DNA of 64,000 bases from Ensifer adhaerens (GTDB lineage Bacteria; Pseudomonadota; Alphaproteobacteria; Rhizobiales; Rhizobiaceae): contig NZ_CP015882.1 in NCBI RefSeq assembly GCF_000697965.2, positions 1,339,001 to 1,403,000 on the forward strand, written 5' to 3'. The notes under the pieces were generated by a model. The model saw only the letters and a program-made list of their open reading frames with translations. It did no database searches and was not told the DNA's origin. A program made the translations under genes and the position numbers. This document shows positions 1 through 64,000 of this stretch, in pieces; positions within the stretch are counted from its first letter, which is position 1, and each line of letters opens with the position of its first letter.

Positions 1-744
1 GGTCCGGAAACGGTGGCGGCCTTCTTCGCCGAGCCGGTCATGGTGTCTGGGGGAGTGATTACACCGCCGAAGACTTACTTCGAAAAACTCCAGGCGGTCT
101 TGAAGAAGTACGACATCCTTCTGGTGGCAGATGAAGTCATCTGCGGCTTTGGGCGTACCGGTAACATGTTCGGGTCGGAAACCTACGGGCTGAAACCGGA
201 CATGATCAGTTGCGCAAAGCAGCTTTCGGCCGCCTACATGCCGATCTCCGCGCTGATGATCAACGAGACGATCTCTGACGTCCTCCTCGACCAGAGCCGC
301 AAGATCGGAACATTCTCGCATGGCTTTACCTATGGTGGTCATCCGGTCGCCGCGGCCGTGGCTCTGGAGGCCCTGACTATCTACCAGGAGGTCGACATCG
401 TCTCCCACGTCCGCGCCGTCGGCCCGCGCTTTCAGGAGGGCATACGAAAGCTTGGCGAACATCCGCTGATAGGTGAAGCCCGCGGTGTGGGTCTTGTCGC
501 CGGCCTCGAATTCGTCAAGGACAAGGTAACGAAAGAGAACTTCCCACCTGCCTGGCAGGTCGCCAACCATGCTGGCAAGTTCGCAACCGAGCGCGGCGTC
601 CTCACGCGTGGTCTCGGCGACATGGTGAGCCTGTGCCCGGCCATGATCATCTCGGAGAATGAGATCGACGATCTCATGGCCCGCATGCAGCTTGCTCTCG
701 ACGACACGCTTTCGTGGGCGCGCAGCCAAGGCTACATCGCGTGA
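1..744 (+). CDS. Class III (omega) aminotransferase, 5' end outside the window
   Basis: PLP-dependent class III aminotransferase moving an amino group from an amine or omega-amino acid to a keto acid. Only the C-terminal ~247 residues are present; the frame is open from base 1, so the start lies upstream. Visible family marks are AEPVMVSGGVI, the PLP-ring contact DEVICGFGRTG, and the Schiff-base lysine in SCAKQLSAAY, then the conserved GGHPVAAAVALE and GVGLVAGLEFV. The stop overlaps the next ORF's first ATG (TGATG), so it is co-translated with the aldehyde dehydrogenase. That pairing is typical of diamine/GABA-type catabolism. The exact amine cannot be read from this fragment. Confidence 0.93.
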   Translation, partial: GPETVAAFFAEPVMVSGGVITPPKTYFEKLQAVLKKYDILLVADEVICGFGRTGNMFGSETYGLKPDMISCAKQLSAAYMPISALMINETISDVLLDQSRKIGTFSHGFTYGGHPVAAAVALEALTIYQEVDIVSHVRAVGPRFQEGIRKLGEHPLIGEARGVGLVAGLEFVKDKVTKENFPPAWQVANHAGKFATERGVLTRGLGDMVSLCPAMIISENEIDDLMARMQLALDDTLSWARSQGYIA

Positions 745-2219
745 TGCCGGAGATCGACATGTCCACCCGTCCGCCACATTCCTATGAACGGCTCGGCATG
801 CTGATCGGCGGCCGCTGGATTTACGAGACCGAGGGGCAGGACGCGGTCATCGACCCGGCAAGCGGAGCGGTCATCGGCTATTTGCCCTGCGCCACCGACG
901 CCGACCTAGCGGCGGCCGTCGCCTCCGCGCAGCGGGCGTTCGGAAGCTGGAAGGATCGCTCACCGCTCGACCGCGGGCAGATCCTGCGGCGCTTCGCCGA
1001 TCTTGCTCGCACGCACGCCGAGGAGGTCGGCCGCAACATGGTGCTTGACCAGGGCAAACCGCTGGCGGAAGCAATCGGTGAGATCCGATTTGCCGCCGAC
1101 CATGCCGATTGGCATGCGGAGGAAGCGCGGCGCATCTATGGTCGCCTTATCCCTTCGCGAGATCCACGTGTACAGCAGGCGCTCACGCGCGAACCCGTCG
1201 GCGTCTGCATCGCATTTACCCCTTGGAATTTCCCGTTTAGCCAGGCACTGCGCAAGGTCGTGGCAGCCTTGGCAAGCGGCTGCACGATAATCCTCAAAGG
1301 GCCGGCGGAATCGCCCTCCTCCACGGTCGCGATCGGCCGGCTTATGCAGGAGGCGGGTCTGCCGGACGGTTGCCTCAATATCGTCTGGGGATCGTCTTCG
1401 CATATTTCCGAAACGCTGCTTTCGGCGCCCGAGGTGAAGAAGATCTCGTTTACGGGGTCCGTCGAAGTCGGCAAGCTGCTTGCTTCGCTCGCAGGCCGCC
1501 ATATGAAGCGCTCCACGATGGAGCTTGGCGGCCACGCTCCGGTTATCGTCTTCGACGATGCCGACGTTGAAGCATCTGCCGACGCGCTTGCCGCGCAAAA
1601 GGTCCGCAATGCCGGACAGGTCTGCGTTTCGCCGACCCGCTTCTACGTTCAAACAGGAGCGTATGACCGTTTCCTAGCGCGCTTCGCCGACAAGGTGGCC
1701 GCCACGAAGGTTGGCTATGGCTTTGCCGAAGGAGTGCAGATGGGTCCGCTCTGCCACGCCCGCCGGGTCACGGCTATGGAAGGCTTCGTACAGGATGCCC
1801 GCGAACGGGGAGCGGAGATCGTGACCGGCGGCAGTCGCATCGGCGACGCCGGCTTTTTCTATGCGCCGACGGTGGTTGCCGGTGGTTCCGACGCGTTGCG
1901 GCTGATGAACGAGGAGCCCTTTGGACCCATTGCGGTCGTCGCGCCTTTTTCTGGTTTTGACGACGTGATGCGGCGCGCCAACAGCCTTCCTTTCGGCCTT
2001 GCGTCCTACGTGTTCACCGCCTCCAGCAGTCGAGCCCAGCACGCCGCAAAAGCGCTTGCCGCCGGGATGGTCAGCATCAATCACTTCGGCCTGGCGCTAC
2101 CCGAAACGCCTTTCGGTGGCATCAACGACAGCGGCTATGGTAGCGAAGGTGGGACTGAAACCTTTGACGGCTATCTCAACACGAAATTCGTGACCCGCTT
2201 CGACGCGCGGCCCGAATGA
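744..2219 (+). CDS. NAD(P)-dependent aldehyde dehydrogenase, succinate-semialdehyde type
   Basis: Aldehyde dehydrogenase superfamily enzyme oxidising the aldehyde left after transamination to an acid, probably a semialdehyde. Family motifs are FTPWNFPFSQ and the cofactor-binding FTGSVEVG, the general-base Glu in MELGGHAPV, the nucleophilic Cys in NAGQVCVSPTR, and EEPFGPIAVV near the C-terminus. About 491 residues is the normal length. The ATG at 744 overlaps the aminotransferase stop; an in-frame ATG at 759 has a better ribosome site (GGAG, 6-nt gap) and may be the true start. The stop overlaps an upstream in-frame ATG of the RidA gene. Substrate specificity is inferred from the neighbours only. 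Confidence 0.92.
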   Translation: MPEIDMSTRPPHSYERLGMLIGGRWIYETEGQDAVIDPASGAVIGYLPCATDADLAAAVASAQRAFGSWKDRSPLDRGQILRRFADLARTHAEEVGRNMVLDQGKPLAEAIGEIRFAADHADWHAEEARRIYGRLIPSRDPRVQQALTREPVGVCIAFTPWNFPFSQALRKVVAALASGCTIILKGPAESPSSTVAIGRLMQEAGLPDGCLNIVWGSSSHISETLLSAPEVKKISFTGSVEVGKLLASLAGRHMKRSTMELGGHAPVIVFDDADVEASADALAAQKVRNAGQVCVSPTRFYVQTGAYDRFLARFADKVAATKVGYGFAEGVQMGPLCHARRVTAMEGFVQDARERGAEIVTGGSRIGDAGFFYAPTVVAGGSDALRLMNEEPFGPIAVVAPFSGFDDVMRRANSLPFGLASYVFTASSSRAQHAAKALAAGMVSINHFGLALPETPFGGINDSGYGSEGGTETFDGYLNTKFVTRFDARPE

Positions 2220-2245
2220 GCAGCCTTACTTTCTTGGAGAACAAA

Positions 2246-2632
2246 ATGTTTGAAGCCATCGATACCGGATCAGACCCCTCAGACGCGCCAGTCAGCGAGG
2301 TCGTGCGCGCCGGCAATCTCGTCTGGTCGGTCCATATTTCCGAAGACCCGGAGAATGGCGACCTCGTCACAGGTGACATCGAAACCCAGACGCGCCGAAC
2401 GCTTGGAAATCTCGAAATCGCGATCCGTGCTGCGGGCGGCACGCTGGCCGATGTCGTGCAGGTTCAGGTTTTCCTCACTGAAAGATCGGACGCACCAGGA
2501 ATGAACAAGGTCTACGCCGAGTTCTTCAAGGAGCCCTATCCGGTGCGTGCGACCGTGGTGGTAAAGGAGCTTTTGGCCGAAGGCCTTCGCATCGAAATCC
2601 TTGCCCACGCCGTTCTCGGCAACAGAGCTTAA
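2246..2632 (+). CDS. RidA/YjgF family protein (first of a tandem pair)
   Basis: Member of the Rid family, which hydrolyses reactive enamine/imine intermediates released by PLP enzymes. The 128 residues include the family signature near the C-terminus, PVRATVVVKELLAEGLRIEI, with the conserved Arg that holds the substrate carboxylate. The start at 2246 is chosen because it has GGAG six bases upstream and aligns with the start of its paralogue; an ATG at 2216 overlaps the dehydrogenase stop but has no good site. Sitting behind a PLP aminotransferase, its likely job is to clear imines made by that enzyme. Confidence 0.9.
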   Translation: MFEAIDTGSDPSDAPVSEVVRAGNLVWSVHISEDPENGDLVTGDIETQTRRTLGNLEIAIRAAGGTLADVVQVQVFLTERSDAPGMNKVYAEFFKEPYPVRATVVVKELLAEGLRIEILAHAVLGNRA

Positions 2633-2643
2633 AGTGGCCGATC

Positions 2644-3027
2644 ATGTTTGAGAAAGTCGAAACCGGTATCGCTTCGTCAAAGGCGCCTTTGAGCGCTACG
2701 GTCAAGGCAGGCCGCATCGTGCGATCCGCGCATATTGCAAAGAATCCGACGACGGGCGAACCCATTACCGGTGACATCGAGACACAGGCACGCCAGGTGT
2801 TCCTGAACCTCCGACAGGCGCTCGAAGCGGCCGGCGGAACACTTGCCGATGTTGTGCAGATCCAGGCCTATCTCACGGATAAGGCGGATGCAGGCGGCAT
2901 GAATAGGATTTACCGGGAGTTCTTTACTGCACCTTATCCGGTTCGTGCCACCGTCGTAGTCGATCTTCTCTCCAGCGGAATACGCCTTGAGGTACTCGCA
3001 ACGGCTGTCCTTTCCTCCTCGGCGTGA
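2644..3027 (+). CDS. RidA/YjgF family protein (second of a tandem pair)
   Basis: Second Rid-family deaminase, 127 residues, 11 bases after the first and clearly its paralogue: both share GDIETQARQ/GDIETQTRR, AGGTLADVVQ and PYPVRATVVV. The signature Arg is present (PVRATVVVDLLSSGIRLEV). The duplication followed by divergence suggests two imine substrates or a hetero-oligomer; Rid proteins form trimers. It is the last gene of the amine catabolism operon. No clear terminator was seen directly after it. Confidence 0.9.
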   Translation: MFEKVETGIASSKAPLSATVKAGRIVRSAHIAKNPTTGEPITGDIETQARQVFLNLRQALEAAGGTLADVVQIQAYLTDKADAGGMNRIYREFFTAPYPVRATVVVDLLSSGIRLEVLATAVLSSSA

Positions 3028-3530
3028 CGATGGTGTCTCGCCTGTTTGGCGCTGTCTGTCCAAAAGAGATAGAAGACGGCAACCGGCGGCACCGGCCTCT
3101 ACCGAGAAAAGGGACCTGGTCCCTAACCAAGTCTTTTTAACAATGACAGACATGCCACGAACGTATGTGGAAACGCCGCCTTCCGTTCCTTCTTCATCCG
3201 TTGATTGGCTTCCACCACAGAGCGCTCATGCGTGATGTGCCGGTGGCGACCGAGAAGGAGATTGGAGACGAGGCGGCTCGGGTGACCGGTTCGTCCAAGT
3301 CATTCGACACGCCAGAATTCATGAAGGGCAAGTTCAGGGTCCGCGCCGGGGCGGCGCAAGGCGGCACCTACGGCAACTCAGTGCGAGAGGCGCTAGACGT
3401 GATCTATGCCCTCGACGGAAGCCGGCTCAAACCTTTGACGGTGCGGTTGCGCCGCAGAACAGGTGGGCTGAGGTTTTGAGCAAGGGGTCTTGCGGCGGCC
3501 GCTCCGAACCAAACGGTTCCCCACGAACAC

Positions 3531-3553
3531 GAGGGGAGCATTGCGCTCCCCTC
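3531..3553 (-). terminator. Hairpin terminator behind the MFS exporter gene
   Basis: Perfect 9-bp inverted repeat GAGGGGAGC / GCTCCCCTC with a 5-base loop, 15 bases past the stop of the minus-strand MFS gene. There is no long T-run, so termination strength is uncertain. The rest of 3028-3568 shows nothing convincing beyond a 104-codon ORF judged not to be a gene. Confidence 0.55.
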
Positions 3554-3568
3554 CCCGATGTCGTCACA

Positions 3569-5167
3569 TCAGGCCTGACCAGGCCGATTGATGCTCAGGA
3601 AGTGTCGAACCACTGGCTTCTCCGGGCCTTTGTGATAGGTCAGAACCTTGCCCTGCAAGTCTGCGTCGGCGTTGGAAACCCGCTGATGCTGGCGAAGGTG
3701 TTCCGCCCAGGATTCCACCATGAACCACTCAACCATCTTTTCCGGGTCGGCGGAGTCTTCGGTCACGCCCCAGCCATAGGCACCATCGCGGCGACGTTCC
3801 TGGGAGAGCGTGTCGAGCGCATGGAGGAAGGCGCGGCGGTGATGTTTTTCGACCTGGTACTCGATCAGGATCAGGACGGGACCACGGTCATGAGCGACAG
3901 GTTCGGCAACAAGCGGTTCCGGCCAATGGTTCGAAGGCACCAAATCCACATCGCCGGCTGGCAGCTTCAGTCGGTGCATGATGAAGCCGGCGGCAAGCAG
4001 TCCGGCAGCGCCGATCAGCAGCGTCCCCTGGATACCCGCTGCTTCGCCAACTGCACCCCAGCCAAGGCTGCCGGAGGTCATCGCCCCGTTGAAAACGGTG
4101 AGGTAGACCGCGAGACCGCGACCACGCACCCAGTTGGGGAGAACGGCCTGTGCTGCGCCATTGAGGGTTGTCAGCGCGGTGATCCATGCGCCACCGAGGA
4201 ACAGAAGGGCGATGATGGCAACCCACTTCGGGAGGGAAAGCGAAAGTACGGCCATGACGATCGCGGTGACAACGGCCGCCCCGAGCAACAGTCCATCGGC
4301 GCTCAGCCGGTCACGCAGCTTCGGCATGACCAATGCTCCTGCGATCGCACCGGCACCGACAGCGCCGAGCAGAATGCCGTAGAAGCTTGCGTCCCCACCC
4401 AGGAGTTGGCGGGCGACCAGCGGCAAAAGTGCCCAGACCGCGCTCGCAAAGGCAAAAAAGATCGCGGCACGCAGCAGGACGACATGCAGTGGACGACTGG
4501 CGCGGGTGTAGCGGAGACCGGCACGGAATGCGCCAAAGAAGTCTTCAGACAACGCATCGTTGGCGCTTTTTGCCCGTGGCCACCAGAGAAGCGCGGCGAT
4601 GACGATGATGTAGCTGGCCACGTCGGCACCATAAGTGACGCCTGCGCCAAACGCGGCAAGCAAAAGTCCGCCTGCCGCGGGGCCGATCGATCGTGCGATA
4701 TTGATCCCGAGTGAGTTCAGCGCCACGGCGCTTTTGACGTCTTCTCGCTTGACCAGTTCTGGAACGATCGCCTGCCAGGTCGGCCCCATCAGTGCCGCAC
4801 CGATGCCGCCGAGGAAGGTCAGACCGATCAGTGCGCTGACGGAGAGCATTCCGGTCTGCGCCAGAACCATCAAACTGATACTGACGGAGGCAAGCAAGAT
4901 CTGAACAGCAATCAGGAACTTGCGCCGATCGAGGATGTCGGTGAGCACACCGGCCGGGATGGCGAGCAGGAAAATAGGCAAGGTTCCCGCCGCCTGCACC
5001 ATCGCCACTGCGGCAGTTGAAGCGGACAGGTCAGTCATGAGCCACGAGCTGGCAACGTCACGCATGAAGCTGCCGGTATTGCCCAGGACTGTGGCCGTCC
5101 AAAGGACCGCGAAAACCGGTTGAGCCAGGGGAGCGAAGCTTCCGCCGACAGATTTTTTGTCGCTCAT
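3569..5167 (-). CDS. MFS exporter of the enterobactin-exporter-like (MFS_3) family
   Basis: Inner-membrane major facilitator protein, ~532 residues, probably an efflux pump. The first ~400 residues carry 10-12 hydrophobic segments, with the cytoplasmic-loop motif GVLTDILDRRKFL between early helices. The last ~110 residues (LILIEYQVEKHHRRAFLHAL onward) form a soluble ABM-like tail seen in this family. The start at 5167 has GGAG seven bases upstream and overlaps the doxX stop by four bases (ATGA); a longer ORF upstream is only the doxX antisense frame. Translational coupling to doxX and the shared LysR-type box suggest export of a quinone-like or aromatic compound; the substrate is inferred. 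Confidence 0.9.
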   Translation of the reverse strand: MSDKKSVGGSFAPLAQPVFAVLWTATVLGNTGSFMRDVASSWLMTDLSASTAAVAMVQAAGTLPIFLLAIPAGVLTDILDRRKFLIAVQILLASVSISLMVLAQTGMLSVSALIGLTFLGGIGAALMGPTWQAIVPELVKREDVKSAVALNSLGINIARSIGPAAGGLLLAAFGAGVTYGADVASYIIVIAALLWWPRAKSANDALSEDFFGAFRAGLRYTRASRPLHVVLLRAAIFFAFASAVWALLPLVARQLLGGDASFYGILLGAVGAGAIAGALVMPKLRDRLSADGLLLGAAVVTAIVMAVLSLSLPKWVAIIALLFLGGAWITALTTLNGAAQAVLPNWVRGRGLAVYLTVFNGAMTSGSLGWGAVGEAAGIQGTLLIGAAGLLAAGFIMHRLKLPAGDVDLVPSNHWPEPLVAEPVAHDRGPVLILIEYQVEKHHRRAFLHALDTLSQERRRDGAYGWGVTEDSADPEKMVEWFMVESWAEHLRQHQRVSNADADLQGKVLTYHKGPEKPVVRHFLSINRPGQA

Positions 5168-5601
5168 TTGCGATCTCCTTTTGTCAGATCGATTGAGGCG
5201 ACAATGACGAATGCGCCGGCGAGGCCGAGATGCTCGAAGAAGGCATTGCCGGCCATCGTGCGATCCATGCCCGGTGCCATTTCCCAGAAGCGAAGGGCAA
5301 TGAAGGTTGCAAGAAGAGTGAACCCCGCGAGTGACAGCGCGCCAGCCCAACGCAGGATGCCTGATACCACCATGGCCGAAGCCGCAAGCTCAAAGCCGAT
5401 GACAGCAACCGCGAAGAACGCCGGCGGATGAAGACCGAAATGCGCCATCTCGGCGATCGCGCCATCAAAGTCGAAGGTCTTGGCAAGCGGCCCCTGAATG
5501 TAGGCGGCGCAAAGGGCAAGCAGCGCCGCGGTCCGCATTGCGGGAGCCGCGATGACTTCGGCAAAATGCCCACGGATTGAAGAGGTCGGGTGATGGATCA
5601 T
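5164..5601 (-). CDS. DoxX family membrane protein
   Basis: Small integral membrane protein of the DoxX family (145 residues, four predicted membrane spans: roughly 20-38, 60-80, 85-105 and 118-136). DoxX proteins are linked to quinone or thiol redox chemistry at the membrane. The stop overlaps the start of the MFS gene. It is first in its unit, and 88 bases upstream lies a 44-bp box nearly repeated in front of the dioxygenase gene, so both units are probably controlled by the LysR protein encoded at 10.0 kb. Confidence 0.88.
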   Translation of the reverse strand: MIHHPTSSIRGHFAEVIAAPAMRTAALLALCAAYIQGPLAKTFDFDGAIAEMAHFGLHPPAFFAVAVIGFELAASAMVVSGILRWAGALSLAGFTLLATFIALRFWEMAPGMDRTMAGNAFFEHLGLAGAFVIVASIDLTKGDRK

Positions 5602-5688
5602 TTTTGCTCCTGCGATCGTCGCTGTCTCTGAAACCGGCTATGTGGTTCGTCTGATAGAGCGATATTGACCGGGAAGTTCCCTACCAAC

Positions 5689-5732
5689 AATTGCATCAAT
5701 ATTTGCTATTTAATTGCATTTTTTGCAACAAT
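5689..5732 (-). promoter_or_regulatory. Putative LysR-regulator box upstream of doxX
   Basis: AT-rich element containing two ATTGCA repeats whose starts are 23 bases apart (5690 and 5713), followed by a TTGCA-N4-TTG-N-AACAAT tail. The same spacing and tail occur at 9976-10019 before the dioxygenase/LysR divergent pair. Both copies have the same orientation relative to the target gene, and their near edges lie 88 and 70 bases from the start codons. Confidence 0.65.
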
Positions 5733-5760
5733 AGAAGCGCATTGCATGTGCTCCAGCCAA

Positions 5761-5800
5761 ACACCAAAACGGGCAGCGACCGAGCTGCCCGTTTTGGTGT
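5761..5800 (-). terminator. Strong hairpin between amidohydrolase and doxX units
   Basis: Perfect 17-bp inverted repeat (ACACCAAAACGGGCAGC and its complement, loop GACCGA). It lies 21 bases past the amidohydrolase stop and upstream of the doxX promoter box, so it most likely ends the dioxygenase-amidohydrolase transcript. No long T-run follows on either strand. Confidence 0.7.
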
Positions 5801-5821
5801 TCATGCATGATTTGCGTGCCT

Positions 5822-7804
5822 TCACACCGCCCAGCAGGAGCATCCAAGCGCGCCGAAGAAACCCTTAAGGTCGGCGATCGGCAGTTTCGACGTCCAGGCG
5901 CCGGCATGATCGTGGCCATGGACGCCGCAATCGCTGGCGCAGCCGCACGACGTGATCGCGGTGCGCCGGAGCGAGCGCTTTCCGGCGCCCTCGGGCTCAC
6001 CCCAGGCGGCATAACCGCCGAAGGTGCGGACCGGCGACCAGTCGGGCATTGCCGGCGGCACCTTGTTCTCGTCGTGAGAGGCAAGTTCGCCGGCCGCATA
6101 GACGATCTTGCCGCCGACCATCGTGAGCTCTGACGTGAGGAAGGAAATCTCGTCCTCGGCGCAGTTGAAAAAATCCTTGTTCGGCACGATGAGGTCGGCG
6201 AACTGCCCTTTCTCAATCCGGCCTTTCTTGCCTTCCTCGTTTGAAAACCACTGCACTTTCTCGGTCCACATCCGAAGCGCCGTCTCGCGATCGAGGCAGT
6301 TGGCGCGCGGGTAGAGCTGCATGCCGCCGACAGTCTTGCCGGTCACCATCCACGACAGCGAAACCCAAGGATTGTAAGAGGCGACGCGGGTAGCGTCTGT
6401 GCCGGCGGAGACGTTGACGCCCTTTGCCAGCATCTTGGCCACCGGCGGCGTCGCTTCAGCGACACCATGGCCGTAGCGCTCGACGAAGTACTCGCCCTGA
6501 TAGGCCATGCGGTGCTGCACGGCGATGCCGCCGCCAAGGGCGGCGATCCGGTCGATCGAGCGGTCAGAGATCGTCTCCGCATGGTCGAAGAACCAGTTGA
6601 TACCCTCAAGCGGGATATCCCGGTTGACCTTCTCGAAGACGTCGAGCGCACGGGTGATCGTCTCGTCATAGGTGGCATGCAGTCGCCAGGGCCAGCGGTT
6701 CTCCGCAAGAATACGCACGACCTCTTCGAGTTCGCCCTCCATCTCCGGCGGCATGTCCGGGCGCGGCTCGCGGAAGTCCTCGAAGTCGGCGGCGGAAAAC
6801 ACCAGCATCTCGCCGGCACCGTTGTGGCGGAAATAGTCGTTGCCCTGCTTGTACTTGACCGACGACGTCCATTTCAGGAAGTCGTCCTTCTCCTGCTTCG
6901 GCTTCTGGGTGAAGAGGTTGTAGGCAAGGCGGACCGTCATCTGGCCCTCGTCCGAGAGCTTCTGGATGACGGCATAGTCATCCGGGTAGTTCTGGAAGCC
7001 GCCGCCGGCGTCGATGACGCTGGTGACGCCGAGCCGGTTGAGCTCGCGCATGAAATGACGGGTCGAGTTGACCTGGTATTCGAAGGGCAGCTTCGGCCCC
7101 TTGGCGAGCGTCGAATAGAGGATGCCGGCATTGGGCTTGGCCAAGAGCAGCCCCGTCGGGTTGCCGCTGGCATCGCGAGTGATCTCGCCGCCCGGCGGGT
7201 TCGGCGTTTCCCTGGTGTAGCCGACGGCGCGGAGCGCCGCGGCATTGAGCAGCGCCCGGTCATAGAGATGCAGCAGGAACACCGGCGTATCGGGCGCGAC
7301 CGCGTTGATCTCATCGATCGTCGGCAACCGCTTTTCGGCGAACTGGTGCTCGGTGAAGCCGCCGACGACCCGCACCCATTGCGGCGCCGGCGTGATCGCC
7401 ACCTGCCGCTTCAGCATGTCCATCGCATCGGCAAGCGAGCGCACGCCGTCCCAGCGCAGCTCCATGTTGAAGTTGAGGCCGCCACGCACGACGTGGGTAT
7501 GATTGTCGTTCAGGCCCGGCAGGACGCGCTTGCCCTTGAGGTCGATGGTCTTTGTGCCTGAGCCTGCCAGCGCCATGATCGTCCTGTCGTCACCGACAGC
7601 GAGGATCAGGCCATCCTTGACGGCAACGGCAGTGGCAGTCGGATTGGCGCGGTCGAGCGTCGTCACGAGGCCGCTGTGAAGGATCAGGTCGGGCGTCATC
7701 GAAGTATCTCCGGTCTGTTGGGCGCCGGCGGTGCGGGCCGACGAGAAGAGAGCGGGCAGCGCCAGCGACGAGGCGGCACCGAGGAACGAGCGTCTTGTCG
7801 GCAT
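5822..7804 (-). CDS. Secreted amidohydrolase family 3 (YtcJ-like), Tat signal
   Basis: Metal-dependent amidohydrolase of the YtcJ/PF07969 type, 660 residues. The N-terminus has a twin-arginine signal (TRRSFLGAASSLALPALF), so export of the folded enzyme to the periplasm is expected. The metal motif HTH is in LPGLNDNHTHVV near residue 105; further candidate ligands are LHATYDE, FDHAETIS and SAGTDATR. The C-terminal ~60 residues are Cys/Gly-rich and unlike the core. The gene is followed at 18 bases by the 17-bp hairpin. Its substrate (an amide or cyclic amide) is not evident; context with a ring-cleaving dioxygenase suggests an aromatic or N-heterocyclic compound. Confidence 0.88.
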   Translation of the reverse strand: MPTRRSFLGAASSLALPALFSSARTAGAQQTGDTSMTPDLILHSGLVTTLDRANPTATAVAVKDGLILAVGDDRTIMALAGSGTKTIDLKGKRVLPGLNDNHTHVVRGGLNFNMELRWDGVRSLADAMDMLKRQVAITPAPQWVRVVGGFTEHQFAEKRLPTIDEINAVAPDTPVFLLHLYDRALLNAAALRAVGYTRETPNPPGGEITRDASGNPTGLLLAKPNAGILYSTLAKGPKLPFEYQVNSTRHFMRELNRLGVTSVIDAGGGFQNYPDDYAVIQKLSDEGQMTVRLAYNLFTQKPKQEKDDFLKWTSSVKYKQGNDYFRHNGAGEMLVFSAADFEDFREPRPDMPPEMEGELEEVVRILAENRWPWRLHATYDETITRALDVFEKVNRDIPLEGINWFFDHAETISDRSIDRIAALGGGIAVQHRMAYQGEYFVERYGHGVAEATPPVAKMLAKGVNVSAGTDATRVASYNPWVSLSWMVTGKTVGGMQLYPRANCLDRETALRMWTEKVQWFSNEEGKKGRIEKGQFADLIVPNKDFFNCAEDEISFLTSELTMVGGKIVYAAGELASHDENKVPPAMPDWSPVRTFGGYAAWGEPEGAGKRSLRRTAITSCGCASDCGVHGHDHAGAWTSKLPIADLKGFFGALGCSCWAV

Positions 7805-7806
7805 GA

Positions 7807-8079
7807 TCAGACACTCTCGCGATCGTTAACTTTGCGAGCCGCTGTCTGTCCGCCCGGGAGGTGGCCGAACACGTGCGGCTTGACCTGGTTGATCCACGAG
7901 ATTGCCGCCGTCTCGTTGCTCCACAGGGTCTTGGCAAAGGGGACGATCTGTTCGCCGAGCAGAATCCCAAGAAGGCCGACAAGGGCAATGACCGGGGGCG
8001 CTGGCGAACGGACATTGAGGAGGCTGTAGACGATTCCGACCAGAAGTCCGGCGCCGAGTGACATGAGGTAAAGTTTCAT
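7807..8079 (-). CDS. XapX domain (DUF1427) small membrane protein
   Basis: About 90 residues with two hydrophobic stretches near residues 2-22 and 28-48, matching the XapX pattern (SLGAGLLVGIVYSLLNVRSPAPPVIALVGLLGILLGEQ). Function is unknown; XapX proteins often sit beside xanthosine or aromatic catabolism genes. The start at 8079 is preferred (AGGA eight bases upstream); a GTG at 8094 is possible. It lies 2 bases from the amidohydrolase gene, so the two are co-transcribed. Confidence 0.82.
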   Translation of the reverse strand: MKLYLMSLGAGLLVGIVYSLLNVRSPAPPVIALVGLLGILLGEQIVPFAKTLWSNETAAISWINQVKPHVFGHLPGGQTAARKVNDRESV

Positions 8080-8150
8080 GCGGGTGATCCTCACCTGTTG
8101 AGGCTGCCGCCCTTACCGGTTCGACCCGGTCAGAGCGGCTGCCTACTGCA

Positions 8151-8840
8151 TCACTTGACCGGGTTCGGGCCGATCCGCTTGCCGTGGGTGACGCGTTCGC
8201 CGGCCTTGTGGACCATGGTGTAGGCATAGTCGATGCCCATGCCATAGGCACCGGAGTGCTCCTTCACCAGCGAAGTGACGGCGTCGTAGGTTTCCTTGCG
8301 AGCCCAATCGCGCTGCCATTCGAGCAGTACCTGCTGCCAGGTGACCGGAATGACGCCAACCTGGACCATGCGGTCCATCGCATATTTGTGGGCGTCGGCC
8401 GAGGTGCCGCCCGACGCGTCGGCGACCATGTAGATTTCGTAGTCCGGCACATCATGGAGGGCTGAAAGCGCGAAGGTGGTGTTGCAGACTTCGGTCCAGA
8501 GCCCCGAGACGATGATCTTCTTGCGACCGTTGGCGGCGTTCTTCGCCAGGGCATCACGGACGTTCTGGTCATCCCAGGAGTTCATCGAAGTGCGCTCAAG
8601 GATGTCGTTTTCCGGGAACACGGCGAGCAGTTCAGGATAGGTGTGGCCGGAGAAGGACTCGGTTTCGACAGTGGTGATCGTCGTCGGGATGTTGAAGATC
8701 TTGGCAGCCTTTCCGAGGCCGACGACGTTGTTCTTCAGAGCCTGGCGATCGATCGACTGCACGCCGAAAGCCATCTGCGGCTGCTGGTCGATAAAGATAA
8801 GCTGGCTGTTTTGCGGGGTCAGAACTTCGAGCTTGGACAT
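8151..8840 (-). CDS. Isochorismatase-like cysteine hydrolase (YcaC type)
   Basis: 229-residue cysteine hydrolase of the isochorismatase fold. The catalytic Asp is in IFIDQQPQM, and the nucleophilic Cys is in SGLWTEVCNTTFAL. The YcaC-like C-terminal part with VTWQQVLLEWQRDW is present. Such enzymes hydrolyse amides or vinyl ethers. In this operon it may act on an amide product related to the amidohydrolase substrate. It is transcribed after the dioxygenase with a 133-base gap holding a 9-bp inverted repeat (8903-8929). Confidence 0.88.
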   Translation of the reverse strand: MSKLEVLTPQNSQLIFIDQQPQMAFGVQSIDRQALKNNVVGLGKAAKIFNIPTTITTVETESFSGHTYPELLAVFPENDILERTSMNSWDDQNVRDALAKNAANGRKKIIVSGLWTEVCNTTFALSALHDVPDYEIYMVADASGGTSADAHKYAMDRMVQVGVIPVTWQQVLLEWQRDWARKETYDAVTSLVKEHSGAYGMGIDYAYTMVHKAGERVTHGKRIGPNPVK

Positions 8841-8973
8841 CTGGAATACTCCGTTTGGTGTCGCCGGCGTGCGACGGTTGAAATGAGAAGGGTTTCGGAG
8901 ACGAGCCGGCTGGCGCGAGTAGCCGGCTCAAGGTTGTCGGTTGGTTAAGTCGTGCGTATCAGATTCGACGGTT

Positions 8974-9906
8974 CTAAGCGGCAAGCGGAACCAGACCGGC
9001 CTCGATCTTGTTGCGGAAAGGCTCGTAACGGTTCGGAAGCTTCAACGCCTCGCCGAGATGGGCGGTGTCCTCGTCACGGTCGAAGCCGGGCTCGTTGGTT
9101 GCAATCTCGAACAAGATACCACCGGGTGTCCGGAAATAGATCGCCCAGAAATAGTCCCGGTCGATGACGGGGGTTACCTGGTAGCCGGTATCCATCAGGG
9201 CCTTGCGCACTTCGAGTTGCTTTTCCCGATTTTCGACCGCAAAAGCGATATGGTGGACCGAACCCGCCCCCTGACGGGCGAATGGCGTCTTCGGCAAGGC
9301 CGCCAGTTCAATGGTGTCTGCACCGTTGCCACCAGGAAGGATCAATCGCGTGACGTCTCCTTCCACTCCGGCAATCTCATAGCCCATAAAGCGCAGCAAT
9401 TCCTCGGTCGCAGCAGTGTCGTGCAGATTGAAACGGGCGCCGGTAAAGCCGCGAATGGCGTTGTCCTCCGAGATACCCTCACCAAGCCATGGCGCCCGCC
9501 CGTCTATAGCCGTTTCGACCAAAGCGAGGCCATCGCCATCAGGGCCTGTGAAGCGCAAGCGCTCTGCGCCGAAGACCGTTTCAGCCTGCATGCCACCGAC
9601 ACCTTGAGCAACCAGGCGCTCCTTCCAGAAACTAAGCGTTCCTTTCGGGATAGAGAACTGGGTTTCGCCGACTTCGCCGACACCGGGCCGTCCGGTCATT
9701 ATATGGGGAAAGGGAAAGTAGGTCATGACCGTTCCGGGCGTGCCCAACTCATCACCGTAATAGAGGTGGTAGACACTGGGCTCGTCGAAGTTGACCGTCT
9801 TCTTCACCCGGCGCAGGCCGAGCGTGTTGGTGAAAAACCTGTTGTTCTTTTGCGCGTCCGACGCCATCGAAGTGACGTGATGCAGTCCCTTGATATCCTT
9901 GATCAT
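8974..9906 (-). CDS. Ring-cleaving dioxygenase, VOC/glyoxalase fold (MhqO-like)
   Basis: 310-residue extradiol-type dioxygenase with two vicinal-oxygen-chelate repeats. Candidate iron ligands are the His pair in IKGLHHVTSMASD (start of repeat 1), His in AGSVHHIAFAVENR (repeat 2, ~residue 215) and Glu in GILFEIATNEPGF (~265). The family (MhqO/YkcA/PcpA-like) opens hydroquinone-type rings. It is divergent from the LysR gene, and the 44-bp box lies 70 bases upstream. It is the first gene of the minus-strand catabolic unit. Confidence 0.9.
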   Translation of the reverse strand: MIKDIKGLHHVTSMASDAQKNNRFFTNTLGLRRVKKTVNFDEPSVYHLYYGDELGTPGTVMTYFPFPHIMTGRPGVGEVGETQFSIPKGTLSFWKERLVAQGVGGMQAETVFGAERLRFTGPDGDGLALVETAIDGRAPWLGEGISEDNAIRGFTGARFNLHDTAATEELLRFMGYEIAGVEGDVTRLILPGGNGADTIELAALPKTPFARQGAGSVHHIAFAVENREKQLEVRKALMDTGYQVTPVIDRDYFWAIYFRTPGGILFEIATNEPGFDRDEDTAHLGEALKLPNRYEPFRNKIEAGLVPLAA

Positions 9907-9975
9907 GGCCAGTGCCCTTTCCGTTGACGTTGTCCGTCGATAGACAAGGTTATAGCCGGGTTGATTGGCGCAAAG

Positions 9976-10019
9976 AATTGCAATATTTATCTCGAATGAA
10001 TTGCAAAAATTGAAACAAT
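9976..10019 (-). promoter_or_regulatory. Putative LysR-regulator box between dioxygenase and lysR
   Basis: Twin of the box at 5689-5732: ATTGCA at 9977 and 10000 (23-base spacing), then TTGCA-N4-TTG-N-AACAAT. It ends three bases before the lysR ATG, so binding here could both activate the dioxygenase operon and repress lysR itself. Operator function is inferred from duplication and position. Confidence 0.7.
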
Positions 10020-10022
10020 GCG

Positions 10023-10922
10023 ATGAACGACTACAAAGCCCTGAAGACCTTCCTTATGGCGGCTGAGAAGCGCAACTTCGCGCAGGTTGCACGCGAGCTT
10101 GATATGACGCCGGCCGCAGTTACGCGGGCGATCGCCGCGCTCGAAGACGATCTCGGCGTGCAGCTGTTTGTGCGGACAACGCGCCAGGTTTCGCTGACGA
10201 CGGACGGCGCCGTCTTTGCCGCGCAAATCCAGCCGTCCCTAGAGGCGCTGGAAAGCGCCAGACGCGACGTAAGAAACGCTCATAAGGCGGACCAGGGTCG
10301 CTTGCGAATAAGCGCTCCGACTTGGCTCGGTAAAACCGTTCTACCGTCGATCCTGTCCGGCTTTCGAGAACTCTATCCAAAAATGTCGTTTGAAATCTCG
10401 CTCTCGGACGGCTTGGTCAACATCGTCGATGATGACTACGATCTCGCGATCCGCATCTCATCCCAGCCATCGGACAAGTTTACGATATGGCGCAAGATCC
10501 GGGCCGTGCCGAGAATTTTGGTGGCGGCGCCGGGCACCCGGTTCACCGAGATGGACCACCCGAGCGAGTTGACGCCGGACGACTGCCTTGCATACAGCGG
10601 CGAAAGCAGGCGGGAGACCTGGCACCTTTCTGATGGCGGATCGAGCACGACCATCACGGCCGGGAGGGCGTTCAGCGCCAACAGCGGCGAGGTGCTTGCC
10701 GACATGGCCGCCGATGGAGCGGGCGTTGCCATGCTTCCGGGATTTCATATCGCGGAGCGAGTCCGCAGCGGTCGCCTCGTCCATGTCCTTCAAGGCTGGT
10801 CGCCCCCGGAACTTTGGCTGACCCTATACTATCCGCCTTATCAAGCGCTGCCGCCCCGCATAGCGACCTTCTCGAAATTCTTCGAAGAACAGTTGCCGGC
10901 TCACATGATCATGCTTGATTGA
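10023..10922 (+). CDS. LysR family transcriptional regulator
   Basis: 299-residue LTTR: N-terminal winged helix-turn-helix (NFAQVARELDMTPAAVTRAIAALEDDLGVQLF, residues ~17-45) and a C-terminal periplasmic-binding-protein-like sensor domain. It belongs to the CrgA-like branch (REHRR-free, with VQLFVRTTRQVSLT). Divergent from the dioxygenase, it overlaps the proposed promoter region, so it is the obvious regulator of the dioxygenase and doxX units. No strong ribosome site precedes the ATG, and the mRNA leader may be very short. Confidence 0.92.
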   Translation: MNDYKALKTFLMAAEKRNFAQVARELDMTPAAVTRAIAALEDDLGVQLFVRTTRQVSLTTDGAVFAAQIQPSLEALESARRDVRNAHKADQGRLRISAPTWLGKTVLPSILSGFRELYPKMSFEISLSDGLVNIVDDDYDLAIRISSQPSDKFTIWRKIRAVPRILVAAPGTRFTEMDHPSELTPDDCLAYSGESRRETWHLSDGGSSTTITAGRAFSANSGEVLADMAADGAGVAMLPGFHIAERVRSGRLVHVLQGWSPPELWLTLYYPPYQALPPRIATFSKFFEEQLPAHMIMLD

Positions 10923-11132
10923 CGAGCGAAATGGATCCGGAGCTACAACCCGATGCGGCTGTTAGCGCCTGGCGTTCAGTCATTCTGACGCAGGGTTCGC
11001 GCGCGTCAGCACCGGCGCTTCGCCCGCAGGATGGCGTCGAACAGCAGCGCCTCGCCGATGCTGTCACTGAAGCGCTAGCACACGCCTCGGCCCGTCGGCG
11101 CCGCCGCAATGGCTGAACCGCCCCGTCACGGC

Positions 11133-11162
11133 AAAGCCGCCACCCTCTCGGGTGACGGCTTT
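11133..11162 (-). terminator. Hairpin terminator behind the secreted alpha/beta hydrolase
   Basis: 13-bp stem with one mismatch (AAAGCCGCCACCC / GGGTGACGGCTTT) and a 4-base loop, 21 bases past the hydrolase stop. Nothing else was recognised in 10923-11183. Confidence 0.6.
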
Positions 11163-11183
11163 GGTCACTGGAGTTTTCAGAGA

Positions 11184-11951
11184 CTACTTCGCAGCCTCTT
11201 CGATCACGTCTGCGACGGCTTGGGGCTGCGACACCATCACAACGTGGGATGCACCCTCGATTACGACAGTGTGCTTGGAGGCCGCCCGTTCGGCCATGAA
11301 GCCGAGTGCCTTCGCTGGGATGTTCTTGTCGCCGTCCCCATAGATGAAATAGGAGGGCAGCGTCTTCCAGGCGGGCGAACCTGACTTTTCCGTCAAGGCA
11401 GCTTCGGTGATCGGGCGCTGGCCGGCGGCCATCAGTGCAGCATCCTCGATTGAAACATCGTGGGCGAACTGGTCGTGAAACTTCGCCTGGTCGATGGAAA
11501 GATCGACGCCGCCACCTATCAGCTTTACCGGGGCGGCGAGCGCTTGGCCAAGCGTGCCCCCGGGGAACTTACCGGCGAGATCGGCAGCTGCTTCTCCAGC
11601 TTCCGGAGCGAAGGCTGCAACGTAGACCAGCGACTTGACGTTGTCCTTGCCGTTTGCCGCGGTCGAGATCACCTGGCCTCCGTAGGAATGCCCGACGAGG
11701 ACGACGGATCCTTTGATGCTCGAGATGATGTCTGAAACATAGGCCGCATCGCCTGCGACACTGCGCAGTGGATTGGCAGCGGCAACGACCGTGAACCCGT
11801 TTTTCTGAAGGATCTTCGTCACACCATTCCAGCTCGACGCATCGGCGAAAGCGCCATGAACGAGAACGACTGTGGGCTTTGCGGGCTGGGCAACAGCCCC
11901 GCCGGACAGGAGAGCGGCGATTAAGGCAACGGTCGCAGCGAGTTTAAACAT
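11184..11951 (-). CDS. Secreted alpha/beta hydrolase (EstC-like esterase)
   Basis: 255-residue alpha/beta hydrolase with a Sec signal peptide (MFKLAATVALIAALLSGGAVAQ). The oxyanion motif VLVHGAFADASSW and the nucleophile elbow GHSYGGQV (Ser) are clear. The acid is probably in FIYGDGDKNIP and the histidine in IEGASHVVMVSQP. The family includes pyrethroid and ester hydrolases, often induced by stress. A 10-bp palindrome lies 67 bases upstream of the start. Confidence 0.9.
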   Translation of the reverse strand: MFKLAATVALIAALLSGGAVAQPAKPTVVLVHGAFADASSWNGVTKILQKNGFTVVAAANPLRSVAGDAAYVSDIISSIKGSVVLVGHSYGGQVISTAANGKDNVKSLVYVAAFAPEAGEAAADLAGKFPGGTLGQALAAPVKLIGGGVDLSIDQAKFHDQFAHDVSIEDAALMAAGQRPITEAALTEKSGSPAWKTLPSYFIYGDGDKNIPAKALGFMAERAASKHTVVIEGASHVVMVSQPQAVADVIEEAAK

Positions 11952-12017
11952 GACGATATCCTTTGTGGCTTCGGTCCAATACAGGCTACGAGGGAGTTTT
12001 TATCGCGCCCGATTAGT

Positions 12018-12027
12018 TTGTGCACAA
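12018..12027. promoter_or_regulatory. Palindrome TTGTGCACAA upstream of the hydrolase
   Basis: Perfect 10-bp palindrome in an otherwise featureless gap (11952-12354), 67 bases before the minus-strand hydrolase start. It could be a MarR/TetR-type operator. No regulator gene is adjacent. Confidence 0.3.
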
Positions 12028-12354
12028 TCTATATTGCCTCAAAAGAGACATGTCAACCGCGCTAATAGATCGCGCGCGACTAATTTTTTTTGCGCAACGA
12101 AGCCAGAGCGCTATTTTGCGTCGCAGATCGCCACTGCGAGGGTCCGGCCGCGCATTCTCATCCTTCAGCTGCTTCAGCTTTTCCAATCTCCGGCGGCAAT
12201 ATACCGGCGTATTTTTCTTCCAGCTGTAATGGGTCGCCTGACTGCCTCCGGCACGCGATGGAGCATCTGCCGCGGTAGGTTCAGTTTTTTATACGAATAC
12301 GAATGAGGCGCGGATCGTGGCGCTTATCGAAATCACGACAAGGCTCATCCGGAC

Positions 12355-12384
12355 TGATCCAACCGCGCCCACTTCTCGTAATCC
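12355..12384 (+). promoter_or_regulatory. Sigma-E (RpoE/ChrR-type) promoter of the DUF3833 operon
   Basis: TGATCC, 18 bases, then TAATCC, 38 bases before the first gene at 12422. Same hexamer and spacing as the promoter upstream of rpoE (19058), with CG directly before TA in both. Confidence 0.75.
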
Positions 12385-12421
12385 AGGCTGACGAAAAACA
12401 ACGGGAGCGAACGAACGAGCC

Positions 12422-12811
12422 ATGTTCCGAACCGCAATAGCGATCGCAGCTGTGTGCGCAGCCGTACCGTCAGAGGCCGCTGCGGAGCAATACAGAGCAA
12501 ACGAGATCAAGGGAGAGATCGTCGGCAGGCGCATCTTCCTTGAAGCTCCATTGGGTGGGGAATTCCCGCTAAACTATCGAAGAAGTGGCAGTGTCGACGG
12601 TGACGGGGAAGCTTTGGGCCTCGGCCGGTTCGTCAAACCCAAAGACACCGGCACTTGGTGGATACAGTCTGACCGTCTCTGCCAGCAGTTTCGCACCTGG
12701 TACGACGGTCGCCCGATGTGTTTCGAGCTCTACCGGGTCGAACAGAAAAAGCTGAAGTGGATCCGGAACGACGGAAAGACCGGTATCGCCCGAATAGGTC
12801 CCGAGCTTTGA
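12422..12811 (+). CDS. Small secreted protein, DUF995-like
   Basis: 129 residues with a signal peptide (cleavage probably after SEAAA). The C-terminal half (GTWWIQSDRLCQQFRTWYDGRPMCFELYRVEQKKLKWI) resembles a two-Cys beta-rich domain seen in many rhizobial exported proteins and fused to adenylate cyclases; function unknown. It is the first gene behind the sigma-E-type promoter at 12355, so it may be part of the singlet-oxygen response. Confidence 0.7.
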   Translation: MFRTAIAIAAVCAAVPSEAAAEQYRANEIKGEIVGRRIFLEAPLGGEFPLNYRRSGSVDGDGEALGLGRFVKPKDTGTWWIQSDRLCQQFRTWYDGRPMCFELYRVEQKKLKWIRNDGKTGIARIGPEL

Positions 12812-12877
12812 TGTGGCAGCGAAAGGAGGCCGCGTATTGAAGCTTATGCCGCGCAATCGATTTGACGGAGGAAATGC

Positions 12878-13381
12878 ATGCGCATCTTCAGCGTTTTTCT
12901 TACGGTCCTCGCCATGAACCTTGCATTGGTTGCGCCAGCGGCCGCCGGGTCCTTTTCGCTTGAAAGCTTCTTTACAGGCAGGTCGAGCGCCGAGGGAAGC
13001 TTTCAAAGCATCACCGGGGTTAAAAGGACATTCGAAGTCCAGTTGGTCGGAAAATGGGACGGCCGCACCCTGACGCTCAGGGAAGATTTCAGGTTCGATG
13101 ACGGCAGTCGAGATCGCAAGACGTGGCGGTTCATAAAGGATGGACCCGGCAGATACAGGGGTACGCGCGAGGACGTGATTGGAGAGACGCAGGTGCGGAT
13201 TAAAGATAATGTCGCGCGCTTCAGCTATCTGGTCTTCCTCGACTCAAAAAACCGCAAGAACAAAGTTCGCTTTCACGACACCATGACATTGAACAATGAC
13301 GGTCGTGTCCTCAATACCGCCTATGTGACGAAATTCGGATTGCCGGTTGCCTGGACGCGTGTCGAATTCAGGAGACAGTGA
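12878..13381 (+). CDS. DUF3833 family secreted protein
   Basis: 167 residues with a signal peptide ending near AAAG. The DUF3833 pattern is clear (FFTGRSSAEGSFQSITG, LREDFRFDDGSRDRKTWRF, GRYRGTREDVIGE). The family has a lipocalin-like beta barrel and is found in ChrR/RpoE singlet-oxygen regulons next to the SDR and symporter-like genes, as here. It lies four bases before the MFS gene. Confidence 0.85.
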   Translation: MRIFSVFLTVLAMNLALVAPAAAGSFSLESFFTGRSSAEGSFQSITGVKRTFEVQLVGKWDGRTLTLREDFRFDDGSRDRKTWRFIKDGPGRYRGTREDVIGETQVRIKDNVARFSYLVFLDSKNRKNKVRFHDTMTLNNDGRVLNTAYVTKFGLPVAWTRVEFRRQ

Positions 13382-13384
13382 CTG

Positions 13385-14713
13385 ATGTGGAAAGTGTCTA
13401 GCAGACGAGCATCCAGGTCACACCCTTCGACACTCATCCTCTATGCGCTTCCAGCGTTCCCATTGGCGGCGCTTGCGCTGCCGCTTTTCGTCATCGTTCC
13501 GACGTTTTACTCCGAAGTCATGGGACTACCGGTCGCGGCCGTCGGCGGTGCACTTTTTGCCATTCGTCTTCTTGATGCAGCGAGTGATCCGATATTCGGC
13601 TGGCTTGCCGACCGGTGGAATGGCGTTGGCGGTCGCCGGCGTGGCTTTTTTCTTGCGTCAATTCCGCTAACCGCGGTCGCCGCGTTCATGCTTTTTTGGC
13701 CGCCTCAAACAATCGGGCTCGGTTATCTGCTTATATGGGGTGGCCTTTTGTCACTTGGCTTTACCTGGTCCTCTCTGCCCTACACCGCCTGGGGGGCAGA
13801 ACTTTCAACCGACTATGCCGAGCGAACACGCGTTGCAGCTTTCCGCGAAGGCGCGACGCTTATCGGGACTTTATCGGCCATCAGCCTCCCCTTCGCTTTT
13901 GGGACGGCTGGGGCAAATAACGCCGATGGGCTGAAGGCGGTAGCCGTTCTTGTCGCGGTCTTGCTTCCGCTCACAGGGCTTATGGCTTTCGTTTTCGTCC
14001 CCGAACCCGTCAATCGGTCGACGCGGGAGTTTGGCCTGATGCAAAGCCTGGTTTTCATGTCGAAGAACCGGCCGTTCCTGCGTCTCATCGCCGCTTTTCT
14101 TTTGAATGGATTTGCAAACGCAATCCCAGCTACTTTGTTTCTTTACTTTGTCTCAGGGCGTCTGGGAGCTGCGGAATGGCGCGGCCCGTTTCTCCTACTC
14201 TATTTCGCATGCGCAGTTCTTGGCGTACCGCTCGCAGTAAAGGCCGCAAGGCGCTGGAGCAAGCACAAGGCCTGGAGCGGCGCTATGCTGGTGACGTGCT
14301 CGATCTTTGCGGCATCAGGATTTCTCGGCGACGGAGACCTGGTCGCCTTTGGTGCGATATGCGTGTGCACCGGTCTTCTGCTCGCCTTCGACCTTGTTTT
14401 GCCTCCATCCATGCAGGCAGACGTAATCGACAACGACACAGCAGTCTCAGGCTCTCAGCGTTCCGGCATGTATTTCGCGGCGTGGGCACTTGCCACGAAG
14501 CTCTCTCTGGCGACAGCAGTCGGGGTGACGTTTCCCATGCTCAGTCTGATTGGCTTCGACCCGGCTCAAGATCGTTCGTCGCCCGACGCTCTCAAGGGTC
14601 TTTCGTTGCTTTACGCCTGGGCACCAATCGTCCCGAAGCTCGCAGCAATCGGGCTCATGTGGGGCTTTCCGATCGATCGTGTGGCCCAACGAGAGCTTAT
14701 TGGTCGGACTTGA
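13385..14713 (+). CDS. GPH-type MFS transporter (MelB-like) of the sigma-E locus
   Basis: 442-residue inner-membrane protein with about 12 membrane segments. The MelB/GPH signature is seen in DAASDPIFGWLADRW near residue 65 and in WSSLPYTAWGAELS. In Rhodobacter sphaeroides the same kind of gene lies in the RpoE regulon beside an SDR and a DUF3833 gene. The substrate is unknown, possibly a lipid or lipid headgroup rather than a sugar. Four bases separate it from DUF3833. Confidence 0.85.
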   Translation: MWKVSSRRASRSHPSTLILYALPAFPLAALALPLFVIVPTFYSEVMGLPVAAVGGALFAIRLLDAASDPIFGWLADRWNGVGGRRRGFFLASIPLTAVAAFMLFWPPQTIGLGYLLIWGGLLSLGFTWSSLPYTAWGAELSTDYAERTRVAAFREGATLIGTLSAISLPFAFGTAGANNADGLKAVAVLVAVLLPLTGLMAFVFVPEPVNRSTREFGLMQSLVFMSKNRPFLRLIAAFLLNGFANAIPATLFLYFVSGRLGAAEWRGPFLLLYFACAVLGVPLAVKAARRWSKHKAWSGAMLVTCSIFAASGFLGDGDLVAFGAICVCTGLLLAFDLVLPPSMQADVIDNDTAVSGSQRSGMYFAAWALATKLSLATAVGVTFPMLSLIGFDPAQDRSSPDALKGLSLLYAWAPIVPKLAAIGLMWGFPIDRVAQRELIGRT

Positions 14714-14784
14714 CGGTATTGCGCTCGTCTACGGCTGCCAGGTTGATGACACGTTTTCCCCATCGCCCACTGAGGTAGGTTTCC

Positions 14785-15591
14785 ATGACTATCGGTCGCG
14801 ATTTAATCAACAATCACGCCTTCCACGAGACGGATCGTCGAAAGGTGGCGTGGGTTACCGGCGCAAGCTCCGGCATCGGGAAATCGCTTGCACTCCGTTT
14901 GGCACTTGACGGCTGGACCGTCGCCGTAAGCGCGCGCAACTCGGTGGAGCTCGATACTCTCGCACGATCACTGGAGAAAAAGATCCATTCTTTTCCCCTC
15001 GATGTGACCGACCGCGAAGCGGCAGAAAACACCGTACGCGACATTGAAATGCGCCTGGGTCCGATTTCCCTTGCGGTCTTCGGCGCAGGAACGTACCGGC
15101 GCGATAGCCTGTCGACCTTCGACGCCGCGTCGATCGGAGAGATGGTCGGGCTCAACATCATGGGAACCGTGAACTGTTTGCAGGCGATCATGCCAGCGAT
15201 GACGACGCGCCGGTCGGGACGGATTGCCGTCATGGCATCTGTGGCAGGCTACACCGGTCTTCCTGGTGCCGCGGGCTACGGCGCGACCAAAGCCGCCTTG
15301 ATCAACATGTGCGAAGCCCTTTATCCCGAACTTGAACGGCAAGGCGTTCAGATGACAATTATCAATCCAGGATTTGTCGATACGCCCTTGACGCGTCAGA
15401 ATGACTTTCCAATGCCTTTCCTGATCTCTTCGGAAAGTGCGGCGGAATACATCATGCGCGGGCTTGAGCGGGGGAAGTTCGAGATCGCATTCCCGTGGAG
15501 GATGAAAGTGGTCTTGAAGCTATTGAAGGCGCTTCCTCCAAGCCTGAGGTTCGCCTTGACGCGCCGCATGTTGCGTGAGGAGCAGACCTGA
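14785..15591 (+). CDS. Short-chain dehydrogenase of the sigma-E operon
   Basis: 268-residue NAD(P)-dependent SDR: cofactor motif TGASSGIGKS (residue ~25), catalytic YGATK with a preceding Ser (MASVAGYTG), and a C-terminal amphipathic stretch (MKVVLKLLKALPPSLRF) that could sit on the membrane. The start has GAGGTAGGT upstream. It is the last gene of the 12422-15591 operon and converges with the methyltransferase gene seven bases away. It probably acts on a fatty-acyl or lipid substrate. Confidence 0.88.
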   Translation: MTIGRDLINNHAFHETDRRKVAWVTGASSGIGKSLALRLALDGWTVAVSARNSVELDTLARSLEKKIHSFPLDVTDREAAENTVRDIEMRLGPISLAVFGAGTYRRDSLSTFDAASIGEMVGLNIMGTVNCLQAIMPAMTTRRSGRIAVMASVAGYTGLPGAAGYGATKAALINMCEALYPELERQGVQMTIINPGFVDTPLTRQNDFPMPFLISSESAAEYIMRGLERGKFEIAFPWRMKVVLKLLKALPPSLRFALTRRMLREEQT

Positions 15592-15597
15592 CCTCCG

Positions 15598-16815
15598 TCA
15601 CGTTGGTTCGAGCCGGAACTGGTAGACATCGATGGTCCCGTTGCGAAAGCCGGCGGCGCAGTAGTGAAGGTAGTAGCGCCACAAGCGCTTGAACCGTTCG
15701 TCGAATGCAGCGGATTCAATCTTGTGCCAACTTTTGAGGAAAGCACCTTCCCACAAGAGCAGGGTTTTCTCGTAGTCACGGCCGAAAGAAAATGCATCCC
15801 GCACCCGTAGGCCGGAAGTGACAGCCTCCTGCCTGAAGACTGCCGCAGAAGGCAGCATGCCACCGGGAAATACATAGGTTTGAATGAAATCGGCGTTTTG
15901 CCGATACCGCTCATACCGCCTCTCGTCGATCGTGATGACCTGGATCAGCGCTTGTCCGTCAGGAGCGAGGTTCGTGCGCAGCTTCTCAAAGTAAACCGGC
16001 CAATTCTCCTCTCCCACGGCTTCGAACATCTCTATTGAGACGATCTTGGTGAAACGTCCTTCACAATCCCTATAGTCTTGCAGCCGCACCTGGGCCAACG
16101 GAGACAATCCCTTGTTTGCCAGCCGAGCTCTCGCAAAGTCGGCCTGCTCCTTCGACAAAGTCAGCCCGGTAATGCGACACCCCGTGCGCGAGGCCGCGTA
16201 CTCCATAAACCCGCCCCAGCCGCAACCGATCTCAAGAACATGATCTTGCGGACCGATTCGCAGCTCACTCAGGATCCTGTCGTACTTGGCTTGTTGGGCT
16301 TCACCGAGTGACTGCCCTTGCCGCTCAAAGATGGCGGCAGAGTACGTCATCGTCTCATCGAGCCATGCGCGGTAGAAATCGTTCCCGAGGTCGTAATGGA
16401 ACGCGATATTTCGGCGGCTCCCGGCACGGGAGTTTCGTCTGAACAGATGCCGGAGGTAAGCGAGGCGGCTTATTAGCGGGCGAGAGGCGAGCGCTGGCTT
16501 GAGGGTCTCTTCGTTGGCAAGCGCCAAATCCATAAGCGTTCCCAGGTCTGGCGTCTCCCAGTCGCCATCAAGATAGGATCGAGCAAACCCGAGGCTGCCG
16601 CTTGTGAGCATACGCCAGACCGCTCTTGAGTTCGTAAAGACGATCGCTGCAGTCGGACCGGGGACGTCGCCTTTGACCAAATGCACTGCCCCACAGGGGA
16701 ACTCCGCGCGCAACTGCCCGCGTTTGATACGGGCAAGCCAACCGCATACTATTCTTTGCCACAGCGGGCGGCCCGACGATATTGAAAATGCCGCACCCTG
16801 ATCAAGCTCGCTCAT
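15598..16815 (-). CDS. Cyclopropane-fatty-acyl-phospholipid synthase family methyltransferase
   Basis: 405-residue SAM-dependent methyltransferase of the CFA synthase family, acting on acyl chains of membrane phospholipids. The SAM motif VLEIGCGWGGFMEYAA lies near residue 185, and GMLPSAAVFRQEA toward the C-terminus is typical. The start at 16815 overlaps the DUF1365 stop by four bases. With DUF1365 and a flavin amine-oxidase-like gene it forms the trio that in R. sphaeroides makes methylated furan fatty acids under RpoE control; assignment to that pathway is by gene content. Confidence 0.88.
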   Translation of the reverse strand: MSELDQGAAFSISSGRPLWQRIVCGWLARIKRGQLRAEFPCGAVHLVKGDVPGPTAAIVFTNSRAVWRMLTSGSLGFARSYLDGDWETPDLGTLMDLALANEETLKPALASRPLISRLAYLRHLFRRNSRAGSRRNIAFHYDLGNDFYRAWLDETMTYSAAIFERQGQSLGEAQQAKYDRILSELRIGPQDHVLEIGCGWGGFMEYAASRTGCRITGLTLSKEQADFARARLANKGLSPLAQVRLQDYRDCEGRFTKIVSIEMFEAVGEENWPVYFEKLRTNLAPDGQALIQVITIDERRYERYRQNADFIQTYVFPGGMLPSAAVFRQEAVTSGLRVRDAFSFGRDYEKTLLLWEGAFLKSWHKIESAAFDERFKRLWRYYLHYCAAGFRNGTIDVYQFRLEPT

Positions 16816-17612
16816 GCCAAGGTGTCTTTCTGTTCGAAACGGGAGACAATCGTTGTGGCGACCCGCAGGTCCGCCGGTCGATGACGATGCACGGGCATGC
16901 CCTTTAGCCAGATCTTGAGCGCCTCCCAATGGATCGCACCCATTACTTTTACTGTCATCATGGGGTGTTTCAGGAAGGTTAGAAAAAGCCTCTTATCCGA
17001 GATCTCTTCCCTTTCTCCGGAAAATACAGCCGTGAGAAGTCGCCCGTCACAATCGTTTTCGGTTATGCCGACGAACACGGTTTCCCCCGGCGGCCTGAGG
17101 TTGAACTCATAGCGGCAATCCATGGGTACAAACGGAGAAACGTAAAGTTCTTTGACGCACGACTGCCGGATCGCTCCGCCCTCGTCGTCGCTCACCGGAA
17201 TGACATAGGTATGGCGTTCGTGGAATGTGTTGCAGACCTCATAGAGAACGGCCCGGACTTGGCCATCGCTTGCCTCACAGTAAAAGACCGTCAAAGGGTT
17301 GAAAACGTAGCCGAGTATGCGGGGATAACATAGCACACGGATACGCATCTGCTTCACGTCCACCCCGGCCTCGGAAAGCTGGCGTTCGACCCAACTGCGT
17401 AGCGCGCCTACTTCACCATTCCCGTGATCGCTGTCGCGAAAACTGAACAGAGCAAAGCGATTATGGCCGAACAGGCGCAACTTGCTGTCCAGCCAAGCCA
17501 ACTCGTCCAGATCGAGGAGCAGCGAAAAGACCCTGTAGGAAAGCCTATGCCGGCGGGGTCTAAACCGAACGTGGCACACCTGGCCGCTGTAAAGAGCCGA
17601 CCTCGACATCAT
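16812..17612 (-). CDS. DUF1365 family protein
   Basis: 266 residues matching DUF1365 (ALYSGQVCHVRFRPRRHRL, RILGYVFNPLTVFYC, CNTFHERHTYVI, KELYVSPFVPMDCRYEF). DUF1365 is regularly encoded between a flavin oxidoreductase and a CFA-synthase-like enzyme, and is proposed to take part in lipid modification such as furan fatty acid synthesis. ATGA overlaps join it to both neighbours, so the three proteins are translated in fixed ratio. The tail carries many basic residues, which would suit membrane contact. Confidence 0.87.
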   Translation of the reverse strand: MMSRSALYSGQVCHVRFRPRRHRLSYRVFSLLLDLDELAWLDSKLRLFGHNRFALFSFRDSDHGNGEVGALRSWVERQLSEAGVDVKQMRIRVLCYPRILGYVFNPLTVFYCEASDGQVRAVLYEVCNTFHERHTYVIPVSDDEGGAIRQSCVKELYVSPFVPMDCRYEFNLRPPGETVFVGITENDCDGRLLTAVFSGEREEISDKRLFLTFLKHPMMTVKVMGAIHWEALKIWLKGMPVHRHRPADLRVATTIVSRFEQKDTLA

Positions 17613-18967
17613 TGAGCCGCCGCGTAACCGATCTCGCAGGGGAGCCTGCCAGAATCGTCGCGGACCGTCCATGGACGCCGCTCGCCGGAGATGGCCTCGG
17701 CAACCGCAAGCCCGGACTGCAGTCCGTCTTCGTGAAATCCGCTGCCGAAGTAGGCCCCGCAAAACCAGACACCGCCGCGTCCTTGGAGATCCCAAAGCTC
17801 CTTTTGAGACGCCAACGCTCGCTGATCAAACAGGGGATGGTCATAATCGAATGTCGCGATTATCCGCTCACTGGCTATCTTTTGATGCGGGTTCAGCGTC
17901 ACAAAAAGCGGCGTCGCCGGATCGATCCCTTGCAATCGGTTCATCCAGTAGGTCACACAAAGCTGGCGCTCACCACAATCATCCGACGCGCCAATGTAGT
18001 TCCAGCTCGACCACACGTTTCGCCGCCTGGGCATCAATGAGGTATCTGAGTGCAGAACCGCCTTATTGCTTGTGTAGCTGATCGCGGACAACAGCTCTCT
18101 TTCACGTGCGTCAGGCTCGGCAAGCATCGCCAGCGCTAGATCGGCGTGAGTTGCGATGACCACATCCGTGAAAGTGTCACGATTGCCATCACGATCTGTT
18201 ATGACCACCGTCCCCACCTCGCGGCGGATCTCCCGGACTGCCCTTCTTGTTCGAAGCTCACCGCAATAGTCCGACATCAGCCTGCTGACATATTCTCGGC
18301 TTCCGCCGGTTACGGTTCGCCAACGAGGTCTGTCCGTCAATGCAAGCAAACCATGACTGTCGCAGAATCGAATGAAGGCATGCAGCGGATAATCACGCAT
18401 GCGTTTGGTCGTTGTGGACCAGATCGCAGCGCCCATGGGAAGGAGATGATCGGTAACAAAGGCATTGCTGTAGCCATTCTCGTCGAGATACTCCCCCAGC
18501 GTCTTGCTAGCGAGATTTAGCCGATTAAGAGCTTTGGGAGCTTCTCGATAGAAGCGCAAAATGTCTGACAATATTCTCCAGAAGCGCGGACGAAGTGCGT
18601 TTAACGGTTGACCGAACAAGCCTGTCAATCCAGAGCCCGAGTATTCGAATGCCCCGCCATCCAATGAAGCGGAGAACGACATATTGGAAGCTTGGGTCGG
18701 GACGTCAAGGTGGTCAAACAGCGCTACAAGGTTGGGATAGTTGCGATCGTTGTACACGATGAACCCGGTATCGACCGGAACCGGTCCAACAGCCGTCGGC
18801 GCGAGGACGGTGTTGGCATGACCGCCAGGTTTGTCGCCGGCTTCGTAAAGAACGACCTCTAAGCTTTTACCGAGTAGCCAAGCCGCGGACATTCCCGAGA
18901 TACCGGCGCCAATCACAGCGACACGCCGTTGCCCGAATTCACCCCTCATACCCCGATCAAACCGCAT
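17609..18967 (-). CDS. FAD-dependent amine-oxidase-like oxidoreductase
   Basis: 452-residue flavoprotein: dinucleotide motif VAVIGAGISGMSAAWLL (residue ~15), VVLYEAGDKPGGHANT, and a C-terminal FAD contact (GVWFCGAYFGSGFHEDGL). It has the fold of fatty-acid desaturating/isomerising flavoproteins and heads the lipid operon with DUF1365 and the methyltransferase. The start at 18967 has GAGGGG seven bases upstream. It is divergent from rpoE, and a sigma-E-like promoter (CAATCC-N18-TAGTGC, 19001-19030) lies just upstream. Confidence 0.88.
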   Translation of the reverse strand: MRFDRGMRGEFGQRRVAVIGAGISGMSAAWLLGKSLEVVLYEAGDKPGGHANTVLAPTAVGPVPVDTGFIVYNDRNYPNLVALFDHLDVPTQASNMSFSASLDGGAFEYSGSGLTGLFGQPLNALRPRFWRILSDILRFYREAPKALNRLNLASKTLGEYLDENGYSNAFVTDHLLPMGAAIWSTTTKRMRDYPLHAFIRFCDSHGLLALTDRPRWRTVTGGSREYVSRLMSDYCGELRTRRAVREIRREVGTVVITDRDGNRDTFTDVVIATHADLALAMLAEPDARERELLSAISYTSNKAVLHSDTSLMPRRRNVWSSWNYIGASDDCGERQLCVTYWMNRLQGIDPATPLFVTLNPHQKIASERIIATFDYDHPLFDQRALASQKELWDLQGRGGVWFCGAYFGSGFHEDGLQSGLAVAEAISGERRPWTVRDDSGRLPCEIGYAAAQ

Positions 18968-19000
18968 GTTATCCCCTCAATCTGACGAACAATTACGAAC

Positions 19001-19030
19001 GCACTACGAAAAAATCTCCCGATCGGATTG
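19001..19030 (-). promoter_or_regulatory. Weaker sigma-E-like promoter of the flavoprotein operon
   Basis: On the minus strand CAATCC, 16 bases, then CGTAGT: the same geometry as the TGATCC-N16-CGTA sites, but with only four of six bases in the upstream hexamer. The predicted transcript starts about 27 bases before the start codon. Confidence 0.45.
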
Positions 19031-19057
19031 ATCACCTTGAAAAATTTTGGACAACAA

Positions 19058-19087
19058 TGATCCAAGAAGCAGAAGGCATCGTAATCG
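19058..19087 (+). promoter_or_regulatory. Sigma-E promoter of rpoE-chrR
   Basis: TGATCC, 18 bases, TAATCG. TGATC is the known upstream element of ECF11 (RpoE-ChrR) promoters. Its position inside the longest rpoE ORF argues for the downstream start at 19201 and for autoregulation. Confidence 0.7.
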
Positions 19088-19200
19088 GTGCCATGGAGAC
19101 AATTCTTGCGATTTCCGCTACCGCTGTTCCAGATATCCCATTTGTTCGATCTGGGCATGAGCCGCTGATCGACCTTGGGAGGCAGAAGAAGCGTGGACGC

Positions 19201-19770
19201 ATGGTAGAGCCGGGCGGGGAACTGACTAAAGATGAAGCCTGCTCTCTGCTCGAGGCAGTCGGTCGCAAGCGAGATATTGAATCTTTCGAGGCGCTGTTTC
19301 GCTATTACGCTCCGCGCGTAAAGGCCTATATGGCGCGCCTTACGCGTGATCCAAACATCGCCGAGGAATTGATGCAGGAAGTGATGATCACCGTTTGGAA
19401 CAAGGCAGGCCAGTTCGAAGCGACACGCGGTAACGCAGGTACGTGGATCTTCACGATTGCCCGCAACCTTCGTATTGACGCCTACCGCAAGAACCGGAGG
19501 CCGGATTTCGACGTCAATGACCCCGCATTTGTGGCAGACGATGCCAAAAGCGCGGAGAACGAGCTGGCGGAACGCCAGGATGCGACCCGGTTAAAGGACG
19601 CCATGAAGGACTTGCCTCAGGAACAAATCCAATTGCTGACGCTGTCGTTCTTCGACGATTGCTCTCACAGTGCGATTGCCACCAAGCTGAACCTGCCGCT
19701 CGGAACGGTGAAGTCGAGAATCCGACTTGCCTTTGCGAGGCTTCGGGCTGCGCTGGAGGACGGAAAATGA
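19201..19770 (+). CDS. rpoE: ECF RNA polymerase sigma factor RpoE (ChrR-controlled type)
   Basis: 189-residue ECF sigma factor. Region 2: FEALFRYYAPRVKAYMARLTRDPNIAEELMQEVMITVW; region 4: PQEQIQLLTLSFFDDCSHSAIATKLNLPLGTVKSRIRLA. Family and neighbour ChrR place it in ECF11, which answers singlet oxygen. The start at 19201 is preferred because the protein then begins like its homologues and the promoter at 19058 lies upstream; an ATG at 19057 would add 48 unconserved residues. The stop overlaps the chrR start (ATGA). Confidence 0.92.
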   Translation: MVEPGGELTKDEACSLLEAVGRKRDIESFEALFRYYAPRVKAYMARLTRDPNIAEELMQEVMITVWNKAGQFEATRGNAGTWIFTIARNLRIDAYRKNRRPDFDVNDPAFVADDAKSAENELAERQDATRLKDAMKDLPQEQIQLLTLSFFDDCSHSAIATKLNLPLGTVKSRIRLAFARLRAALEDGK

Positions 19771-20438
19771 ATATCCGTCATCATGTGAGCGACGAATTGC
19801 TGGTGGGATATGCATCCGGCACGCTTGAAGAGGGTTGGCGGCTTGCTGTTGCAACGCATCTTGCGTTGTGCCCCAACTGCCGGACAAGACTGACTTTGAT
19901 GGAGAATACGGCCGGAGAGTTGCTCGAGAGCATGGAGCCAGTGCCAATAGAAATCTCGTCTTTCGATCGGTTGAAAGAGCGCCTACGAACCGCGGAATCT
20001 CACCCAAGCGTCTCGCCGAAGCAACCTGCGAGAGTAATGCAAGTCGTTTCGCCGCCAACCATCCCGGAACCGTTGCGATCCTATCTTGGAGGAGATCTGG
20101 CGGAGCTGAAATGGAAGTCTCTGGGACGTGGCGCCTATCACATTCCGATCAAGCTGGCCGATCGGTCGACAACGGCCCGTCTGCTTCGCATACCGGCCGG
20201 AAAACCCGTGCCGGAACACAGCCATGGAGGGCGCGAATTGACGCTAGTGCTCAGCGGAAGCTTCAATGACGGAGAACTCTTGTTCGCCCGCGGAGATATA
20301 GAGGAGGCAGACCCGAGCGTTGAACACCAGCCCCTGGCAACGCCTGAGCAAGATTGTATCTGTCTGGCGGTAACCGACGCGCCGCTCAGGTTCCGGAGCT
20401 GGTTTATGCGTTTGCTTCAACCTGTCCTTCGGATCTGA
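19767..20438 (+). CDS. chrR: Zinc anti-sigma factor ChrR (cupin type)
   Basis: 223-residue anti-sigma factor that binds RpoE until singlet oxygen releases it. The N-terminal zinc site H6, H31, C35, C38 (HLALCPNC) has exactly the spacing of R. sphaeroides ChrR. The C-terminal cupin holds H151, H153, E157 and H187, again the same spacing as the second metal site required for the singlet-oxygen response. All key residues are intact, so the switch should work. It is translationally coupled to rpoE. Confidence 0.93.
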   Translation: MNIRHHVSDELLVGYASGTLEEGWRLAVATHLALCPNCRTRLTLMENTAGELLESMEPVPIEISSFDRLKERLRTAESHPSVSPKQPARVMQVVSPPTIPEPLRSYLGGDLAELKWKSLGRGAYHIPIKLADRSTTARLLRIPAGKPVPEHSHGGRELTLVLSGSFNDGELLFARGDIEEADPSVEHQPLATPEQDCICLAVTDAPLRFRSWFMRLLQPVLRI

Positions 20439-20451
20439 TCGGAGGCGACGG

Positions 20452-20856
20452 ATGACCTACGCGATATCCTACGTGGCGACAGCGATCGTCTTTCTCGGCT
20501 TGGACTTTTTGTGGCTGACCGGGTCGTCGAAATTCTATCGCAGCCGAATTGGAGAGCTTCTGCTCGAGCATCCAAATCTCATTGCCGCCGCTGCATTTTA
20601 CGTCATTTATGTAACCGGTGTTTCATATTTTGCCGTCATACCTGCGCTCAGCTCCGGACGTTGGACGACAGCACTGGTATCGGGAGCTCTGCTCGGCCTT
20701 GTCGCTTTCGGCACCTACGACATGACAAATCTGGCAACGATCAAGGGGTGGTCGTTGGAGGTAAGCTTGGTGGACATGGTGTGGGGTGTCTTCATCACCA
20801 CGGCGTCCGCTCTCGCCGGATATTTTTCCGTTTCGGCCGTACAAAAGCTGATTTGA
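20452..20856 (+). CDS. DUF2177 family membrane protein
   Basis: 134 residues with four hydrophobic segments (about 5-20, 40-60, 70-88, 105-128) and the family pattern FLGLDFLWLTG and YDMTNLATIKGW. Function is unknown. Thirteen bases behind chrR, it is probably in the same transcript and part of the sigma-E regulon. It converges with the ABC transporter ATPase gene. Confidence 0.85.
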   Translation: MTYAISYVATAIVFLGLDFLWLTGSSKFYRSRIGELLLEHPNLIAAAAFYVIYVTGVSYFAVIPALSSGRWTTALVSGALLGLVAFGTYDMTNLATIKGWSLEVSLVDMVWGVFITTASALAGYFSVSAVQKLI

Positions 20857-20890
20857 CCCCAACTCGGAGATTGAAGCGGCCAGGGGCCGC

Positions 20891-21661
20891 TCAATTCGTG
20901 TGACGCGAAGAAAGAAAGCTTTGAAGACGTTCGGAACTCGGATTGCTCAGAACGTCGCGTGGATCGCCCTGTTCCTCGATCACACCTTGGCTGAGAAAGA
21001 TGACATGATTGCCAACGTCGCGGGCAAATGCCATTTCGTGGGTGACGACGATCATGGTCCTTCCCTCCTCGGCCAATCCCCGCATGACCCGAAGCACTTC
21101 GCCGACAAGCTCCGGATCAAGCGCCGAGGTCGGCTCGTCGAAAAGCATGATCTCCGGTTCCATCGCGAGCGCCCGGGCGATCGCAACTCGCTGCTGTTCT
21201 CCGCCCGAGAGAAATGCCGGAAAGGCATCGCGGCGGTGCGACACGCCAACCTTTGCCAAGTATGCGTCGGCTCGTTCAGCGGCCTCAGCGCGGCTTATCC
21301 CCTGTACGCGCATCGGCCCCAGCATCACGTTCTCCCTCGCCGTCATGTGGCCCCACAGGTTAAATTGCTGAAAGACCATTGATAACTGCGAGCGCATCGA
21401 AGCGAGCTTCTTGGGGTCATGTACCGTCAGGTCTCCGCTCGACGCCTTTCTCAGGTCAAGTTTTTCTCCCTGAAACCGATAGCTGCCCTCACACGGGAGC
21501 TCCAGGAAATTGAGGCATCGCAAGAACGTGCTTTTTCCGGAGCCGGACGCGCCGATCATGGAAATCACATCTCCGCGCCTCGCGCTGAGCGAGATGCCTT
21601 TGAGCACCTCAACGGAGCCGAACCTCTTTCGGATGTTGGTCACTTCGAGCATCGCTGTCAT
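20891..21661 (-). CDS. Polar amino-acid ABC transporter ATP-binding protein (HisP type)
   Basis: 256-residue ATPase energising import. Walker [11 protein letters not shown]-loop [11 protein letters not shown], signature [15 protein letters not shown], Walker [13 protein letters not shown] and H-switch VTHEMAFA are all intact. The start at 21661 has GGAG seven bases upstream; an ATG at 21688 that overlaps the M14 stop is possible. It is the last gene of the binding protein / permease / permease / deacylase / ATPase operon. Confidence 0.93.
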
Positions 21662-21684
21662 AGTCTGTCTCCGCGCCTTGGCGC

Positions 21685-22800
21685 TCATGGGCTTAAAAGT
21701 GGACCGTTGCGGAACACATCGTTGCCGGCGATCTTGCCAAGGCGTTTACCGCGCTCGGCGATGCGGCTGTCAGCGCGTGCGTAGAACACACCTGATGTCT
21801 GCGCCTTCACGGCCGTCACCGTTCCTGAAAGCGGGTCGATGATCTCAGCTATCACATCACCAGCCCTTACATGATGGCCAAGGTCGAGTGCGTAGCTCAC
21901 GACCCCCGCAGACGGTGAAATGACAGCTTCTGAACCTGCGAGCGGGGTGGGCTCGCACAGCTTGGCCGGCGCCTGCGCGGCCGAACCCTTGACGACCCCT
22001 AGATCGCGTAGGAACTCGACGATCGCCTCGGCGTCGCTCCGGGCGCGTCGCCGATCCACATCGCTACGACCGCGCAACTCAACGGTGGTCGAAGCGCAGC
22101 CAAGCGGGATGTTTTCGTCGGGCAGCGCTCTTGCCAGGTCCAACCATGGGCGCACGAGGGCCTCGTCGAACGGATTGAGTCCTGAGATCTCAGCAAGCAG
22201 CACCGCTCGGGCGTGAAGACGCGTCGCAAGCGACGAGAATATCCGTGCGAAATGCGGTTGCGTGTAGAGATGAACTTCAGCCTCTCCATCACAATGAAGA
22301 TCCAGCACATAATCGGCATCAATCGCAAGTTTCATGAGGCATTTTCGAACGTTGTCCGAGGGGGTGACGACGTGCCATTCCTCAACCAGGGCCATCAACT
22401 CGGCGCGGATGACGGCCGTGTTAGCGCTAGCGTCTGTGCCCAAGCGGTTGGAAAGCCGGGCGGACAGCTTGGGTCCGAAATCCGGATAATGCCGGTTGAA
22501 GTTCCGTCCGTCATAAAGATCGAAACGGCCTTCCTGCTGACCAAGGGAAAACTGAGACAGCCCGACCGGATTGGCAACCGGAACGACCCGAACGCAGCCG
22601 AAGATCGCGTCGGCCGCCTCAAGCTCCGCCAACGTCTCGCAAAGCGCATGCGCGACGATGATGCCGGGAGCCTCGTCGGCATGGAGACCACCTTGAATAT
22701 AGACGAGTGGCGTGTCTGCGTGCCGCCCGAATTCGACACATTTCAAGCTATGCCGCGTGCCGGGTCCCTGACCTTCGATATCAAAGATTGTCTCTTTCAT
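21685..22800 (-). CDS. M14-type succinylglutamate desuccinylase/aspartoacylase family deacylase
   Basis: 371-residue zinc carboxypeptidase-fold amidase. The zinc ligands His and Glu are in [13 protein letters not shown], and the third His is in [17 protein letters not shown]. The C-terminal ~90 residues form a small beta-rich (biotinyl-like) domain ending in [23 protein letters not shown] overlaps join it to the permease. Because it sits inside an amino-acid importer operon, it probably removes an acyl group from an imported N-acyl amino acid or peptide; the exact acyl group is unknown. Confidence 0.88.
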
Positions 22801-23543
22801 CACGCAACTTTCGGGTTGAGATGCTCGGCTGGCTTCTCTCTGGCGTTCGGAGCGTTCGAGCGGGAGAGATGCCGCAAAAAGTGCGTCTCGAGCCAGCGGA
22901 AAAAAGTGGTGAGACCGATGGTCAGACACAGATAAATTGCGGCGGCGACGCCGAAGGATTCCGCCAGCACGAGATAATTGGTGTAGACGTCGCGCGCGAC
23001 CCGCATCACCTCGACAATCGTCACCGTGCTCGCAAGGGCGGTGGCATGCATCATCATTACCACCTCGTTGCCGTATTGCGGCAGTGCGCGACGCCAGGCC
23101 GATGGCCAGATCACGTACCTGAGAACCGCCGCGCGGCTCAAGCCGATCGAACGTGCCGCTTCGATTTCGCCTGGCGCCGTGGTTCGGATCGCGCCGGCGA
23201 ATATCTCGGTCGTATAGGCGACAGTGTTGATCGTCAGCGCAAGCCACGCGCAAAACCACGGAGAGCGGAATAGCGGCCATATCGCGCTGCTGCGCACGAA
23301 TTCGAACTGAGCAATTCCGTAGTAAATGACAAACAGCTGAACAAGAAGCGGCGTGCCGCGGATGCCGTAGGTGAACAGCCATACCGCGCGAGAAAAATGG
23401 GGCGACCGCATCGAGCGCACGAGCGCCAGTGGCACCGAGACCGCAAAACCGCTGACGACGACGGTTGCCAACAGGATCAAAGTGTTTACCAGACCGCCCG
23501 CAAATGCCGGCAGGTTATCGGCAACGATTTCCCAGTCGATCAT
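22800..23543 (-). CDS. Amino-acid ABC transporter permease (HisM type)
   Basis: 247-residue inner-membrane permease with about five spans and the EAA loop (EIEAARSIGLSRAAVLRYVIWPSAWRRALP) that docks the ATPase. It pairs with the second permease (23540-24229), with which it overlaps by four bases. The C-terminus (SNAPNAREKPAEHLNPKVA) is an unusual hydrophilic tail. Confidence 0.92.
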   Translation of the reverse strand: MIDWEIVADNLPAFAGGLVNTLILLATVVVSGFAVSVPLALVRSMRSPHFSRAVWLFTYGIRGTPLLVQLFVIYYGIAQFEFVRSSAIWPLFRSPWFCAWLALTINTVAYTTEIFAGAIRTTAPGEIEAARSIGLSRAAVLRYVIWPSAWRRALPQYGNEVVMMMHATALASTVTIVEVMRVARDVYTNYLVLAESFGVAAAIYLCLTIGLTTFFRWLETHFLRHLSRSNAPNAREKPAEHLNPKVA

Positions 23544-24229
23544 GCAGCACCTCCGCTGCGAACGCCGCGTGAAGAAAGCTTCTCAAGCGCTCCGAAGAGG
23601 AGAACCGAAAATGTGGTGACCGCGAGATAGATGAGGCCGATAAGCGCGTAGAAGGTAAATGGCTCCCGCGTCGCCGCAGACGCAAGCCCGGCCCGGTGGA
23701 CCATATCGTCGAGCCCGATGATCGAAACCAGCGCTGTCGCTTTCAACATGACCAGCCACGTATTCGTCAGGCCGGGCACGGCATGCCGTATCATCTGCGG
23801 CAGCAGAATGTAGAAGGCCACCTGCCAGCGGGAAAGACCATATGCAAAGCCAGCCTCGATTTGCCCCGCCGGCACGCTCAGGATCGCTCCCCTGAACGTC
23901 TCGGTCAGGTAAGCTCCGAATACAAAGCCGATTGTGCTAACGCCGGCTATGTAGGGATCGACATCGAGATAACCCCACCCATAGGTTTCGGAGATGGAAT
24001 TGAGCAGGATCTGGCCGCCGTAGAAGACGACGAGCATAACAAGCAAATCCGGCAAAGCGCGCACCGTCGTCGTGTACGCGGCAGCCGACAATCTTGCCGC
24101 TTTCCCGCCGTAGACCTTTGCAGACGCGCCAATCAGGCCGATAACACAGGCGATCGCCAGTGAGACCGACGCCACGCTGAGGGTCACACGTAGCCCCCCC
24201 AGAATCATCGGTAGATAACCTTGGAACAT
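23540..24229 (-). CDS. Amino-acid ABC transporter permease (HisQ type)
   Basis: 229-residue permease, five spans, EAA loop GQIEAGFAYGLSRWQVAFYILLPQMIRHAVP. It forms the membrane channel with the partner permease. It lies 54 bases downstream of the binding-protein gene. Confidence 0.92.
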   Translation of the reverse strand: MFQGYLPMILGGLRVTLSVASVSLAIACVIGLIGASAKVYGGKAARLSAAAYTTTVRALPDLLVMLVVFYGGQILLNSISETYGWGYLDVDPYIAGVSTIGFVFGAYLTETFRGAILSVPAGQIEAGFAYGLSRWQVAFYILLPQMIRHAVPGLTNTWLVMLKATALVSIIGLDDMVHRAGLASAATREPFTFYALIGLIYLAVTTFSVLLFGALEKLSSRGVRSGGAA

Positions 24230-24283
24230 GGAACAGCACCCCTTGCGACCGGCGCCGCCCAGGCGCCGATCGCGGGAAAAGAA

Positions 24284-25060
24284 CTACTTCTTTGCCGATT
24301 GCGGCGTGACGTCGAAGTCGAAGTATTTGCCCGACAGTTGGTTGTAAGTACCGTCGCTCATGATGGAAGACAGAGCGGCATTTACTTCCTCGCGCAGAGC
24401 GCCATCTGACTTACGCACGGCGATGCCGACGCCGCCGTCGGCGTCCTCGCCCAAGAAGAGGGTGTCGCCGACTTGCTCAAAGTCCTTTCCTTCGGGCTTC
24501 TTCAGAAAAGATTCGGCCGAAACGACCGACGATCCGAAGGCGATGTCCCCGCGGCCCGACGCCAGTTCCAGGTAGACGGCCGGCTCCTTGTCCACCGCCA
24601 AAACGGTGCTGTCAGGGTAGTTTTTCGCAACATACTCGGCCCGCGGAGAGTTGCGCAGGACGATGATCGTCTTGCCCTTTAGTTCTTCCGGCGACCAGCT
24701 CTTGTAGTCACCCTTGCGCGCCACCCATCGCGACGGGACGTCGTAGTAGGGGTTGGAAAAGTCGACGACCTTCTTGCGCTTTTCGTTGATCGTCATCGAA
24801 GCCACGATGATATCGAACTTCTTGGCATTAAGCGCCGGGATCATCCCGTCCCATTCTTGCTGCACCATCACGCAGTTCTTCTTCATCTTCGCACAGATCG
24901 CATTTGCGATGTCGATATCGAAGCCGGAAAGCGTTCCATCGGGAGCAACTACTGAGAAGGGCGGATAGTTTCCTTCCACCCCTATGCGAAGATCCTCCGC
25001 AAACGCAGTACCGGCGAGCATCGTTGTGGCAACGATTGACGCGAGAAATTTCATTCGCAT
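24284..25060 (-). CDS. Periplasmic amino-acid-binding protein
   Basis: 258-residue solute-binding protein (family 3) with signal peptide MKFLASIVATTMLAGTAFA. Family marks are LRIGVEGNYPPFS, GTLSGFDIDIANAIC and FSNPYYDVPS. The start at 25060 has GGGAGG seven bases upstream. It captures the substrate for the importer. It is divergent from the RpiR regulator, with a 13-bp palindrome between them. Confidence 0.92.
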   Translation of the reverse strand: MRMKFLASIVATTMLAGTAFAEDLRIGVEGNYPPFSVVAPDGTLSGFDIDIANAICAKMKKNCVMVQQEWDGMIPALNAKKFDIIVASMTINEKRKKVVDFSNPYYDVPSRWVARKGDYKSWSPEELKGKTIIVLRNSPRAEYVAKNYPDSTVLAVDKEPAVYLELASGRGDIAFGSSVVSAESFLKKPEGKDFEQVGDTLFLGEDADGGVGIAVRKSDGALREEVNAALSSIMSDGTYNQLSGKYFDFDVTPQSAKK

Positions 25061-25077
25061 GCGATTTCCTCCCAAAA

Positions 25078-25090
25078 TCAGCTAAGCTGA
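25078..25090. promoter_or_regulatory. Palindrome in the ABC operon / rpiR intergenic region
   Basis: TCAGCT-A-AGCTGA, a perfect 13-bp palindrome 18 bases before the binding-protein start and 37 before the regulator start. It is a plausible operator for the RpiR protein; no second copy was seen. Confidence 0.4.
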
Positions 25091-25126
25091 CTTCTCAATG
25101 GCAGGATATTTTCATAGAGTCAACAA

Positions 25127-26041
25127 ATGAAAGAAAATTTTCAGACATCCCTCACCTGGAACGCAGAAGCCGATCGACGCTTCGCCACCTCTGCTTTAGG
25201 TCTCGAACTCAGCAGGCTGCTGCGGGACGGATCGGCTTCGCAGCGGGCACTGTCCGGTTTTGTGCTCCGGGACCCGATGTTCGTGGCAACGCATGGCATC
25301 GAGGAACTTGCTTCTGCAACGGGAACTTCGGCTTCAAGCGTCAGCCGTTTTGTTCGAGACCTCGGATTGGCGGGCTTTTCGGAGTTTCGATCGTCCATCG
25401 CCGCTATGGTGAGCGAATTGATAGCGCCTGTCGCCAAGCTCGATGCCTCGATAAGAGACCTCGATAAACGCAGCCAGGGTGTCGAACTCAGCATCGAGGT
25501 GACGGGCTCCAACATCGACGCGCTCAAGAGCCCGCAGACCGCCGAATACATACGCGTTGCTTGCGGTGACATAAGAGCGGCTCGAAGGGTATTCGTGATA
25601 GGCTTTGGCCTTTCTGCGCACCTCGCGGCAATGCTGGTCCTTTCGCTGCAACCTTATCGAGACGAAGTTGTGAATGTTGCTCAATACGGAGGAACGGAGT
25701 CGGCTGCCGCGCGTGCGATGTCGATTGGAGAAGGCGACGTACTGGTTGCAATATCTCTTCCCAGGTATTCCAGGGATGTTGTCGAGATCGTCAGATTTGC
25801 GCGTGACAAAAAGGCGAAAATTGTCGCCATAACGGATTCTCCAGCCGCTCCGCTGGCTCAATTCGCCGACCGATTGCTTCTCGCGCCATCCAGACACCCG
25901 GTTCTTTCGGCCACAAACGTCCCGGCCATGGCAATCATCGAAGCCCTGGCGTCCGACTTCATGCTGGCGGATCCTGACAATGTCAGGCGAGCAGAGCAGC
26001 TTGCAAAGGCTATTTCGTCATACCTGACCGAAGGCGATTGA
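25127..26041 (+). CDS. MurR/RpiR family transcriptional regulator
   Basis: 304 residues: N-terminal helix-turn-helix (MFVATHGIEELASATGTSASSVSRFVRDLGLAGFSEF, ~50-85) and a C-terminal SIS sugar/ligand-binding domain (RVFVIGFGLSAHLAAML, GDVLVAISLPRYSRDVVEI). Divergent from the importer operon, it is the likely regulator. RpiR proteins often sense phosphosugars but also occur with amino-acid importers. Confidence 0.9.
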   Translation: MKENFQTSLTWNAEADRRFATSALGLELSRLLRDGSASQRALSGFVLRDPMFVATHGIEELASATGTSASSVSRFVRDLGLAGFSEFRSSIAAMVSELIAPVAKLDASIRDLDKRSQGVELSIEVTGSNIDALKSPQTAEYIRVACGDIRAARRVFVIGFGLSAHLAAMLVLSLQPYRDEVVNVAQYGGTESAAARAMSIGEGDVLVAISLPRYSRDVVEIVRFARDKKAKIVAITDSPAAPLAQFADRLLLAPSRHPVLSATNVPAMAIIEALASDFMLADPDNVRRAEQLAKAISSYLTEGD

Positions 26042-26290
26042 CGAGCCCACCATCCCTTAAGGCCACGAAGGATCGAAGGGTAGCCATCGGTGCTCTCGCT
26101 CACAGGTCAACTTGCCGAGGATCCACTCACGCGTCGTTGTCCTATCAAATACGCCCTCTCTCCCGTCGCGTCCGCTGGACAGGGCATATCCGTCGCCTAA
26201 GGAAACTTTTGGCGATGCCAAGCGTGAGTCCTCTATAGGGGCCGAACTCCCTCTGCTGCGCCGAAAAACCTTCGCGGCCACGCTATGCGA

Positions 26291-26320
26291 TAATCCAACG
26301 AGCCGTTCCCCTCGTAAACG
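26291..26320 (+). promoter_or_regulatory. Sigma-E-like promoter before the photolyase relic and SDR
   Basis: TAATCC, 16 bases, CGTAAA: same geometry as the TGATCC-N16-CGTA sites with one mismatch upstream. The remaining sequence of 26042-26344 showed nothing recognisable. Confidence 0.4.
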
Positions 26321-26344
26321 CTCTTGGGTTTTCAAACGGTGTTC

Positions 26345-26522
26345 CCCCATGAAATGCTGTCGCAGACTGATCTTTATTTTTGGCGACCAAGAGCTTTCGG
26401 CAAACCGAAGACTTCAACACCCCTACGCCACCTGACGGCGCATGACGCAGGACCGGAGAAATGAGTATCGGCAAAGCGCCAGCGCTTTCCTGCAACGTCT
26501 GGACGAGGGTCTTGGTGTTTAG
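26345..26522 (+). pseudogene. C-terminal relic of a cryptochrome/photolyase-related gene (CryB type)
   Basis: In one frame the sequence reads ELSANRRLQHPYAT, then an in-frame TGA at 26433, then RRMTQDRRNEYRQSASAFL and a stop at 26520. This resembles the C-terminal end of CryB/PhrB-like photolyases (SANPRL..YATW RRM.. pattern), with TGA where a Trp codon (TGG) is expected. Upstream the match is broken by frame changes and the rest of the gene is missing. CryB-like genes are classic members of this sigma-E regulon and often precede an SDR like the one that follows. Identification is from memory of the family. Confidence 0.5.
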
Positions 26523-26536
26523 AGGAGGATTGAAAG

Positions 26537-27232
26537 ATGCCGCTTACGTCACTTGCTAAAGGATACCGCGCGGTTGTTTTGGGAGCCAGCGGCGGCATTG
26601 GATCCGCAATCGCCGGCGAACTCCGGTCCGATCCCAATTGCCTGCAGCTTGTAACGCTCTCGCGTAGGGACAATTCCTTCGATATCACAGACGAAGAGAG
26701 TGTCGCAGCAGTAGCAGCGGAGACTGTAGATGGGCTGCATCTTGTTTTTTGTGCGACCGGCGGACTTGTTGTCGACGGCGTGGGTCCTGAAAAATCACTC
26801 AAGCAAGTCGACCCAGATGTGATGATGCGGCAATTCGCGCTGAACGCGATTGGACCGGCACTCGTTCTCAAACACTTCGCGCCGAAGCTCGTCCGCAGCG
26901 ACCGCGGCATAGTCGCCTTCCTGTCTGCCCGGGTCGGGTCGATCGGAGACAATCGCCTGGGGGGCTGGATTTCCTACCGAGCGTCGAAGGCTGCGCTCAA
27001 CCAGATCGTCCGCACAGCTTCCGTAGAACTGAGCCGCACCCATCCGCGCGCGGTGGTCGTCGCACTCCACCCAGGAACGGTCGCGACAAAAATGACGGCA
27101 GACTACTCCACTCACCACCGCCGGTTGGATCCCAGTGAGAGCGCATGTGCAATGCTCCGGGTTATTGATCGGTTGACGCCGGAAAATACCGGAGAGTTCT
27201 TCGACTATGATGGCCTGCCCGTTGAGTGGTGA
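26537..27232 (+). CDS. C-factor-like short-chain dehydrogenase
   Basis: 231-residue SDR of the C-factor/CsgA-like group. Cofactor motif VVLGASGGIGSAIA; catalytic Tyr/Lys in ISYRASKAAL; ends in GEFFDYDGLPVEW, typical of the group. AGGAGG lies ten bases before the ATG. It lies 14 bases behind the photolyase relic, an order common in sigma-E/ChrR regulons. The substrate is not known. Confidence 0.88.
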   Translation: MPLTSLAKGYRAVVLGASGGIGSAIAGELRSDPNCLQLVTLSRRDNSFDITDEESVAAVAAETVDGLHLVFCATGGLVVDGVGPEKSLKQVDPDVMMRQFALNAIGPALVLKHFAPKLVRSDRGIVAFLSARVGSIGDNRLGGWISYRASKAALNQIVRTASVELSRTHPRAVVVALHPGTVATKMTADYSTHHRRLDPSESACAMLRVIDRLTPENTGEFFDYDGLPVEW

Positions 27233-27341
27233 GCATTGTTAGGGGGCACAGCACTTAGATCTTTGGTCCACGGCTAAAACGTCCGGTATTTCAAGCATTG
27301 CCATCGTTTGACGGTGAACGGCGCAGGGACCGATGTTGCCA

Positions 27342-27370
27342 GTTTGCCGCCGACCTAGCCGGCGGCAAAC
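27342..27370. terminator. Hairpin between the convergent SDR and fasciclin genes
   Basis: Perfect 11-bp inverted repeat GTTTGCCGCCG / CGGCGGCAAAC, 7-base loop. It may serve both convergent transcripts; no T-run. Confidence 0.6.
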
Positions 27371-27405
27371 GCATGTGGTCAACCACGACCCGTTCTTATG
27401 TTTTA

Positions 27406-27963
27406 CTACGCTTTCGGAAGCAGCACTTTGTCGATCACATGAATGACACCGTTTGACTGCTTGACGTCGGCGATCGTTACAGTGGCAATGCCACCCGTTT
27501 CGTCAGTGAGTGTGATCTTGTCGCCATCCATCTTTGCCGAAAGCGTGCAACCGCCCACGGTCTTGACTGAATGGTTCCCTCCGTCATCGGCAATCATCTT
27601 GCCGACTGCATCGGAAAGCGCATTGGCAGCCACGACATGACAAGTCAGCACTTTGGCGAGCTTTTCTTTGTTCTCGGGTTTCAGGAGTGTGTCGACAGTG
27701 CCGGCAGGCAAGGCATCGAAAGCTGCGTTCGTCGGCGCAAACACGGTGAACGGGCCATCACCGGACAGCGTATCCACGAGACCGGCGGCTTTCACTGCTG
27801 CAACGAGTGTCGTGTGGTCCTTCGAATTTGCTGCGTTTTCCACGATGTTTTTGCTTTCGGACATGGCCGCTCCACCGACCATGGGGTTGTCGGCATTAGC
27901 AGCGAAGGCTACGAGAGCGAAAATAGACGCGATCGCGGCGGTACGTCTTAGGGACCGTTTCAT
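27406..27963 (-). CDS. Secreted fasciclin-domain protein
   Basis: 185 residues: signal peptide (RTAAIASIFALVAFAANA) then one fasciclin (beta-Ig-H3) domain with DGPFTVFAPTNAAFDALP and a C-terminal GVIHVIDKVLLPK. Fasciclin proteins are among the strongest RpoE/singlet-oxygen targets in R. sphaeroides. The start at 27963 has GGAGG about nine bases upstream. A TGATCC-N18-TATTGA promoter lies 76 bases before the start. Confidence 0.9.
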   Translation of the reverse strand: MKRSLRRTAAIASIFALVAFAANADNPMVGGAAMSESKNIVENAANSKDHTTLVAAVKAAGLVDTLSGDGPFTVFAPTNAAFDALPAGTVDTLLKPENKEKLAKVLTCHVVAANALSDAVGKMIADDGGNHSVKTVGGCTLSAKMDGDKITLTDETGGIATVTIADVKQSNGVIHVIDKVLLPKA

Positions 27964-28038
27964 TCGTGCATTCCTCCTTGCTGGCCCGCACCATGCGGGC
28001 GTTCCCAACCGATGTTCGCCAGACGTTGTCCAGCACCA

Positions 28039-28068
28039 TCAATACGCCGTCTTTACCAAACTGGATCA
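28039..28068 (-). promoter_or_regulatory. Sigma-E promoter of the fasciclin gene
   Basis: Minus strand TGATCC, 18 bases, TATTGA, with CG directly before TA as in the rpoE promoter. Confidence 0.7.
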
Positions 28069-28190
28069 CCGTCGCGTCCGATATGACCGACGCTGCGGGA
28101 AACCGACCCAATGTTGGACCGCTGCTTCAGTGAATGCGTGAGAACGGGATTGGGCTCGCCGGGCCGCGTAAGATCCCAACTTCAATTCGC

Positions 28191-28220
28191 TGATCCAATC
28201 AGCAAGGTCATACGTAAAGC
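28191..28220 (+). promoter_or_regulatory. Sigma-E promoter of tspO
   Basis: TGATCC, 18 bases, TAAAGC, again with CG before TA. It lies 128 bases before the TspO start codon. Confidence 0.65.
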
Positions 28221-28347
28221 AAGAAAAGTCAGCCGTCGGCTCGCGCTTCGACGGCAACCGCTCGCCAGCGCCGCCAGCGGATCTGGCAGTCCTCACCGAA
28301 TGAGACAGGTCTGGTCAGCGTTGGCCACCGCATTAGGGGGTAGAAGA

Positions 28348-28845
28348 ATGTTGCAACGAACTTCCACTGACAAAAGAAGATGGGTCCGTGCGCTGGCATT
28401 TGCGATTGTACCGGTCGCCGCGACATCCATGCTAGGACAATTGGCGACCTATCCAAACCTCGAACGCTGGTATTCAGCGCTGGAAAAGCCGAGTTTTAAT
28501 CCTGCGAACTGGGTGTTTGCTCCGGTCTGGACAACGCTTTACATCCTCATGGCTTACGCTGCCTGGCGGCTCTTGATCCTCCCTGCCAGGACGCCGGGCA
28601 GGCTGACGGCACTGGCGCTATTTTACGTTCAGCTCGCCCTCAATGCGTTGTGGTCCTGGATGTTCTTCGCCATGCAAAGTCCGGTCGCCGGCCTGGTGAA
28701 CATCATCGTGCAAATCGGGTTTATCCTCGCAACGATCGCGCAGGCCTGGCGCCTCGACAAGAAAGCGGCACTTTGCCTCTTGCCGCTGGCAGCGTGGGTC
28801 TCCTTTGCGGCCGTACTGAATTTCGCAATCTGGTTCCTCAATTGA
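28348..28845 (+). CDS. tspO: TspO/MBR family tryptophan-rich sensory protein
   Basis: 165 residues with five membrane spans and family motifs WYSALEKPSFNPANWVFAPVW, ALNALWSWMFF and AAVLNFAIWFLN. TspO binds porphyrins and in Rhodobacter tunes photosynthesis gene expression and oxidative stress. The start has GGGGG about seven bases upstream. The sigma-E-type promoter upstream suggests induction by singlet oxygen, where binding or export of photosensitising tetrapyrroles would make sense. Confidence 0.9.
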   Translation: MLQRTSTDKRRWVRALAFAIVPVAATSMLGQLATYPNLERWYSALEKPSFNPANWVFAPVWTTLYILMAYAAWRLLILPARTPGRLTALALFYVQLALNALWSWMFFAMQSPVAGLVNIIVQIGFILATIAQAWRLDKKAALCLLPLAAWVSFAAVLNFAIWFLN

Positions 28846-28937
28846 TGGCGTTGGCGCGAAGGCAATAGGTGTTCTCGCTTTGACGCATGCAACGCTCTGG
28901 ACAGCTCAAATGTGCTCGGCCGCTAGCTCCATGAAGA

Positions 28938-28945
28938 CATCTTTG
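28938..28945. repeat. 8-bp target site duplication, left copy
   Basis: CATCTTTG, repeated at 32067-32074. Eight bases is the usual duplication for IS1595-family elements. Confidence 0.85.
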
Positions 28946-28970
28946 CGGCATTAGGTAGCAAAAGCCACCA
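28946..28970. repeat. Left terminal inverted repeat
   Basis: Pairs with 32042-32066; 23 of 25 positions agree. Confidence 0.85.
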
Positions 28971-29032
28971 AATGCGGCTTATGTATTTGACTCGTATGAG
29001 AAATTCATTGTTCGGCGAGTGCGTCGCGGGTT

Positions 29033-29563
29033 TTAAGATAGCACCTGTAAGAGAGCCGATGGTGAACTGAGGAAGCCGCCAACTACCAGGCCAACGAATC
29101 CTAACGCCAACGCTCCGACGATGCCGTGGTTTTCCCAGCCGATGTAAGCACCTACAGCGGTTGCTGTCGCGATGATCGAAACCGTCCATAGGATTTTGAT
29201 CAGCGAAACCGCACGACGAATGGCTGTTGGTTTGTCTTCGGTCATGCGGACATCAACTTTCTCAAACGCCTGTGTCTTCGATGTAAGTACGGAAAACCCA
29301 TTCCACCAGAGGTTCAGGTTCATCATCCGTTGCAGCGGATCATTTCCGTTCTCGCCAACCGCTTTTACGGCCTCGGCAATTAACCATTTGAGCCTTTCTC
29401 CGATCGACTCCCGCGGAAAGTCCAGGTAAGAACCTGGGTCATGTTCAGGATGATACGCATACAGCTCTGATCTCCCCGCGGCCTTCGGCCGCCGATCCGC
29501 TGTGCCTGCCGTCGACCTCTGGAGCCTGAACATGACGCTCATCGCCATCGCTACCGCCGCCAT
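29033..29563 (-). CDS. Hypothetical membrane protein carried in the IS1595 element
   Basis: 176 residues, unknown function. The first ~120 are hydrophilic (HPEHDPGSYLDFPRESIGERLKWLIAEAVKAVGENGNDP), and the last ~55 contain two membrane helices (ILWTVSIIATATAVGAYIG and GALALGFVGLVVGGFLS). The start is uncertain among several ATG codons. It lies between the left end of the element and the transposase on the opposite strand, so it is passenger cargo. Confidence 0.6.
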   Translation of the reverse strand: MAAVAMAMSVMFRLQRSTAGTADRRPKAAGRSELYAYHPEHDPGSYLDFPRESIGERLKWLIAEAVKAVGENGNDPLQRMMNLNLWWNGFSVLTSKTQAFEKVDVRMTEDKPTAIRRAVSLIKILWTVSIIATATAVGAYIGWENHGIVGALALGFVGLVVGGFLSSPSALLQVLS

Positions 29564-29661
29564 TGCCCACCGCAGCTACGCTTCGGTGTTGGCCGTCAGT
29601 GCCATGGGCGGGGGCTTGGAAATACGCCCGACCTTACTCCGGATCGCGGAGGGGTTGAGCC

Positions 29662-30687
29662 ATGGCGAACCCCGACGACACGCCCAAGGGCCAGCATTTC
29701 CTGCTGTCGCCAGAGTGCCGAACGCTGACGGTGCTCGATCTCGCCAAGATGCGGGATACGACCGCCTACAACTGGTTTAAGCGTCTGCGCTGGCACGAGA
29801 CGGAGGGCGAGCCTTATTGCCCTAAGTGCGGAACGCTGCGCTGCCACACGATGAGCCGCGACCGCTTCAAATGCACTGAGAAGACCTGCAAGGCCGTGTT
29901 CAGCGTCACCTCTGGCACGGTGTTTCATGCACGCAAGCTGAGCTTCAAGAAGATGCTCATCGCCATCTGGTTTTCGGCGAACTCGGTGAAGGGCAAGGCG
30001 GCGCTCCAGCTCTCGCGCGAGATCGGCGTCCAATACAAGACGGCCTGGGCGCTCCTCATGAAGCTGCGCGAGGCCATCGCATGGCGCAGGGAGGAGATGG
30101 TGCTCGATGGCGAGGTCGAGATTGACGGTAAGTACGCTGGCGGCCACATCCGTCCTGAGAATAAGGCAGAGGATCGCATCGACCGCCGCCTCAGGAAATA
30201 CCAGAACATGAAGCGTCTGTGCGCTCTTGCGATCCGCCAACGCGGACTGGGAGGCCAGACGTTTACCCGGATCATCCGAGACGAAGACAGCAACGCAGCC
30301 TGGGCTGCCGTCCGTGATCACGTGTCGCGGGATGCAACGGTCTTCGCGGACGAGCACGGCAGCTATAACGACCTGGCTGGCCTCAACGAGCTGCAACGCG
30401 TCAACCACTCAAAGGCCTATCAGACCGACGACGGAACAAACACCAACCAGGTCGAGAGCTTCTTCTCGCGGGTCCAACGAGCCTATGTCGGCATCCACCA
30501 TCGGTTTTCGTTGAAATACTTCGACTGGTACGTGGCCGAGCTCGCATGGCGCGAGGATTGCCGACAGGTGAGCAATCGCAATCATACGTTCCAGGTGCTG
30601 GGCAAGGCACTGTCTCGCCCGACGTCACGCTATCTGTGTGGGTACTGGCAGGGCAACAAACCGCCGGACCTTATCTGGGAAGGCTAA
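29662..30687 (+). CDS. IS1595 family (ISXO2-like) transposase
   Basis: 341-residue transposase: N-terminal zinc ribbon (CPKCGTLRCHTMSRDRFKCTEKTCKAVFSVTSGT), then a DDE-type catalytic core with EVEIDGKYAGGHI, FADEHGSYNDL and N-x-VESFFSRVQRAYVGIHH. Full length and uninterrupted, so probably active. The stop overlaps the tail of the passenger relic, which is read on the other strand. Confidence 0.93.
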   Translation: MANPDDTPKGQHFLLSPECRTLTVLDLAKMRDTTAYNWFKRLRWHETEGEPYCPKCGTLRCHTMSRDRFKCTEKTCKAVFSVTSGTVFHARKLSFKKMLIAIWFSANSVKGKAALQLSREIGVQYKTAWALLMKLREAIAWRREEMVLDGEVEIDGKYAGGHIRPENKAEDRIDRRLRKYQNMKRLCALAIRQRGLGGQTFTRIIRDEDSNAAWAAVRDHVSRDATVFADEHGSYNDLAGLNELQRVNHSKAYQTDDGTNTNQVESFFSRVQRAYVGIHHRFSLKYFDWYVAELAWREDCRQVSNRNHTFQVLGKALSRPTSRYLCGYWQGNKPPDLIWEG

Positions 30688-30853
30688 GCGGCGACCTCCC
30701 ACAGAACCTTACGACCGTCGAACTGGCCGGATTGCCGAACGCGTCCTGCAGTCGTCAGTTGGGTCAGGACCGCCGACAGGCGGTGTGCGATGTCTGAATG
30801 GCCGCAACCTTGGCTGCGCAGTCGGTCACCGAAATCGGTTCTCCTGCTTCGCA
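30684..30853 (-). pseudogene. Truncated copy of the element's passenger gene
   Basis: Nearly identical to 31527-31728, including the peptide EAGEPISVTDCAAK, but with an internal deletion of roughly 35 bases and cut off at about 30853, where unrelated AT-rich sequence begins. The reading frame is lost. Confidence 0.7.
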
Positions 30854-31055
30854 GCGCCGGCCCGCCGAATACGTAGCGCCATACCGACCCGGACTTCTAT
30901 TTCTCCCGGTATAACGGTTCCCCATCACTAGAAACCGAACACAAGAAAGAACGAAAACCTCCCGACGAAAAAACACATGAACGCCATCGTTGAAATAGCA
31001 AAGATTGTAAAAAGAAATATAAACTGAAAGAAATCAAGATAATTTGCTAGCGGCG

Positions 31056-31313
31056 TCATTTGATTTTTATCGAGTCAAATTCAGCATAAAGTCTATAATA
31101 CATAAACGAAACAAATATATTAAATCCACACGAAATGTATGCATTGTAGTTCCTGTACATAACTTTTGATTTCGTAAATTCACTCAAAATTTCTCGATCA
31201 TATGTTACATATATATATGAGAACGCAATTGTCGCGACGAGGATAAACAATACTATTGATAGCCCCCACAGAACCAAAGACTTCTCTTTGCTAGACCATG
31301 AAGTCGTCGGCAT
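31056..31313 (-). CDS. Small AT-rich membrane-protein ORF inside the element
   Basis: 85 codons encoding two hydrophobic helices (LVLWGLSIVLFILVATIAFSYIY and a second near the C-terminus, FNIFVSFMYYRLYAEF). The region 30880-31480 is far more AT-rich than the rest of the window, so it comes from another genome. No family was recognised; it may be a real cargo gene or a fragment. Confidence 0.4.
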   Translation of the reverse strand: MPTTSWSSKEKSLVLWGLSIVLFILVATIAFSYIYVTYDREILSEFTKSKVMYRNYNAYISCGFNIFVSFMYYRLYAEFDSIKIK

Positions 31314-31493
31314 TTGGATTCCCCGATCTCATTGAGAGTCGCGCATAATTATAAATCGCCTGAATGCAACACGTGTACATTGGGCGGACGTTGCAAGTAG
31401 AGCCTCTAATTTAGTGCAACAACAATATGCAACCTAGTGTTATTTTGTGGATGCAGTGCACGCGGCCGCTCGAAGCATGCAGATGCACTTCCC

Positions 31494-31507
31494 CGGCATT
31501 AGGTAGC
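31494..31507. repeat. Internal end-like repeat of the element
   Basis: CGGCATTAGGTAGC, identical to the outermost 14 bases of the left end, joined directly to the last ~20 bases of a transposase gene. With the right end it delimits a 573-bp mini-element holding only the passenger gene. Confidence 0.7.
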
Positions 31508-31526
31508 CGGACCTGATCTGGGAAGG

Positions 31527-31988
31527 CTAAGCGGCGACCTCCCACAGAACCTTACGACCGTCGAACTGGCCGGACTGCCGAACGCGTCCCGTAGTCGTCA
31601 GTTGGGTCAGGACCGCCGACAGGCGGTGGGCGATGTCCGAGAGGTTCTCTGGCTCGCTCGGGATTCCGAGCTTGGCTGCAAACTTCGCGGCGCAGTCGGT
31701 CACCGAAATCGGTTCTCCTGCTTCGCGGAGGACCTCCAAGACGGCCTGGCGCTTGTTTACGCCGCTCATCGCCGCTTTCACCTCGGACGACGACGACTTG
31801 GCCTTTCGAGAGCGGTTACCCTCTTCAGGTACCGTCAGCGCCGATCCCTGATAGTCGGGCTCGTAGCTCAGGATGACGCGGTCCAGCGCTCTCATCAGTT
31901 CCTGAATGTCTACCCGCTCCCTTTCAAGCTGCTGCAGCCTGTCAGTCAAGGCGGCTCGCTTCTGCTTCAACTCGTACGCTACACTCAT
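31527..31988 (-). CDS. IS1595-element passenger protein, coiled coil plus winged helix
   Basis: About 153 residues. The N-terminal ~45 form a coiled coil (LKQKRAALTDRLQQLERERVDIQELMRALDR). The C-terminal half (KRQAVLEVLREAGEPISVTDCAAKFAAKLG .. LTQLTTTGRVRQSGQFDGRKVLWEV) looks like a winged-helix DNA-binding domain. The start at 31988 has GGAG seven bases upstream. Probably a regulator or accessory protein of the element; a decayed second copy lies at 30684-30853. Confidence 0.65.
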   Translation of the reverse strand: MSVAYELKQKRAALTDRLQQLERERVDIQELMRALDRVILSYEPDYQGSALTVPEEGNRSRKAKSSSSEVKAAMSGVNKRQAVLEVLREAGEPISVTDCAAKFAAKLGIPSEPENLSDIAHRLSAVLTQLTTTGRVRQSGQFDGRKVLWEVAA

Positions 31989-32041
31989 TCGAGGCTCCGT
32001 TTTCACCGGAAACCAGGGTAGTCGGGATGCCATTTCAGGTC

Positions 32042-32066
32042 TGGTGGTTTTTGCTACCTAATGCTG
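32042..32066. repeat. Right terminal inverted repeat
   Basis: Complement of the left end with two differences; followed by the second CATCTTTG (32067-32074). Confidence 0.85.
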
Positions 32067-32329
32067 CATCTTTGGCTAAGATCGGGCGAGCCCGCGTCGC
32101 CCTTGCGTTGCCTCGTCATCGTGAACAGCTAGGCGCTCTGGACGGCGAGCAATTCGATCTTCTTTTCGAGACCTACGCGCTTGCCGCGATGAGGGTCGAC
32201 GAACTTTTGAGGAAACAGTCTCCTGAGCAAGACCTTAGACGGTATCGCGAAATATGCCTGGACATCCAGGAAGACATCACCTTGCTGCTTGGACGTCTGC
32301 AAAGGCAATTCGAATGAATTTGGGGTGCC

Positions 32330-33391
32330 TTAGCCGTTATTCTTGCCGGTTCCCTGTAGCCAGCCGGCAAGCTCCCGGCGCACGACGTGTTCGAGCACGG
32401 CCATGCCTTCGGCGCTGTCGTTCAGACAGGGGATGTGGGTGAACTTCTCGCCGCCATTGTGATGGAAGCTTTCGGCCGCCTGCTCGGCAATCTCTTCCAA
32501 CGTTTCCAGACAGTCGGAGACGAAGCCCGGGTTGAGGACGGCAATGCGCTTGACACCGTCCTGCGCAAGTTTTTCGACCGTCTTGTCGGTATAGGGCTGC
32601 AGCCATTCCTCAGGCCCGAAGCGCGACTGGAAGGTGACCTGCAGCTTCTCCTTCGACCAGCCGAGCTTTTCGCGCAAAAGCCGCGCGGTCTTCTGGCACT
32701 GGCAGTAGTAGGGATCGCCCTTGTCGAAATAGCTCTTCGGAATGCCGTGGAAGGAGGTCAGAACCACCTCCGGCACCCAGTCGAGCGTCGCCAGGTGACG
32801 CTCGATCGAGGTTGCCAGAGCGTCGATGTAGACGGGATCGTCGTGGTAGGGCGGAACGGTGCGCAGTGCCGGCTGCCAGCGCATCTTCAGAAGCGCCTCG
32901 AAGGCCTTGTCATTAACGGTGGCGGTGGTGGCGGCGGCATATTGCGGATAGAGCGGGAAGACGAGAATGCGTTCACAGCCGGCCTTCTGCAGTGCGTCCA
33001 TGCGCGAGGCGATCGACGGCTGGCCGTAGCGCATGCCCCAGTCGACGATGACGTTAGGCTGGTCGGCGAAGGACTTCGCCATCAGTTCGGACTGGTTGCG
33101 GGTGTAGGTCCGGAGGTAGCTTTCGTTCAAGTCCTTGTTCCAGATCGTCTCATAGGCCTTGCCGACCTTGCCGGGGCGGGTGTTGAGCACGATGCCGAAC
33201 AGGATCGGGTACCAGAACAGTCGCGACCACTCGATCACCCGGCGGTCGGTCAGAAACTCCTTCAGGTAGCGGCGCATCGAGGTGTAGTCGGTGCCATCAG
33301 GCGTGCCGAGATTGACCAGGAGAACTCCGATGTTGCCGCGTTTAATAGTGGGGTGGCCGGCAGTTTTTTCGAGCATCACATCCTTCTTCAT
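32330..33391 (-). CDS. hemH: Ferrochelatase
   Basis: 353-residue enzyme inserting iron into protoporphyrin IX, the last step of heme synthesis, at the membrane surface. Family motifs are VLLVNLGTPDG, the catalytic His in LTSFHGIPKSY and CQCQKTARLL. The C-terminal NPGFVSDCLETLEEI is also typical. ATG at 33391 gives the long form; an ATG at 33376 has AAGGA five bases upstream and fits better with the promoter at 33405-33433, which would leave only a few leader bases for the long form. Confidence 0.93.
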   Translation of the reverse strand: MKKDVMLEKTAGHPTIKRGNIGVLLVNLGTPDGTDYTSMRRYLKEFLTDRRVIEWSRLFWYPILFGIVLNTRPGKVGKAYETIWNKDLNESYLRTYTRNQSELMAKSFADQPNVIVDWGMRYGQPSIASRMDALQKAGCERILVFPLYPQYAAATTATVNDKAFEALLKMRWQPALRTVPPYHDDPVYIDALATSIERHLATLDWVPEVVLTSFHGIPKSYFDKGDPYYCQCQKTARLLREKLGWSKEKLQVTFQSRFGPEEWLQPYTDKTVEKLAQDGVKRIAVLNPGFVSDCLETLEEIAEQAAESFHHNGGEKFTHIPCLNDSAEGMAVLEHVVRRELAGWLQGTGKNNG

Positions 33392-33404
33392 TTATCAACT
33401 CAAT

Positions 33405-33433
33405 TGAATACGGATGGAATGCGGGATGGATCA
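33405..33433 (-). promoter_or_regulatory. Sigma-E-like promoter of hemH
   Basis: Minus strand TGATCC, 17 bases, TATTCA with CG before TA; one base shorter than the rpoE site but otherwise like the fasciclin promoter (TATTGA). Confidence 0.6.
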
Positions 33434-33559
33434 GCGGCGACTGAAAATTCTGAAGCGACCAGGGAAAGCGTTCTTGATTGAAAGCTGCGATACTGGAAGC
33501 GGAACACAGCGACCGTTCATCTTTCGACATTCGCCTGCGGCTCCCCGCGAAACCTTGAC

Positions 33560-33574
33560 GAACATAACATGAAC
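33560..33574 (+). promoter_or_regulatory. LexA (SOS) box before the DNA-repair operon
   Basis: GAAC-N7-GAAC, the direct-repeat operator used by alphaproteobacterial LexA, 15 bases before the radical SAM start codon. Confidence 0.75.
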
Positions 33575-33589
33575 ATCTAAAGTCGCGTC

Positions 33590-34822
33590 ATGACACCTAT
33601 GGCACTTGGAAAGAAGCTGGCGATCCTATCGGACGCAGCCAAGTACGACGCCTCATGCGCCTCGAGCGGTGGCGAGAAGCGAGATTCACGCAAAGGAGGA
33701 ATAGGATCTTCCGGTGGGAGCGGTATTTGCCATGCCTACACGCCAGATGGGCGATGCATATCGCTTTTAAAGATCCTGATGACGAACTTCTGCATCTTCG
33801 ACTGTGCCTATTGCATCAATCGCGTCAGTTCCAATGTCGAGCGCGCGCGGTTTAGCGTCGAAGAAGTGGTATCATTGACGCTCGAGTTTTACCGACGCAA
33901 CTACATTGAAGGCTTGTTTCTCTCCTCAGGTATCATCCGCTCGCCTGACCAGACCATGGCCGATATGGTCCGCATTGCCCGAACGCTGAGAGAAGTCCAC
34001 GGTTTTAAAGGCTACATTCACCTCAAGACCATCCCCGACGCACAGGCTGAGCTCATTCGTGAGGCCGGCCTTTGGGCCGACCGGTTGTCAATAAATGTCG
34101 AACTGCCAAGGGATTCGAGCGTAAGGAAGTTCGCGCCAGAGAAGCGGCCGGAAACCATTCGTGCCGCCATGGCACAGGTTCGGCTGGAAGGTGAAGCCGC
34201 GCAAGACAAGACCCACACCGGCCGCAAGCCGCAACGCTTTGCCCCTGCCGGCCAGAGCACGCAGATGATTGTCGGCGCTGACGGCGCCGACGATACCGCC
34301 ATCCTGTCCTGCGCAACCCGGCTTTATAGCGGTTACAAGCTGCGGCGCGTTTACTATTCGGCGTTCTCACCGATCCCGGACGCTTCCTCTGCGCTTCCCC
34401 TGGTTCAGCCACCGCTTGTTCGGGAGCACCGGCTCTATCAGGCCGACTGGCTTCTGCGATTTTATGGCTTTACGACCGACGAGATCGCGACCGGCACGCA
34501 AGGAGGCTTTCTGGATCTGGAGCTCGATCCGAAGACGGCATGGGCGCTGCAGAACCGGCAATTCTTTCCGGTCGACGTCAACCTCGCCTCCCGCGATACG
34601 CTTCTGCGCGTGCCGGGATTTGGGACGCGCGTGGTCGACCGCATCATCACCGCGCGACGCAATCGCCGCCTCCGTGTCGAGGATCTCGCTCGAATGGGAG
34701 CGCTGACACGCAAGGCCCGCCCCTTCGTTGCCCTGCCCGGCTGGAGCCCCGGCGGTTTGACGGACAGCAGCGATCTGCGCGCGCGCCTGGCGCCCCCGCC
34801 AAAGCAACTTCAGCTTCTATGA
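33590..34822 (+). CDS. Putative DNA modification/repair radical SAM protein
   Basis: 410-residue radical SAM protein of the type linked to UdgX (TIGR03916). The cluster motif is C68-x3-C72-x2-C75 (CIFDCAYC). The C-terminus holds a helix-hairpin-helix DNA-binding motif (LLRVPGFGTRVVDRIITARR, ~340-360). The exact reaction is not known; it always travels with a DUF4130/UdgX protein and is thought to act on damaged DNA. The stop overlaps the next start (ATGA), and the upstream LexA box makes it SOS-inducible. Confidence 0.92.
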   Translation: MTPMALGKKLAILSDAAKYDASCASSGGEKRDSRKGGIGSSGGSGICHAYTPDGRCISLLKILMTNFCIFDCAYCINRVSSNVERARFSVEEVVSLTLEFYRRNYIEGLFLSSGIIRSPDQTMADMVRIARTLREVHGFKGYIHLKTIPDAQAELIREAGLWADRLSINVELPRDSSVRKFAPEKRPETIRAAMAQVRLEGEAAQDKTHTGRKPQRFAPAGQSTQMIVGADGADDTAILSCATRLYSGYKLRRVYYSAFSPIPDASSALPLVQPPLVREHRLYQADWLLRFYGFTTDEIATGTQGGFLDLELDPKTAWALQNRQFFPVDVNLASRDTLLRVPGFGTRVVDRIITARRNRRLRVEDLARMGALTRKARPFVALPGWSPGGLTDSSDLRARLAPPPKQLQLL

Positions 34823-36258
34823 CTTACGGGGTCTCACTTCCGGACAAGGGAACTTTTGATGCCTGGCGAAATGCCGCCAGGCGCGCTATCAGCCACCGGA
34901 TCGCCCCCGACCAAATTGACTGGAATAGCGCGGGCGGCCTATTCGACAGGGCCTTTCTCCCGGAGACTCCAGGCGAGCACGCAGCACGCGTTCCTCAAGC
35001 CTTCATGACTTTGGCGCAGTCCGTGATCTGGCATTCAGCACCAGAAGGCTTGGCGCTCCTTTATCGCGCGCTTTGGCGCCTCGACAGGCGCGAGGGCGAG
35101 CCGCTCTCGCCCGCCGATCCGCTCGGTCGCAAACTGTCGCTTATGCAGAAATCCGTCGCACGGGACATTCACAAGATGCATGCATTCGTTCGCTTCCGCG
35201 AAATCTCAGCAGAGGGACCGCGTCGACGCTTTGCTGCCTGGTTTGAGCCGACGCACAATACGCTGGAGCCGGGAAGCGCTTTCTTTGCCCGCCGGTTCGG
35301 CGACATGGATTGGATGATTGCGACGCCGCGCTTGACCGCCCTTTTTGTTGACGGCGCGTTGACCTTTGATCAGGGTGGCACGAAACCAGACCTGCCGGAG
35401 GATGCGGCCGAGAAACTTTGGGCAGCCTATTTCGTCAACATCTTCAATCCGGCCCGCATCAAGCTCGACGCCATGCAGTCGGAGATGCCGAAGAAATACT
35501 GGCACAACCTGCCGGAAACGCGCCTGATCCCCGAGATGCTCGCCGCAGCGGAAGCACGGGTGCAAAAGATGCACGAGGCGGGCATCTCCGCGCCGCGAAC
35601 GGGCGCAGCCCCCGTGTCCGAGCGCTATCGGGCCTCAATGCCGCAGCCGCCCGAGCAAATTGACACCCTGGAGGAGGCATCGAAGGCCGCGGCACAATGT
35701 CGGCGTTGCGACCTTTGCGAATCCGCGACGCAGACCGTCTGGGGTGAAGGTGCCGCTGACGCGCAGCTCATGATCGTCGGCGAACAGCCTGGCGACCGGG
35801 AAGATATCGAGGGCCGCCCGTTTACGGGGCCGGCCGGGCAGTTGCTTCGGGCATTGCTTTCCGACGCCGGTATAGACGCAAGGACGCTGTGGCTGACGAA
35901 CGCCGTCAAGCATTTCAAGTTCAGCCCACGTGGCAAGCGGCGCCTGCACCGCAATCCGGACCGCGGCGAAATTGCTCATTGTCGCTGGTGGCTGGGACTG
36001 GAACTGACCCTTGTCAAACCGAAGTTGACGGTGGCGCTTGGCGCCTCCGCGGCCTTCGCCCTCACAGGCGACAACCGTCCAATGGCGGAGCGGCGGGGGG
36101 AGATTGAAACCGGTCTTCACGGCGGCCCCGTCCTCGTGACATGGCATCCTTCCTATATCCTGCGTGCAGGCGACCCAGCAGCCGCCACGATCGCCCGAGA
36201 TGATTTGGCGCGAGACCTGGCTAAGGCCATGGCAGTTATCTATGAAAGAGGAGTGTAG
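34819..36258 (+). CDS. DUF4130 / UdgX-type uracil-DNA glycosylase fusion
   Basis: 479 residues. Residues 1-270 are the DUF4130 domain (VARDIHKMHAFVRFRE, AWFEPTHNTLEPGSAFFARRFGDMDW). Residues ~295-479 are a family 4-like uracil-DNA glycosylase of the UdgX group: motif A GEQPGDREDIEGRPFTGPAG (~320), the KRRLH loop (~373-377) whose His links covalently to the abasic site in UdgX, and HPSYILR (~443). It has four Cys for an FeS cluster (CRRCDLC near 295 and further on). It is co-expressed with the radical SAM partner under LexA. Confidence 0.92.
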   Translation: MTYGVSLPDKGTFDAWRNAARRAISHRIAPDQIDWNSAGGLFDRAFLPETPGEHAARVPQAFMTLAQSVIWHSAPEGLALLYRALWRLDRREGEPLSPADPLGRKLSLMQKSVARDIHKMHAFVRFREISAEGPRRRFAAWFEPTHNTLEPGSAFFARRFGDMDWMIATPRLTALFVDGALTFDQGGTKPDLPEDAAEKLWAAYFVNIFNPARIKLDAMQSEMPKKYWHNLPETRLIPEMLAAAEARVQKMHEAGISAPRTGAAPVSERYRASMPQPPEQIDTLEEASKAAAQCRRCDLCESATQTVWGEGAADAQLMIVGEQPGDREDIEGRPFTGPAGQLLRALLSDAGIDARTLWLTNAVKHFKFSPRGKRRLHRNPDRGEIAHCRWWLGLELTLVKPKLTVALGASAAFALTGDNRPMAERRGEIETGLHGGPVLVTWHPSYILRAGDPAAATIARDDLARDLAKAMAVIYERGV

Positions 36259-36477
36259 CAACTCAACCAGAGCCCGTACGGAGTTACCGAATATGCATCC
36301 TCCGGCCGTACGAGGGAATGGCGAGAGTGAAAGAGAGGCACGTACTGCTTGGTCGCTTGGCGCTTCCCAGCCTACCCTACTCTTGAGGATCTATCGGCCG
36401 GAGCTTCCATGATGCCCAGGTGCTTGGTAACCAGGACTGAAAGGCGTCCGATCGAGGGGTGGAGTTTCTTGCATTGG

Positions 36478-36494
36478 ATTAGAAGCCTTCTAAT
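36478..36494. promoter_or_regulatory. 17-bp palindrome upstream of the sensor kinase
   Basis: ATTAGAAG-C-CTTCTAAT, perfect, ending one base before the first possible ATG (36495) and 28 bases before the preferred one. Possible operator. The rest of 36259-36477 shows nothing. Confidence 0.4.
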
Positions 36495-36521
36495 ATGTAC
36501 TCAGGTTTTAGGGACTGGGGC

Positions 36522-38057
36522 ATGGTGAGAAGTCTGACGGTTACGGTGTCCAGAGCCGCGACGTTCGTCATTGCGGCAATGTTCGCGGCGCTTGTCGTGC
36601 TACTGAGCCTGTGGTTATACGAAAGCTATCATGCCGCAATACGGCGGACCGAAGAGCGCGCAATTGCCGCCTCGAAAATCGTATCCACGAACGCCTCATG
36701 GATAAACGCGCTCTCGGCACAGACACTTCAACGAATTGATGACGCTCTTGGACCGACGCTGGGCATTGCCACGGATGAAGTCAAGAACATCAACGAGGCG
36801 GTTTCTAATCTTCCGGGTCAGGTTCAGGCCTACGTCGTCGACCGGAATGGCCGGACACTTCTGTCCACCGATCCCGATATAAAGCCCATCGACATAAGGG
36901 ACCGCGAATACTTCGCCGCCGTCGAAAAGGGAGCGAAAACTTTCGTTTCCGGTCTCCTGGTCAGCAGACTCAACAATCAGCAGATATTCGTGTTCAGCCG
37001 GCGCCTGGAACGGAACGGCGTGTTCGTCGGCGCTGCAATGGTGTCGTTCCAAGGGAGCGACCTGCTGAGGGATGTTTGGGAGGCCGTCTCTCTCGGCACG
37101 AATTCGACTATCAGCATGATCCGCAAGGACGGAGAACTCGTCGCACGCTACCCCGCCCCCGACGGTCCGTTGAACATGAGCAAGTACGTATTGTTTACAG
37201 ACTATCTTCTCTCCTCGCCCAACGGGACTTACGAGGCAATATCTCCAGCGGACGGCGAGCACCGTATGGTCGCCTATCGGGTTGTTGAGGGAACGGACAT
37301 CGTTGCGCTCGCGTCGGCTGACTACCGTGTCGGGCTGGTCCCCTTCCGCAATGACGTCTTCATCGCGATCGCCGTTATGGCACTTGCTGCCGCTTCATCG
37401 CTTGCCGCAGGAGGATGGGTCAGGCACCTCGTTAAGCGCGATGTGAAGAAATCCGCCCAACTTGAGGCCGCACTTGAGGACAATCGCCTTCTGCTGCGCG
37501 AAATCCATCATCGGGTCAAAAACAACTTTCAGGCTGTGCAGGGCGTCATCCGCATGCAGCTACTGCCGCCCGAGTCACAGAAGTCGCTCTTTGACCGGAT
37601 CGACGCCATGATCGCGGTCCATGAGCAAATATATGATCGCGACCAGTTCAACGCCCTGTCCGCCCGTGATCTTATCCCGTCGATCGTGGACAAACTCGTC
37701 AGCGCCTATTCTGACAACGTATCCGTACGGTACGATATCGGTGCGTTTGACCTGAGACCCGAACAGGCCACGGCCGTCGCGCTCCTGGTGAACGAGGTCG
37801 TGACAAACAGTCTTAAATACGCGTTTCCGGACGGCCGCCCAGGGAAGCTCGAAATAGCGTTCAACAAAGTGTCTTCGCGCCGCTCCCTGCTTACCATCTG
37901 CGACAACGGCGTGGGCTTCGACACATCGACTGTGCGCAAAGGCATGGGCAGCCGTATCATTCGCGGGGTCGTAAGTCAGTTGCGCGGTTCATTCGAATAC
38001 AAGTCAACAGAAGGCACGCACTTTATCGCGCAAGTCGAGCTCGGTCTAACAGACTGA
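36522..38057 (+). CDS. Membrane sensor histidine kinase, dCache plus HisKA_2 type
   Basis: About 511 residues. Membrane helix 1 (FVIAAMFAALVVLLSLWLY), a periplasmic double-Cache sensor (~45-290), helix 2 (VFIAIAVMALAAASSLAAGGWV), then HisKA_2 dimerisation domain with phospho-His in LREIHHRVKNNFQAVQGVI and an ATPase domain (N in NEVVTNSLKYAFP, G in CDNGVGFD). The start at 36522 is chosen for AGGG nine bases upstream; ATG at 36495 is possible. HisKA_2 kinases of rhizobia often feed the PhyR/EcfG general stress pathway. No cognate regulator sits next to it. Confidence 0.88.
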   Translation: MVRSLTVTVSRAATFVIAAMFAALVVLLSLWLYESYHAAIRRTEERAIAASKIVSTNASWINALSAQTLQRIDDALGPTLGIATDEVKNINEAVSNLPGQVQAYVVDRNGRTLLSTDPDIKPIDIRDREYFAAVEKGAKTFVSGLLVSRLNNQQIFVFSRRLERNGVFVGAAMVSFQGSDLLRDVWEAVSLGTNSTISMIRKDGELVARYPAPDGPLNMSKYVLFTDYLLSSPNGTYEAISPADGEHRMVAYRVVEGTDIVALASADYRVGLVPFRNDVFIAIAVMALAAASSLAAGGWVRHLVKRDVKKSAQLEAALEDNRLLLREIHHRVKNNFQAVQGVIRMQLLPPESQKSLFDRIDAMIAVHEQIYDRDQFNALSARDLIPSIVDKLVSAYSDNVSVRYDIGAFDLRPEQATAVALLVNEVVTNSLKYAFPDGRPGKLEIAFNKVSSRRSLLTICDNGVGFDTSTVRKGMGSRIIRGVVSQLRGSFEYKSTEGTHFIAQVELGLTD

Positions 38058-38203
38058 GGAGCAACCTCGTTAAGACTGTTTGCGTGACCTCATAAGATGC
38101 CGTGTGCGCCCCCATTTCGGAAAACCTTGAAAACACAGAACGCGCGGATAGATACCTATCATCTGCAATCCGTTGTTTGGGTGGCCCGCAACAGCCGACC
38201 TGG

Positions 38204-39319
38204 ATGAGCAAAATGGCCGACGAAAACCACCTTCGTGACGCCCGTGATGCGGGCGACCGCCTCTTAGCTTCACACCCATCTGAAGATCCATTCGCGGCTG
38301 CGTTCAAGGCCACACGCATGCCGATGCTAATTACCGATCCAAGGCAGGACGATAATCCCATCATCTTTGCAAACCGAGCCTTCACCGAGTTGACGGGCTA
38401 CAGTCAGAATGAGTTGGTCGGCCGGAACTGTCGCATTCTCCAAGGGCCGGACACGGACAAAGCGGCGATCGCTAAGATCAGGGATGCCATTTCAGAAGCG
38501 CGCGATGTCTCGGTCGACATCCTCAATTACCGTAAGGACGGTGGCAGCTTCTGGAACGCGCTGTTTGTCAGCCCCGTCCGCGATCAGGCCGGCGCAGTGA
38601 TCTACTTCTTCGCGTCACAACTCGACTTCACGAGCACCAAAAGCAAAGAAGCCGAGCTGGCCAAGGCGCGCCAGCTTGCGGAAGAGGAAGTCTCAAGTCG
38701 CACTGCGGAGCTCATGGAAGCGCTGCGCGTGAAAACTGCCCTTGTCCACGAGGTCGATCACAGGGTTAAAAACAACCTTCTGACAATCGCCTCGATCATC
38801 AGATTGCAAATGCGGATGACCAGCAACGCTACGGTCGCACAGACACTTAAATCAATACTCGACCGCGTCGAGGCTCTGAGTGCCGCGCAAAGGAAGCTTC
38901 TCAATGATAACCGCGTTGGTCAGTTCGATGTGGCCGATTTCGGTCGAGACCTGATTACCGAAATCGTGGGTTCTCTGAAAAGGCCAGACATCATCTTAAC
39001 TACGGACCTTCATTCTGTGACAGTCTCGGCGTCGAAAGCTTCGGCCCTCGCCCTTATCGTTAACGAACTCGTTGGTGATGCAGTCAGACGCGGCCTCAGT
39101 GATGGCGGGGGCGAAATACACCTCGAAATCCGAAGGCTCAACGGACACTTGCTCATACGAGTCCTGGACACGGTTACACCCGTCGAGGTCGACAAAGAAC
39201 AAGAGTCCTTCAGCCGCGCCATGCTTGACGCCTCGATCAGGCAGCTAAGGGCAACCAGCGAGCGAGAGGTTTCCGGTCACCGCACGGAAGTTCGTGTAAC
39301 GCTGCCGGTAGGAGATTAG
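38204..39319 (+). CDS. LOV-domain histidine kinase (LovK-like)
   Basis: 371-residue cytoplasmic blue-light sensor kinase. The LOV domain (~20-130) has the photoactive Cys in GRNCRILQGPDTD and flavin ligands in NYRKDGGSFWNALFVSP. A short coiled coil leads to a HisKA_2 domain (VHEVDHRVKNNLLTIASII). The ATPase domain is degenerate after IVNELVGDAVRRG: no clear G-box glycine motif like DNGxGF is seen. The start at 38204 or 38213 is unsettled. A single-domain receiver gene follows, as in the Caulobacter lovK-lovR pair. Confidence 0.88.
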   Translation: MSKMADENHLRDARDAGDRLLASHPSEDPFAAAFKATRMPMLITDPRQDDNPIIFANRAFTELTGYSQNELVGRNCRILQGPDTDKAAIAKIRDAISEARDVSVDILNYRKDGGSFWNALFVSPVRDQAGAVIYFFASQLDFTSTKSKEAELAKARQLAEEEVSSRTAELMEALRVKTALVHEVDHRVKNNLLTIASIIRLQMRMTSNATVAQTLKSILDRVEALSAAQRKLLNDNRVGQFDVADFGRDLITEIVGSLKRPDIILTTDLHSVTVSASKASALALIVNELVGDAVRRGLSDGGGEIHLEIRRLNGHLLIRVLDTVTPVEVDKEQESFSRAMLDASIRQLRATSEREVSGHRTEVRVTLPVGD

Positions 39320-39332
39320 GAAGGGCCGATAT

Positions 39333-39731
39333 TTGCGAACCCTTATTGTCGAAGACGAAATGCTCCTGGCCCTGCAACTTGAACATGAGGTCGAGTCCAG
39401 CGGTTACAGGGTTATAGGCCTGGCAAGCGATGAAAGCGAAGCGATTGCGCTCGTCGAGCGAGAACAACCAGAGTTCGCTTTCGTCGATATCCACCTGCGC
39501 GATGGTCCGACTGGTATTGATATCGGTCGATACTTGGCCTCGAGGGGCATCCCCTTCGTTTTTGTCTCAGGCAACCTTAAACGAATTCCGGCGGACTTCG
39601 CGGGTGCACTCGGCGCTATCGAGAAACCTTACTCGGCCAACGGCCTACAAAACGCTCTGTTGTATCTCCGGGCGGTGTTATCTGGAGAGGATCTGCCACC
39701 ACCTCCCTCAAGCCTGACAATCTTTCAATAA
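39333..39731 (+). CDS. Single-domain response regulator (LovR-like)
   Basis: 132-residue receiver domain with no output domain: acidic pair in IVEDEMLL, phospho-Asp in FAFVDIHLRDG, Ser in FVSGN and Lys in AIEKPYS. Start codon TTG at 39333, with AGGAAGG upstream. It lies 13 bases behind the LOV kinase, so the two are partners; in Caulobacter the matching protein works as a phosphate sink controlling the general stress response. Confidence 0.88.
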   Translation: MRTLIVEDEMLLALQLEHEVESSGYRVIGLASDESEAIALVEREQPEFAFVDIHLRDGPTGIDIGRYLASRGIPFVFVSGNLKRIPADFAGALGAIEKPYSANGLQNALLYLRAVLSGEDLPPPPSSLTIFQ

Positions 39732-40014
39732 AGCATCTCCGGAGTAGCGCCGGCGCCGTCGATTATCTCACACCACTTGCTCTGATCGCATGCCTGTGCC
39801 CATCTCAAGTGCCGAGCAGCTGGTGTGTTTCGGCGACAGCGCCGCTCGCCCGCTCAGACCCTTACTGCACCGCCAGAACGTTCTGCCGGCCGAACTGGCT
39901 CTTATGCAGTCTTATCCGAGCCGCGGAACGCGGGCCTGCGCTTCGCTTGGACGCAGTCTGGTACGAGCCGCAAACGTCAGGCCAGCTTGAACGCGCCACT
40001 CGCCCCGCAGATGC

Positions 40015-40191
40015 TTACGGGGCGAGACATTCCTCGCATATGCCACAACCATCGACGTCCATACGTGAGGCTGGGAACTGCTTTTGACAACACTGACACG
40101 TCAAAGTGCTCCGCGCGTCCCGCTTTACGGGCGCAGGCGGGATGATTTCGATCACGCGATCGGTAGGGAGTTTTCGTGCCATCTGGTCCAT
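40015..40191 (-). CDS. Small zinc-ribbon-like protein
   Basis: 58 residues ending in a four-Cys motif (CQCCQKQFPASRMDVDGCGICEECLAP) that looks like a metal-binding finger, preceded by a short basic stretch (MARKLPTDRVIEIIP). The start may also be at 40182. Function unknown. The surrounding 39732-40014 and 40192-40417 show nothing else. Confidence 0.5.
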   Translation of the reverse strand: MDQMARKLPTDRVIEIIPPAPVKRDARSTLTCQCCQKQFPASRMDVDGCGICEECLAP

Positions 40192-40417
40192 CTCGAGGCT
40201 CCATGTCGAGGGTGGAATCTGAGATAGGAAGTGCTGAGGCTTGTACAAGATAATGCTCTCAAAGAGTCTTCGCTGACGCTTTCATCGGTCGTCCCTCGTT
40301 GAAAGGCCGATGGCTTCGACAACCAATCGCTTGTCTAACACCCGGCCGCTTCCGTTGCTCGGTCCGTCGAACCATCCATCGCGGCAGATTCAGCATGGTT
40401 CATTTCATCAAATGTCA

Positions 40418-40737
40418 CGCGGTCAGATCAATTGAGCGAGTACATTTTGGACGGCCACACAGCTGGTCACGGAAGCGAGCCCGGGAGGTATACAGATCCT
40501 CTCTGGGGCGTGACGTCTTGTTCCCCATCGCAAGCACCACGTCCGGATGATTACCGTATTGCAGTTCAGCGACGAGGACCTTCTGATGTGCCCACAACTC
40601 CCGCATCTCGTGGACGTCGGTCGACGTTCCGAGCCACTCGACGATCCAGCCAGTTTCATTTCGAACCGGCGCGGCTCGGGAACCAGCGGTACTCGTCGAA
40701 CCGTGCACGACAGATGGGTGGCTCAAACTCAAGAGGT
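40418..40737 (-). pseudogene. Relic of a PAS / HWE-type histidine kinase
   Basis: Minus-strand peptides FDEYRWFPSRA and, after a one-base shift, PVRNETGWIVEWLGTSTDV, then HQKVLVAELQ. These match the end of a PAS domain and the start of an HWE kinase domain (usual form: DGEYRWF..PVRD..G.IVEWLGTSTDI..KVLVAELQHRTRN). The H-box is lost (AELQYGNHPDVV) and the frame stops soon after. Both flanks lack the rest of the gene, so this is a decayed fragment. Confidence 0.55.
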
Positions 40738-41038
40738 CCCTTGCTTGGGACTGACCTATCGATCAAGCAGAGCCGTCAATCGATGTGAGACGGGTGCAGC
40801 CCCCCACTCTCGCCGGCCCTCTCTGCTCGAACGACCTGTCGCTTGCTGAGGGCTGGAACCAGTTATTCCCCAACGCGGTTTGACAAGCGGCGACGGATAC
40901 AGCTCTGCTCTGCAACCGAAGTCGCCCCGTCCAGCTGCTGTCGGGGCGAGGTAAGGAATCGTGCAGAGGTGCCCAAAAGCCACTCCGCTCGTACGAGGGT
41001 TCTGACTGGTTTCTACGGAGGTTGATTTCTCGTCTCCT

Positions 41039-41062
41039 ACCCGGTCGCGTCGGCGACCGGGT
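41039..41062. repeat. GC-rich inverted repeat
   Basis: ACCCGGTCGC / GCGACCGGGT around a 4-base loop (GTCG). It may be a terminator for a lost gene. Nothing else was recognised in 40738-41172. Confidence 0.35.
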
Positions 41063-41172
41063 CGATGACCCTCGTCTCTCACATGCCACTCCTGCGGCTA
41101 AAGCAGTCTGGCGCACGAGCGGCCTCGAGAAGTGGGGAGTCGGGCGCTTCGGGTTGCCCGGATTATCACATT

Positions 41173-41475
41173 CTAAATTGGGGAATGGTGGCCACCAGCA
41201 TCGGGTTTGGCGCCGAACGGCCGCTCGGCATCTGTCGACATTCCAGCGTCTCGGCAGGCCTCAACGAACGCTTCGCGGGCGATGGCAACCGGCGTCATTC
41301 GGTTAAGCGCCCGACGACATGTTTGAACCGCCCTATTGTGCTTGCGGCCTCTATAAATAGTCCATTCGCCTTCCAGGAAATCGAGAACGTCGTTGACAGA
41401 CGCAAATACCTGCCGCGTGCCGTCCTTCATCTGAACCGAGATGGGTGCCATGAGCAGTAGTTCGGGATTAAGCAT
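41173..41475 (-). CDS. DUF982 domain protein
   Basis: 100-residue protein of DUF982, a rhizobia-specific family (VFASVNDVLDFLEGEWTIYRG, RALNRMTPVAIAREAFVEACRDAG). Function unknown. GGGAG lies eight bases before the ATG. A paralogue follows groEL at 44859; both neighbour heat-shock genes. Confidence 0.85.
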   Translation of the reverse strand: MLNPELLLMAPISVQMKDGTRQVFASVNDVLDFLEGEWTIYRGRKHNRAVQTCRRALNRMTPVAIAREAFVEACRDAGMSTDAERPFGAKPDAGGHHSPI

Positions 41476-41589
41476 GGTGATCTCCCTTCGCCTTGATGCC
41501 ATACAAAGACTTTTCAACGGCCGCGCCAGGCACGGTGCCGATCTCAAAAGCCGGCGGCGCAGATGGGATGCTCGCATCCATCGCTGGCG

Positions 41590-41997
41590 CTAGAAGATGG
41601 TGCCTTTCGGCGAAGGCGACGAAAAGGCCGCGAGATCGATCTCTAGAAGGCCGTTGTTCAGATCCGCGCCCATCACTCGGACGTGGTCGGCAAGCTCGAA
41701 CCGATGCTCGAACGGTCGGCCGGCGATCCCGCGATGCAGATAGGCTTCGGAAGAGGTCTCCTGCTTCTTGCCGACGACCGTCAAAAGATTGGTTTGAAAC
41801 GTGATATCGAGATCGTCGCGAGTAAAGCCGGCCACCGCAATCGAGATCCGGTAGCTATCGTCACCGGTCTTGGCAATGTCGTAGGGAGGCCAATCACTGA
41901 TCGAACGAGCGCGCTGCGCGTTTTCGAGCAAATGGAAGAGCCGGTCGAACCCGACAGTCGAACGGAACAGTGGTGCGTAGTCGTAAGTTGTTGCCAT
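41590..41997 (-). CDS. Small heat shock protein Hsp20, atypical C-terminus
   Basis: 135-residue alpha-crystallin chaperone that holds unfolding proteins. The N-terminus MATTYDYAPLFRSTVGFDRLF and the core (DDSYRISIAVAGFTRDDLDITFQTNLLTVVGKK, GLLEIDL) are standard. After GLLEIDL the protein ends AAFSSPSPKGTIF instead of the usual 15-20 residues with an I-x-I oligomer motif, so the tail has been replaced, probably by a frameshift. The start at 41997 has AAGGAGG eight bases upstream. Confidence 0.9.
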   Translation of the reverse strand: MATTYDYAPLFRSTVGFDRLFHLLENAQRARSISDWPPYDIAKTGDDSYRISIAVAGFTRDDLDITFQTNLLTVVGKKQETSSEAYLHRGIAGRPFEHRFELADHVRVMGADLNNGLLEIDLAAFSSPSPKGTIF

Positions 41998-42095
41998 AAC
42001 CATATCCTCCTTGAGCAACATGGGTACGGAAGCGCCGAAAGACGACGCTTCCAGCAAGGCCAGCCCTACACGAGCGGCTGGCGGCAAGCGATTTG

Positions 42096-42119
42096 GTTAG
42101 GATGGACCGCAGTTTCAAG
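42096..42119 (-). promoter_or_regulatory. RpoH (heat shock) promoter of hsp20
   Basis: Minus strand CTTGAA, 12 bases, CCTAAC, resembling the rhizobial RpoH consensus CTTGAA / CCTATAT; about 92 bases before the start codon. Confidence 0.45.
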
Positions 42120-42201
42120 GGCCCATAACAAAAAAAATCGCGTGCGCATTTCGACGTTTTTAAACGACTGCATCTGCAGACTCAAAACCCCAACAGAGGG
42201 C

Positions 42202-42474
42202 TCAGTTCAGTCGGAACTCGCCATCCACGCGTCGCCATTCATTCGGGCCGATCAGATGGTGATGCGTATAGCGAACGGAATGCAGCGGACCGTCAAGATT
42301 GGCTTGCCAGAAATCGAGGAATTTCTGCATCTCAGGAAACTCGGGAGCAAGATCGTAATCCTGCCAGATATAGGTCTGCAGAACGGATTCGAAATCGGGA
42401 ATGCGGTAAAGGATATGCGCGGTGGTCAGTCCGTAGCCGTTTATTTGACGCTCGAAATCCGATGAATATCGCAT
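42202..42474 (-). CDS. Usg family protein
   Basis: 90 residues matching Usg (ERQINGYGLTTAHILYRIPDFESVLQTYIWQDYDLAPEFPEMQKFLDFW), a short alphaproteobacterial protein of unknown function named for its place near trp/asd genes in other bacteria. Here it stands alone in a stress block, behind a clear general-stress promoter. Confidence 0.88.
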   Translation of the reverse strand: MRYSSDFERQINGYGLTTAHILYRIPDFESVLQTYIWQDYDLAPEFPEMQKFLDFWQANLDGPLHSVRYTHHHLIGPNEWRRVDGEFRLN

Positions 42475-42542
42475 GTTTCATCTCCGTTGCCTCAACAAGC
42501 GCCAAGGTGGCGCAATTGTTCGCGGTCATCAACGAAATTCTA

Positions 42543-42567
42543 AACGGCAAGGAGGCTTTGTTGTTCC
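42543..42567 (-). promoter_or_regulatory. EcfG/RpoE2 general stress promoter of usg
   Basis: Minus strand GGAAC, 16 bases, CGTT: exact match to the alphaproteobacterial general stress consensus, 69 bases before the usg start. Confidence 0.75.
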
Positions 42568-42578
42568 TTTACAGCATG

Positions 42579-42605
42579 TTAGCAGCCGCACGATGCGAGT
42601 GCTGA
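42579..42605 (+). promoter_or_regulatory. CIRCE operator of groESL (degenerate)
   Basis: TTAGCAGCC, 9 bases, GAGTGCTGA; compare CIRCE TTAGCACTC-N9-GAGTGCTAA (7 of 9 and 8 of 9). HrcA repressor site 148 bases before groES. Confidence 0.7.
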
Positions 42606-42752
42606 TTTTTTTGATTTCACCCCTTGAATTCGAAAAATTGTGAAACCAGATGATTTGCGCAAGACGCTCATTCGAGGTTTTGCACCCGTCTGGACTGTCC
42701 GGTCCGGTGATGGGGGAACAACGTCAATAGTGTTTGTCCATTGGAGGAAAAC

Positions 42753-43067
42753 ATGTCTTTCCGACCGCTGCATGATCGCATTCTCGTCCGCCGGGTTGAC
42801 TCAGAAGAGAAAACCAGGGGCGGCATCATCATTCCTGATACGGCAAAGGAGAAACCCCAGGAGGGAGAAGTCGTTTCCGTCGGACCTGGCGCACGCAATG
42901 AAGCGGGCCAAGTCCAGGCGCTCGACGTCAAAGCAGGCGACCGTATTCTGTTCGGCAAGTGGTCAGGAACCGAGATCAAGATCAATGGGGAAGACCTGCT
43001 GATCATGAAAGAAAGCGACGTCCTGGGTGTCCTCGAGGCCCAAGTCGAGCGCAAGCAGGCAGCTTAA
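42753..43067 (+). CDS. groES: Co-chaperonin GroES
   Basis: 104-residue 10-kDa lid of the chaperonin. [13 protein letters not shown], mobile loop [21 protein letters not shown], and [31 protein letters not shown] are standard. GGAGG lies six bases upstream of ATG 42753; the ORF's earlier ATG is ignored. First gene of groESL. Confidence 0.96.
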
Positions 43068-43108
43068 GCCCACACCATAAATCCATCAGTCAACTAGCTG
43101 CCTATTGA

Positions 43109-44749
<1,641 letters not shown>

Positions 44750-44758
44750 AGCGATGGT

Positions 44759-44788
44759 TCAGGCCCGTTCTCACGGGAGCGGGCCTGA
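44759..44788 (+). terminator. Hairpin terminator behind groEL
   Basis: TCAGGCCCG / CGGGCCTGA with a 12-base loop, ten bases past the stop; no T-run, so partial read-through into the DUF982 gene is possible. Confidence 0.55.
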
Positions 44789-44858
44789 CGACTCCACCGA
44801 TCGGCCCCGCCGGCTGGTCCACAGGTTGGTGGTGCCGCAGCTATTAAGTGAGGTAGAA

Positions 44859-45161
44859 ATGCAAATGAAGATGTTTGACCGGCCACTTTACCTGCGTGAA
44901 AGGAAGGATCTGATCCTCGAAATCACAAACCTAGACGATGCGATCGATTTCCTTGAGGAGTGGTCCAAAGGAGACCGTGACATCATTCACGACGCAACCC
45001 TGAAGACGTGCTACCTCGCCCACGACGGACATAAGCCCCTTCAGGTGGCGCGAGACGCACTGCGCGCCTTCGCGAAGAAGAAGGGTATACTCGTGAAAAC
45101 TCCCGCGGTTGCGCCGTGGATGATCAAAGCAAAGTCCGGCGGCGGGCGACTCTCGCCTTAA
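44859..45161 (+). CDS. DUF982 domain protein behind groEL
   Basis: 100 residues, paralogue of the protein at 41173 (LEITNLDDAIDFLEEWSKGDRD, KPLQVARDALRAFAKKKGILVKTP). Start 44859 has GAGG upstream. Unknown function; placement directly behind groESL suggests a stress role. Nothing was recognised in 45162-45368. Confidence 0.85.
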   Translation: MQMKMFDRPLYLRERKDLILEITNLDDAIDFLEEWSKGDRDIIHDATLKTCYLAHDGHKPLQVARDALRAFAKKKGILVKTPAVAPWMIKAKSGGGRLSP

Positions 45162-45368
45162 ACCAACCTTCCCGCGAGAGGCTGCGAGGCCCGCTGGCGT
45201 CTAGCACGGACGCTTTTTCCCGAATTAAGGATATGGCCGTCGGACGGTTCGCTGTCCGGCGGCGGAGGAAGCGTCAGGCTGAACGGGTAACCTGCCGGCT
45301 TCGGGGTGGAGAGCAGATGGTTTGCCCGGGTCCCTTGTTTGGCGCGCGGGATCTCAGCGAGCCTAGTC

Positions 45369-47516
45369 TTAGTCTAGAGGCGACGACGCTTTACCCAGCT
45401 TCACCGACGGTTCTCGGGCCCAGACGCGCAGCTTGCCGAGCGTCGAGACGAAATCGGATATTCCCTTTTCGCCTGGAAGCTCGATTGTACCCTCATCGAG
45501 GCCATCGGCGATCCCGGCTTTTTCGATCAACGGCATCGCCGAGGGGTCGTAGCCGATGAACTTGCAATGCTGGAAGGCGTCCGCCACGAAATCGCGGGCG
45601 GTGGCTTCCTTTACGAGGTCGTCGATGGCGTCAGCCGAAGTCAGCAGGACGACGGCGTCGAACAGCACGGAGGGACCGCCATCGATCATGTGATGTGCTT
45701 CTATCCAGGTCCCGTCCGAGGCCGTAGCGCGCCCGACCTTCGGAGCGACAAGTTCGCAGGCCCCCTTTTCCTTGGCGACCGCCGCCGTCAGGCCGTTTAA
45801 CAACGCTGCATCCAGACCGTCGGTGATCAGGATGCCGAGCTTGCGGCCCTCGAAGCGTTTCGGTCCGCGTTCCACGATGCTGAGCGCTGGGGACGGTTCA
45901 AGATCCTGCCGTGTTGGCATGGCCGCATCAGCCGGGCTTGGCATCGAATGGAAGCCGAGCTTCTGGGCAACGGCGGTTGCTAGCGTTTCGTCGATATTGA
46001 GGAGATGGGACACCATCCGTTCGCGGATAGCCGGCGTTTCGACCTTGCTCAGCTCGAATGTCAGCGCGGCCGCAATGTGGCGTTGCTCGGGAGCGGTCTG
46101 GCTGATGTAGAATTGGCGAGCCTGGCTGTAGTGGTCGGCAAAGCTCTCCGGCCGTAGCCGCGCCTTCGTCCCTGTCTCTTCGGCGGGGAAATGCCGGTAG
46201 CCGCTCATCGGCGATTCCCGTGGCCCCTCCGCAAAGGAGTTCGGCTGGTAGTTCACTCTACCGATCGGATTGCGCATAGCCATGTGGCCATCCTGCTGGA
46301 AATGCGCGAAGGGACACTTCGGCGCATTAATCGGAAGATGGGTAAAATTGGGACTGCCGAGACGTTTCAGCTGCGTATCGAGATAGGAGAAGTTACGCCC
46401 CTGTAGGAGAGGATCGTTACTGAAATCGATGCCAGGCGGAACGTTCTGCGTCATGAATGCTACCTGCTCGGTCTCGGCAAAGAAGTTGTCCGGCATGCGA
46501 TCAAGGACGAGCCGTCCAATCGGCTGGGGCGCCAGGACCTCCTCGGGAATGATTTTCGTCGGATCAAGCACGTCGAAATCAAAGCTGTCTGCAAATTCCT
46601 GATCGAAAAGCTGAACCTGCAATTCCCATTCCGGGAAATTGCCCGACTGTATTGCCTGCCAAAGATCGCGGCGGTGAAAATCCGGGTCGGCGCCATTGAT
46701 CTTCACCGCCTCGTTCCAGGCTACCGACTGGAGGCCCAGCTTCGGCTTCCAGTGAAACTTAACGAAGGTCGACTCGTCCTTTGCATTGACGAGGCGGAAG
46801 GTGTGAACGCCAAACCCTTCCATGAACCGGAACGAGCGGGGGATCGCGCGATCCGACATCACCCACATGATCATGTGCATGCTTTCCGGCGTGAGGCTGA
46901 TGAAGTCCCAGAATGTATCGTGGGCAGATTGCGCCTGGGGAAAGGCGCGGTCCGGCTCGGGCTTCACCGCATGAATAATATCGGGAAACTTGATTGCATC
47001 CTGGATGAAGAAGACAGGAATGTTATTGCCTACCAGGTCCCAGTTGCCCTCCTTGGTGTAGATTTTTACCGCGAAACCGCGGACGTCGCGGGCAAGATCA
47101 AACGACCCCTTGCTGCCGGCAACTGTGGAAAAGCGGACGAACGCCGGTGTCTTCTCACCTGCTCGCTGAAAAACATCAGCCCGGGTATAGGCGGCGAGCG
47201 ACTCGTAGGTTTCGAAATAGCCGTGCGCTCCATAGCCTCGAGCGTGGACTACCCGCTCGGGGATCCGCTCATGGTCAAAGTGGAAAATCTTTTCACGGAA
47301 ATGAAAGTCGTCAATCACAAGCGGACCGCGTGGCCCAACGCGCAGGGAATTTTGGTCGTCGGCAACGGGGCCGCCCTGAGCGGTGGTCAGGACGGGCGTA
47401 TCGTCTTCCGCGATCTGGTGAAGCTCGCCTCCTTCCCAGCGGCGCACCTTTTGATCATGGATCGTCACAGTTTCCCGCTGCTTCAAGGTCGACTTTTCTT
47501 GAGATTTCTTGGCCAT
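45369..47516 (-). CDS. katE: Large-subunit catalase HPII with DJ-1/PfpI-like C-terminal domain
   Basis: 715-residue monofunctional catalase breaking down hydrogen peroxide. Active-site His in [16 protein letters not shown]; Asn in [14 protein letters not shown]; proximal heme Tyr in [15 protein letters not shown]. The last ~150 residues ([18 protein letters not shown] onward) are the flavodoxin-like domain of HPII enzymes. Full length. No general stress promoter was found directly upstream. Confidence 0.96.
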
Positions 47517-47595
47517 GGGGCGAACTCCGTTGTTTCGAATTGATTGGCCGGGTCACTACGCGGAGAGTGCGCACTTGCCTGTGCCGGAATGAAAA

Positions 47596-47617
47596 AGCCG
47601 CCGTTCACGGCGGCTTC
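47596..47617 (-). terminator. Rho-independent terminator behind yciE
   Basis: AAGCCGCCG / CGGCGGCTT, 4-base loop, followed on the minus strand by a T5 run; 17 bases past the yciE stop. Confidence 0.8.
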
Positions 47618-47633
47618 TCCATGTCGAGTTGGA

Positions 47634-48143
47634 CTACTCGGCGGCCTGCTTGGACGCCTTTAAGTTTGCCGCAGCTTCGCCCAGTGCCGTCAGCTTTTGA
47701 TCGGTGGCGATCTCCTCCTGGAGATTGGCGTCGAGCAGTGGAACGGCTTCATCGAGACCAAGCTGGGCGGCCCATGATTTGAGCGTCCCATAGCGGGCAA
47801 TTTCATAGTGTTCGACCGCCTGGGCCGACGAGATGAGGCCGGCATCGAGGGCGGGGCTGTCACGGTACTCTTCCATGATTTCTTCGCCTTCGGCGAGGAT
47901 GCCTTGGATGGCTTCACATGTCTTACCCCGCAGAGGTTTTCCGATAATCTCAAAAACCTGCCCCAGCCGCTCGATTTGACCTTCGGTCTCGTCCCGGTGC
48001 TTGAGGAAGCCAGCTTTGCCTTCTTCAGAGCGCGCAGCCCGTGCCATCTTTGGGAGCGCCTTGAGGATTTGCTTTTCCGCGAAATAGATGTCCATGAGGG
48101 TATCGTGGAAGAGATCGCTCAGGACTTTCGTCTTGGTAGCCAT
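47634..48143 (-). CDS. YciE/YciF ferritin-like protein (DUF892)
   Basis: 169-residue four-helix-bundle protein of the DUF892 family (LFHDTLMDIYFAEKQILKALPKMA, HRDETEGQIERLGQVFEIIGK, AQAVEHYEIARYGTL). Glu/His ligands for a di-iron site are conserved. Induced by osmotic and general stress in other bacteria. A perfect general stress promoter lies upstream. Confidence 0.93.
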   Translation of the reverse strand: MATKTKVLSDLFHDTLMDIYFAEKQILKALPKMARAARSEEGKAGFLKHRDETEGQIERLGQVFEIIGKPLRGKTCEAIQGILAEGEEIMEEYRDSPALDAGLISSAQAVEHYEIARYGTLKSWAAQLGLDEAVPLLDANLQEEIATDQKLTALGEAAANLKASKQAAE

Positions 48144-48251
48144 TTGGTGGCCTTTCTCTCATTTCGAGTTGAACTACGTCAGTTCACTCTTTGAACAGTT
48201 CACAGGTGAGGGTCACCAAGTCATCAATCCGCATGATCTCAGACCACACCA

Positions 48252-48276
48252 AACGTTGTGGCGCCGGCTATGTTCC
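48252..48276 (-). promoter_or_regulatory. EcfG/RpoE2 general stress promoter of yciE
   Basis: Minus strand GGAAC, 16 bases, CGTT, exact consensus; 109 bases before the start codon. Confidence 0.75.
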
Positions 48277-48499
48277 GGTTTCTGTGAAAAGGAGCGTCGA
48301 AAACTCGCAGTGCCAAAGATCGGCGACGCAGTGAACTCATTCTTTCTTTCTGCAAGATGCCTTTTTCCTTCTGACGATCCCGTGTTCAGGGACGTTTGAA
48401 GTTCGGCTTTCGTGAGCAGAATCGGCGCCACCAATGGGAACTCGATTGACACCGGTGGTCCCGAATAGACGGGTTGGGAAATTTAAGTTGGCCAAAACT

Positions 48500-48524
48500 G
48501 GAACAAACAGTGTGCCCGGCGGTT
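48500..48524 (+). promoter_or_regulatory. General stress promoter of the glycan operon
   Basis: GGAAC, 16 bases, GGTT; about 99 bases before the first gene. The element is itself near-symmetric (GGAAC ... GTTCC), so a minus-strand site of the same spacing also exists. Apart from the two promoters, 48144-48622 shows nothing. Confidence 0.55.
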
Positions 48525-48622
48525 CCAAGCCGAGACTATTAGATTCCTGACAAATACAACTCCGTTTCCCCAAACGCGGTGGTCGTCAAGACGTTCGCGA
48601 ATGTAGATGTGCGAAGTGAGTA

Positions 48623-49786
48623 ATGCGAAAGATTGTCGTCATCAGTGATTTCCAGGACGGCTGGCCACCGGTTTCAACAGTCCCGACTAAGTCAGAGCGC
48701 TTGGCGGCCTGGGCATCGACTTTCGCGGATGATTTGGCTGCTCGGCCAACCGCAGAAGACAATGTCGAGGTAAAGGGTAGCTATCTCGAACGAATGCCAA
48801 TTGCCTGCGTAGCCGATGGCCTAGTCGATCGGGCGGAGATCTGGAGCCATTGGCTGGCCAGCGGCCCCCCACCAACGGTAAGAGAAAGTTCCTTCCTGAC
48901 ACGGCGCTCGTTCCACCTCGACGGTAACACCCCTCCGTTTTCGTCGGACGACATGCTTGCTCATATCGAGATCTATGGCGCTCCGGATATTCTCTGTGTC
49001 TGGGGCCTAGGGGTCGATGAGGAAATCCTGCAGGCTTGTCGAAACAGCTTCAAAATCTATAACTCGATCGACGCGCCGGCGTTGCGGGTCCCTTTCGCCA
49101 CGAGCCGCCACTTCGATCTGATCCTGACCGGATCAGAAGAGCAGAGCCGCGAGGTCGAGGCGTGTCACCCGGGCAAACGCACCGCGGTCCTTCCGATCGG
49201 TCCGGAATTTGCAGCACCGTCGATGTTCTACCCAATCGAGGGGGCCAAGCCTTACGACATAATTTATGTAGCCGCCGCGCAAGCCTATAAGCGTCACGAT
49301 GTCCTGTTTCACGCGCTCGCCAAGATGCCGAAGTCCGTGCGCGCACTTTGCGTTTTCGGCTACGGCGATCGATCGGATCAGTTGCGTCAACACGCGGCGG
49401 AATTGCAGATTGATGTCGACTTTGTCGGACCTCCAGGCGTCTCCTTTGCGGAGGTCAACAGGTTGATGAATCTCGCTCGCATGGGCGTGGTGTGCGGGGT
49501 CGATGACGGGGCCCCGGCGGTCCTCACCGAATACATGCTCGCAGGTTTGCCTGTACTTGCCAACGCCGAACTGCGATGCGGCCAGCAATACATAACCCCG
49601 CAGACCGGCGCGACCGCAACGTCGGACGAGTTTCATATTGCTATTGCCCAGATGTTGTCGCGGCTTACCGACTTTAGTCCGCGCGACGCAGTCCTCCGAT
49701 CTTGGACTTGGCCACACTCCATCAAGAAACTTCGCCAGCTCATTCGAGCCGAACAGTCAGCAAACAAGGAGGCGCGCGTCAATTGA
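48623..49786 (+). CDS. Glycosyltransferase, GT4-like
   Basis: 387 residues with two Rossmann-like halves. The C-terminal half carries the donor-binding pattern (YDIIYVAAAQAYKRHDVLFHAL, VDFVGPPGVSFAEVNRLMNLARMGVVCGVDDGAPAVLTEYMLAGLPVLA) in which the Glu of the E-x7-E motif is kept only once. First gene of a six-gene operon; the next start is 33 bases on. Acceptor and donor sugars are unknown. Confidence 0.85.
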   Translation: MRKIVVISDFQDGWPPVSTVPTKSERLAAWASTFADDLAARPTAEDNVEVKGSYLERMPIACVADGLVDRAEIWSHWLASGPPPTVRESSFLTRRSFHLDGNTPPFSSDDMLAHIEIYGAPDILCVWGLGVDEEILQACRNSFKIYNSIDAPALRVPFATSRHFDLILTGSEEQSREVEACHPGKRTAVLPIGPEFAAPSMFYPIEGAKPYDIIYVAAAQAYKRHDVLFHALAKMPKSVRALCVFGYGDRSDQLRQHAAELQIDVDFVGPPGVSFAEVNRLMNLARMGVVCGVDDGAPAVLTEYMLAGLPVLANAELRCGQQYITPQTGATATSDEFHIAIAQMLSRLTDFSPRDAVLRSWTWPHSIKKLRQLIRAEQSANKEARVN

Positions 49787-49819
49787 AGTTGTTCGGGCCT
49801 ACGAACATCTCAGCGCGGA

Positions 49820-52168
49820 ATGAGTATGGATGTTCTAACCGCAGATCCGAAGAAAAAAGAGAGTTCTTCTAATGCTCGCGCGCCGGTGATTTGTTTTTCA
49901 CACCTGCGGTGGGATTATGTCGTGCAGCGGCCACAACACCTCATGAAGCGGTTTGCTCGCGACCGACACGTCTACTTCTTTGAAGAGTTTATTGCGACAG
50001 ACCACCATCTGGCCTATCTGGAAATCCATCCTTTCGCGGGCACGACCGTAAAATCCGTTAGGCCCCGAATTCCCAGGGAATGGACCGAGGCACAACGAAA
50101 CACGGGTTTGGCCGGATTGCTCGACGAGCTTCTGGACCTTGTTGGTCATCCCAAGCCAGTCCTGTGGTTCTACACACCAATGATGTTTCCATTTGCCCGG
50201 CATGTCGACGCGGCCGCAATTGTTTATGATTGCATGGACGAACTTGCCAACTTCAGATTCGCGCCGGCAAATATGGTGAAACTGGAGCGTGAGCTGATGC
50301 ATCGGGCTGATGTGGTCTTCACAGGTGGCCATAGCCTCTACGACGCCAAGCGCCTCCTGCATGACAACATTCATCCCTTTCCCTCCAGCGTGGATGTGGG
50401 GCACTTTCGGTCGGCACGCACGGTGCCGATCAGCCCACCGGACCAAGCGGATCTTGCTGGCCCTGTCCTCGGTTTTTGCGGAGTCATCGATGAGCGTCTT
50501 GATCTGGAACTGATAAGCGTCTTGGCGGCACGACGGCCGTCCTGGTCAATCGTTCTCATTGGTCCGGTGGCCAAGATCAGGGAAGAGGATCTTCCTCGCG
50601 CACCCAACATCCACTACCTCGGCCAGAAGGACTACAAGGTCCTGCCTGCCTATTTCTCTGGGTGGAACGTGGCTCTAATGCCGTTTGCCATGAATGAGGC
50701 CACCCGGTTTATCAGCCCGACAAAGACCCCGGAATACCTGGCAGCCGGGCTTGCCGTGGTCACTACGCCGGTTGTCGACGTCGTGCGTCAATACAAAGAC
50801 ATCAGCGGGGTCTTCTTTGCATCCGATGCGAGCGAATTCGTTGAGGCATGCGAAGCCGCAATGAATTTAAAGCCCCGGTCAGGAAAATGGCTGAAAGGCG
50901 TCGATGAATTTCTGTCGACGGTCTCATGGGATGAGACTCACCGGAAAATGGACGGATTGGTGCAGGAAGCGGCTGAAACAAATCTGCGCTCGATATCGCC
51001 CATTTCGCGAAAACCGGCAAAAATGAGATCTAAGCGCCGTGCTTATGATTTTTTGATTGTCGGCGCCGGTTTTGCTGGGGCAGTCCTTGCCGAGAGGCTG
51101 GCAAACAAAGGCAAGCACAATGTGCTCGTCTGCGATCGGCGATCCCACATCGCAGGCAATGCGTACGATTTCTACAACGAACATGGCGTTCTTGTTCACA
51201 AATATGGCCCGCACATCTTCCACACCAACAGCGAAATGATCTTCGACTATCTTTCGCGCTTTACCGCGTGGAGGCCATACGAACATCGCGTGCTTGCTGA
51301 TGTAGAGGGCAAGCTCTTGCCGATACCGATCAATCGCACAACCCTCAATGGGCTGTACGGACTTGATTTGAAGGACGACGACGCGGCTGCCCAGTACCTC
51401 GCCTCCAAGGCGGAGCCGATGGACCGGGTGCGCACTTCGAAGGACGTCGTTATCGCGCAGGTCGGATTGGATTTGTACCGGACATTTTTCGAGGGCTATA
51501 CGCGCAAGCAATGGGGACTGGATCCTTCTCAACTCGACAAGGCAGTTACCGCCCGCATTCCTACTCGCACGAACACCGACGATCGCTACTTCCAGGACAC
51601 CTTCCAGGCGATGCCAAAGGAGGGCTACACGAAGATGTTTGAGAATATGCTGGATAGCGATCGCATCGATATTCGGCTCAACACCGACTTTAGAGATGTC
51701 CGGGATGAGTTCCCCGGCACGCATATCATCTTCACCGGACCGATCGACGAGTTCTTCAACTATCAGTATGGTCGGCTTCCTTACCGGTGCCTGCGGTTCG
51801 AACACACGACCTACGACCAGCGGCGAATTTTGCCCGTCGGGGTCGTGAATTTTCCCTCTGAAGAGATTCCTTACACGAGAGTGACCGAATTCAAGCACAT
51901 CACCGGGCAAGTCCATCCTAAGACGAGTGTGTGTCACGAGTACGCGTGTTCAGCCGGAGACCCTTACTATCCGATCCCAAGGCCCGAAAATCAGGAGCTC
52001 TACAACCAGTACGCGCTTCTTGCACGCTCGCGCAGCGATGTGACCTTCGTCGGACGACTGGCGAGCTACCGCTACTACAACATGGACCAGGTTGTGGGTC
52101 AGGCACTTTCGACTTTCAAGCGATTTGCGGCCAGGGACACGGCGGACCATAGCTCGGGTGTTCGATGA
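49820..52168 (+). CDS. Glycosyltransferase - UDP-galactopyranose mutase fusion
   Basis: 782 residues, two enzymes. Residues ~20-395: GT with VICFSHLRWDYVVQRPQHLM, YDCMDELANF and the donor part GFCGVIDERLDLELI / PTKTPEYLAAGLAVVTTP. Residues 402-782: UDP-galactopyranose mutase, with FAD motif FLIVGAGFAGAVLAERLA, GPHIFHT, EGYTRKQWGLDPSQLD and GRLASYRYYNMDQV, i.e. full length. The mutase makes UDP-galactofuranose, so the GT half may use Galf directly. An in-frame ATG at 51023 begins the mutase part but has no ribosome site. Overlaps the next gene by four bases. Confidence 0.92.
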   Translation: MSMDVLTADPKKKESSSNARAPVICFSHLRWDYVVQRPQHLMKRFARDRHVYFFEEFIATDHHLAYLEIHPFAGTTVKSVRPRIPREWTEAQRNTGLAGLLDELLDLVGHPKPVLWFYTPMMFPFARHVDAAAIVYDCMDELANFRFAPANMVKLERELMHRADVVFTGGHSLYDAKRLLHDNIHPFPSSVDVGHFRSARTVPISPPDQADLAGPVLGFCGVIDERLDLELISVLAARRPSWSIVLIGPVAKIREEDLPRAPNIHYLGQKDYKVLPAYFSGWNVALMPFAMNEATRFISPTKTPEYLAAGLAVVTTPVVDVVRQYKDISGVFFASDASEFVEACEAAMNLKPRSGKWLKGVDEFLSTVSWDETHRKMDGLVQEAAETNLRSISPISRKPAKMRSKRRAYDFLIVGAGFAGAVLAERLANKGKHNVLVCDRRSHIAGNAYDFYNEHGVLVHKYGPHIFHTNSEMIFDYLSRFTAWRPYEHRVLADVEGKLLPIPINRTTLNGLYGLDLKDDDAAAQYLASKAEPMDRVRTSKDVVIAQVGLDLYRTFFEGYTRKQWGLDPSQLDKAVTARIPTRTNTDDRYFQDTFQAMPKEGYTKMFENMLDSDRIDIRLNTDFRDVRDEFPGTHIIFTGPIDEFFNYQYGRLPYRCLRFEHTTYDQRRILPVGVVNFPSEEIPYTRVTEFKHITGQVHPKTSVCHEYACSAGDPYYPIPRPENQELYNQYALLARSRSDVTFVGRLASYRYYNMDQVVGQALSTFKRFAARDTADHSSGVR

Positions 52169-54246
52169 GCCCTCTCATGAAGCCAAAACAAAAGCTCGTC
52201 ATTGCGACCGATAGCTGCGATGCATCGGGCATGGGTGCCCACATGCTTATTCTCGGCGAGGGGTTGAGCGAACACTTTGAAGTTACGATGGTGTTGCCGC
52301 GAGGATGCGAGGGCAACCTTGCTTCGAAAGCCTTCGCGCTCGGCTTGGCGGTCAAAGAGTTCGACGACATCGCCGAGTGCGGCTTGTGGCTGAAATCGGT
52401 CGATGCCGATCTTATTCATGTTCACGCAGGCATCGGCTGGGAAGGCCATGGGCTCGCACACGCCGGAAAAGTCGCAGGTGTTCCGGTTATCAGAACGGAG
52501 CATTTGCCGTTTCTCCTCACCGAAGGAGAACAGAAGGCGGCGTTCTTCGAGGGCCTTGGCTTCGTCGAGCGACTGGTTGTCGTCTCCCCCGCGGCGCGGT
52601 CGACTTTCCCCAATGAGAGCGTCGATCCAAACAAGATCAAGGTTGTCCGAAACGGAATTCCACCGCTTCGCGATGGCATCGAGGTGCGGTCTGAGTGGGG
52701 TTCCCAACGATCAAACACCCTTATATCGATCGCGCGCTTCACACGGCAGAAGGACCACCTGACCTTGGTCAGGGCGATGCCTCGCGTCCTGCAACAATTC
52801 CCCAATGCTGTGCTGCTACTGGTGGGTACGGGTCCTGAAGTCGGCAATGTGAAGGATTTGGTCGCAGAGCTCGGACTTGAACGCTCTGTGTTGTTTGCAG
52901 GACAGCGCAACGACATAGCCTCGCTGCTGGCATCGGCGGACGTTTTCGTTCTCTCATCGCTGTTCGAAGGGCTGCCGCTGGCGGTTCTTGAGGCGATGTC
53001 GGTGGGGGTCCCTGTCGTTGCGACTGCGATCGGAGGCACGATTGACGCTCTTGGAGACGAGCATCCCTTCCTTGTCGAGCCCAGCAATCCGGAAGGGCTT
53101 GCTGAGGGGATTATCTCCGTCCTAGCCGATCCGGCAGGGGCAGCTCGCACGGGAGAGGCGCAGCGACGAAGGTTCAAGCAACAATTCACCGCAGCCCGGA
53201 TGGTCGAGGAGACCGCAGAAATCTACCGATCCGTTCTCCATTCAGCGGTCGCCAACGAAAGAGAGCATCGAACCATGAAACGCACGCGCATCGGTTTTAT
53301 TGGAGTGGGCGGGATCGCGTCCCGCCATCTCGATATTTTGGCGGAATTCGACGACGTGCAACTCGTAGGCTTTGCCGATCCCGCCATCGAACGGGCCCAG
53401 CATGCGGCAGGCCGATTTGGCGCCAGAGCCTTTACTTCCTCTGCCCAGATGCTGGGCGAACTGGAACTGGATGCCGCCTATATCTGTGTCCCCCCATTTG
53501 CGCATGGCGATGTCGAGCGAGAGCTCATTTCGGCTCGGATTCCATTTTTTGTCGAGAAGCCAATCAGCCTGCATCTCGATCTTGCCAGGGAGCTCGCCGC
53601 GGGCATTGCTGCGGCCGGCCTGATTACCGCGGTGGGCTATCACTGGCGATACCTCGACACCGTCGAGGAAGCGCGCCGATGCCTGGCTGAGAACCCTGCG
53701 CAACTTGTTTCGGGCTACTGGCTCGATCAGACTCCACCCCCGAAGTGGTGGTGGAAAAAGGAGACATCAGGCGGGCAAACCGTCGAACAGACGACCCATA
53801 TCGTCGATCTCGCCCGTTATCTTGTCGGCGATATCGTCCGGGTATTCGGCCAGACGACGCATAGAAAAAGGGATGACTTTCCTGATCTCGATGTTGCCAC
53901 TTCGAGCACGGCCAGCTTTTTATTCGCAACAGGTGCAATCGGAAACATTGCGTCCACGTGTGCCTTGAAGTGGGGGCATCACATGGGATTGAACCTCTTT
54001 GCAGATGGCTTGGCGATTGAACTGACAGACCATGACATCATGGTGGATGTCGGGGCGGGGAGGCCGGTGCGCCGAGCCGACGGAGACCCGGTGCGGCTGG
54101 AGGATCGCGACTTCGTCGATGCGGTGCGGGGCCGCGAAAATCGCATTCGTTGCCCTTACCATGAGGCGCTCGCGACCCACCGCATTGCTTTAGCTCTGAG
54201 CAAGTCTGCCGAAACCGGTCAGCCCATCGACCTCCACAACTTTTAG
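52165..54246 (+). CDS. Glycosyltransferase - Gfo/Idh/MocA dehydrogenase fusion
   Basis: 693 residues, two enzymes. Residues 1-365: GT4 transferase (SIARFTRQKDHLTLVRAMP, FVLSSLFEGLPLAVLEAMSVGVPVVA with the E-x7-E pair). Residues 371-693: Gfo/Idh/MocA oxidoreductase with NAD(P) motif RIGFIGVGGIASRH, catalytic FFVEKPISL, and GQTVEQTTHIVDLARYL. The dehydrogenase begins at an in-frame ATG (53275) with GAGAG ten bases upstream, a possible second start. It probably oxidises or epimerises the sugar that the GT moves. Confidence 0.92.
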   Translation: MSPLMKPKQKLVIATDSCDASGMGAHMLILGEGLSEHFEVTMVLPRGCEGNLASKAFALGLAVKEFDDIAECGLWLKSVDADLIHVHAGIGWEGHGLAHAGKVAGVPVIRTEHLPFLLTEGEQKAAFFEGLGFVERLVVVSPAARSTFPNESVDPNKIKVVRNGIPPLRDGIEVRSEWGSQRSNTLISIARFTRQKDHLTLVRAMPRVLQQFPNAVLLLVGTGPEVGNVKDLVAELGLERSVLFAGQRNDIASLLASADVFVLSSLFEGLPLAVLEAMSVGVPVVATAIGGTIDALGDEHPFLVEPSNPEGLAEGIISVLADPAGAARTGEAQRRRFKQQFTAARMVEETAEIYRSVLHSAVANEREHRTMKRTRIGFIGVGGIASRHLDILAEFDDVQLVGFADPAIERAQHAAGRFGARAFTSSAQMLGELELDAAYICVPPFAHGDVERELISARIPFFVEKPISLHLDLARELAAGIAAAGLITAVGYHWRYLDTVEEARRCLAENPAQLVSGYWLDQTPPPKWWWKKETSGGQTVEQTTHIVDLARYLVGDIVRVFGQTTHRKRDDFPDLDVATSSTASFLFATGAIGNIASTCALKWGHHMGLNLFADGLAIELTDHDIMVDVGAGRPVRRADGDPVRLEDRDFVDAVRGRENRIRCPYHEALATHRIALALSKSAETGQPIDLHNF

Positions 54247-54257
54247 GAATTGTGCCG

Positions 54258-55355
54258 ATGTTCAGCCGCACCATAAGATCCCTCGGCGTCGAGCGCCCTG
54301 GCAAAATGTACTTCCTGGAATATGAGGAAGAGGCGCCAGCCGACGGTCACGTACAGCTCGACACACTCTTTACCGGGTTTTCGGCCGGGACCGAGTTAAC
54401 GTTCCTCAAAAACACCAACCCCTACTTTCACTCGCGCTTCGACCGCGAGCGGGGGGTTTTCATAGCGAACGAACCTGACCTGTCATATCCCGTTCCCTTT
54501 CTAGGCTACATGGAGGTGGCACGGGTCGCAGACACGAACGCCGCCGGCTACGCAACAAACGATATCGTCGCTGCAACCTACGCCCACAAGACCGGCCATG
54601 TAGCCGACCCGTTTTGCGACCTTCTCGTCCCACTTCCCACCACGATCGATCCGTTGCTTGGCATCTTCGTCGCACAAATGGGCCCGATAGCTGCCAATGG
54701 CATTCTCCATGCCGATGCCGATGCGTTCGGAACGGCACTGCCCTTCCTGGGGTGCGGTGTCATCGGTCGACGCGTATTGGTTATCGGAGCTGGGACCGTA
54801 GGCTTGCTCACAGCGCTCTTTGCCAAGACCCTTGGCGCTTGCCAGGTCCTCGTCGCGGATCCGTCACAGTTCCGCCGAGAAAAGGCAGAGGCGATGGGCA
54901 TTCAGGCAATGTCAGAGGAACACGCCTGGCAACACGTGAAGACGCACTGGCACGACGGCGCTGCAAGCCGCGGAGCCGATATCGTGTTTCAGACCCGGGC
55001 CCATTCGGAAAGCCTTAACGTCGCACTCAAGGCCGTACGACCCCAGGGGAGCGTGATTGACCTGGCATTTTATCAGGGTGGAGCTGACAGGCTGAGATTG
55101 GGTGAGGAGTTTCACCACAATGGCCTTAACATACGCTGCGCGCAGATCAATCGTGTTCCACGCGGTCTTTCATCGCATTGGAGCCAACGCCGGCTTGCGG
55201 GCGAAACAATCGACCTGTTGGCCCGTGAGGGCGAACTGATCAAACAGCACATGATCACCCATGTGATCCCCTTCGAGGATGCTCCGGAGTTTCTTTCGGA
55301 TCTGCTGCAGCGGAGGTTTGAGTTCTTGCAGATCGTCTTCAAGGTGGGGCCATGA
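54258..55355 (+). CDS. Medium-chain (zinc-type) alcohol dehydrogenase-like protein
   Basis: 365-residue MDR-superfamily protein: N-terminal GroES-like fold (TLFTGFSAGTELTFL) and NAD(P) domain (VLVIGAGTVGLLTALFAKTLGA). The usual catalytic zinc Cys and structural zinc Cys cluster are absent, as in the bi-domain oxidoreductases of polysaccharide clusters. There such a domain is fused to a Gfo/Idh domain; here the Gfo/Idh partner is attached to the preceding GT. The start is ATG 54258 (AGGA nine bases up); a GTG at 54252 is less likely. It overlaps the next gene by four bases. Confidence 0.88.
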   Translation: MFSRTIRSLGVERPGKMYFLEYEEEAPADGHVQLDTLFTGFSAGTELTFLKNTNPYFHSRFDRERGVFIANEPDLSYPVPFLGYMEVARVADTNAAGYATNDIVAATYAHKTGHVADPFCDLLVPLPTTIDPLLGIFVAQMGPIAANGILHADADAFGTALPFLGCGVIGRRVLVIGAGTVGLLTALFAKTLGACQVLVADPSQFRREKAEAMGIQAMSEEHAWQHVKTHWHDGAASRGADIVFQTRAHSESLNVALKAVRPQGSVIDLAFYQGGADRLRLGEEFHHNGLNIRCAQINRVPRGLSSHWSQRRLAGETIDLLAREGELIKQHMITHVIPFEDAPEFLSDLLQRRFEFLQIVFKVGP

Positions 55356-57667
55356 CGGGATCATGCCGCCCCAAGACCGTCCTCTTCGTCTTCGGCTGGT
55401 TGGTGGTGGGAGGAGAGGAAACCGAGGTTCGTCTTCTTGCGGCCAATATCGACCGTTCGCGCTACAAAATCGATGTGGTCGCATGTTTGCACAAGGACGG
55501 CATGCCCGCGCAGACGCATCAGCAGCTGCGGGCTTTGGGCATCGAAGTGGACACTGCGCCCTATTCCATGTCGCTCGAAGAGACCGTTGCCTATCTCGCC
55601 GACAAAATTCCTTCTTATGACGTGGTGGTTTCATGTCAGAATGTTGCAGACATTTACCCGGCACTTGAACGGCTGCACATTCGCCCGCCGTTGATCGAGC
55701 ATGGTGGCCTGGTCCTGGAAGCTTTGAGCGGACCGAAACATTTGACCAGTCGCTATGTGGGTGTCTGTCGCTCCATTCGCGACGCCGCCGCGTCTCGAAT
55801 GCCTGGGCGGGAATGTGATGCCCGAGAGATCCCATCTATGGTCGATCTCAAGGAGTTCGAGCCGAGCCGGCGGTCTGCAACGCGCCGGCAACTCGGCATC
55901 TACGACGACACGATCCTGGTCGGGTGGGTAGGGCGTCTTGATGCAAAAAAGAATGTCGAGACCTTCATCGAGGCGGCCGCGATTATTCACGCACAAGATC
56001 ACACCATGCGCTTTGTGATCGTGGGAGGACCAGATGCATTCATGCCCGAGTATGCGCAGCATCTGAAGGCTCTGTGTAGCAAGCTTGGATTGGATGCCGT
56101 CTTGAGCTTCCTGGGTGACCGGGTCGACGTCGCGGACCTGCTTGCAGCGTTCGACGTGTTCGTCTGGCTTTCGCGGGATGAGGGCATGCCCCATGTCATT
56201 TCTGAGGCTGGGGCCGCCTGCCTTCCGGTCATTGCAACGGCCGACAACGGTTCACGACAACAGATCAAACACGGCCTTTCTGGCTATTTTGTCGGACATG
56301 ACGATCCACTAGCAGTGGCAGAGGCCGTCACAATGCTTGCCGGATCGCCGGAGTTGCGCGCCAGCTTCGGTCTACAGTTGCGTTTGCATGTAGAGAAGAC
56401 TTACAGCGTCGAAGCGGTGGTTCCGCAGTGGCAGGCGCTTTTTGACGAAGTCCTTGAGGAAAGGACGCCGTGCGCTCCGACCGGACTGTTCCAGTCTTTC
56501 TTCCAAGGAGGCTTTGAATGTTCCACCCACCGCGTCCGACCAAGGGATGGGGTGGGCCGGGGTCGGCGCCTGGATATGATAGCCTCGATAAAACACGAAC
56601 AATATGCGGAAAATGATTACCGTCAGCTGGCGAGCCATCATATCCGCAGCGTACGGGATGGTTTTCGCTGGCATCTGGTCGAGCAACTGCCCGGAACATA
56701 TGACTGGAGCAGTGTTTTACCGTTAATGCGCGCAGCGCGCACCACCGGAACGCAGGTCATCTGGGATCTTATGCACTACGGCTGGCCCGATGATATCGAT
56801 ATATGGTCGCCTGAATTTGTGAGACGGTTTGCGCGTTTTGCGGGGGCTGCCGCAAAACTCCTGCGAAGCGAAATCGCGGCCCCGCCGTTCTTCGTGCCTG
56901 TCAACGAAATCTCTTTCTTTTCATGGGCGGGTGGAGATGCTGCTTACCTCAACCCTTGGGCAGGGCGCAGGGGCTTTGAGCTCAAGGTGCAGCTTGCGCG
57001 CGCCTCGATCGCGGCGATGGATGCTATTCTTGAGGTCGAGCCTCGGGCCCGATTTGTCCACTGCGAGCCGGCCATCAATGTTTTGGCCGATCCCGAGCGA
57101 CCAGGCGATCGACTTGCTGCTGAAGGCCATCGATTGGCACAATACCAAGCCTGGGACATGATTTCGGGACGCTTGTGGCCCCAGTTGGGAGGCGCGGAAA
57201 AGTATCTCGATATCATCGGCGTCAACTACTACCATAACAACCAGTGGATCCACGGCGGCCCGACGATCGACGTCGAACACCCTCTCTACAAACCATTCCG
57301 CAAAATTCTTGTCGAAACCTACGCTCGATATGGCAGGCCAATGCTGATCGCAGAGACGGGTACTGAAGGCGATCGCCGGTCCGATTGGCTGGCATATGTC
57401 GGCGAAGAAGTCAGGGCTGCCATGATGTGGGGAGTGCCTATAGAGGCAGTATGTCTTTATCCTATTGCCAATCATGCGGGCTGGGATGACGGTCGCCCTT
57501 GCGACAATGGCCTTTTGTCAGCTGAACCAACGCCACCTCTTCGCAATGTTTACAGGCCGTTGGCGGATCAGTTGTTCCATCAGGTCAAAACGATCGAGGC
57601 ATTTCTTCAAGAAATTGCAAACAAACATGATGCTCCGCCCCGGAGTTCGCGTGCTTCACGGATGTAA
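55352..57667 (+). CDS. Glycosyltransferase - glycoside hydrolase fusion
   Basis: 771 residues, two enzymes. Residues ~8-375: GT4 (FGWLVVGGEETEVRLLA, GWVGRLDAKKNVETFIEAA, WLSRDEGMPHVISEAGAACLPVIA). Residues ~381-771: clan-A-type glycoside hydrolase (GGFECSTHR, IRSVRDGFRWHLVE, acid/base Glu519 in PVNEISFFSW, nucleophile Glu668 in LIAETGTEGD), annotated elsewhere as family 1-like beta-glucosidase. The pairing of a synthesising and a cleaving activity suggests trimming or transglycosylation of the product. No signal peptide, so cytoplasmic. Confidence 0.9.
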   Translation: MTGSCRPKTVLFVFGWLVVGGEETEVRLLAANIDRSRYKIDVVACLHKDGMPAQTHQQLRALGIEVDTAPYSMSLEETVAYLADKIPSYDVVVSCQNVADIYPALERLHIRPPLIEHGGLVLEALSGPKHLTSRYVGVCRSIRDAAASRMPGRECDAREIPSMVDLKEFEPSRRSATRRQLGIYDDTILVGWVGRLDAKKNVETFIEAAAIIHAQDHTMRFVIVGGPDAFMPEYAQHLKALCSKLGLDAVLSFLGDRVDVADLLAAFDVFVWLSRDEGMPHVISEAGAACLPVIATADNGSRQQIKHGLSGYFVGHDDPLAVAEAVTMLAGSPELRASFGLQLRLHVEKTYSVEAVVPQWQALFDEVLEERTPCAPTGLFQSFFQGGFECSTHRVRPRDGVGRGRRLDMIASIKHEQYAENDYRQLASHHIRSVRDGFRWHLVEQLPGTYDWSSVLPLMRAARTTGTQVIWDLMHYGWPDDIDIWSPEFVRRFARFAGAAAKLLRSEIAAPPFFVPVNEISFFSWAGGDAAYLNPWAGRRGFELKVQLARASIAAMDAILEVEPRARFVHCEPAINVLADPERPGDRLAAEGHRLAQYQAWDMISGRLWPQLGGAEKYLDIIGVNYYHNNQWIHGGPTIDVEHPLYKPFRKILVETYARYGRPMLIAETGTEGDRRSDWLAYVGEEVRAAMMWGVPIEAVCLYPIANHAGWDDGRPCDNGLLSAEPTPPLRNVYRPLADQLFHQVKTIEAFLQEIANKHDAPPRSSRASRM

Positions 57668-57753
57668 TGGCGCAAAGATGGATAGGTGTTTGGAAAGCAG
57701 GGACCAAATCCCGTCTCGAGACTTTCTGACCAGGGAAAACGGCGGATTGTCAG

Positions 57754-58635
57754 ATGGTGGAGCGCTCTTCGGAAGAACTTGCAGAACGTCGCGCCCGTCG
57801 CGCGCAGCGCCGACAGAGGCAGCGGCTTGCGAATATAGGCCGGGCCGAAAAGATGCATGCGTTGAGATTGGCGCTGGGGACGAATGGAGGCGCGCTCACC
57901 ATTCCGCGGGACCTGTTACACGGCCTCCATATCGGCTGCTCGGGTTGGTACTATTGGCACTGGAAAGGACAGCTTTATCCGGCAGATATTCCTTCGAGCA
58001 AGTGGTTTCCCATCTATGCCCAGCAGTTCCAAACGGTGGAGCTCAATGCGCCCTTTTATTCATGGCCGACGATCGCCGCGGTGAGGAATTGGCTGCGACA
58101 AGCAGGACCGAATTTTGTTTACACGGTCAAAGTCTGTGAGCTCATTACCCACGTCAGGCGCTTCGACGACACCAGCACCTTGGTCAAGGACTTTGGCTAC
58201 ATAGCCGACGTTCTCGGCCCCCAGATGGGCTGCTTTCTGTTTCAATTGCCTCCAAGCGTCCGTTACTCCGCCGAGATGTTGCACACCATACTGGCTCAGC
58301 TTGACCCTTCCCGTCGAAACGTTGTGGAGTTCCGCCACAAGAGTTGGTGGAATGACGACGTCTTCGACGCTTTTGAGAAAAATGGAACTATTTTCTGCTC
58401 CTGCAGTGGCCCTCGGCTGCCCGACGCCCTCGTGAAGACTTGCGATGACATCTATGTGCGGTTTCACGGGCCATATCAATGGTATAGGCACGATTACAGT
58501 GACGCCGAACTGAGGATATGGGCGGAACGCATCCGCCAAAGCGGAGCGAAAACGGTCTGGGCTTACTTCAACAATGATCGTGATGGTCATGCGATCAAGA
58601 ATGCCAAGCGCCTGTCGGAGCTGCTGCTCGAGTAG
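57754..58635 (+). CDS. DUF72 (YecE-like) TIM-barrel protein
   Basis: 293 residues; DUF72 core from ~58 (HIGCSGWYYWHWKGQLYPADIPSSKWFPIYAQQFQTVELNAPFY, VYTVKVCELITHVRRF, VEFRHKSWWNDDVFDAF, VRFHGPYQWYRHDYSD). A basic N-terminal extension of ~55 residues (ERRARRAQRRQRQRLANIGR) is unusual. Function unknown; it closes the glycan operon, 86 bases after the GT-GH fusion. Confidence 0.9.
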   Translation: MVERSSEELAERRARRAQRRQRQRLANIGRAEKMHALRLALGTNGGALTIPRDLLHGLHIGCSGWYYWHWKGQLYPADIPSSKWFPIYAQQFQTVELNAPFYSWPTIAAVRNWLRQAGPNFVYTVKVCELITHVRRFDDTSTLVKDFGYIADVLGPQMGCFLFQLPPSVRYSAEMLHTILAQLDPSRRNVVEFRHKSWWNDDVFDAFEKNGTIFCSCSGPRLPDALVKTCDDIYVRFHGPYQWYRHDYSDAELRIWAERIRQSGAKTVWAYFNNDRDGHAIKNAKRLSELLLE

Positions 58636-59209
58636 ACCCCCTTTGATCAGATTTTGCCTATAGCCCTATCTGGCTTGCCATCTCTATCGGAAACATTGGA
58701 GGGCCGCTGTGCGACCCCCCTTCACGATCTGGGACTATATGGCCTGTATTTTGGGGTCGAGCGGTGAGCTCCACCAGGACCTCCCGCCCGGGGCCTCCGA
58801 CAATTGCCGTTCGTAGCAATGAGGCAGTTGACCGCCCCTGCGGGCATTCACTCAGCGCCTGAGATCGGCGCCGGGAAGGAGCTTGATCAAAGTGGCACGA
58901 CGGAGAAGGCCCACAAAAGAGCGAGGTTCGCAGATGCGCCAGGATCTACTGAGAGGCGCGCCGCGGCGGCTTGCGTTTGCCGGGTATGCGCTAGTGCATC
59001 GGCCTCACGAAGCAGGAGTTTGCGAACTCTCGGACTTGCTCGCAGACCGGCCGCGGAAATCGAAGGGCACAGCTAACCCGACGTTGGGCGGAACCGGCCA
59101 TTCGGCTTCGTGTCGGAGCAACGGCAGGATCCCTAACCACGGTTCACCCTGGACTTGTGCACGCGCTTCCCGGAGGGCGGATGACCTGGGAGATCGCGCA
59201 TTCATAGCG

Positions 59210-59450
59210 ATGAGCGAACGCGATGTGCCGCGGCTTGAGGTTTCGTCGAAGTGCGAACGCCGAGCGCACTGGTGTCGGTGTCACTATAACGGAGCTGAGC
59301 ACGCGCCACAACGTCGGTCGTTGGAGCGTTTCTTGCTGACGGTGCGCACACCCGACCTTCAGAGTGATCGGCTCATTCGGGTCTGCAGATCCCCGCCTCG
59401 GAGAGCGGTGCGCGAACCGACGTGGCTTTACGCGCCTAGTCGGCAGCTTT
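59210..59450 (+). pseudogene. Possible relic of an ISNCY-type transposase
   Basis: IAMSERDVPRLEV, then after a shift LSTRHNVGRW, resembles the start of ISNCY transposases (MSERDLxRIEVL .. LSxRQVxRLL). Frame is lost thereafter. In the remaining gap (58636-59209) nothing was recognised. Weak identification by eye. Confidence 0.3.
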
Positions 59451-60461
59451 GCCGAGTGTGTCAGCAACGTAGGCGCCGCGTTCACCCATCGGGAGGGGTA
59501 TACCGGTGGTGGAGTCGACGACTGTCTGGTGTTCGAGCTCCGCGTTAATCAGAGCACCTATGATGAGGATAACCGTCGAAATCCATACCCACATCATGAA
59601 ACCCACTAGCGCGCCGAGAGCGCCGTAAGTCGCGTTGTAGTTCGCGAAATTCTGCAAATAGAAGGAAAAGAGCCATGAGGCGGCGAGCCACATAAACGTG
59701 CTGAATAGGACACCCCAATTGAGCCACCGTAGCTTCGCCCGCTCGCGGCTCGGCCCGTACCGGTAGATCGAGGCCGTGCCGATAGCGACGAGGAAGAGGA
59801 TCATCGGCCACCGCACCGTCCTCGTCAGGATTTCAGTCCACCGATCGAGCCACAGATACGCCAGCAAGGCGGGAATGACGCCGATTGCCACGATCAGGAC
59901 CACCGCAAAAAGCAACCCGGCGAACGTGAATGCGAGACAAAGCAGCGTCCGGGTGACGAATGTCCTCTTCTCAGTTTCGCCATAGGCGACGTTCATGGCA
60001 TCAAAAAGCGCCGAAATGCCATTGGCAGAACTCCAGAGCGAGATGAACAGGCCGCTGACGAAACCGAAACTAAGCGTTGTCGTCTTCTGGGATGTCAAAG
60101 ATTTCAACTGGTCCGAAATCAAAGCGTAAGACCCGGGTGGCAACAGATCGTCCAGCACGCTCATATGGGTTCCGATGTCGATGGGATCGGCGATGAAGCC
60201 GTAAAAGGACACGAGGGCAGCAAGAGCGGGAAAGAGTGCCAACAGAAGATAGAAACTCACCCCCGCCGCGATCAGGAAAACACGCTCCTCGAACATTTCT
60301 GAAACAACACGCCAAAAGACATCGCGAATGCCTTTCGGCGGTATCTCTTCAGGCGTTGAAGCATTTCGCCCCCTGCCCGGTTCCACGGCTTCCCTTGACT
60401 TCGTCACATCGACCTCTTGCCGCTTAAAAGTTATCGCCTCTGCGATTTCTTCATCCGTCAA
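59436..60461 (-). CDS. YihY/virulence factor BrkB family membrane protein
   Basis: 341 residues with about six membrane spans and family motifs RVFLIAAGVSFYLLLALFPALAALVSFYG, SLWSSANGISALFDAMNVAYGE and YATYGALGALVGFMMWVW (here NYNATYGALG). Hydrophilic ends. The start is TTG at 60461; no in-frame ATG with a good site was found nearby, and a GTG further in is possible. 20 bases behind the lipoprotein gene. Function unclear; not an RNase despite old names. Confidence 0.88.
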   Translation of the reverse strand: MTDEEIAEAITFKRQEVDVTKSREAVEPGRGRNASTPEEIPPKGIRDVFWRVVSEMFEERVFLIAAGVSFYLLLALFPALAALVSFYGFIADPIDIGTHMSVLDDLLPPGSYALISDQLKSLTSQKTTTLSFGFVSGLFISLWSSANGISALFDAMNVAYGETEKRTFVTRTLLCLAFTFAGLLFAVVLIVAIGVIPALLAYLWLDRWTEILTRTVRWPMILFLVAIGTASIYRYGPSRERAKLRWLNWGVLFSTFMWLAASWLFSFYLQNFANYNATYGALGALVGFMMWVWISTVILIIGALINAELEHQTVVDSTTGIPLPMGERGAYVADTLGKAAD

Positions 60462-60481
60462 TCTACGGATGCCAAGCCCCC

Positions 60482-60772
60482 TTAATCGTCATCGAAAAAA
60501 TCAAATGTCTGCCTGCGTCGGGAGACAAGACGAAGAGAGCGATCCGGCTGAATGACATAGATCTCAGAAACGCGCCGACCGAATTGGTCTCGAAACTCGT
60601 GTGGCACGATGCTGCCCACAGGTGCTTTCGTCAGCTTGGTGCGAGGCTGGCCGCGATAGGTGATGCTACCGGGTATCGGTTCTAAGTTTGGCGAGAAGCC
60701 GTAAGTCGCGACGCCGGCGGTGCATCCGCCGAGCGAAACGCTGACAATGACCGCGGCAACTGAATTCCGCAT
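60482..60772 (-). CDS. Small lipoprotein, hypothetical
   Basis: 96 residues with a lipoprotein signal (MRNSVAAVIVSVSLGGC, lipid Cys17) and a basic, then acidic C-terminus (TFDFFDDD). No family was recognised. Probably co-transcribed with the YihY gene. Confidence 0.75.
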   Translation of the reverse strand: MRNSVAAVIVSVSLGGCTAGVATYGFSPNLEPIPGSITYRGQPRTKLTKAPVGSIVPHEFRDQFGRRVSEIYVIQPDRSLRLVSRRRQTFDFFDDD

Positions 60773-60837
60773 CGTCTTTTTCCTTGATCTGGGCAGGCGG
60801 GCATCATCGCTCGACTGGCATTGGCCGCAAATCCGAT

Positions 60838-60863
60838 AAGCGCGCTAAAAGACGGAAAGTTCC
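60838..60863 (-). promoter_or_regulatory. Weak general-stress-type promoter of the lipoprotein/yihY unit
   Basis: Minus strand GGAAC, 19 bases, TT; the base pattern before TT (GC) differs from consensus CG. 66 bases before the start. Confidence 0.35.
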
Positions 60864-61286
60864 AATCGGCCCCGGACAAGTATCCCAAGCCTATGTGATG
60901 GAGTACCTCGCGCGCCGCTTTTTGATTCGTTGATTCCCATAATTGGCTCCTCTCTCAGGCCAAAACCGGCGAGAAGCTTGAACGTTCCGCAGGGCGCTCG
61001 TCGCTTTCGCCCCCAAGCGGACGCTTCCGCGCTTGTCGAGCGTAACTGCTGGAAGGGTCTCATGCCGCCGCTATCCCTCCGTGTGGCTTTCTTCGACCAT
61101 TGACGGGCGAGAATTCGCCAAAAGCGCCGAAGTAAAATTCCCACGTTGCGCCGACGGGAGACACAAATGGACGAAGTCCTGCGGACGTGATGATGGCCAG
61201 AATGGGCGGCGTGACAGGGCGTCGGACGTGTTCCGAATGCTAACCCGTGGGGCCCACGATTTGTTGGGGGAGGCAGACACTCGGTT

Positions 61287-61311
61287 GGAACTATCGGACT
61301 TTGCTAGAGTT
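61287..61311 (+). promoter_or_regulatory. General stress promoter of the dehalogenase-like hydrolase
   Basis: GGAAC, 16 bases, AGTT; 71 bases before the start codon. Otherwise 60773-61286 shows nothing. Confidence 0.55.
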
Positions 61312-61314
61312 TCT

Positions 61315-61329
61315 TCGGTTACTAACCGA
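61315..61329. promoter_or_regulatory. Perfect 15-bp palindrome at the predicted transcript start
   Basis: TCGGTTA-C-TAACCGA lies where transcription from the 61287 promoter should begin, so a repressor (TetR-type) bound here could block it. Confidence 0.5.
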
Positions 61330-61381
61330 TCTGCGGCCCGGATATAATGCAAAACGGCCCCATGGCACTCATGGCACTACC

Positions 61382-62248
61382 ATGTTCGAGGGCTTCAAAC
61401 TTGAAACGATACCTGTAACAGCTGGCCAGCTGCGGGTGCGACATGGCGGAAGCGGTCCGCCTGTTCTATTGCTTCACGGCCACCCCCGGACCCACGTCAC
61501 CTGGTGGAAGGTGGCGGAGCGGCTGGCAGACACCTTTCGGGTTATCTGTCCAGATCTGCCGGGATTTGGTCAATCCTATGTTCCGCAGGATACGCCTGAC
61601 CACTCCGGCTCGTCGAAACGGGCCAAGGCTGCCGCATGCGTCGAGCTGATGGGGGCGCTTGGACATACTCAATTTGCCGTTGTCGGGCATGATCGTGGCG
61701 CCTACACCGCGTTTCGGCTCGCAATGGATCATCCCGACAGCGTCACGCACCTGGTCGTACTCGACGCTGTTCCAATCCTGGAAGCTCTCGAACGAACTGG
61801 TGAGCAGTTTGCGAGAAAATGGTGGCATTGGTTTTTCTTTGCCGTCCCTGATAAGCCGGAACGCGCAATCCTTGCCGATCCGGATGCGTGGTACGGCGGC
61901 GAAATGGAACCAATGGGTCAGGCTGCCTATGAGGACTTCCGAGCCGCCACCCGCAATCCTTCCGTTGTTCACGGTATGCTTGAAGACTACCGGGCTGGGC
62001 TGGGTGTCGATAGGCAACACGACCTCGCCGATCGGCGGGCCGGCCGGTTGATCGAGTGCCCGATGTTGTGTCTATGGTCCAGGTTGGACGACCTCGCGGA
62101 TCTCTACGATGATGTTCTGGCGGTGTGGACCCCCTGGGCAACGAACCTCGAGGGCCACTCCATCAGTTCAGGCCATCATATGGCTGAGGAAGCACCCGAG
62201 GAATTGTCGAAGGCACTTGCTCGCTTCCTAAGCCAAATCGAAATCTAG
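61382..62248 (+). CDS. Alpha/beta hydrolase, haloacetate-dehalogenase-like
   Basis: 288 residues: VLLLHGHPRTHVTWWKVAERLA oxyanion region, nucleophile Asp in VVGHDRGAYTAFRLAMDHP, LDAVPILEALER, the WHWFFFA helix typical of fluoroacetate dehalogenases, and catalytic His in SGHHMAEEAPEEL. The Asp nucleophile and HDRG motif put it with haloacetate dehalogenases, but the second substrate Arg (HDRGxR in those enzymes) is Tyr, so halo-acid activity is doubtful. No ribosome site before ATG 61382. Confidence 0.85.
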   Translation: MFEGFKLETIPVTAGQLRVRHGGSGPPVLLLHGHPRTHVTWWKVAERLADTFRVICPDLPGFGQSYVPQDTPDHSGSSKRAKAAACVELMGALGHTQFAVVGHDRGAYTAFRLAMDHPDSVTHLVVLDAVPILEALERTGEQFARKWWHWFFFAVPDKPERAILADPDAWYGGEMEPMGQAAYEDFRAATRNPSVVHGMLEDYRAGLGVDRQHDLADRRAGRLIECPMLCLWSRLDDLADLYDDVLAVWTPWATNLEGHSISSGHHMAEEAPEELSKALARFLSQIEI

Positions 62249-62376
62249 TCCTCTTCTGCAGCCTCACACCCGCCAGCCATCCCGCGAAGCGAAGCGGCCG
62301 TTATGTCGATCACCCTCCTCAAACCCCAATCTGGACGAACCGGTGAACAAAGGAGCCGCCAGGCGTTTCGCCGCCG

Positions 62377-62572
62377 GATCGCATGAAGGTAACTGCAAGC
62401 AATTCAAGGGAAAAATCAAGGAAAGTAGGGCAAACTCACCGACGACGATCTTGATCAAGTAAGGGGAAGAACAAGATCAGCTAGAAGTGAAGATTCAGGA
62501 AGCCTTACGGCCTCGAGAAGGATCGCGTCCGGCAAGAACATCGACGACTGGTATGGCCGGCAAACCTGGTGA
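62377..62572 (+). pseudogene. Decayed csbD-family stress gene
   Basis: Family pieces lie in order but in different frames: EGNCKQFKGKIKE, GKLTDDDLDQV, LEVKIQEA, YGLEKDRVRQ and IDDWYGRQTW with stop at 62570. Intact CsbD reads roughly RIEGNWKQFKGKIKE-WGKLTDDDLD-QLEGKIQE-YG-IDDWY. At least three frameshifts and a Trp-to-Cys change are needed, and the start codon is gone. The rest of 62249-62376 holds nothing. Confidence 0.7.
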
Positions 62573-62576
62573 CGTT

Positions 62577-62601
62577 GTCTGCCCGCCTTGGCGGGGCGGA
62601 C
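62577..62601 (+). terminator. Imperfect hairpin behind the csbD relic
   Basis: GTCTGCCCGCC pairs with GGCGGGGCGGAC with one bulge, followed by TATTTTGATTT. Probably the old csbD terminator. Nothing was recognised in 62602-62902. Confidence 0.5.
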
Positions 62602-62902
62602 TATTTTGATTTAGGAGCGGCGGGAACCATTTGGAGCGAAGCTTTCCGCGTCCGGCACCAGATCAGAGGTTGAGGGGGCAGCTTAAAAGACCGCGTGGCA
62701 CGAAGGCGACGTGGGCATTTTGAGACCCTCCGACTCCCTCGAGGGCCTCAAGTTTTTTTGAGGTGGCTGCAGCGCTCGCGCCGCTGGAGTCGAGCGAAAA
62801 GGAAGGGCAACCACTCCAATGCTCCGATATATTGCATCAACACTCCGTCTGGGCATGCAACAGGGCCGGTTTGAAAAGGGAGCCTCCGAATCCGCTCACC
62901 CA

Positions 62903-63157
62903 TCACATCGGGTCATTGCCTTTCATCGCATTCGACATGTGCGTTTTGCATTTGTCGCTGTCGTTTGATGCAAGCGCGTCCTTTGCCATGGCGAGTTCTT
63001 TGTTGGCGTAGTCCTTCTTCATCTCGTCTTTGATGCTCTTTACGTCCTTCTCGAGCTTTGACATGTTCGATTGGTCACACACGATATCCGATAGGGCAAA
63101 TGCGGGAGGCGTCGCTGCAACAAACAGCGCAGCTGCCGTTAACATTGTTTTTAGCAT
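62903..63157 (-). CDS. Small secreted helical protein, hypothetical
   Basis: 84 residues: signal peptide MLKTMLTAAALFVAATPPAFA, then a charged helical segment (MSKLEKDVKSIKDEMKKDYANKELAMAKDAL) with two Cys. GAGGAG lies seven bases before the ATG. No family was recognised. Behind a general-stress-type promoter. Confidence 0.75.
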   Translation of the reverse strand: MLKTMLTAAALFVAATPPAFALSDIVCDQSNMSKLEKDVKSIKDEMKKDYANKELAMAKDALASNDSDKCKTHMSNAMKGNDPM

Positions 63158-63192
63158 CGTGAATCTCCTCTTGATCCAGTAGATGTCGGACG

Positions 63193-63217
63193 AACCATCG
63201 AGCCAAACTCCCGTTCC
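63193..63217 (-). promoter_or_regulatory. General stress promoter of the small secreted protein
   Basis: Minus strand GGAAC, 16 bases, GGTT; 36 bases before the start codon, same form as the site at 48500. Nothing else was recognised in 63218-63580. Confidence 0.55.
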
Positions 63218-63580
63218 TTTGTCAAAGTACACATCGTCGTGATCGAGATGTGAGCTTGCAGAAAGCCGCTCTCTGAGGTGACGCCTGAGCTCAGTCTGCC
63301 GCCGGCAGGTTCCGCGTGAAAGATTTCGCAGCGATCGTCTCCCCCCCACGCCACCCGCAGCTTCTTTGATTATCGTCAGCTGGAAATGTTGAAGTGGCTT
63401 GGCACGCGCGAGCTATGGATAGAGGCTGTCGCCTAGCGGCGTTCGGAAACGGTCATCCAAGCCGACGCGGCGGACCAGACATCGGCTGTGTCCTTCCCTT
63501 TTGGCCGTCTACTACTTCAACAGCCGCGAGAATTCCGAACGCTTCTTCATTGCTGCGATGTTCAGCACGTGACGAAGTTC

Positions 63581-64000
63581 TCAAGCGGCTGTGGCCCGGT
63601 GGGCCACCGCGCGTCCGATCGTTGTTTGTAGTTCTTCCTGCGTAAACGGCTTTGTCATTCTCAAGAGCGCCTGAAGTCCCTCGTCGTCGGGCAACTCAGA
63701 ATATCCCGAAGCAAGGATCACTGGGAGACCCGGATAGGACGAGAAAATCAAACGTGCCAGCTCCGCACCCGTCATGCCTGGCATCGCCTGGTCGCTGATA
63801 ACGAGATCGAACGTATGTCCCGATCCAAGGATCTCGAGTGCGGTGGCTGCCGAAGATGCCTCCACAACGGTATGGCCGAGATCCTCCAGCATAGCGGCTG
63901 TCCCCATACTGACGAGAACATCGTCGTCGACTACAAGTACCCTCAAAGGACTTTGGACTTGGGAAACCTCGAGCGCGGTGGTTTCCAAGGGCGTGCTCGC
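63581..64000 (-). CDS. C-terminal receiver domain of a probable hybrid kinase, 5' end outside the window
   Basis: The open frame runs off the window end; visible are a Pro/Thr/Glu-rich linker and a CheY-like receiver: VLVVDDDVLVSMG, phospho-Asp in LVISDQAMPGMTG, Thr/Ser in ILASGYS, Lys in RMTKPF. A TTG at 63988 could start a stand-alone receiver, but the in-frame linker upstream is typical of hybrid histidine kinases. Confidence 0.82.
   Translation of the reverse strand, partial: ASTPLETTALEVSQVQSPLRVLVVDDDVLVSMGTAAMLEDLGHTVVEASSAATALEILGSGHTFDLVISDQAMPGMTGAELARLIFSSYPGLPVILASGYSELPDDEGLQALLRMTKPFTQEELQTTIGRAVAHRATAA

Follow-up and report, generated by a model that had tools for sequence, protein, structure and literature searches.

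The window analysed here, a stretch of 64,000 nucleotides of Ensifer adhaerens DNA (C3:1339001-1403000, in a genome of 7,267,502 bases and three contigs), contains two operons that face each other and an rpoE-chrR pair. The first operon, on the plus strand (12422..15591), encodes a small secreted-like protein (12422-12811), a DUF3833 protein (12878-13381), an MFS transporter (13385-14713) and an SDR (14785-15591), all identified with Pfam; its Rhodobacter counterparts are RSP1088, RSP1089 and RSP1087, matched by product names (PMC7074977 Table 1) and domain only. The second, on the minus strand (15598..18967), encodes a UfaD-like FAD protein (17609-18967), a UfaO-like DUF1365 protein (16812-17609) and a UfaM-like CFA-family methylase (15598-16815), also from Pfam. 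In its make-up this operon, designated a flavoprotein operon in the preliminary description, looks like the ufaD-ufaO-ufaM furan-fatty-acid set: a CFA-family methylase, a FAD desaturase and a DUF1365 protein, the last of which we take to be UfaO, occur all together in one operon, and a furan product is predicted. The three names were assigned from domains and the published pathway, the set being defined by description rather than by Rhodobacter sequences. According to the portion of PMC7380195 available, UfaD, UfaO and UfaM suffice for furan-fatty-acid synthesis, and excerpts of PMC6852236 describe Rhodobacter mutants without the furan genes as defective in sigma-E activation.

The rpoE gene (19201..19770, plus strand) likely encodes an ECF sigma factor of 189 amino acids; a longer ORF of 237 amino acids starts inside the promoter. 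Among solved structures, the best match of RpoE was R. sphaeroides sigma-E (2q1z_A, E 5.2e-36), the next sigma factor reaching 1.1e-16. The overlapping chrR gene (19767..20438, plus strand) encodes a zinc anti-sigma factor with a cupin-like domain, which scored 214.4 bits with TIGR02451 (cut-off 124.5) and matched R. sphaeroides ChrR (2z2s_B) at E 1.3e-48. The retention of all eight metal ligands in ChrR, claimed previously, was confirmed (H6, H31, C35 and C38; H151, H153, E157 and H187). The Rhodobacter spacing also claimed for them held within each ChrR domain, where it is identical, but not across the protein, because the linker is 10 residues longer; the Rhodobacter zinc ligands are placed at 6/31/35/38 and 141/143/147/177 in the part of PMC6852236 available. 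An ECF sigma factor closest to sigma-E, an eight-ligand ChrR and a TGATCC-N16-CGTA sequence before rpoE were thus all found together, and the last of them would fit autoregulation. Next to chrR comes a gene for a DUF2177 membrane protein (20452..20856, plus strand; Pfam). In two genomes this gene stands apart from chrR, at three loci altogether, and there it has an exact site of its own. In the related locus of CTYH.Ch1 (L082), rpoE and tspO are annotated as starting inside promoter sites (15291 and 25802), and the real starts in the window are probably 19201 for rpoE and 28348 for tspO.

Further downstream lie a photolyase relic (26349..26519, plus strand), in which roughly the first 14 and the last 44 codons remain, with the middle missing and one in-frame stop, and the SDR gene of a former photolyase-SDR pair (26537..27232, plus strand), recognised by domain search and by comparison with L082, where an intact photolyase gene is followed by the SDR gene. 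These are followed by a second-copy gene for a fasciclin-domain protein (27406..27963, minus strand; 78% identical to the other copy, on C1), a second-copy tspO (28348..28845, plus strand; 40% identical to the copy on C1) and a second-copy ferrochelatase gene, hemH (32330..33391, minus strand). Between tspO and hemH, a stretch of about 3.1 kb (28946-32066) carries an IS1595-type transposase gene (29662-30687) and is absent from three related loci (L083, L084 and L085); in the comparison with L083, an 8-base overlap at the IS fits a target-site duplication. The genes divergent from hemH (33590-36255) code for a radical-SAM DNA repair protein (TIGR03916) and for a DUF4130/UDG protein; on their strand, a search of 33400-33640 that allowed two mismatches yielded no site.

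Concerning the promoter motif, five TGATCC/CGTA sites had been proposed, and a search of the window for TGATCC-N15-17-CGTA returned exactly these five, at the same positions and on the same strands: four with N16, before the DUF3833 operon (12355..12380, plus), rpoE (19058..19083, plus), the fasciclin gene (28043..28068, minus) and tspO (28191..28216, plus), and one with N15, before hemH (33409..33433, minus). In 100 dinucleotide shuffles of the window, the mean was 0.21 matches and the largest number two. The weaker forms proposed were also present, CAATCC-N16-CGTA before ufaD (19005..19030, minus) and TAATCC-N16-CGTA before the photolyase relic (26291..26316, plus). Genome-wide there were 18 exact matches, five of them within the 21,079 bases of the island (Poisson P ~3e-9). 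The reversed pattern gave five matches in the genome, a weak control since it contains CTAG. CTAG is rare in bacteria.

Chance frequency across the genome had been named beforehand as the result that would speak against a regulon. Outside the island the motif does look like chance, with one possible case. At all five island sites a family-supported gene starts on the same strand 18-132 bp after CGTA, while only one of the 13 other exact sites (L006, at C1:2207774) has a coding-like ORF on the same strand within 300 bp; that site ends 4 bp ahead of an ORF of 94 amino acids, one possible regulon member outside the island. Twelve of the 13 fall within ORFs of 80 amino acids or more, as do four of the five island sites inside some over-long or antisense ORF of at least 100 amino acids, so that ORF position alone does not separate the two groups; the same-strand downstream gene does separate them, because it is present in 5/5 cases against one possible case among 13. 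Coding was supported by Pfam for the ORFs over five of the 13 (L004, L009, L011, L012 and L013); no domain was found in the ORFs tested at L001, L002, L003, L005, L007 and L008, and codon-position base composition suggests coding frames over L002, L003, L007 and L008. The degenerate pattern YRATCC-N16-CGTA gave 30 matches in the genome, seven in the island (six at promoters, the seventh a CGATCC site at 12317, minus strand, with no gene close by) and 23 elsewhere, 22 of them inside ORFs of at least 100 amino acids and one (L006) outside; ORF position is weak evidence here, the island sites too being often inside over-long or antisense ORFs. Hardly any promoter-like site was found beyond the island. 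A one-mismatch scan of the genome gave 356 matches (110 for the reversed control) and was not used to call targets. The CGATCC-N16-CGTATA site at 12292-12317 (minus) is directed away from the DUF3833 operon and towards an alpha/beta-hydrolase gene about 340 bp further on; L083 and L084 share its sequence, and L082, L050 and L078 do not.

The conservation of the sites was followed in 41 ChrR loci (32 from a genome collection of relatives, eight from plasmid records, and the window), many of which are related, so that their sites are not independent. ChrR of the window is 100% identical to that of E. adhaerens NZ_CP121310.1 and 96-99% identical to those of five more E. adhaerens plasmid records. 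The rpoE site was exact in 38 of the 41 loci and had one mismatch in the other three, standing 113-148 bp before the aligned rpoE start. The ufaD site occurred in 40 loci, as C[A/G]ATCC-N16-CGTA in 39 and with TGATCC in the other, at 58-73 bp from the start of the gene, and was not found in the remaining locus, that of R. johnstonii (L088), whose rpoE site itself has an N15 spacer. Among the 16 loci that hold the first gene of the DUF3833 operon, its site was exact in nine and had one mismatch in five. Matches to the ufaM-like gene were found in 37 of the 41 loci; within the stretches L157-L160 none was found. In 40 loci (854,904 bases) the motif gave 67 matches, against 0, 6, 1, 20, 4 and 5 for six control patterns, the 20 belonging to a composition-like pattern, TGATCC-N15-17-GCAT. 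The upstream regions of the chrR, DUF2177, MFS, ufaM and ufaO genes (n=165) contained no exact and two one-mismatch sites. Over 52 exact N16 sites, the spacer carried at most 0.42 bit per position except at its first position (1.03 bit, always a purine); the ends of these sites are invariant by the way they were selected, and only the spacer figures are informative. Nine further stretches, one of which repeats L078, had the rpoE site exact in seven and with one mismatch in two (L157 and L160), and the ufaD site with up to two mismatches in all nine. In R. johnstonii pRL12 (L088 6224-10122), three further exact sites lie beside rpoE-chrR, one of them 58 bp before folE, and tspO and a lipocalin gene are in the same cluster.

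All 26 bases of the TAATCC site are identical in the window and L082, within a stretch that is 80% identical overall. The site stands 61 bp before the intact photolyase gene in L082 and 246 bp before the SDR gene in the window, and the photolyase is best read as a deletion relic whose promoter survives. The idea that this site is noise was rejected, as it is kept before the intact gene. Both weaker sites of the preliminary description are thus backed by conservation.

The upstream scan of second copies covered 300 bp in 16 genomes of the genus, nine of them ChrR-bearing. Of the two copies each of hemH, tspO and the fasciclin gene in the E. adhaerens genome (C1 and island), only the island copies carry the motif. 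Across the genus, the site was exact before 3 of 17 fasciclin copies, 2 of 13 tspO copies tested and 1 of 18 hemH copies, three other hemH copies having one mismatch, and all the exact sites fell in ChrR-bearing genomes. Before the copies off the island there was no exact site (0/17 hemH, 0/11 tspO and 0/14 fasciclin). No island copy of tspO or the fasciclin gene was found in one ChrR-bearing genome (G003), and few genomes of the genus have an island copy of hemH or tspO. Most of the site evidence for these three genes comes from E. adhaerens strains, the hemH site being also present in L083, L084 and L085. The three one-mismatch hemH sites (TGAACC-N16-CGTATA at -74) precede chromosomal genes of ChrR-bearing genomes (L101, L103 and L104; G004, G007 and G013) that are close relatives.

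The island hemH is a full-length family match (TIGR00109, 284.9 bits, cut-off 124.6; PF00762) and 96% identical to the C1 copy. That it is a single housekeeping gene placed here by chance was rejected, a second copy being present on C1. In a DNA tree, the island copies from four E. adhaerens strains group beside the chromosomal hemH of the genome analysed here (G000; support 100/99), and the 500 bp upstream of the island and chromosomal genes have only a 15-base chance match in common. From this grouping and the unrelated upstream regions it follows that a copy of the hemH coding sequence came to stand behind an RpoE-type site, the island gene being a recent copy of the lineage's own hemH. Its divergence from the C1 copy (dN 0.024, dS 0.051) points to a relaxed but constrained gene.

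In the family, hemH was found in 118 of 121 genomes, with two near-full-length copies in four (G000, G046, G080 and G110); G009, from the genus set, likewise carries two copies, and two further weak partial matches in G014 (35% and 28%), not near its ChrR, were left uncounted. ChrR is present in three of the two-hemH genomes (G000, G009 and G110) and was not found in G046 and G080. One hemH lies near ChrR in all three, at gaps of 11.9 (3.1 of it the IS), 5.6 and 6.7 kb. In G110 the island hemH has its own exact N16 site; in G009 no site precedes the gene itself, which comes after ufaO- and ufaM-like genes in the same orientation. None of 200 bootstrap trees united the island copies in a single clade, and at least two changes are forced. 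This recurrence rests on three cases; the G110 rows have long branches, the two G110 copies share a contig at a distance of 27 kb, and the ChrR of G009 is only 33% identical.

A core RpoE-ChrR regulon across species was reportedly described by Dufour et al. in 2008, as cited in PMC6852236. Of the core genes, the ufaDOM-like operon is present in the window, and the photolyase is a relic there and intact in L082. In Rhodobacter sphaeroides, whose RpoE-ChrR (ECF11) provides the closest solved sigma and anti-sigma factors with all eight zinc ligands, the ufa genes also lie beside rpoE, and photolyase, fasciclin, SDR and MFS genes are targets (PMC7074977 Table 1). The RpoE regulon there includes the fasciclin gene, the ufa genes and RSP1087-1091 (PMC7074977), in line with the proposal that the island genes fit known singlet-oxygen targets. 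The arrangement differs: in Rhodobacter ufaM (cfaS) is unlinked and RSP1091-1087 forms one operon, whereas in E. adhaerens the ufaDOM and DUF3833-MFS-SDR operons have a site each. The tspO gene is RpoHII-dependent in Rhodobacter (PMC8307010) but has its own RpoE-type site in the island, and hemH is absent from the Rhodobacter list of 15 RpoE genes (PMC7074977 Table 1). In R. capsulatus, photooxidative stress brings about the induction of tspO and of CbiX, a putative ferrochelatase (PMC7074977).

In Shewanella oneidensis, according to excerpts of PMC4336711 and PMC6664582, RpoE2-ChrR also acts with TGATCC/CGTA promoters and a second ferrochelatase gene, hemH2, is RpoE2-dependent; a photolyase-SDR pair (SO_4169-4170) stands under an RpoE2-type promoter (excerpt of PMC4336711, Table 1). 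We regard hemH2 as the experimental precedent for the island hemH; it lies behind pgpD, unlike the E. adhaerens gene with its own site and its origin as a recent copy of the lineage's gene. For PSPTO_1043 of Pseudomonas syringae, the consensus TGATCC-N16-CGTA was derived from binding-site mapping, and phrB, cfa and flavoprotein homologues belong to the regulon (PMC5507510, in part); hemH, ferrochelatase, TspO and fasciclin are unmentioned in the main text of PMC5507510. The ECF11 RpoE-ChrR kind of regulon is therefore already known, with its consensus in print for P. syringae (PMC5507510) and, in the excerpts cited, Shewanella; the compact plasmid island, the RpoE-type site on tspO and the capture of a spare ferrochelatase are new. 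No title or abstract on this case was found in the literature searched, which left out most subscription papers.

Considering the observed sites and their conservation, the gene identities and the duplication of hemH, the 21-kb stretch is read, with a probability of about 0.88, as an ECF11 RpoE-ChrR regulon for singlet oxygen, compactly arranged on an E. adhaerens plasmid. The earlier reading in these terms gains support from protein identity, promoter conservation in relatives, and the printed consensus and regulon lists. Without stress, ChrR would hold RpoE through its zinc anti-sigma domain; singlet oxygen would lead to the loss of ChrR, as in Rhodobacter, and freed RpoE would bind and direct RNA polymerase to the TGATCC-N15/16-CGTA promoters, inducing rpoE-chrR-DUF2177, the ufaDOM operon, the DUF3833-MFS-SDR operon, the fasciclin gene and the second-copy tspO and hemH. 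The furan-fatty-acid operon may feed back on ChrR turnover as in Rhodobacter, and the island tspO and hemH could lower protoporphyrin IX, the likely photosensitiser in a non-photosynthetic cell.

It could be argued that only the core sites (rpoE, ufaD and the DUF3833 operon) are live, and that the hemH site with its N15 spacer, perhaps with those of tspO and the fasciclin gene, is inactive or due to chance. This is rather unlikely. The N15 form of the hemH site is known only from E. adhaerens, and the rarity of island hemH and tspO in the genus points the same way, but rpoE itself has an N15 spacer in R. johnstonii, the island hemH of G110 has the exact N16 site, and the fasciclin gene is an RpoE target in Rhodobacter (PMC7074977); moreover, the copies off the island lack exact sites, with three one-mismatch sites before hemH.

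Slightly less probable still is that the island is an RpoE-ChrR system whose main signal is not singlet oxygen but, for instance, organic peroxide or superoxide. Shewanella rpoE2 matters for peroxide and paraquat resistance (PMC4336711 and PMC6664582, in part), Caulobacter also answers organic hydroperoxide (PMC6852236, in part), and Stenotrophomonas chrR reportedly answers superoxide; the furan-fatty-acid and photolyase genes nevertheless fit photooxidative damage. That the cluster of motifs is due to chance composition or to common descent, and has no role as promoters, is very improbable: the 13 exact matches elsewhere and the three-fold excess of one-mismatch matches over the reversed control would be in its favour, but it is opposed by the clustering probability given above and by the fact that, across dozens of loci, the ends and their spacing are fixed and the spacer sequence is free.

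The singlet-oxygen regulon remains the preferred reading, and a broader proposal, to which we would give slightly less than an even chance, may be added to it. The island would be a photooxidative-stress regulon that is portable and almost complete in itself, and that has taken in extra copies of genes for porphyrin handling on several occasions. Among rhizobia it would have gained a second ferrochelatase at least twice, probably three times, in parallel to hemH2 of Shewanella, and TspO would have moved from indirect (RpoHII) to direct RpoE control, so that the regulon removes protoporphyrin IX as the source of singlet oxygen and also repairs the damage. A spare hemH joining rpoE-chrR in separate lineages predicts protoporphyrin IX as the endogenous photosensitiser there, acted on directly by the response, and in this compact regulon of a non-photosynthetic soil bacterium the targets are addressable from one deletion.

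On C1 of the E. adhaerens genome, the other fasciclin gene (L188 5956-7882; G000:C1, ~86-88 kb) adjoins the gene for another ECF sigma factor, 28-30% identical to RpoE, so that this genome may link a fasciclin gene with an ECF sigma factor at two places.
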